The notes under the pieces are model-generated. The model was not told the origin of the DNA and made no database searches. It saw only the letters and a program-made list of their open reading frames with translations. A stretch of DNA of 21,020 nt, taken from the IMG/VR virus record IMGVR_UViG_3300009169_000121, positions 1-21,020 of that record. The stretch is one strand, 5' to 3'. Below, one piece after another: positions 1-21,020 of this stretch. The DNA comes from a virus. Within the stretch, counting starts at the first letter, position 1. Each line of letters opens with the position of its first letter. A program made the translations under genes and the position numbers.

Positions 1-62
1 CTAAATAGTAGGACTCTATGACTCTAGTCTCACTTACGAGGGCTGTGGAAATAAGGGTCCTG

Positions 63-72
63 TTCGCGCGAA
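63..72. other. CG-rich perfect palindrome TTCGCGCGAA (left copy)
   Basis: This 10-bp self-complementary sequence stands out in AT-rich DNA. The second copy is at 20949-20958 in the right inverted repeat. It sits next to the terminator hairpin and about 140 bp upstream of the small terminase gene, a region where cos or pac recognition sites often occur. Any role in packaging or end processing is inference. Confidence 0.5.
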
Positions 73-108
73 AAACCCCTCTATAGCTTTGGAGTCCTAG
101 AGGGGTTT
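73..108 (-). terminator. Terminator-like hairpin in the left inverted repeat, reading leftward
   Basis: An 11-bp perfect stem (73-83, AAACCCCTCTA, pairing with 98-108) surrounds a 14-nt loop. On the minus strand the stem runs into UUUUU followed by a CG-rich palindrome, so it suits termination of leftward transcription. No leftward gene lies inside the window, so here it would insulate against transcription leaving the module, or serve whatever lies to the left in a larger molecule. The loop also contains TAGCTTTG (84-91), which matches the Bacteroides -7 consensus TAnnTTTG, but no clear -33 element precedes it. Confidence 0.6.
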
Positions 109-123
109 ACATGAAACAACTAC

Positions 124-213
124 GTAACAACGAATCTCACGATTCCTTATATATATCCCGGTTCGCAAATCTGTTTTGTTTTCGGGGATAAATAAAATAA
201 ATGCTCCAAAAAT
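124..213 (+). promoter_or_regulatory. Leader upstream of the packaging operon
   Basis: This 90-base noncoding stretch lies between the inverted repeat and the first gene. It contains an imperfect hairpin: TATCCCG at 154-160 pairs with CGGGGATA at 183-190, with one bulged base and a 22-nt loop. A TA-rich tract at 149-156 and an 'aaataaaataaat' start-proximal leader follow the usual Bacteroidota pattern without a Shine-Dalgarno. The promoter for the late operon probably lies here or just outside, but I see no convincing -33/-7 pair. Confidence 0.35.
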
Positions 214-543
214 ATGTCCCTTAAAAAGATTATAACAGATTACTTAAAAGATAAAGACCTATACCATGAGTCTGATGAGATATTAGTGGATGAACTGGTC
301 TTTAATATAGACTTAGCAAAAGAGGCTAAAGAGGATATAAAGGCTAATGGGATAGAAGTTAATATAACTAGGGACCCAAAGAAAGAGCCATATTATATAA
401 AGAATAAGTCTATAGACATATATCAGCAGGCCCTTAAGAATCTACAGGGTCTATTTAGACAGTTAGCCCTGTCTCCAAGTGAACGTCAGAAACTAAAAAT
501 AGAGCTCTCCTCTAAAAAGGATGAGTTCGACGAGATATTTTAA
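214..543 (+). CDS. terS: Phage terminase small subunit (P27-like)
   Basis: This 109-aa protein would recognise phage DNA and recruit the large terminase to start packaging. Its pattern fits the P27-family small terminases: an N-terminal helical region (roughly residues 5-45), a central basic stretch with DPKKEPYYIKNKSI around residues 54-67, then a helix with LFRQLALSPSERQKL near residues 81-95. That LxLSPxxR-type C-terminal signature is typical of the family. It is the first gene of the operon, 3 bp before the next ATG and about 300 bp upstream of the large terminase, which is the expected order. The start has no Shine-Dalgarno; an internal ATG does not look better. Family assignment is by pattern recognition only. 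Confidence 0.85.
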   Translation: MSLKKIITDYLKDKDLYHESDEILVDELVFNIDLAKEAKEDIKANGIEVNITRDPKKEPYYIKNKSIDIYQQALKNLQGLFRQLALSPSERQKLKIELSSKKDEFDEIF

Positions 544-545
544 TT

Positions 546-767
546 ATGGAAAAGTCAGTAGAAACAATAGCGGATAAACCGATGTATACTAGGATTCCCA
601 CAGTAAGGCTTAGTATAGACAACTACTTAAGGGACCAGTTAATAGCTGAAGGAGTAGACCCAGATACTATAGTCTTCGAAACTGAAGAGCTTCCTAGAGA
701 TAGTAGATGTTGTAAAAAGATATTAGTAAAAGCCCATGGAACAACAACTGAAGAAGAGGGGTCTTAA
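546..767 (+). CDS. Hypothetical protein between the terminase subunits
   Basis: This 73-aa acidic protein is not recognised. It starts 3 bp after the small terminase stop (taattATG), so translation is probably coupled. Residues 15-35 contain a short segment (TRIPTVRLSIDNYLRDQLIA) that could form a strand followed by a helix. A Cys-Cys pair flanked by basic residues lies near residues 55-58. No membrane segment or signal peptide is seen. Small unknown proteins between terS and terL are common in phages and can be packaging accessories or HNH-like factors, but no HNH motif is visible here. The end of the gene overlaps the start of a 43-aa frame at 736. Confidence 0.65.
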   Translation: MEKSVETIADKPMYTRIPTVRLSIDNYLRDQLIAEGVDPDTIVFETEELPRDSRCCKKILVKAHGTTTEEEGS

Positions 768-867
768 TAAGCTCTATTATATGACTAAGGCTGCAGAGAG
801 TAAGAATATAGCCCATGCTATATTAATAGTTCACTTCGTAAGACACCTAGATAGATTATGCAATTAG
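736..867 (+). CDS. Small overlapping reading frame bridging to terL (43 aa)
   Basis: ATG at 736-738 lies inside the end of the 73-aa gene and the frame closes with TAG at 865-867, inside the start of the large terminase gene (ATG at 858). The 43-aa product begins MEQQLKKRGLNKLYYMTKAA. It is basic, with a likely helix (KNIAHAILIVHFVRHLDRL) towards its end. It fills the only gap between the two neighbours and overlaps both, by 32 and 10 bases, which is the geometry of a translation-coupled phage gene. Against it are the short length and the lack of any recognised family. It may be a real small packaging accessory or simply an open frame. Confidence 0.5.
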   Translation: MEQQLKKRGLNKLYYMTKAAESKNIAHAILIVHFVRHLDRLCN

Positions 868-2522
868 AAGAATATGTAAAGAGATGCTGGGACCTAGTAG
901 AGGAGTATATTACAGGAGTAACGAATGAAACTATAATAACTAATAAATGGGTTAAGCTCTCTGTAAAGAACTTCTTAAAAGACCTGAACAGAGAAGACCT
1001 CGAATATAGAACTGAAGCAGTAGATAGAGTCTTCAAGTTTTTCTATTTCATACGGATTAATAAATCCAATAGATATTCCAGGTTCGAACCACTTCCTTTC
1101 CAAGCTTTCATACTAGCGGCTCTGTTCGGGTTTTTTTATAAGAAGACAGGTAAGAGAAGATATAAGTATGTCTTTCTCTTTATGGCCCGAAAGAACGGTA
1201 AGAGCGTTTTTTCAGCAGCTCTGCAGCTATACTTCTTAGTCGCAGATGGAGTAGCAGACCCTCAGTCTTTACTATTAGCCTCTACAAGAGAACAGGCCTC
1301 TATATGTCTGGAATATGCTACAGGTATAATAAACAACTCTCCTGCTCTTTCTAAGCGACTGGAAGCTCAAAGATATAAAATCATATTTAGGGATAGAACT
1401 AAAGGAGGATTTAGTAAGACCTTAGCCTCTATAGCTCATAAGCTAGATGGATATTCTGCAAATGGAGCTATATTAGATGAGATACACAGCTACCCCGACG
1501 ACAAGCTTTTTAATGTTGTAAAGTCCTCGACCTTAGCTAGGGAGAATCCTATGCTCTTTCTTATATCTACGGCTGGATATAGTCTAACCTCTTTCTGCTA
1601 TAACTTTCTTCTATATTCTAAGAACGTTCTTAATGGAGATATAGTAGATGACACGCTATTTCCAATGCTATACTGTATAGATGACAATGACGATTATAAA
1701 GACCCTTCGGTATGGATTAAGGCTAATCCTGCTTTAGGAGAGATAAATCACTTAGACGACCTACTTAGCGAGTTTAATCAGAGTAAATACTCAAAGACCC
1801 AAATAGATAACTTTCTTACTAAACACTTAAACATATTTGTCGACCAGGAGAGAGCCTGGATTCCTAACGAAACCTTAACGAAGTCTATTCGAGACTTCGA
1901 TGAGAAGGAGCTATACGGTAAGGAATGCTATATAGGAGTGGATTTATCTTCAACGAGAGACCTAACAGCCCTAGTATGCTTAATTCCGAATCAGGATAAA
2001 TACTATGTTCTTCCTTATTTCTTCATGGCTAATAATGCAGAGAAGTTTTTAAGAAGTGGAGGAGTCAACTTAAAGACATGGATAGAAGAAGGATTCGTTA
2101 CTCTATGTCAGACTCCGACGGTGGATTACGATTTAATAGCTGAGAAGTTTAGGGAACTAAATGACAAGTTCGATATTCGACTATGTTCGTATGACCCTTA
2201 TAATATAGCTTCTATAATAAACAAGCTATATGAAATAGGTATACCAATGGGTCCTTTCGAACAGAGAGCTATTCGTTTTAATGAGCCTCTTAAGAAACTG
2301 GAAAAAGAGTTTTTCAATGAGAATATAATAATGAAAAGCCCAGTTATAAAATGGAACATAAACAACGCTATTTTACAAAGGGACCAAAACGGGAACATAA
2401 AAATGGATAAGAACCGCTCTCTCGATAGTATAGATGGAGCCGTAGCTTTAGGAATGGCGATGGGAGCTTATGAACAGACAAACAGGGGGACACTAATAAA
2501 ATCGAATCTTTGGAATAACTAA
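858..2522 (+). CDS. terL: Terminase large subunit (packaging ATPase and nuclease)
   Basis: This 554-aa protein is the DNA-packaging motor and headful or cos nuclease that docks on the portal. The N-terminal ATPase has a Walker A-type loop ARKNGKS (residues 110-116), a Walker B motif AILDEIH (204-210, with D207-E208) and a coupling motif STAG (237-240). The C-terminal RNase H-like nuclease shows the three expected acidic positions: D362 (GVDLSSTRDLTALV), D446 (CSYDPYN) and D526 (SIDGAVALGMA). Length and order of motifs fit Terminase_1-type large subunits of HK97-like siphoviruses. It overlaps the preceding 43-aa frame by 10 bases and sits 25 bases before the portal gene. No truncation or missing residue is seen. 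Confidence 0.97.
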   Translation: MQLEEYVKRCWDLVEEYITGVTNETIITNKWVKLSVKNFLKDLNREDLEYRTEAVDRVFKFFYFIRINKSNRYSRFEPLPFQAFILAALFGFFYKKTGKRRYKYVFLFMARKNGKSVFSAALQLYFLVADGVADPQSLLLASTREQASICLEYATGIINNSPALSKRLEAQRYKIIFRDRTKGGFSKTLASIAHKLDGYSANGAILDEIHSYPDDKLFNVVKSSTLARENPMLFLISTAGYSLTSFCYNFLLYSKNVLNGDIVDDTLFPMLYCIDDNDDYKDPSVWIKANPALGEINHLDDLLSEFNQSKYSKTQIDNFLTKHLNIFVDQERAWIPNETLTKSIRDFDEKELYGKECYIGVDLSSTRDLTALVCLIPNQDKYYVLPYFFMANNAEKFLRSGGVNLKTWIEEGFVTLCQTPTVDYDLIAEKFRELNDKFDIRLCSYDPYNIASIINKLYEIGIPMGPFEQRAIRFNEPLKKLEKEFFNENIIMKSPVIKWNINNAILQRDQNGNIKMDKNRSLDSIDGAVALGMAMGAYEQTNRGTLIKSNLWNN

Positions 2523-2547
2523 TATATAGTAAAATAACTACTTAAAG

Positions 2548-3858
2548 ATGTTCGAAAATATAAAAAGACAATTAAGTTATGTCTTCGGAGGAGGCTCAAG
2601 TCAGCCAAGTATGGTTTTAGGAACTAACGAAACATATATAGACCAGGTTTTGGACCCTTTACGTATGGGGAATAAAAGAAATACCTTCCAAAACTCTGAT
2701 GCTGAAAAGGTAGCTACATGTATGACGGCTATAAAGGTTTTAGGAGATACTATGGGGCGTCTTCCTATAAATGTATACCAAACGACAGACTCAGGAAACC
2801 AAGTAGATAAGTCAGATTATAGATATGACCTACTTCACTTTTCGCCAGATGGAATAATAACTTCCCAGGCTTTTTTCTCAGCGCTAGAATATAACAGGAA
2901 TCTTAAAGGAAACGCCTTCGCTAGAATACATAGAGACCGTATGTCTGGAGACGTTATATCTCTGGAGCTTATTCCTTCTAATTATGTCGGGGGATATAAA
3001 ATGGTCCGGGGACAACTATATTATATAGTTTACCTAAAGAAGGAAAACGGGAGCACAAAGGAGACCGTTATTAACTCCCAAGATATGCTTCACTTTAAGA
3101 TGGTGACGAAAAATGGGATATGGGGGATAAACCCTATAGAAGCTCAACGTCTTAATCTCTCAACTTTATGGAAAGCTAAGAATACAGTAGATGTTTTTTA
3201 TGAAAACAATGCTTTCTCCCCTCTAGTCTTAAAATCGGTTATTCCTGACCAGGCTTTCCAAAAGCAGTTCTCAGAAGCAATGGAGGGATTCAAGAATAAT
3301 AATGCTGGAGTTCCTAATGCAGGGACCCTTATAAAACTTCCACCCTTCACAGAAATACAGCAGCTCACAATGGACCCTGTAGATTCTAAGTTTATAGAAT
3401 CTCAAAAGTTCGATACAACTCAAATAGCTGCTTTCTATGGAGTTCCTCCAGATATGGTGGGGGTTTACGAATACTCCAAATATAATAACGTAGAGCAGGC
3501 TCAGCTAAACTTCAAGGTTAATACGGTAGCTTCTATAGCTCGTATGTATAGACAAGAGCTGGAAATGAAACTCTTAACCTCAGAAGAGAGAAAGGCTGGA
3601 AAGAGTATAGAGTTCGTTACTCAGGCCCTAGTAGAAACGGATATTGTAACAAGAAGCAACTATTATAGGACTATGCAGGACTTAGGAGTTATGACGCCTA
3701 ACCAGATAGCTCTATTAGAAGGACTTCCTACTTTCCCTGAAGGAGATAAACACTATATGTCAAGTCAAACTCTTCCTATAGAGGATAGGGACTCTAATAA
3801 AGCGGCTCCTCCTGAACCCGAACAAGGGGATGAAGAGCAAGAAAATATAAACGAATAA
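2548..3858 (+). CDS. Portal protein (HK97 type)
   Basis: This 436-aa protein would form the dodecameric ring at one capsid vertex through which DNA enters and leaves and to which the tail joins. The pattern matches the HK97-like portal family: an early segment with VATCMTAIKVLGDTMGRLPI (about residues 55-75), a central region with GIWGINPIEAQRL (about 190-202), and FYGVPPDMVGVYEYSKYNNVEQ (about 295-317). The last motif is very typical of this family. The C-terminus is acidic and low in complexity (PPEPEQGDEEQENINE), likely flexible. It lies between terL and the prohead protease, the canonical position. Confidence 0.95.
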   Translation: MFENIKRQLSYVFGGGSSQPSMVLGTNETYIDQVLDPLRMGNKRNTFQNSDAEKVATCMTAIKVLGDTMGRLPINVYQTTDSGNQVDKSDYRYDLLHFSPDGIITSQAFFSALEYNRNLKGNAFARIHRDRMSGDVISLELIPSNYVGGYKMVRGQLYYIVYLKKENGSTKETVINSQDMLHFKMVTKNGIWGINPIEAQRLNLSTLWKAKNTVDVFYENNAFSPLVLKSVIPDQAFQKQFSEAMEGFKNNNAGVPNAGTLIKLPPFTEIQQLTMDPVDSKFIESQKFDTTQIAAFYGVPPDMVGVYEYSKYNNVEQAQLNFKVNTVASIARMYRQELEMKLLTSEERKAGKSIEFVTQALVETDIVTRSNYYRTMQDLGVMTPNQIALLEGLPTFPEGDKHYMSSQTLPIEDRDSNKAAPPEPEQGDEEQENINE

Positions 3859-3897
3859 ATAGATATATGCCTCTAATATATCTCTATATTTAAGATT

Positions 3898-4716
3898 ATG
3901 CAAAATAAATCTAATAACATGAAATATAATAAGATTCAAGAGAGGGTCTACAATAGTAAGGACCTTCAAATAAGAGCGGTAGAGGATGAAAGCAAAGGAA
4001 TGGTTCTAGAAGGATATGCCGCCTTATATAATGTTCGTTCTCAATTACTATTTAATCAGTTCTATGAAACAATCGAGAGAGGAGCTTTCGATAAAGTTCT
4101 GAAGAACAAAGAGTTAGACGTGGTTCTTAACTTTAACCATAACAATTCCCAGATAATGGGAAGAACGGTAAATGGAACCCTTACTCTAAGTTCAGACGAT
4201 ACTGGTTTATTCTTTAGAGCGACACTCCCTGACACAAGCTATGCGAAAGACGTTTATAGCTTAGTAAAAAGAGGCGATTTATTTCAAAACTCCTTCGCCT
4301 TTCTCCCTTCTAAAAGAGGTTATAGGTCTGATAAAGCCGAAGACGGAACGGACCTATATGTTGTAACAGAAGTTCAGACGCTTCGTGACGTGGCCGTAGT
4401 TACTTTTCCTGCGTATAGCGCAACTAGAGTAAAAGCTCGTCAACTAGTAGACCCCGAAACAGGTGAAGAAATACCTGCTGTAGAGGTAGCTGAAGAAGCT
4501 CTTAAAGAAGTTATGGATTTAGTCTCTCAACTTCAAGAAAAACTTATGGCCCTTAAGCCAGAGGAAGAACCTGAAGAAGAGCCTGAAGAGGAACCTACAG
4601 AAGAACCCGCTCCTGAAGAGGAACCGGGGGAGGAAGAAGAAGAGGATGCAAATAGAAAGCTGACCGAAATATATAAAAAGCGAATGAAAATCGTTAAACT
4701 CAAATATGTAAAATAA
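3898..4716 (+). CDS. Prohead maturation protease (HK97/U35 type) with acidic tail
   Basis: This 272-aa serine protease would cleave capsid precursors during head maturation. The domain spans roughly residues 14-180: VLEGYAALYNV (36-46), the histidine motif LNFNHNNSQIMGRT with H81, the nucleophile motif GDLFQNSFAF with S132, and the closing strand VQTLRDVAVVTFPAYSAT (159-176), consistent with the HK97 protease fold. Residues 200-250 add a predicted helix followed by EEEP-type repeats, then a strongly basic end (KKRMKIVKLKYVK). That tail is not needed for catalysis and may act as a scaffold-like tether. ATG at 3898 is used; M8 at 3919 is an alternative start with an equally A/T-rich leader. Confidence 0.92.
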   Translation: MQNKSNNMKYNKIQERVYNSKDLQIRAVEDESKGMVLEGYAALYNVRSQLLFNQFYETIERGAFDKVLKNKELDVVLNFNHNNSQIMGRTVNGTLTLSSDDTGLFFRATLPDTSYAKDVYSLVKRGDLFQNSFAFLPSKRGYRSDKAEDGTDLYVVTEVQTLRDVAVVTFPAYSATRVKARQLVDPETGEEIPAVEVAEEALKEVMDLVSQLQEKLMALKPEEEPEEEPEEEPTEEPAPEEEPGEEEEEDANRKLTEIYKKRMKIVKLKYVK

Positions 4717-4727
4717 ATAAATCAAAA

Positions 4728-5822
4728 ATGAAAACACTCAAAGACTTAAAAGCTGAAAGGTCCCAGTTCATAACCAGGATGGAAGAAATCACTGGCCAAG
4801 ATATGACCGATAAGCTACGTTCAGAATGGGACGGACTTAATGAAAAAGTAGAAGGTCTCTCTAAAGACATAGAAAGATTAGAGAAGCAGGAAGAACTAAA
4901 CAAGAGAATGGTTAATTCAAATACCGTAGAGGAAAAGGAAGAATCCAAATCACTCGGAGCTCAGTTCAGAGACTTCTTAATCGACGCTGTCGAAAGGGGT
5001 GGAACTTCTAAGTTTTCCCTAAGGGCTGACCCTATTCTTTCAAGCACAACTACAGCAGTTATTAATAAAGAAGTTAATAACTCAGTAGATATTTTAGTTT
5101 CTCCAGGTGAAGCTTTTTTAAGAGAGCTAGGAGTTACTTTCTACCCAGGACTAGTAGGAAACTTCGTTATTCCTGCAATGGCTGAAGATTTAGCAACCTT
5201 CCCAGGTGAAGATGCAAGCGCAGCCTCTGCAGATATGACTCCAGAAGCTCTTACTTTAGCAGCTAGAAGGCTTACTCACTTCCAGGGCGTTACAAGAGAA
5301 ACCTTAGCACAGACAAATCCTGCTATTTACAATGGAATCGTTCAGAATCTAGTAAACGGTTTTTGGAAAGCTGTAGCAAACGACCTCTTCGACACTCTAG
5401 AAGCTGATGCTGCTACTCAGATAGGCGGTTTCGGAGGTGGACCTGTAGTATACAGAGATTTAGTTAACATGGAAGCTTCCATAGGAGGTCTTTCTGTAAA
5501 TACTCCTGCATACGTTACAACTCCTGCAGTTAAGGCTTACTTAAAGCAAACTGTAGAATCCACGTATGGAAAGAACATATGGATGGATGAGGAGATTAAT
5601 GGCTATAAGGCTTATGGCGTTCCCGCTGCTAATACTGACAAGATTTACTTCGGTGACTGGTCAAGAACAGCAGTAGGTTCATGGGGGAATCTAGAAATAA
5701 TCGTAGACCCTTATACTAAAGCTAAACAGGGTGAAATCGTTCTTACTATTGTAGGTCTAGTAGATACTGGATGTTTCAATAAGAGAGCTTTCGCTATTAT
5801 GACTGATGCTTCAGTAGTTTAA
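4728..5822 (+). CDS. Major capsid protein (HK97 fold)
   Basis: This 364-aa protein forms the icosahedral shell. Residues 1-65 are charged and heptad-like (LKAERSQFITRMEEITGQ, then LNEKVEGLSKDIERLEKQEE), matching the coiled-coil delta/scaffold region of HK97-type capsid proteins that is normally removed by the prohead protease encoded just upstream. The rest shows the Phage_capsid pattern: FVIPAMAEDLATFPGE, ALTLAARRLTHFQGVTRETL and the late GEIVLTIVGLVDTGCFNKRAFA. Cleavage probably falls between residues 65 and 105, but the exact site cannot be read from the sequence. The gene is 12 bp after the protease and followed by a terminator-like hairpin, as expected for a highly expressed gene. Confidence 0.95.
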   Translation: MKTLKDLKAERSQFITRMEEITGQDMTDKLRSEWDGLNEKVEGLSKDIERLEKQEELNKRMVNSNTVEEKEESKSLGAQFRDFLIDAVERGGTSKFSLRADPILSSTTTAVINKEVNNSVDILVSPGEAFLRELGVTFYPGLVGNFVIPAMAEDLATFPGEDASAASADMTPEALTLAARRLTHFQGVTRETLAQTNPAIYNGIVQNLVNGFWKAVANDLFDTLEADAATQIGGFGGGPVVYRDLVNMEASIGGLSVNTPAYVTTPAVKAYLKQTVESTYGKNIWMDEEINGYKAYGVPAANTDKIYFGDWSRTAVGSWGNLEIIVDPYTKAKQGEIVLTIVGLVDTGCFNKRAFAIMTDASVV

Positions 5823-5832
5823 TCTATTTTGG

Positions 5833-5860
5833 AAGGGGGGCTAATAACTCCCCTTTCTTA
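5833..5860 (+). terminator. Terminator-like hairpin after the capsid gene
   Basis: AAGGGGGG (5833-5840) pairs with CTCCCCTT (5848-5855), eight pairs including one G-U, around a 7-nt loop, followed by TCTTA. The U tract is short, so partial termination is more likely than a full stop. It starts 11 bases after the capsid stop codon and 21 bases before the next start. Confidence 0.6.
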
Positions 5861-5875
5861 AAATAACTTCTAGAA

Positions 5876-6406
5876 ATGGCTATTCCAGTTAAAACAAAAA
5901 GCTCGTGGCCTGTTTCTCTTTCTGAAGCTAAAAGACACTTAAGGGTGGATGAGGACTTTCATGATGATGATGACTATATCTCAGTCTTAATTCAAGCAGC
6001 AACAGAAAAAGCAGAAAGGTATATCGGAAAAGACATAGCAGAAACTACTTCTGTTCAGGCTCTATATGACTTCCTAGGGAGCTATTTATGGATTCCGGAA
6101 GGAAACTTCCGTTCTTTAGATTATGCTGTAACAGATACTTCTGTTTATGCAACTATATCTAAAACAGATATAAGATATAATGGAGTTTATATAGAGTTCG
6201 ATACTTCTTATGATGCAGACCCGTTAACTATTTCATATTCAACTGGTTATACAGAAGGGGAATGTCCCCCCTCTATTAAACAAGCCGTTTTAATAAAAAT
6301 AGCTGACCTCTTCGATATAGACAGGCAAAGCTATACAGAGGGAAGTATAAAAGAGAGCAAAGCCTTCGAATACCTTTTGGATTCGTTTCGCTTAGTAGAG
6401 TTTTAA
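5876..6406 (+). CDS. Head-tail connector (gp6-like / phiE125 gp8-like)
   Basis: This 176-aa protein likely forms the first adaptor ring beneath the portal. The N-terminus shows the family pattern PVSLSEAKRHLRVDEDFHDDDDYISVLIQAATEKAERYIGK (about residues 12-52), a helical region with an acidic cluster, followed by beta-rich sequence (residues 75-135) and a closing helix (PPSIKQAVLIKIADLFDIDR, about 137-156). Position straight after the capsid gene is standard for gp6-type connectors. The next gene starts 3 bases after its stop. Confidence 0.85.
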   Translation: MAIPVKTKSSWPVSLSEAKRHLRVDEDFHDDDDYISVLIQAATEKAERYIGKDIAETTSVQALYDFLGSYLWIPEGNFRSLDYAVTDTSVYATISKTDIRYNGVYIEFDTSYDADPLTISYSTGYTEGECPPSIKQAVLIKIADLFDIDRQSYTEGSIKESKAFEYLLDSFRLVEF

Positions 6407-6409
6407 GAT

Positions 6410-6739
6410 ATGATAACCAGTAAGTTAAGCAAACAGATAACTATAGAGAAGGAATCAACTTCTACTAATAGAGTGGGAACGCCTCAGGAGAGTTATACTT
6501 TTCTAAAGGATACTTATGCGGATATTTATATTCAAGCCGTTACTACTCAATACTCAACCACTGGTTCGCTTCCTTTCTCCCAAACAGTCTTTACAATAAG
6601 ATATGATGAAGACGTGGATTACAAATGTAGATTAATCTATAATAATAACTATTTCAAAATAGAAAGTATAGAGGAGATAGGCCGTAAACACTGGATGAGA
6701 ATAAGATGCATAGTCTGGGAAAGAGCAACAAACTATTAA
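6410..6739 (+). CDS. Head-tail adaptor / joining protein (SPP1 gp16-like)
   Basis: This 109-aa beta-rich protein resembles the phage head-tail joining family, which seals the connector after DNA packaging. Typical elements are the early strand KLSKQITIEKESTSTNRVGTP (residues 4-24), the aromatic-polar centre (YADIYIQAVTTQYSTTGS), and the ending YNNNYFKIESIEEIGRKHW, where a residue of the 'Y.I..i...dr..w' type closes the barrel. The gene is spaced 3 bases from the previous gene and 1 base from the next, so the four connector genes form a coupled block. Confidence 0.8.
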   Translation: MITSKLSKQITIEKESTSTNRVGTPQESYTFLKDTYADIYIQAVTTQYSTTGSLPFSQTVFTIRYDEDVDYKCRLIYNNNYFKIESIEEIGRKHWMRIRCIVWERATNY

Positions 6740-6740
6740 G

Positions 6741-7193
6741 ATGGAAACAGGGAACTTAGAGGGATATGATGAGATACTCAAACTGCTTCAGGAACTAGGA
6801 AACGACAAGGCGATTAATGAGATTCTTAAAAAATCTAATAGGGATATAATAACCCCCTTAAGAAATGAGATGGCTTCTTCTCTGTCCTATGCTCCATGGT
6901 TAAAAAAGGAGATTAGAGTAAGAGCAGCTAAGGTGGATGGACAAAGTCACCCTAATGCAGTTATGGTAGGGCCTACGTCAGATTCTTTTCTTATTCGTTT
7001 TTTGGATAAGGGAACTGTAGAAAGATATACAAAAGCAGGAAGATATGCTGGTAAGATTACTGGGAAACATGAAATAGAGCCTTTCTTCGATAATAAAGCT
7101 CCTAAAATACAAAAGGATGCTGCAAAAGAATATGGAGAAGCTCTAGTGAAGCAAACAGAAAAATATACTAAAAAAATAACTAAAAAGAAATGA
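6741..7193 (+). CDS. HK97 gp10-like neck / tail-completion protein
   Basis: This 150-aa protein fits the HK97 gp10 family found between the head-tail adaptor and the tail terminator. An N-terminal helix (GYDEILKLLQELGNDKAINEILKKSN, residues 8-33) is followed by the alanine/basic region with LKKEIRVRAAK (54-64), SHPNAVMVGPTSDSFLIRFLDKGT (71-94) and a polar stretch ending in a lysine-rich tail (KYTKKITKKK). The 'FLIRFLDKGTVERY' segment is characteristic of the family, where 'lE.GT' is usual. It overlaps the next gene in an ATGA arrangement. Confidence 0.8.
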   Translation: METGNLEGYDEILKLLQELGNDKAINEILKKSNRDIITPLRNEMASSLSYAPWLKKEIRVRAAKVDGQSHPNAVMVGPTSDSFLIRFLDKGTVERYTKAGRYAGKITGKHEIEPFFDNKAPKIQKDAAKEYGEALVKQTEKYTKKITKKK

Positions 7194-7588
7194 GTTTCGC
7201 AACAGATATAAATGCAGTTTTAATAGGAGATGCTTCTATTAACTCTTATATCGATGGGGGGATTCACTATGAAAACCTAATCGATAACTGGTTAGCTGAA
7301 ACTAATGATGATATATGGATAGTTTATGACTTTAATAAATCGGAGCAAACCGACTGCTTAAACTCTAAAAATGTCTATATGACATATACTCTAAATATAG
7401 TAGTTATACAGAGAAGCACTAATACATATATCGATTTAATTACAGACCGATTAGTCGATTACCTTAATGGATATGAAGCTGGAAATATATTAGATATAGC
7501 TTTCGTAAGAGACCAAACCTCTTTTAATCAACAGCAAGACATATACACTAATACTATGGAGTTTAGAAGCTACTATTTAGAATCATAA
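7190..7588 (+). CDS. Probable tail terminator / tail-completion protein
   Basis: This 132-aa protein lies where HK97 gp11-type and DUF3168-like tail terminators are found, between the gp10-like protein and the tail tube. The sequence starts with a helix and a loop (FATDINAVLIGDASINSYIDG), has mid-length beta strands (DDIWIVYDFNKSEQTD, YMTYTLNIVVIQRSTNTYIDLITDRLVDYLNG) and ends with a strand pair (TNTMEFRSYYL). The strand-helix-strand pattern around 'iqR....d.i.d.l...l' fits this family. ATG overlaps the previous stop by four bases. Identification rests on position and pattern, with no single diagnostic residue. Confidence 0.7.
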   Translation: MSFATDINAVLIGDASINSYIDGGIHYENLIDNWLAETNDDIWIVYDFNKSEQTDCLNSKNVYMTYTLNIVVIQRSTNTYIDLITDRLVDYLNGYEAGNILDIAFVRDQTSFNQQQDIYTNTMEFRSYYLES

Positions 7589-7622
7589 TATATAGAATAT
7601 AACCAAAAATAATAATAGAAAA

Positions 7623-8045
7623 ATGGCTACACCCTTATTTTCGAAAAGTATGTCGATAGTGATAGATGGTTCTACCCTAATATGCGGCACGGATTTTTCG
7701 CTAGCAATCACTAAAGATATGATAGAAATCGCCTGTTTAACTGCTACTGGAGCTAAACAACAAGTCCCTGACCTTTATGGCTGGACAGTTTCTTTTAGCG
7801 GATTAAGAATGCAGAGCGCTTCTGTCGATTCAGGATATTTAAGCTACGATTTTTTAGCAAATAAGCTTATTACAAGCGATGCTTCTGTTTCGATTTATAT
7901 CTACCCTGATGTTTCTTCAAACCACTATTTAAGTGGAGCTGGTTACCTCTCTAGCCTTTCAATGGACGGTGGAGTAGGTTCACCAGTTACTTTTAGTGGA
8001 GAAATAGCAGGAGATGGACCTCTAACTCAGCAGACTACGTCTTAA
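7623..8045 (+). CDS. Major tail tube protein (TP901-1 type)
   Basis: This 140-aa protein would polymerise into hexameric rings around the tape measure. The short N-terminal strand (SKSMSIVIDGSTLICGTDFSLAITKDMIEIACLT), the loop and strand ATGAKQQVPDLYGWTVSFSGLRM (residues 41-63) and the closing strands FSGEIAGDGPLTQ match the TP901-1-like tail tube family, here in a compact version. D-x-S motifs appear in the loop region (SDASVSIYIYPDVSS, residues 84-98), as in the fibre proteins downstream. It precedes the tail-assembly chaperone genes, the canonical order. Confidence 0.85.
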   Translation: MATPLFSKSMSIVIDGSTLICGTDFSLAITKDMIEIACLTATGAKQQVPDLYGWTVSFSGLRMQSASVDSGYLSYDFLANKLITSDASVSIYIYPDVSSNHYLSGAGYLSSLSMDGGVGSPVTFSGEIAGDGPLTQQTTS

Positions 8046-8098
8046 GATAAAAAGATAAAAACTCTTCATAGATATATAGACAAATAAAAATCTATTCT

Positions 8099-8392
8099 AT
8101 GAACTATTTAACTTACAAAGGAGTCGAGTTTCCGATTAGAGTTTCTTACTATGCTCTAAAACAGTTCCAGTTAGAAACAGGAAAAGGTATAGAGACCATA
8201 GACCAAGAAATAGGTAACCTCGAGATTCTACTCTATTATGCTCTAATAGCAGGTTCAAAGGCTGAAGATAAGCCTATGAAACTGAAGAAAGAGGATATGG
8301 AGTGCATGCTAGACGAATGCTTAGCGGATTTTAATAAAATCCTTATGGCTTCGTTTCCAGATTCTAAAGGAGGAAACGATAAAAAAAAATAA
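8099..8392 (+). CDS. Tail assembly chaperone, short product (lambda gpG-like)
   Basis: This 97-aa helical protein would coat the tape measure during tail assembly. It starts MNYLTYKGVEFPIRVSYYALKQFQLETGK, a pattern common among gpG-like chaperones, and ends DKKK followed by TAA at 8390-8392. The last three codons are nine consecutive A (8381-8389). The heptamer A_AAA_AAA at 8383-8389 is in the right frame for -1 slippage, so a fraction of ribosomes should continue into the downstream frame to give a longer product. Order between tail tube and tape measure supports the assignment. Confidence 0.88.
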   Translation: MNYLTYKGVEFPIRVSYYALKQFQLETGKGIETIDQEIGNLEILLYYALIAGSKAEDKPMKLKKEDMECMLDECLADFNKILMASFPDSKGGNDKKK

Positions 8393-8820
8393 TAACCCTC
8401 GATGAACTTTTCGGTATAGCCGTAGGTTCCGTAGGATTAAGTCCAAACGATTTTTGGACCCTTACGCCGAGGGAGTTTTCGTATATTTTAGATTCATGGA
8501 ATGAAAGAAGAGAGGAAGGAATCCAGTCCTCATGGGAACAGACAAGAATAATAGTTTACTACATATACTGCTCTATTTCCAAGAAGAATAGAAATCCCTC
8601 TTTCCAAAGATTTAAGGCCGAACACCTTCCTTTTACATGGGATAAGATGAAACGCTCGAAGGACTATGATGAAGAAGAATACTTAACTAAAGAAGAGCCC
8701 TTAACTCCTGACCAATGGTGGGAAAGAATAAGAAAGATAAGAGAGCCTAAAAAAGAATCTGTAGAATCTAAAACTCTAAATCTGGAGGAGCTGGCCTTAA
8801 TACAAGAGAAGTTAAAATAA
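8099..8820 (+). CDS. Tail assembly chaperone, frameshifted long product (gpGT-like)
   Basis: After slippage at 8383-8389 the reading frame moves by -1, with codons resuming at 8389 (ATA ATA ACC CTC GAT GAA...), and runs open to TAA at 8818-8820, adding 143 aa to the 97 aa of the short product (240 aa in all). The extension reads DELFGIAVGSVGLSPNDFW, then LTPREFSYILDSWNERR and later a basic helical tail. 'LSP.DFW.LTPREF' is typical of the T domain of tail chaperones, which recruits the tail tube. There is no ATG near its start, so it must be reached by frameshifting. The join is 8099-8389 plus 8389-8820. Confidence 0.88.
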
Positions 8821-8834
8821 CTTCTCTTTTTTTT
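8804..8834 (+). terminator. Strong intrinsic terminator between chaperone and tape measure
   Basis: AGAGAAGTTA (8805-8814) pairs perfectly with TAACTTCTCT (8818-8827) over ten base pairs with a 3-nt AAA loop, followed by a run of eight T (8827-8834). The stop codon of the long chaperone product (8818-8820) lies inside the right arm, so ribosomes finishing the frameshifted product could disrupt the hairpin, while those stopping at 8392 could not. That would link tape measure expression to frameshifting; the coupling is inference, the hairpin is seen. Confidence 0.85.
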
Positions 8835-8863
8835 AGGATAAATACATAAATAAACCCCTATTA

Positions 8864-10855
8864 ATGGCTACTATTTTATCCGACCTCGCTCTACGACTTT
8901 ACGCTCAAGTCTCTGAACTTAAAAAGGGCTTAACAGAAGCTAGTTCAAGCGTAAAGAAATATAACTCTGATACTAAGACCGCTACTGCTAACGCTAGCAA
9001 GAGCTTCGGTGACATGTCTAAGAATGCTGGAAGCGCTATGTCTCAAATGACTGGCGGGCTTTCAGCTTTTGGACCTGCTGCACAACAAAGCGTTGGAGGA
9101 TTCCAAGCTTTAGCAGGCGGAGCAAAACTTCTTAATGCAGCTCTAGGCCCCATTGGTTTAATAATCGCGGCAATAGCCATAGCAGTAAAAGCTCTTTCTG
9201 CATATTTCAAAGGCTCTACTGATGGAGCTGAAAAGTTCGCTCAGATTATGGGATTCCTTCAAGGAGTCTTAGGAGCTATTCAAGATGCTTTCATAGCCTT
9301 AGGTAGGATTATAGTTAAAGCTTTCGAAGACCCAAAACAGGCAATCGCCGACCTATGGGAAGCAATCAAAACAAATATATGGAATAGGTGGGAAGGATTA
9401 GTTATGTTCTTTAGCAAGTCTTTCGATTTTCTTAAAAATGGATTCGCAGCTCTTAAAGAGACTATAAAAGGTTTATTCGATAAAGACGCTAAAGATGAGG
9501 CTAAGAAATACTGGGAAGCAGCTAAGCAGAACCTATTAGATATGGGTGATGCTGCAGTTCAAGTAGCTACCGGTCTGGATAAAGCTCAAAGGTCAGAGAT
9601 TTTCGATGCTATATCTAACTTTACTAAAGAGGCTATTAAGGATGGTAAAGCTTTAGCAGCTATAAAGGCTCAGGAGGTAAGATTAGAACTAAAGAAAGCT
9701 ACAGCTCTTAAGACCTATGCAGACTTAGATGCAAAAATAGCAGACCTAAAACTAAAGTCAATCGATAAGGAGACCTATTCTAATGAGCAGAGGCTTAAGT
9801 TCAATGAAGAAGCTCAGAAGCTAATACAACAAGAGGGAGCTCTAAAAATAGCTATAGCTCAGGAAGAACTAGATATTCAAAGAGCTAAAATGGCTCTTAC
9901 AGAAAATGGACCCGAGGAGGTTAAAAAAGAAGCTGAAGCCTATGCAGCTCTTATAGCTCAGCAAAAAGCAGTTTCAGACCAGTTAAGAGAAGTTACAGCT
10001 CAACACGTAGAAATAACTAATACAATAAAAGCAGAAGAAGCTGCAACTAAAGCTAAAACTGATGCTGAAGCTAAAGCTCTAGAGACCCTTAAACAAAAAG
10101 AAGGGGAATATGCTCAGGCTATTATAGATAGAAACAAGGCAGATAAGCAGCAAGCTTCTTATGAGGGTAGGATTCAAGCTATTAAAGATGCTACAGATGC
10201 TGAACTGGCAATCTTAGAAGAAAAATACAAAAAAGAACTTATATTAGAGTCACAATACTTAGAGGCTAAGAAAGCTTTAGCAGAAACCGCTGCAAGAGAG
10301 GTGGCTGGAGTAGAGTTAGAGATAGAACAGGATAAGAAGGATAAGAAGGATGAAATGATAGCAGCAGGATTCGAATCTGCTCAACTACTTACAGAAGCTA
10401 CAGCCTCTATATTCGAAGCAGCTAAACAAAGAGAGTTAAAAGCAGCAGGGGATAATGAAGAGGCTAAGGCTAAAATAATGAAAAAGTATGCTAAGAGGGA
10501 AAAAGGAATAGCAATCGTTCAGGCTTTAATCAATACAGCTCTAGCCTTCACAAAAGCTTTAAGTGGTTCTCCTCCTCCAATGAACTTTATTCTGGCTGCT
10601 GCAACGGCAGCTGCAGGTCTGGCTCAAGTAGCAGCAATAGCTTCTCAGCCTTTAGCTCAGGGGGGTTTAGCTTTTGGACCAGTAAATGCTTTAATCGGGG
10701 AATATGCAGGAGCAAGAACAAACCCTGAAGTAGTAGCTCCTCTAGATAAGCTACAAAGAATGCTAGGAAGTGGCGGTGAGGTAGTTTTCAGAATAGAATA
10801 TGACCAATTAGTAGGAGTTCTTAATAATGGAGCACAAGTAAAAGCAGCAATATAA
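8864..10855 (+). CDS. Tape measure protein
   Basis: This 663-aa protein would set tail length and take part in DNA ejection. It has the expected architecture: an N-terminal helical head, a Gly/Ala-rich hydrophobic segment around residues 55-115 (LNAALGPIGLIIAAIAIAVKAL) that probably crosses membranes, then a long helical, charged coiled-coil region (about 265-530) rich in Ala, Lys and Glu, and a C-terminal hydrophobic stretch (ALINTALAFTKALSG, ILAAATAAAGLAQVAAIA) followed by a glycine-rich GEYAGARTNPEVVAPLDKLQ segment typical of tape measure C-termini. At about 0.15 nm per residue it predicts a tail of about 100 nm. It is moderate in length for a siphovirus and follows a terminator. Confidence 0.93.
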   Translation: MATILSDLALRLYAQVSELKKGLTEASSSVKKYNSDTKTATANASKSFGDMSKNAGSAMSQMTGGLSAFGPAAQQSVGGFQALAGGAKLLNAALGPIGLIIAAIAIAVKALSAYFKGSTDGAEKFAQIMGFLQGVLGAIQDAFIALGRIIVKAFEDPKQAIADLWEAIKTNIWNRWEGLVMFFSKSFDFLKNGFAALKETIKGLFDKDAKDEAKKYWEAAKQNLLDMGDAAVQVATGLDKAQRSEIFDAISNFTKEAIKDGKALAAIKAQEVRLELKKATALKTYADLDAKIADLKLKSIDKETYSNEQRLKFNEEAQKLIQQEGALKIAIAQEELDIQRAKMALTENGPEEVKKEAEAYAALIAQQKAVSDQLREVTAQHVEITNTIKAEEAATKAKTDAEAKALETLKQKEGEYAQAIIDRNKADKQQASYEGRIQAIKDATDAELAILEEKYKKELILESQYLEAKKALAETAAREVAGVELEIEQDKKDKKDEMIAAGFESAQLLTEATASIFEAAKQRELKAAGDNEEAKAKIMKKYAKREKGIAIVQALINTALAFTKALSGSPPPMNFILAAATAAAGLAQVAAIASQPLAQGGLAFGPVNALIGEYAGARTNPEVVAPLDKLQRMLGSGGEVVFRIEYDQLVGVLNNGAQVKAAI

Positions 10856-10856
10856 T

Positions 10857-13154
10857 ATGGCATATGCAACTAAATACTATATAGACCACTATTCCAATGC
10901 TGGAATAAGATATTATGTAAGGCTTCAGAAGGATGGCTATTCAGGTTCAGCGTCTAGGCTGAAACTTACAAAAGGAGGTTTAACAATAGATTATGACCTA
11001 AAAGACTGGGACGAAACAGTGATGGTCATGAGTTCTAAACTAAATATACTTAATGACGCCTCTAACTGGTATGCTTATGAGGACTTATTTACACTAGAGG
11101 ATAAAGAGTTTAAGATATTAATAGATGCTTCTTATAATGGCCAGAATGTAAAACTATTCGATGGATGGATAAACTCCTCCCCTGTTGTTCAGAAATACCT
11201 TAATAATTCAGTTATAAACATAACGGGGTCTAACTTTATTCAGAAGATGGATAAGTTAAGCCCCCCTATAATCAATACTCAGGATGCTTCTAATGGAGAT
11301 ACAAGAAGTATAATAGATTTAATAAATGGAGCAGTTCAGCTAACAGGTAAAATAGACCCAATATATGTAAACTGCACTTTAGAGCCCTCTGGAGGAATAA
11401 TAGATTCAAGCACGACCCTATTTAATAAATGCGGGCTTAATCCTACAATCTTTATGGATGATAATGCTAATAGAGAGAGTGGATTAGATATGGTAGCGGA
11501 TATTCTTACCCCTTTTAATAGTTATTTATACTGGTGGAATGGAGCCTGGTATGCAGAAAGATATGCAGATTTATGTCCTTCAACAGGAAATAAGGGATAT
11601 GTAAAATATACTTATGCAACTGCAGACGTCTCTTACTGGTATAGCGATAAAGGGGTTTATACTCCTATAAATGAACCTTCTATAAATCTACCTATATCTT
11701 CTATAGATTCTTCAGTAGTTTTTGGAGGAGCTTCTCAAACTATTAGTATGATACCTGGTCTGGAGTTCTTAGAAATAAGTCTAGATGAAAGCGAATGCTT
11801 AAACCTAACAGTAAATGACTTCACTGGAATACAAGGAGGTTCTTTTCCCTCAGTCCACTACCCCCCTTATAAGAAATGGAATGCTTCTAGATTCACAACT
11901 CCTACAACAGGAACTGGGTGGCACTTTCCTGGATATACAGCTACACTTTTATTAAGCACTTCTACAGGATATTCGTTCGAAGAATCCTATAATATAAAAT
12001 GGACTGCTGACTCTTCTGCTATAGGACTATATCGAACAGGACCTGGTAAGCCATACAGTGGAATACAGAACTCCATACTTAGATGGGGGGTTCCTTCTAG
12101 ATGGGCAGGCGGAGTTTTTCAAGAGAATAATAAACACTATGCAGGTCTTTCTACAAGATTCAAAGTGAGCCTATATAATGAGGAAACTAAACTAAATATA
12201 AAATGGAAGTTTCTTCCTATATCTGTTGGCTCTGGAGGGCCAAAAGCATGGGATTATAAATGCTACTGGACTCTTAGAGCCCCCACAGGAAGCTATTGGA
12301 TAGTTTATAATGAGGATTCCGATATATGGGAATATAAATACTCTAACACTTTAGCAGACTACGTTAATACTATAGAGGTTACAGGCCCAGACCTAAATGA
12401 AGCCGGATATGCGGATATAGCTGTAGATATTCCTATTGGAGATGTAAGTGGATGGGTTAATACAGGGGATAAAGATTTAATCTTTTCTATTTTAGGCGAA
12501 GATATAAGAAAGACAGCAACTACTACATGGAATACTTCTAATTATGTCCTATTCGCTGGATATGGTGATGTTTTTATAACGGGGCAGAGTGGTATAGACA
12601 AAGCTAATAATAAAATAATAGCCCAGTTAAATAAGAATGTCTTAAATAGTAAGAAAATACAGATGAAAATCTATGACACTAGTTCTCTTATGTTGGATAA
12701 CGGAGTTCAGACAGCTTCTAACTTCTCAACAAGAACTAGTTTATGGAAAGAACACGGAAAGACTACTGCTAGGTCTTTAGTAGAATGGTATATTCATGAC
12801 AGGTATATGCTCTATAATAGAAATAGAAGAGAGATAAGTGGGAATATAATATATCCTGGCTACTTAAAGCCCATGTCATGCTGGTATGATATAAATGACC
12901 CTAGCACAAGAAAATATGTTCTTACGGGCTACACTTATAAAATAGACGAAGATTCTTATAACTGCACATGGCTAGAATATGATAACAATTCAGTTATAAA
13001 CATAACTGGAGCAGGACAGAGACCAGATACTTTAGTAGACCCCAGGTCAACTAGAGATAGAAGCGCCGGAACTACTACAGGAACAGTTAGAAGCGTAGGG
13101 GATAGAACAGTCCCGACTTCTACTTCTACTACAAGGACTTCTAGAAGAATATAA
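10857..13154 (+). CDS. Distal tail / baseplate hub-like protein
   Basis: This 765-aa protein follows the tape measure by one base, the place of Dit and Tal-type tail-tip proteins. It is beta-rich, without signal peptide or membrane segment. The N-terminus (residues 1-130) resembles a Dit-like strand-rich domain (YYVRLQKDGYSG, KLFDGWINSSPVVQ). A second region (about 150-240) includes GLDMVADILTPFNSYLYWWNGAWYAERY, as in hub proteins that include a swivelled oligomeric domain. Later parts are aromatic-rich and may bind glycans. The last 45 residues are Thr/Ser/Arg-rich and low in complexity (TTTGTVRSVGDRT, TSTSTTRTSRRI). No lytic enzyme motif was seen. A 20-nt exact repeat encodes NNSVINI twice (11205-11224 and 12987-13006). 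Function is inferred from position. Confidence 0.7.
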   Translation: MAYATKYYIDHYSNAGIRYYVRLQKDGYSGSASRLKLTKGGLTIDYDLKDWDETVMVMSSKLNILNDASNWYAYEDLFTLEDKEFKILIDASYNGQNVKLFDGWINSSPVVQKYLNNSVINITGSNFIQKMDKLSPPIINTQDASNGDTRSIIDLINGAVQLTGKIDPIYVNCTLEPSGGIIDSSTTLFNKCGLNPTIFMDDNANRESGLDMVADILTPFNSYLYWWNGAWYAERYADLCPSTGNKGYVKYTYATADVSYWYSDKGVYTPINEPSINLPISSIDSSVVFGGASQTISMIPGLEFLEISLDESECLNLTVNDFTGIQGGSFPSVHYPPYKKWNASRFTTPTTGTGWHFPGYTATLLLSTSTGYSFEESYNIKWTADSSAIGLYRTGPGKPYSGIQNSILRWGVPSRWAGGVFQENNKHYAGLSTRFKVSLYNEETKLNIKWKFLPISVGSGGPKAWDYKCYWTLRAPTGSYWIVYNEDSDIWEYKYSNTLADYVNTIEVTGPDLNEAGYADIAVDIPIGDVSGWVNTGDKDLIFSILGEDIRKTATTTWNTSNYVLFAGYGDVFITGQSGIDKANNKIIAQLNKNVLNSKKIQMKIYDTSSLMLDNGVQTASNFSTRTSLWKEHGKTTARSLVEWYIHDRYMLYNRNRREISGNIIYPGYLKPMSCWYDINDPSTRKYVLTGYTYKIDEDSYNCTWLEYDNNSVINITGAGQRPDTLVDPRSTRDRSAGTTTGTVRSVGDRTVPTSTSTTRTSRRI

Positions 13155-13168
13155 AAAATATGTAAGAT

Positions 13169-14224
13169 ATGTCATACGACGTAAGTATATATTACTCAAG
13201 GGTTAAAACAGCCTATTACGATTCAGTTGAGGGGGGTAGTTCAGTAGCTAGTGGAGCCTCTCCTTATTCCTCAGCTACAGGTGGTGGCGGAGGTGGTTCT
13301 GTTTCTGGGGTAGTTAGAACAACGGGGGACCAAATAGCTTCCGGCATAAAGATATGGGATTCTAGCGCTATATTCAATAATGATGTTTCTATTTTAGGAG
13401 GATTAGATGCTTCTTCATGGGCAACTTTCGGAATGGATGTTTCTATAAAAGGAGACTTATATGTAGAAGGAGATATAAATGGAGGGGACTTAACTTTAGT
13501 AAATCTTCATGTAACAAATGATGTTTCTATAGATGGCAATCTATATCTAAATGGGAATCTTTTAGGATTTACTTTAGGAGAGTTAAATGATGTTTCAGTT
13601 TCTGGGGTTACTCTAAATCAAGTTCTTTCATGGGATGGAACATACTGGGTTCCTGCTGATAGTTCTACAGCAGGTTCTGCTACATATACTTATGTGGATG
13701 GCTCTCTAAATGAGCGAGATGTTTCAATAGCATGGCTAGTAGGATATAATGACGAACAGGATACTTCTATAGCATGGCTAAGGACATATATGTATACTAA
13801 GGCTGAGGTAGATGATATGTTCGTTCCAAGAGATGCTTCTATAATAAGAATAGATGGTTCTCTTAATTCTCTTTTTAATAAGAATGTCTCCCAAGATGCT
13901 TCAATAGTTTCTTTAAGAGCTACAAATACTTCCCAAGATGCTTCAATAGTAGTTATAAGAGCTAGATTAGATGCTTCCTTAATCACAGACCTTAATGGTT
14001 TACAGGATGTAAATATAACGTCCCTTAATGATAATGACTTTCTTCTATTTAATACTGATACTTCTAAATGGGAGAATCAGCCTTCGGAAGAGTTAATAGA
14101 GTTCGGGTCAAAAGATTCTTCAGCAACAGGGCTTCCAGGACAAATGGCTTATGATGCTTCTTATTTTTATCTATGCACAAGCACTAATGTATGGATGAGA
14201 TTTTTAGGAGAAAATAATTACTAA
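13169..14224 (+). CDS. Tail fibre protein with D-x-S-I repeats
   Basis: This 351-aa structural protein has no recognised catalytic domain. After a flexible glycine-rich segment (residues 38-46) comes a beta-repeat region in which NDVSI or MDVSI alternates with GDLYVEGDI and GNLYLNGNL-type strands (about 70-130), and then a helical region with YVDGSLNERDVSIAWL, QDTSIAWL, RDASI and QDASI repeats (about 175-270). The end, GLPGQMAYDASYFYLCTSTNVWMRF, is common in phage tail fibre C-termini. Nine D-x-S-I motifs occur. It overlaps the following LamG-like gene in a TAATG junction (14222-14226), so the pair is probably translated together and forms one fibre. Confidence 0.75.
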   Translation: MSYDVSIYYSRVKTAYYDSVEGGSSVASGASPYSSATGGGGGGSVSGVVRTTGDQIASGIKIWDSSAIFNNDVSILGGLDASSWATFGMDVSIKGDLYVEGDINGGDLTLVNLHVTNDVSIDGNLYLNGNLLGFTLGELNDVSVSGVTLNQVLSWDGTYWVPADSSTAGSATYTYVDGSLNERDVSIAWLVGYNDEQDTSIAWLRTYMYTKAEVDDMFVPRDASIIRIDGSLNSLFNKNVSQDASIVSLRATNTSQDASIVVIRARLDASLITDLNGLQDVNITSLNDNDFLLFNTDTSKWENQPSEELIEFGSKDSSATGLPGQMAYDASYFYLCTSTNVWMRFLGENNY

Positions 14225-14982
14225 TGTATAGACCTATTAATAGAAATGGAAACCCTTTATTAAGGAATGGAAGTCCTTTAATGGGTAACTCTGCTAAATA
14301 CTCCAGAAAAGGATTATTGGCAAGATGGGATTTTAATGACACTCTAATAGATTCCTATAATAATTATGTTCTTACTTTAGCTGACGGCTCTATAATATAC
14401 TCAACTAATAGAAAGGAAGGGACAAAAAGTCTATATTTCGATGGAAGCACTTATTTTAATGTCCCCACCGAACTATGGGGTATAGGTGGTCCAGGACCAC
14501 CTAACTCCCCTTTTACTATTAACTGGTGGATGAACGTTCCTTCTACAAGTCCCTCTACAGGATATGTCAATACTGCATGGTCTATTTCCTACGCCCCTGT
14601 TGGAACTGATAATTCTAGAATACTGGCAAATAATGTCCTTTTTAATAGAATGAACCAGTTCTACGATAGTAACAGAACAGCAGTTCTTAATGGAACTCCG
14701 TCTGCTAATACATGGACTATGTATACAGCAAGATTCGATGGAACTACAATGAAGTTTCAATCAGATAATGGGGGTTATTCTGGAACTGCTTCAGTTCCTG
14801 GAAACTATTATACTATAACTCCTCTTTACTTTTGGTTAGGAAGAGACTGGTATAGTCTTATAACTCACCCTGACCCTGATAATGCAGCTCCTGGTCTTAT
14901 GATAGATGTGATGTATATCTATGATAGATGGATTACTGATGAAGAAGTAGGCCTTTTATGGAACTCTGGAAGGGGAGGATAA
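14224..14982 (+). CDS. LamG/concanavalin-like receptor-binding protein (copy 1)
   Basis: This 252-aa protein is a single jelly-roll lectin-like domain. Diagnostic elements are GLLARWDFNDTLIDSYNNY (about residues 30-48), YFDGSTYFNVPTE (about 75-87), FTINWWMNVPS (about 98-108), and the closing MIDVMYIYDRWITDEEVGLLWN (about 224-245), which match LamG-type domains ('f.dG.l.ideV.iynralt..Ei..ly'). It likely binds a host surface glycan at the tail tip. It overlaps the stop of the D-x-S-I fibre gene, and has a paralogue at 17465 and a distant one in the C-terminal half of the 18987 gene. Confidence 0.8.
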   Translation: MYRPINRNGNPLLRNGSPLMGNSAKYSRKGLLARWDFNDTLIDSYNNYVLTLADGSIIYSTNRKEGTKSLYFDGSTYFNVPTELWGIGGPGPPNSPFTINWWMNVPSTSPSTGYVNTAWSISYAPVGTDNSRILANNVLFNRMNQFYDSNRTAVLNGTPSANTWTMYTARFDGTTMKFQSDNGGYSGTASVPGNYYTITPLYFWLGRDWYSLITHPDPDNAAPGLMIDVMYIYDRWITDEEVGLLWNSGRGG

Positions 14983-15003
14983 ATAGGAGAAACTCCCTAT
15001 TTC
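14981..15003 (+). terminator. Weak terminator-like hairpin
   Basis: AAATAGGAG (14981-14989) pairs with CTCCCTATTT with one bulged C, a loop of three A, and is followed by TCTA without a U tract. It begins at the stop codon of the first LamG gene. It may be an mRNA stabiliser rather than a terminator. Confidence 0.35.
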
Positions 15004-15038
15004 TAAATGAAGATATATAATCTAAATAACTATTTCTT

Positions 15039-17417
15039 ATGTCACAAATCCAAGGAAGAGTTTTCGATTCTTCAATATACGGATGGGTAGCCGACGTGGC
15101 CTCCTCTCTTTCAGCTTCAGGATATGCAACTATAACTTATGTGGACTCCTCGCTCTCTGCAAGGGACACTTCAATAGACTTTCTAAAAGCCTATAATGCT
15201 ATTCAAGATGCAAGTATAGCAGCTTTAGCTAGCGATGATGTAACGCAAGCCTATGTCGATGGGTCTTTAGGAGCTAGAGATACTTCTATAGCCTGGCTCA
15301 AATCATATGATACAATTCAGGACACTTCAATAGGACTTAAAGCTGATAAAACTTATGTAGATGGCTCTTTATCCCTTAAAGCAGATAAGACTTATGTCGA
15401 TTCTTCTCTTTCTTCAATGGACGCTTCAATAGCTTATATAGCTTCTAATTATGTAGAGGAAGTTATAAATGACCCGGGTATAGGCGCGAGCTGGTCTCTT
15501 ATAAACTCAAGTGAAGGCCCTTCTGTCACTATAAAGGGGTTTCAAACCATTTTTCCGTTACAAACCTCAAATACAGGGCCTTATTTATCTACTCAGGTTT
15601 CAACAACATGGATAAATAATCTGGATTCCTCTATAAATGGAGCATATGCTGCTTCAGCTTCTTATGATACTATTCAGGATGTTTCAATAGCTAATGCTCT
15701 GACTAAGAATACGGCTCAGGATGTTTCAATAGCTTTCTTAAATACCTATAGAGGGGTTCAGGATACTTCTATTTCTACACTAGAGAGTAGGGTCTCAGCT
15801 AACGATGTAAGCATAGCTTTCTTAAATACTTATAGAGTAGTTCAGGATACTTCTATTTCTACTCTTCAAACAGGAGTCTCGGCCAATGACACTTCTATAG
15901 CGTGGCTAGATTCTTATAGGGAGGTTCAAGATACTTCAATAGCAGAGAAACTCCCATTTCAAATAGCCAGAGACACTTATTTCACAACGGGTTTCGTTAA
16001 TAGAACAGATTCTTCTTTGGCTTTCGATAGTTCTACTAGAGTCTTTACTATTTCAACAGGAAGTTCTTATTCTATTTATAATGAAAGTATAAAGTCTACT
16101 ATTTCTGCGGATGCTTCTACTCAACTCTCTGATGATGTTGGAATACACTATATCTGGTATGACTCTTCAGCCTCCCTACAACATGCAATTACAGCATGGA
16201 GTATAGTTTCAAATAATGCTCCAGTAGCAACAGTCTATTGGGATGGTTCAAAAGGAACTCTAAACGAAGAAAGACACTCAGCCGGTAGAAACTTAGAATG
16301 GCACGAATGGGCTCACGACACTATAGGAACTAGATATGAGAGCGGATTAGCAGGAACTTTCCAAGATGGGTCTACCTCTTTTACAGCCGGATATATTCAT
16401 GACGAAGATATAGACTTCTATATTTCTACCCAGACTTTATTAAGACCATGGTATAGAAAGACAGGTGGATTAGAAATGACTTTCGATAGTTCCACTCTCC
16501 CATATGCTGCTAAAGTTATAGGAGGAGTTCTACAATATGATAATGCTGGAACTCTAACAAACGTTACAAATAACTATTATATCTGCAACTGGGTATATGC
16601 GGAGACTAATATGGAATACCCTATATTCTTCGTAGTAGGCCAGGCTCAATATAACAAACTTTCAGATGCTCTATTAGACCCTGCTCCTACTATTCCTAAT
16701 ATAATAAGCCCAGAATATAAACTATTATATAGAACAGTATGGCAGAATAACAGTGGAACCCCAGATTATATTCAGAATCAGGACTTAAGATTACAGACAA
16801 GTTTACCCGGCGCAGGAACTTCAACTGTTTCTGCTGCTTCTGTAACGTTTAGCCCATATGAAACTATAGAAGCTACAAATGTTCAAGCAGCTATTCAGGA
16901 AGTAGTAAATGAGTTTACTACAAAGACTTATGTAGATTCTTCTTTAGGAGCTAGAGACGCTTCTATAGCATGGTTAAATGCTTATAGAATAATTCAAGAT
17001 GCTTCAATAGCTTCAATAGCTGGAGTGGATAAAACTTATGTAGATTCTTCTCTAGGATTTAGAGACGTTTCAATAGCTTTCTTAAATACCTATAGAGGAG
17101 TTCAGGACACTTCAATAGCGTTAAAAGCAAACCTAAATACTGCTTTTACTGAAGTCTCCACAGCTTATGTAGTTCTTTCTACTGATAATAATAAGATTAT
17201 AAAATGTGATGCTTCCTTAGTAGTTACTTTCCCAGATAGCTTAACAACAGGATTCCAATGCACAGTCCTTAATGCTTCAACAGGATATGTAAGGCTGGAT
17301 GCTTCAACTCTTAGAACAACAGATAGCTCAACTCAATTAAAGAATCTATATGCAGGGGCTTCAGCAGTTCACTATGGCTCTGGAATCTGGTATGCGTGGG
17401 GCAACTTAAAAGGTTAA
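15039..17417 (+). CDS. Large tail fibre protein with 14-residue D-x-S-I repeats
   Basis: This 792-aa protein carries three repeat blocks. D-x-S-I motifs occur at D43, 57, 81, 95 and 128, then at D214, 228, 242, 256, 270, 284 and 298 (seven copies spaced exactly 14 residues, two heptads), and at D640, 654, 676 and 690. The spacing suits a trimeric coiled-coil shaft. Between blocks two and three, residues 305-625 form a globular insert with a tail fibre pattern (IHYIWYDSSASLQHAI, NAPVATVYWDGSKG, HEWAHDTIGTRYESG). 'IEATNVQAAIQEV' near 607-619 is a common fibre linker. The C-terminus (703-792) is a beta-rich tip. No enzymatic motif is recognised. It is probably the main shaft of a second receptor-binding fibre, paired with the following LamG protein. 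Confidence 0.78.
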   Translation: MSQIQGRVFDSSIYGWVADVASSLSASGYATITYVDSSLSARDTSIDFLKAYNAIQDASIAALASDDVTQAYVDGSLGARDTSIAWLKSYDTIQDTSIGLKADKTYVDGSLSLKADKTYVDSSLSSMDASIAYIASNYVEEVINDPGIGASWSLINSSEGPSVTIKGFQTIFPLQTSNTGPYLSTQVSTTWINNLDSSINGAYAASASYDTIQDVSIANALTKNTAQDVSIAFLNTYRGVQDTSISTLESRVSANDVSIAFLNTYRVVQDTSISTLQTGVSANDTSIAWLDSYREVQDTSIAEKLPFQIARDTYFTTGFVNRTDSSLAFDSSTRVFTISTGSSYSIYNESIKSTISADASTQLSDDVGIHYIWYDSSASLQHAITAWSIVSNNAPVATVYWDGSKGTLNEERHSAGRNLEWHEWAHDTIGTRYESGLAGTFQDGSTSFTAGYIHDEDIDFYISTQTLLRPWYRKTGGLEMTFDSSTLPYAAKVIGGVLQYDNAGTLTNVTNNYYICNWVYAETNMEYPIFFVVGQAQYNKLSDALLDPAPTIPNIISPEYKLLYRTVWQNNSGTPDYIQNQDLRLQTSLPGAGTSTVSAASVTFSPYETIEATNVQAAIQEVVNEFTTKTYVDSSLGARDASIAWLNAYRIIQDASIASIAGVDKTYVDSSLGFRDVSIAFLNTYRGVQDTSIALKANLNTAFTEVSTAYVVLSTDNNKIIKCDASLVVTFPDSLTTGFQCTVLNASTGYVRLDASTLRTTDSSTQLKNLYAGASAVHYGSGIWYAWGNLKG
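15723..17116 (+). repeat. Near-identical DNA repeats inside the fibre gene
   Basis: A unit starting gtttcaatagctttctta occurs at 15723 and again at 17067, and in diverged form at 15807 (gtaagcatagctttctta). Each continues for about 45-55 bases with few differences and encodes DVSIAFLNTYR..QDTSI. Such repeats allow homologous shuffling or loss of shaft modules. Confidence 0.8.
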
Positions 17418-17440
17418 AATACGTTAATTATTAAACCTTT
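17409..17440 (+). terminator. Possible hairpin after the large fibre gene
   Basis: AAAGGTTAA (17409-17417) can pair with TTAAACCTTT (17431-17440) with one bulged A and a 13-nt loop. The stop codon is in the left arm. No U tract follows, the DNA downstream being A-rich, so a terminator role is doubtful. Confidence 0.3.
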
Positions 17441-17464
17441 ATAAAAAAAGACTATATAAAAAAT

Positions 17465-18208
17465 ATGATAATCTTAAGACATGGTATATTAGAGCAGGAA
17501 ATACAGGTAGCAACCCCGCCGACCCCGTCATACCCGACTGATGGACTTTTGGCGAGATACGATTTTAATGATACTCTTAATGATACTTATGGTAGTTTCA
17601 ATGGATGGGAGTCTCAAGCAACCCCGGCAGAATGGTCTTATGGGGAGTCAGGAGTTATAAATAAGGACTTTAAGACAAATGTAACAACAGGGTGGTCGTC
17701 TGGTGGAGCTCAGCCAAAAAAATGCTTAAAAAATGTAACAGATGCAAGCCTTTATGGTATGGTTAACGGAACTGGAAAGGAATGGGCCGTTTCTTTTTGG
17801 GCAAAGATTACAACCGCCGGGATGACGTTAGGATATGGAGTTACATGGAATGATAGCCCTTCAACAGAAAAAATAAAAGTAGGATGGTATAATCCAGGCA
17901 CACCAAGACTAATAGTTTATGGCGCCTCCGGAGAAATAATAGGATATAATAATGACTATAGGGATAGTAGTTGGCATAATTATGTTCTTAATATGGATGC
18001 AACAAATATAAAACTTTATGTTGACACAGCAGAAGTAGCTTCGGGCTCTCGAGTTAATCTAACAGGCGCGGATATATGTGGAATAGGGGCAAATGCTGTA
18101 GCAACAGACCAGATTCTTATGGGCGAAATCGATTTAGTTTATTTCTATAATAAGGCAATAAGCACTGGGGATATAACTCAATTATATAATGGGGGAAGTG
18201 GAATATAA
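17465..18208 (+). CDS. LamG/concanavalin-like receptor-binding protein (copy 2)
   Basis: This 247-aa protein begins with a short, proline-rich linker (ATPPTPSYPT, residues 16-25), then the lectin-like domain: GLLARYDFNDTLNDTYGSF (27-45), EWAVSFWAKIT, WHNYVLNMDATNIKLYVDTAEVASG, and the closing GEIDLVYFYNKAISTGDITQLYNGG. It shares its opening with the copy at 14224 (GLLAR-DFNDTL-D-Y) but the remainder is diverged, as expected for a fast-evolving receptor-binding module. The linker and parts of the domain use GC-rich codons (ccg, gcc, acg) seen less in neighbours. It follows the large fibre gene, repeating the fibre-then-LamG order of 13169-14982. Confidence 0.78.
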   Translation: MIILRHGILEQEIQVATPPTPSYPTDGLLARYDFNDTLNDTYGSFNGWESQATPAEWSYGESGVINKDFKTNVTTGWSSGGAQPKKCLKNVTDASLYGMVNGTGKEWAVSFWAKITTAGMTLGYGVTWNDSPSTEKIKVGWYNPGTPRLIVYGASGEIIGYNNDYRDSSWHNYVLNMDATNIKLYVDTAEVASGSRVNLTGADICGIGANAVATDQILMGEIDLVYFYNKAISTGDITQLYNGGSGI

Positions 18209-18220
18209 AAAAATAAAAAA

Positions 18221-18973
18221 ATGGAAAGAAAAAAAGTTATTCTATGCGGATATAACTGGTCAGGATGTAAAGCTCTAGAACTCTTATTAGAAGAGGGTCA
18301 TGATATATTCGTATACACTCATGAAAATCCAGACCATATAAACTCCTTAAAAAGCCTATGTGAAAAAAGAGGGGTTCCCTATTCTCTGGAGAAGATTAGT
18401 ATGGGGAATCTTCCGTTTATTCCTGATATAATATGTTCAATATACTATTCCTATATTATACCTGACGATGTGATAAAATCTGCTGAAGGAAAGGCTTTTA
18501 ATCTTCACCCTTCTCTTCTTCCTAAATATAAGGGATGTTCTAGTTTAACATGGGCTATGATAGAGGGGGAGAAGTTCGTTGGCTATTCTTTTCACTATTT
18601 AACTCCAGATATAGATGGCGGGAATATAATACTTCGGGATTCAATAAAAGTAGAGGACTTCGATACTCAAATAACACTTTATTATAGAGTTATGTTCGAG
18701 GCCCTAAAAGACTTTCAAAAAGCTTTTAATCATGTTCTTAATGAGTATAAAGGAAAAAAACAGGAAACTGGAGGTAGCTATAATAAAAGAGGCTGTCCTT
18801 ATGATGGAAATATAGACCCTACATGGGGCGATGAAAAAAAGGAAAGATTTATAAGAGCTATGATATATCCTCCTCTTAAAGGGGCTAGTTATTTAGGAGA
18901 AGAAATAGGAAGTTATGAAAGAATGAAAAAGCTAGATGAAATAATGCAGGGCTTAACAGCTGACTTAATATAA
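18221..18973 (+). CDS. Formyltransferase (sugar N-formyltransferase-like)
   Basis: This 250-aa protein has the formyl-transferase fold that uses N10-formyltetrahydrofolate. The catalytic set is intact: N94 and H96 in FNLHPSLLPKYKG and D132 in TPDIDGGNIIL. The opening VILCGYNWSGCKALELLLEEGH is the Rossmann-like strand-loop-helix. The segment YNKRGCPYDGNIDPTW then ERFIRAMIYPPLKGA (about residues 187-222) resembles sugar N-formyltransferases such as those of dTDP-amino-sugar and O-antigen pathways. The C-terminal OB domain of methionyl-tRNA formyltransferase (usual total about 310 aa) is absent. It sits between tail-fibre genes, 12 bp after a LamG gene. Likely use: formylating an amino sugar of the host surface or of phage proteins. 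Substrate is unknown. Confidence 0.85.
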   Translation: MERKKVILCGYNWSGCKALELLLEEGHDIFVYTHENPDHINSLKSLCEKRGVPYSLEKISMGNLPFIPDIICSIYYSYIIPDDVIKSAEGKAFNLHPSLLPKYKGCSSLTWAMIEGEKFVGYSFHYLTPDIDGGNIILRDSIKVEDFDTQITLYYRVMFEALKDFQKAFNHVLNEYKGKKQETGGSYNKRGCPYDGNIDPTWGDEKKERFIRAMIYPPLKGASYLGEEIGSYERMKKLDEIMQGLTADLI

Positions 18974-18986
18974 AAGAAATGAAAAT

Positions 18987-20312
18987 ATGGGGCTTCTTCC
19001 TGTAGGCATAAACAATAGAATAGTGGAATGGAGGGCAAAGGATAAGATAGTTAATGTCTTTCTTAATGATGCTTCAGGCTCCGTAACTTCTATAGCTGAC
19101 TTAAGCGCTTATTTCTATGCAAAGAAGTTTCCTATTTCTAGTTCAGCAGATTTAGATATTTCAATAGGATATTATAGTAAGGACCTGGATAAGAAAATGT
19201 TCTGCTTCCACCTATATCCTTTTATTACAGATATATCTATTGGAGATTACTTATATGAGATTCTTATTACTGACACTGCTGGATTAAGAATAACCATTGT
19301 TCAAGATAGATTTTCTCTGCTTCAAACAGTTTTCGAAGGATATACTGCTGGAAACTCTATTAACCCTTCAACTTATTCATTTACTAATTATGACTCCTCT
19401 ATGATATTAACAATAGAGGGTAGAACAGAGGAGTGGAATCTATATACTCCAGACTGGATTACAGCCAGTAGAACTTCAGGAACATATGGGACTTATGAAG
19501 TGGTTCTTACAGCTAATTCAGATGTAAGCGTTCCATATGCAGATGTTTCTATAGTCTTTAACAATGAGACTATGGTCATGGATACTTCATATGGCTATTA
19601 TAATCTCTCCCTAGATTCATGGTGGAAGTTCGAGAATAATCTATTGGATTCTTCTTCTGGAACGTATAATCTAGAAGCTTCAGTAGGATATGCATACCCT
19701 CCAATCCCTACAGACTACTATTACTATGATGTAGCTTCTGTAGACTCCTCATGTATATTCTTAATTAATGATAAGGGAGCAGTTATACAAAATATAGTTC
19801 TTAGCACTAATAATACTACAAATCTATATAATAGAGAGCCTGGATGGTCTAATTCAGTATGGTTCAAAGCTCCTCACCTTCCTGTAAGTTATAGGGGTGG
19901 AGCTATGGTCTTCTCTAACCATGGAAATGGAGAGGTGGGAATAGATATAGGTATAGATAGTGATGGAAAGGTTTTCGCAAGAAGAATAGAGGTATGGGGG
20001 GGAGACTGGTGGTGGGGATGGACAAGTGATAGTTCAGTAGTAGGAGACGACACATGGCATAATATAATCCATACCTATAATTCTATTACAAAAGTCTCTA
20101 AGGTATATCTAGATGGAGCTCTTACGTATACTGCTGACCCAGTAACAGACTATTTAATAACTGGATTCGATTCTACATATTTAGGAGCAGAATGGATAGA
20201 CCAGGGATTTATTATAAGAAATGGCTTCTGGGGATACTTAGATGAGGTTAAGATTTTTGGATACCCTCTACCTGCTTCACAGGTTAGCCAAATATATAAT
20301 CAGGGAATATAA
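18987..20312 (+). CDS. BppU-like / BACON-like / LamG-like tail-tip protein
   Basis: This 441-aa protein has three apparent parts. Residues 8-116 are a beta-rich domain (NDASGSVTSIADLSAYFYAKKFPI, GDYLYEILITDTAGL, VQDRFSL) resembling the N-terminal domain of BppU baseplate proteins and paralogous to the next gene. Residues 128-200 look BACON-like, with EEWNLYTPDWITASRTSGTYGTYEVVLTANSD and YADVSIVFNNE carrying the usual W and Gly pattern. Residues 207-441 are LamG-like: SWWKFENNLLDSSSGTYNLE, WHNIIHTYNSITKVSKVYLDG, WGYLDEVKIFGYPLPASQVSQIYNQG. The fold order would anchor the protein to the baseplate and display two carbohydrate-binding modules. No catalytic residues are recognised. Confidence 0.72.
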   Translation: MGLLPVGINNRIVEWRAKDKIVNVFLNDASGSVTSIADLSAYFYAKKFPISSSADLDISIGYYSKDLDKKMFCFHLYPFITDISIGDYLYEILITDTAGLRITIVQDRFSLLQTVFEGYTAGNSINPSTYSFTNYDSSMILTIEGRTEEWNLYTPDWITASRTSGTYGTYEVVLTANSDVSVPYADVSIVFNNETMVMDTSYGYYNLSLDSWWKFENNLLDSSSGTYNLEASVGYAYPPIPTDYYYYDVASVDSSCIFLINDKGAVIQNIVLSTNNTTNLYNREPGWSNSVWFKAPHLPVSYRGGAMVFSNHGNGEVGIDIGIDSDGKVFARRIEVWGGDWWWGWTSDSSVVGDDTWHNIIHTYNSITKVSKVYLDGALTYTADPVTDYLITGFDSTYLGAEWIDQGFIIRNGFWGYLDEVKIFGYPLPASQVSQIYNQGI

Positions 20313-20325
20313 ATAAATAGAGTAT

Positions 20326-20670
20326 ATGGGAACTTATAACTTATACAACAATAAACTAGAAGGCTTTCAGGGGAACACCAAGGACGTTCTAGTAGTCGTT
20401 TACGATGCTTCTGGAAATCTGATGGATATAACAGATTATGACGCTTCCCTCTATATGAAGAAATACCCTATTAGACCGGGAAACCCAATAGATGTAGCTA
20501 AGTCTTATATTACAAAGGATGCTTCTGCAGGTTCTTTCCTATTCAAAATGTCTTCAGAAGACCTGGATATAGCAGCAGGCGATTATGTTTATGAGGTCAT
20601 AATAGATAATACAGCTCAAAGACACACTGTCGTTCAGGACAGATTTAACTTAAAAGACTCAATAATATAA
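20326..20670 (+). CDS. Small BppU-like baseplate protein (single domain)
   Basis: This 114-aa protein is the stand-alone equivalent of residues 8-116 of the previous gene product. Shared positions include the DASG start, KKYPI against KKFPI, GDYVYEVII against GDYLYEILI and VQDRFNL against VQDRFSL. The sequence is otherwise diverged, so the duplication is old. It has no fused lectin domain, so it may be a structural filler or a competitor subunit in the baseplate ring. It lies 13 bases downstream of its paralogue. Confidence 0.72.
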   Translation: MGTYNLYNNKLEGFQGNTKDVLVVVYDASGNLMDITDYDASLYMKKYPIRPGNPIDVAKSYITKDASAGSFLFKMSSEDLDIAAGDYVYEVIIDNTAQRHTVVQDRFNLKDSII

Positions 20671-20676
20671 AGTAAG

Positions 20677-20901
20677 ATGAAGAGTATGCTAGATAAGATA
20701 TACAACTTTTCGTTTCCTGTAGGAGGCGGAACACTAGGAGCTATAACCAAAGTTCCCGAGGTCACAAGTTCAACGATTACTCATAGCGGAATAGTTTTAG
20801 AAACTATATTAGTAGCAGCAATAGGAGCCTTAACTGGATATATCGTTAAGAAACTTTTAGATTACATATGGCCGAAGTTCTGTAGGCTATGTAAGAAGTA
20901 G
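20677..20901 (+). CDS. Small one-helix membrane protein, possible holin
   Basis: This 74-aa protein has one hydrophobic segment (about residues 38-57, ETILVAAIGALTGYIV) preceded by a Gly/Thr/Ser-rich region and followed by a basic, aromatic end (KKLLDYIWPKFCRLCKK). A short late-operon protein with one membrane span suits a holin or a spanin-like helper, but no endolysin accompanies it, so that role is tentative. A CxxC pair (CRLC) lies at the C-terminus. Its TAG stop (20899-20901) lies within the right inverted repeat, which begins at 20898. Confidence 0.6.
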   Translation: MKSMLDKIYNFSFPVGGGTLGAITKVPEVTSSTITHSGIVLETILVAAIGALTGYIVKKLLDYIWPKFCRLCKK

Positions 20902-20912
20902 TTGTTTCATGT

Positions 20913-20950
20913 AAACCCCTCTAGGACTCCAAAGCTATAGAGGGGTTTTT
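20913..20950 (+). terminator. Terminator at the end of the late operon (in the right inverted repeat)
   Basis: AAACCCCTCTA (20913-20923) pairs with TAGAGGGGTTT (20938-20948), eleven pairs, loop of 14 nt, with the T run TTTTT at 20946-20950. It lies 12 bases after the last stop codon and would end rightward transcription of the whole module. Confidence 0.8.
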
Positions 20951-20958
20951 CGCGCGAA
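20949..20958. other. CG-rich perfect palindrome (right copy)
   Basis: This is the second copy of TTCGCGCGAA, in the right inverted repeat next to the terminator. Being self-complementary, it reads identically on both strands at both ends of the molecule. Confidence 0.5.
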
Positions 20959-21020
20959 CAGGACCCTTATTTCCACAGCCCTCGTAAGTGAGACTAGAGT
21001 CATAGAGTCCTACTATTTAG

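Follow-up and report, generated by a model that had tools for sequence, protein, structure and literature searches.

Does a stretch of tailed-phage DNA whose two ends are exact inverted copies of each other represent a linear virus with inverted terminal repeats, or a larger genome that was cut at a repeat? The window analyzed here is the entire IMG/VR record IMGVR_UViG_3300009169_000121 (21,020 bp). Comparison of the window sequence with itself showed that positions 20898-21020 (right arm, minus strand) are the exact reverse complement of positions 1-123 (left arm, plus strand), with pairing that ends at base 124. Because the window's second-best inverted repeat is an imperfect pair of 34 nt, the 123-bp repeat lies far above chance. 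A preliminary description had drawn attention to this perfect repeat and to the late genes between its arms, and had set out three readings: one arm of a larger genome, with the repeat parting late and early halves, the halves of a hairpin telomere, or a stand-alone linear element. The evidence below leads us to conclude that the record is a fragment rather than a linear virus bounded by inverted terminal repeats of 123 bp, and that the window probably corresponds to the late segment (L) of a tailed-phage genome of ~28 kb, arranged as L (20.8 kb), a repeat (X), an early segment (S; 6.7 kb), and an inverted copy of X.

By PHROG and Pfam searches, the genes between the arms encode packaging, head, and tail functions, all on the plus strand. 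The late segment opens with the small terminase subunit TerS (214..543; phrog_83, E=2e-13), followed by the large terminase subunit TerL (858..2522; phrog_9, E=3e-144), the portal protein (2548..3858; phrog_12, E=4e-77), the head maturation protease (3898..4716; phrog_80, E=1e-58), an HK97-fold major capsid protein (4728..5822; phrog_617, E=7e-22), the head-tail adaptor (5876..6406; phrog_442, E=2e-20), the tape measure protein (8864..10855; phrog_20660, E=2e-12), and a tail and adhesion block (10857..20312). The view that only late genes lie between the arms is thus upheld, and no replication gene, integrase, or regulator was recognized there. The tail block includes three Laminin_G_3 genes (14224-14982, 17465-18208, and 18987-20312), among which sits a gene with a formyltransferase domain (PF00551; 18221-18973), and the tail genes at 13169-17417 contain many diverged internal repeats that encode D-(A/T/V)-S-I stretches. 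Next to this block is a tail-end gene (20326..20670) with homologs in contigs G007, G026, and G027, which served as a marker for the distal end of the late segment. The last gene (20677..20901) encodes a 74-aa membrane-type protein and has its stop codon inside the repeat arm; it matched nothing in Pfam or PHROG, and our suggestion that it might be a holin is a guess. The first 8 kb of the window had no match among isolated phages at the DNA level, and the best TerL match among them is 34.5% identical. Bacterial genomes gave only distant TerL matches, and we therefore make no host call.

When 40 bases of the arm were used to scan the viral collection, one other contig was found, IMGVR_UViG_3300027721_000059 (G001; 28,158 bp). 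G001 includes the entire window with two mismatches (window positions 8304 and 15080) and extends 7,136 bp beyond the right arm. The two records may be two assemblies of one sample and are therefore not clearly independent. In G001, the window's repeat (arms A; 1-125/20900-21024) does not end the molecule on the right: the arm runs on through a 202-bp linker into a second, different arm (B) and then into the early segment. Arms B (21227-21327/28058-28158) form a perfect 101-bp inverted repeat, the second arm of which is the right end of the contig, and they bound the 6.7-kb segment S. Encoded in S are two adjacent HNH nucleases (HNH1 and HNH2), a late-sigma-like protein, a family 2 glycosyltransferase, and a protein of the DUF6395 family; among its genes we recognized neither a recombinase nor a replicase. 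HNH1 matches phrog_144 (E=3e-24), and HNH2 directly follows it at G001 25005-25484 (L003:11023-11502). Used as bait, the S proteins DUF6395 and HNH2 retrieved known contigs plus one weak HNH2 match only. The G+C content is 37.3% in the late segment and 37.2% in the early segment, as compared with 48.4% in the 428-bp X region. The passage of G001 through the right arm into an early segment with a repeat of its own supports the first of the preliminary readings, that the window belongs as an arm to a larger genome whose late and early halves are parted by a repeat, with the assembly broken at the repeat.

The length of 123 bp seems to reflect the assembly. Within the window the match is exact over this length, as had been described; the repeat itself is longer, since arm A measures at least 125 bp in G001 (at least 2 bp more than in the window), where it is bounded by G001's own start. 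In G027 (IMGVR_UViG_3300009168_000039), a circular relative from a sibling dataset, the first and last 123 bp are exact direct repeats, as is normal for circular contigs built by a de Bruijn assembler with that overlap. A further contig, G013 (from 3300009169), reaches into the corresponding repeat of its species for exactly 123 bp and stops there. The recurrence of this length in G027, G013, and the window is most simply explained if 123 is the overlap length of the assembler. The k-mer series of the source pipeline presumably ran from 23 to 123; we found no confirmation of a k=123 setting in the literature, and the value rests on these three contigs. Both ends of the late segment would meet the same repeat, and a short-read assembly with k=123 would cut the contig there. 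The repeat overhangs at contig ends are unequal (125, 101, 103, 99, and 82 bp), as read-limited extension may explain. Short-read assemblers thus cut such genomes at the repeat and produce records that mimic linear viruses with inverted terminal repeats.

Relatives were collected with a TerL profile search, which gave 47 loci. Two further species carry perfect repeats: G014 (28,497 bp; TerL 47% identical), with segments of 22.1 and 5.1 kb and repeats of 103 bp (1-103/22163-22265) and 99 bp (23162-23260/28399-28497), and G006 (18,230 bp; TerL 67% identical), in which an 82-bp repeat flanks the early segment. In both G001 and G014, each of the two unique regions is bounded on both sides by inverted copies. 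Within each of the three genomes the arms are 100% identical, and between species they are unalignable, as expected if recombination keeps the copies alike. The early segments of all three share the HNH1-HNH2 pair. HNH1 is present in five of the five genomes compared (G001, G014, G006, G012, and G027), and HNH2 in all three repeat-bearing contigs and in neither of the two complete repeat-less relatives (G012 and G027); HNH2 had no match among isolated phages and may have a connection with the repeat. The TerL tree groups the three repeat-bearing species in one clade (support 92/97), which also takes in contigs too short or incomplete to judge for repeats.

The two repeat-less relatives resemble the window's phage in their related late genes, an HNH1 homolog, and a similar genome size; unlike G001, they are complete by terminal overlap and lack both the inverted repeat and HNH2. 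The TerL of G012 (~32.2 kb) is ~50% identical to that of the window, and the TerL of G027 (33,563-bp record; 33,440-bp circle) is 44% identical. In both, late and early blocks fill the circle. The early block of G027 measures 8.4 kb and has the same direction as its late block, and the X positions are the counterparts of its two late/early junctions. G027 has no recognizable polymerase either, so the missing polymerase in S does not indicate that a part is absent. Another contig that spans L, G026 (TerL 47% identical), has no repeat at its ends, an observation that weighs against the plan.

Several features of the collected loci are recorded here as separate observations. In G014, the repeat at 1-103 and 22163-22265 includes a ribosome-binding site, a start codon, and the first six codons (MQFQRG), and these starts belong to two different genes that read into both ends of L. 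The early segment of G014 encodes a DnaD-like helicase loader (L061:13096-13920, minus strand; phrog_2514), for which no counterpart was recognized in G001 or G006. The distant locus L037 (TerL 38%) carries an imperfect 548-bp inverted duplication, 83% identical (1-547 and 3440-3985), that flanks its TerS-TerL genes. L039:1-400 contains a local near-perfect inverted repeat of 69 bp (98.6%), with a TerS similarity on the strand opposite to TerL, and L007:532-1251 is a 239-aa gene, homing endonuclease-like by eye, between TerS and TerL.

These observations would be brought together if arms A and B were the two edges of one repeat. X would then be a control region of ~428 bp, with the 125-bp arm A as its L-side edge, the 101-bp arm B as its S-side edge, and the 202-bp linker as its core. 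Copy 1 of X corresponds to G001 20900-21327 (428 bp), where A, linker, and B are continuous and where the right arm of the window is the start of the repeat; copy 2 is seen at its two edges, and the window's left arm would be its TerS-side edge, clipped by assembly. The viral collection searched contains no contig that spans the second copy, and we therefore only infer the full core there. With X counted twice, the predicted map measures 28,360 bp (~28.4 kb) for the window's phage and ~29.4 kb for G014, both close to the sizes of the complete repeat-less relatives. The genome may be circular within the cell, or the virion may contain it as a linear molecule whose ends fall inside X.

The arms themselves leave room for a different arrangement, with two independent inverted-repeat pairs, A round L and B round S, joined by unlike linkers and perhaps accompanied by further segments; L and S could then invert separately to give four forms, as HSV-1 does. 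In sequence, arm A is indeed unlike arm B, and the contigs stop at the far side of B, where another linker or segment could follow. We nevertheless regard this arrangement as unlikely in view of what is seen on the TerS side of L. G013 and G014 are of the same species (one mismatch over 7,174 bp), and G013 reaches 20 bp further on the TerS side, into bases that match exactly, in inverted orientation, the linker on the far side of the other arm. Likewise, the core motif GTGAGT6+, which in ~748 kb of related contigs occurs at the X position only, lies next to the tail end of L in G001 and next to the TerS end in L006 and G009. Two copies of a single X account for both repeat pairs at once, and the resulting sizes agree with those of the complete relatives. 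We also considered that, at the contig ends, arm B might adjoin arm A directly; this was rejected for the species of G014, as G013 continues with the linker.

All the data are short-read metagenome contigs, and fold-back chimeras, a known artefact of some amplification methods, could have made inverted ends; we consider such an origin highly improbable, however, because two species are each represented by two assemblies with the same arms, a different dataset yielded a third species with this plan, and both large contigs contain two unlike perfect repeats whose map positions correspond. A true linear element that depends on another replicon and has inverted terminal repeats of 123 bp would show exact inverted repeats at the two ends of the record, as observed, but the continuation of the right arm into linker and early genes in G001, that is, into unique DNA, and a repeat longer than the assembly length of 123 leave this option of the preliminary description with very little probability. 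Its companion proposal, a linear phage of N15 type with the arms as halves of hairpin telomeres, could draw on a distant similarity (~30%) of the major capsid protein to those of the telomere phages VP882 and phiHAP-1. Here too the sequence goes on beyond the arm, into unique DNA, and no match to the telomere resolvase domain PF16684 was found in G001, G014, or G006, so that we give hairpin telomeres next to no credence. The preferred reading remains that of one repeat X in two inverted copies.

X carries several sequence features of its own. When positions 60-125 of the left arm were folded as DNA (-10.5 kcal/mol, z -2.83), a hairpin was predicted at 73..108 on the plus strand (AAACCCCTCTA...TAGAGGGGTTT; repeat family D17), and the same hairpin lies in the right arm at 20913..20948 on the minus strand, just 3' of the last late gene. 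The hairpin is terminator-like and near-symmetric, and so would act on both strands. Next to it, each arm of the window has an unstranded CGCGCG site (left, 65..70; right, 20951..20956). CGCGCG occurs four times in G001 (67, 20953, 21294, and 28086), once per repeat arm, and once in G014, inside X. Arm A and inverted arm B have six 8-mers in common, a number reached in 1 of 5,000 shuffles, and X is thus weakly symmetric about its core. The core contains a conserved poly-T/CGGCG element, and GGGCTATCATTT followed by CACCC is common to the X of G006 and that of G014. Scanning the viral collection with the X-core pattern matched four further contigs, none of which has the compared proteins or the repeat, and the core is absent from the region upstream of TerS in the repeat-less G012. 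Rfam and tRNA scans of X and S gave nothing convincing.

The position and neighbors of the core suggest that X might act as a packaging (cos-like) site, an origin, or both. The phrog_144 family matched by HNH1 is, we assume, the family of HK97 gp74-type HNH proteins. The trait of HK97-like cos phages, TerS and TerL together with a gp74-like HNH gene, is present here, with the HNH gene in S. Because the core adjoins TerS, HNH1 matches phrog_144, and gp74 promotes cos cleavage in HK97 (PMC9410871), we propose the X core as a candidate cos site, a lead drawn from sequence comparison. Several contigs end near the core, as either natural ends or assembly breaks would give.

The relative orientation of the two segments differs among the species. 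L and S have the same direction in G001, as the two blocks do in repeat-less G027; they converge on X in G014 and diverge from X in G006. On a circular map with inverted X, G014 and G006 represent one isomer and G001 the other. These differences, seen between species only, are compatible with flipping; fixed inversions between species, or an arbitrary assembler path, would give the same picture. Homologous recombination between the inverted X copies, by host or unrecognized phage functions, would flip S relative to L and would also keep the copies identical. Neither PF00589 (integrase) nor PF00239 (resolvase) had a match in G001, G014, or G006; control genomes matched both domains, and G027, a positive control, matched PF00239 (serine recombinase). 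Because no integrase or resolvase domain was found, homologous recombination is taken as the default agent. Recombination between inverted repeats is stimulated by double rolling circle replication in yeast (PMC3147054). It is conceivable, if on the whole doubtful, that the inverted X copies form a flip system that drives replication and packaging, in which theta replication would pass into double rolling circles and yield concatemers without a phage polymerase, the X core would be the packaging site, and the late block would occur in both orientations with respect to the early one.

Genome isomers formed through inverted repeats are textbook knowledge for plastids, the 2-micron plasmid, and herpes simplex virus. 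Among phages, the invertible segments of Mu (G) and P1 (C) are ~3-kb tail-fibre switches run by a serine invertase. They share with the present phage a segment bounded by inverted repeats, whereas here the bounded segment comprises all late genes, with no invertase detected; a limited search of the open literature turned up no tailed phage with its whole late block so bounded. The yeast 2-micron plasmid has repeats of similar length (599 bp, inverted; Flp/FRT) that part two unique regions, as well as a route to concatemers by double rolling circle without a dedicated replicase. It differs in that G001, G014, and G006 have no integrase- or resolvase-type domain and no identified recombination site, and in that these are phages, not plasmids. 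Plastid DNA likewise consists of two unequal unique regions parted by two identical inverted repeats, with differing relative orientation and copies identical within a genome, as in this phage clade; the phage repeat is ~0.43-1.1 kb rather than tens of kb, and the orientation differences here are between species. HSV-1 (ab-UL-b'a'c'-US-ca) is also a dsDNA virus packaged by a terminase, with a long and a short unique segment, each with inverted arms of unrelated sequence, and a conserved element at the joint. The arms of the phage are far shorter than those of HSV-1, and the phage is known from contig sequence. If the flipping proposed here is true, it would provide, in a small phage, a counterpart of herpesvirus genome isomerisation and a setting in which to study recombination between inverted repeats, the identity of the copies, and packaging together.
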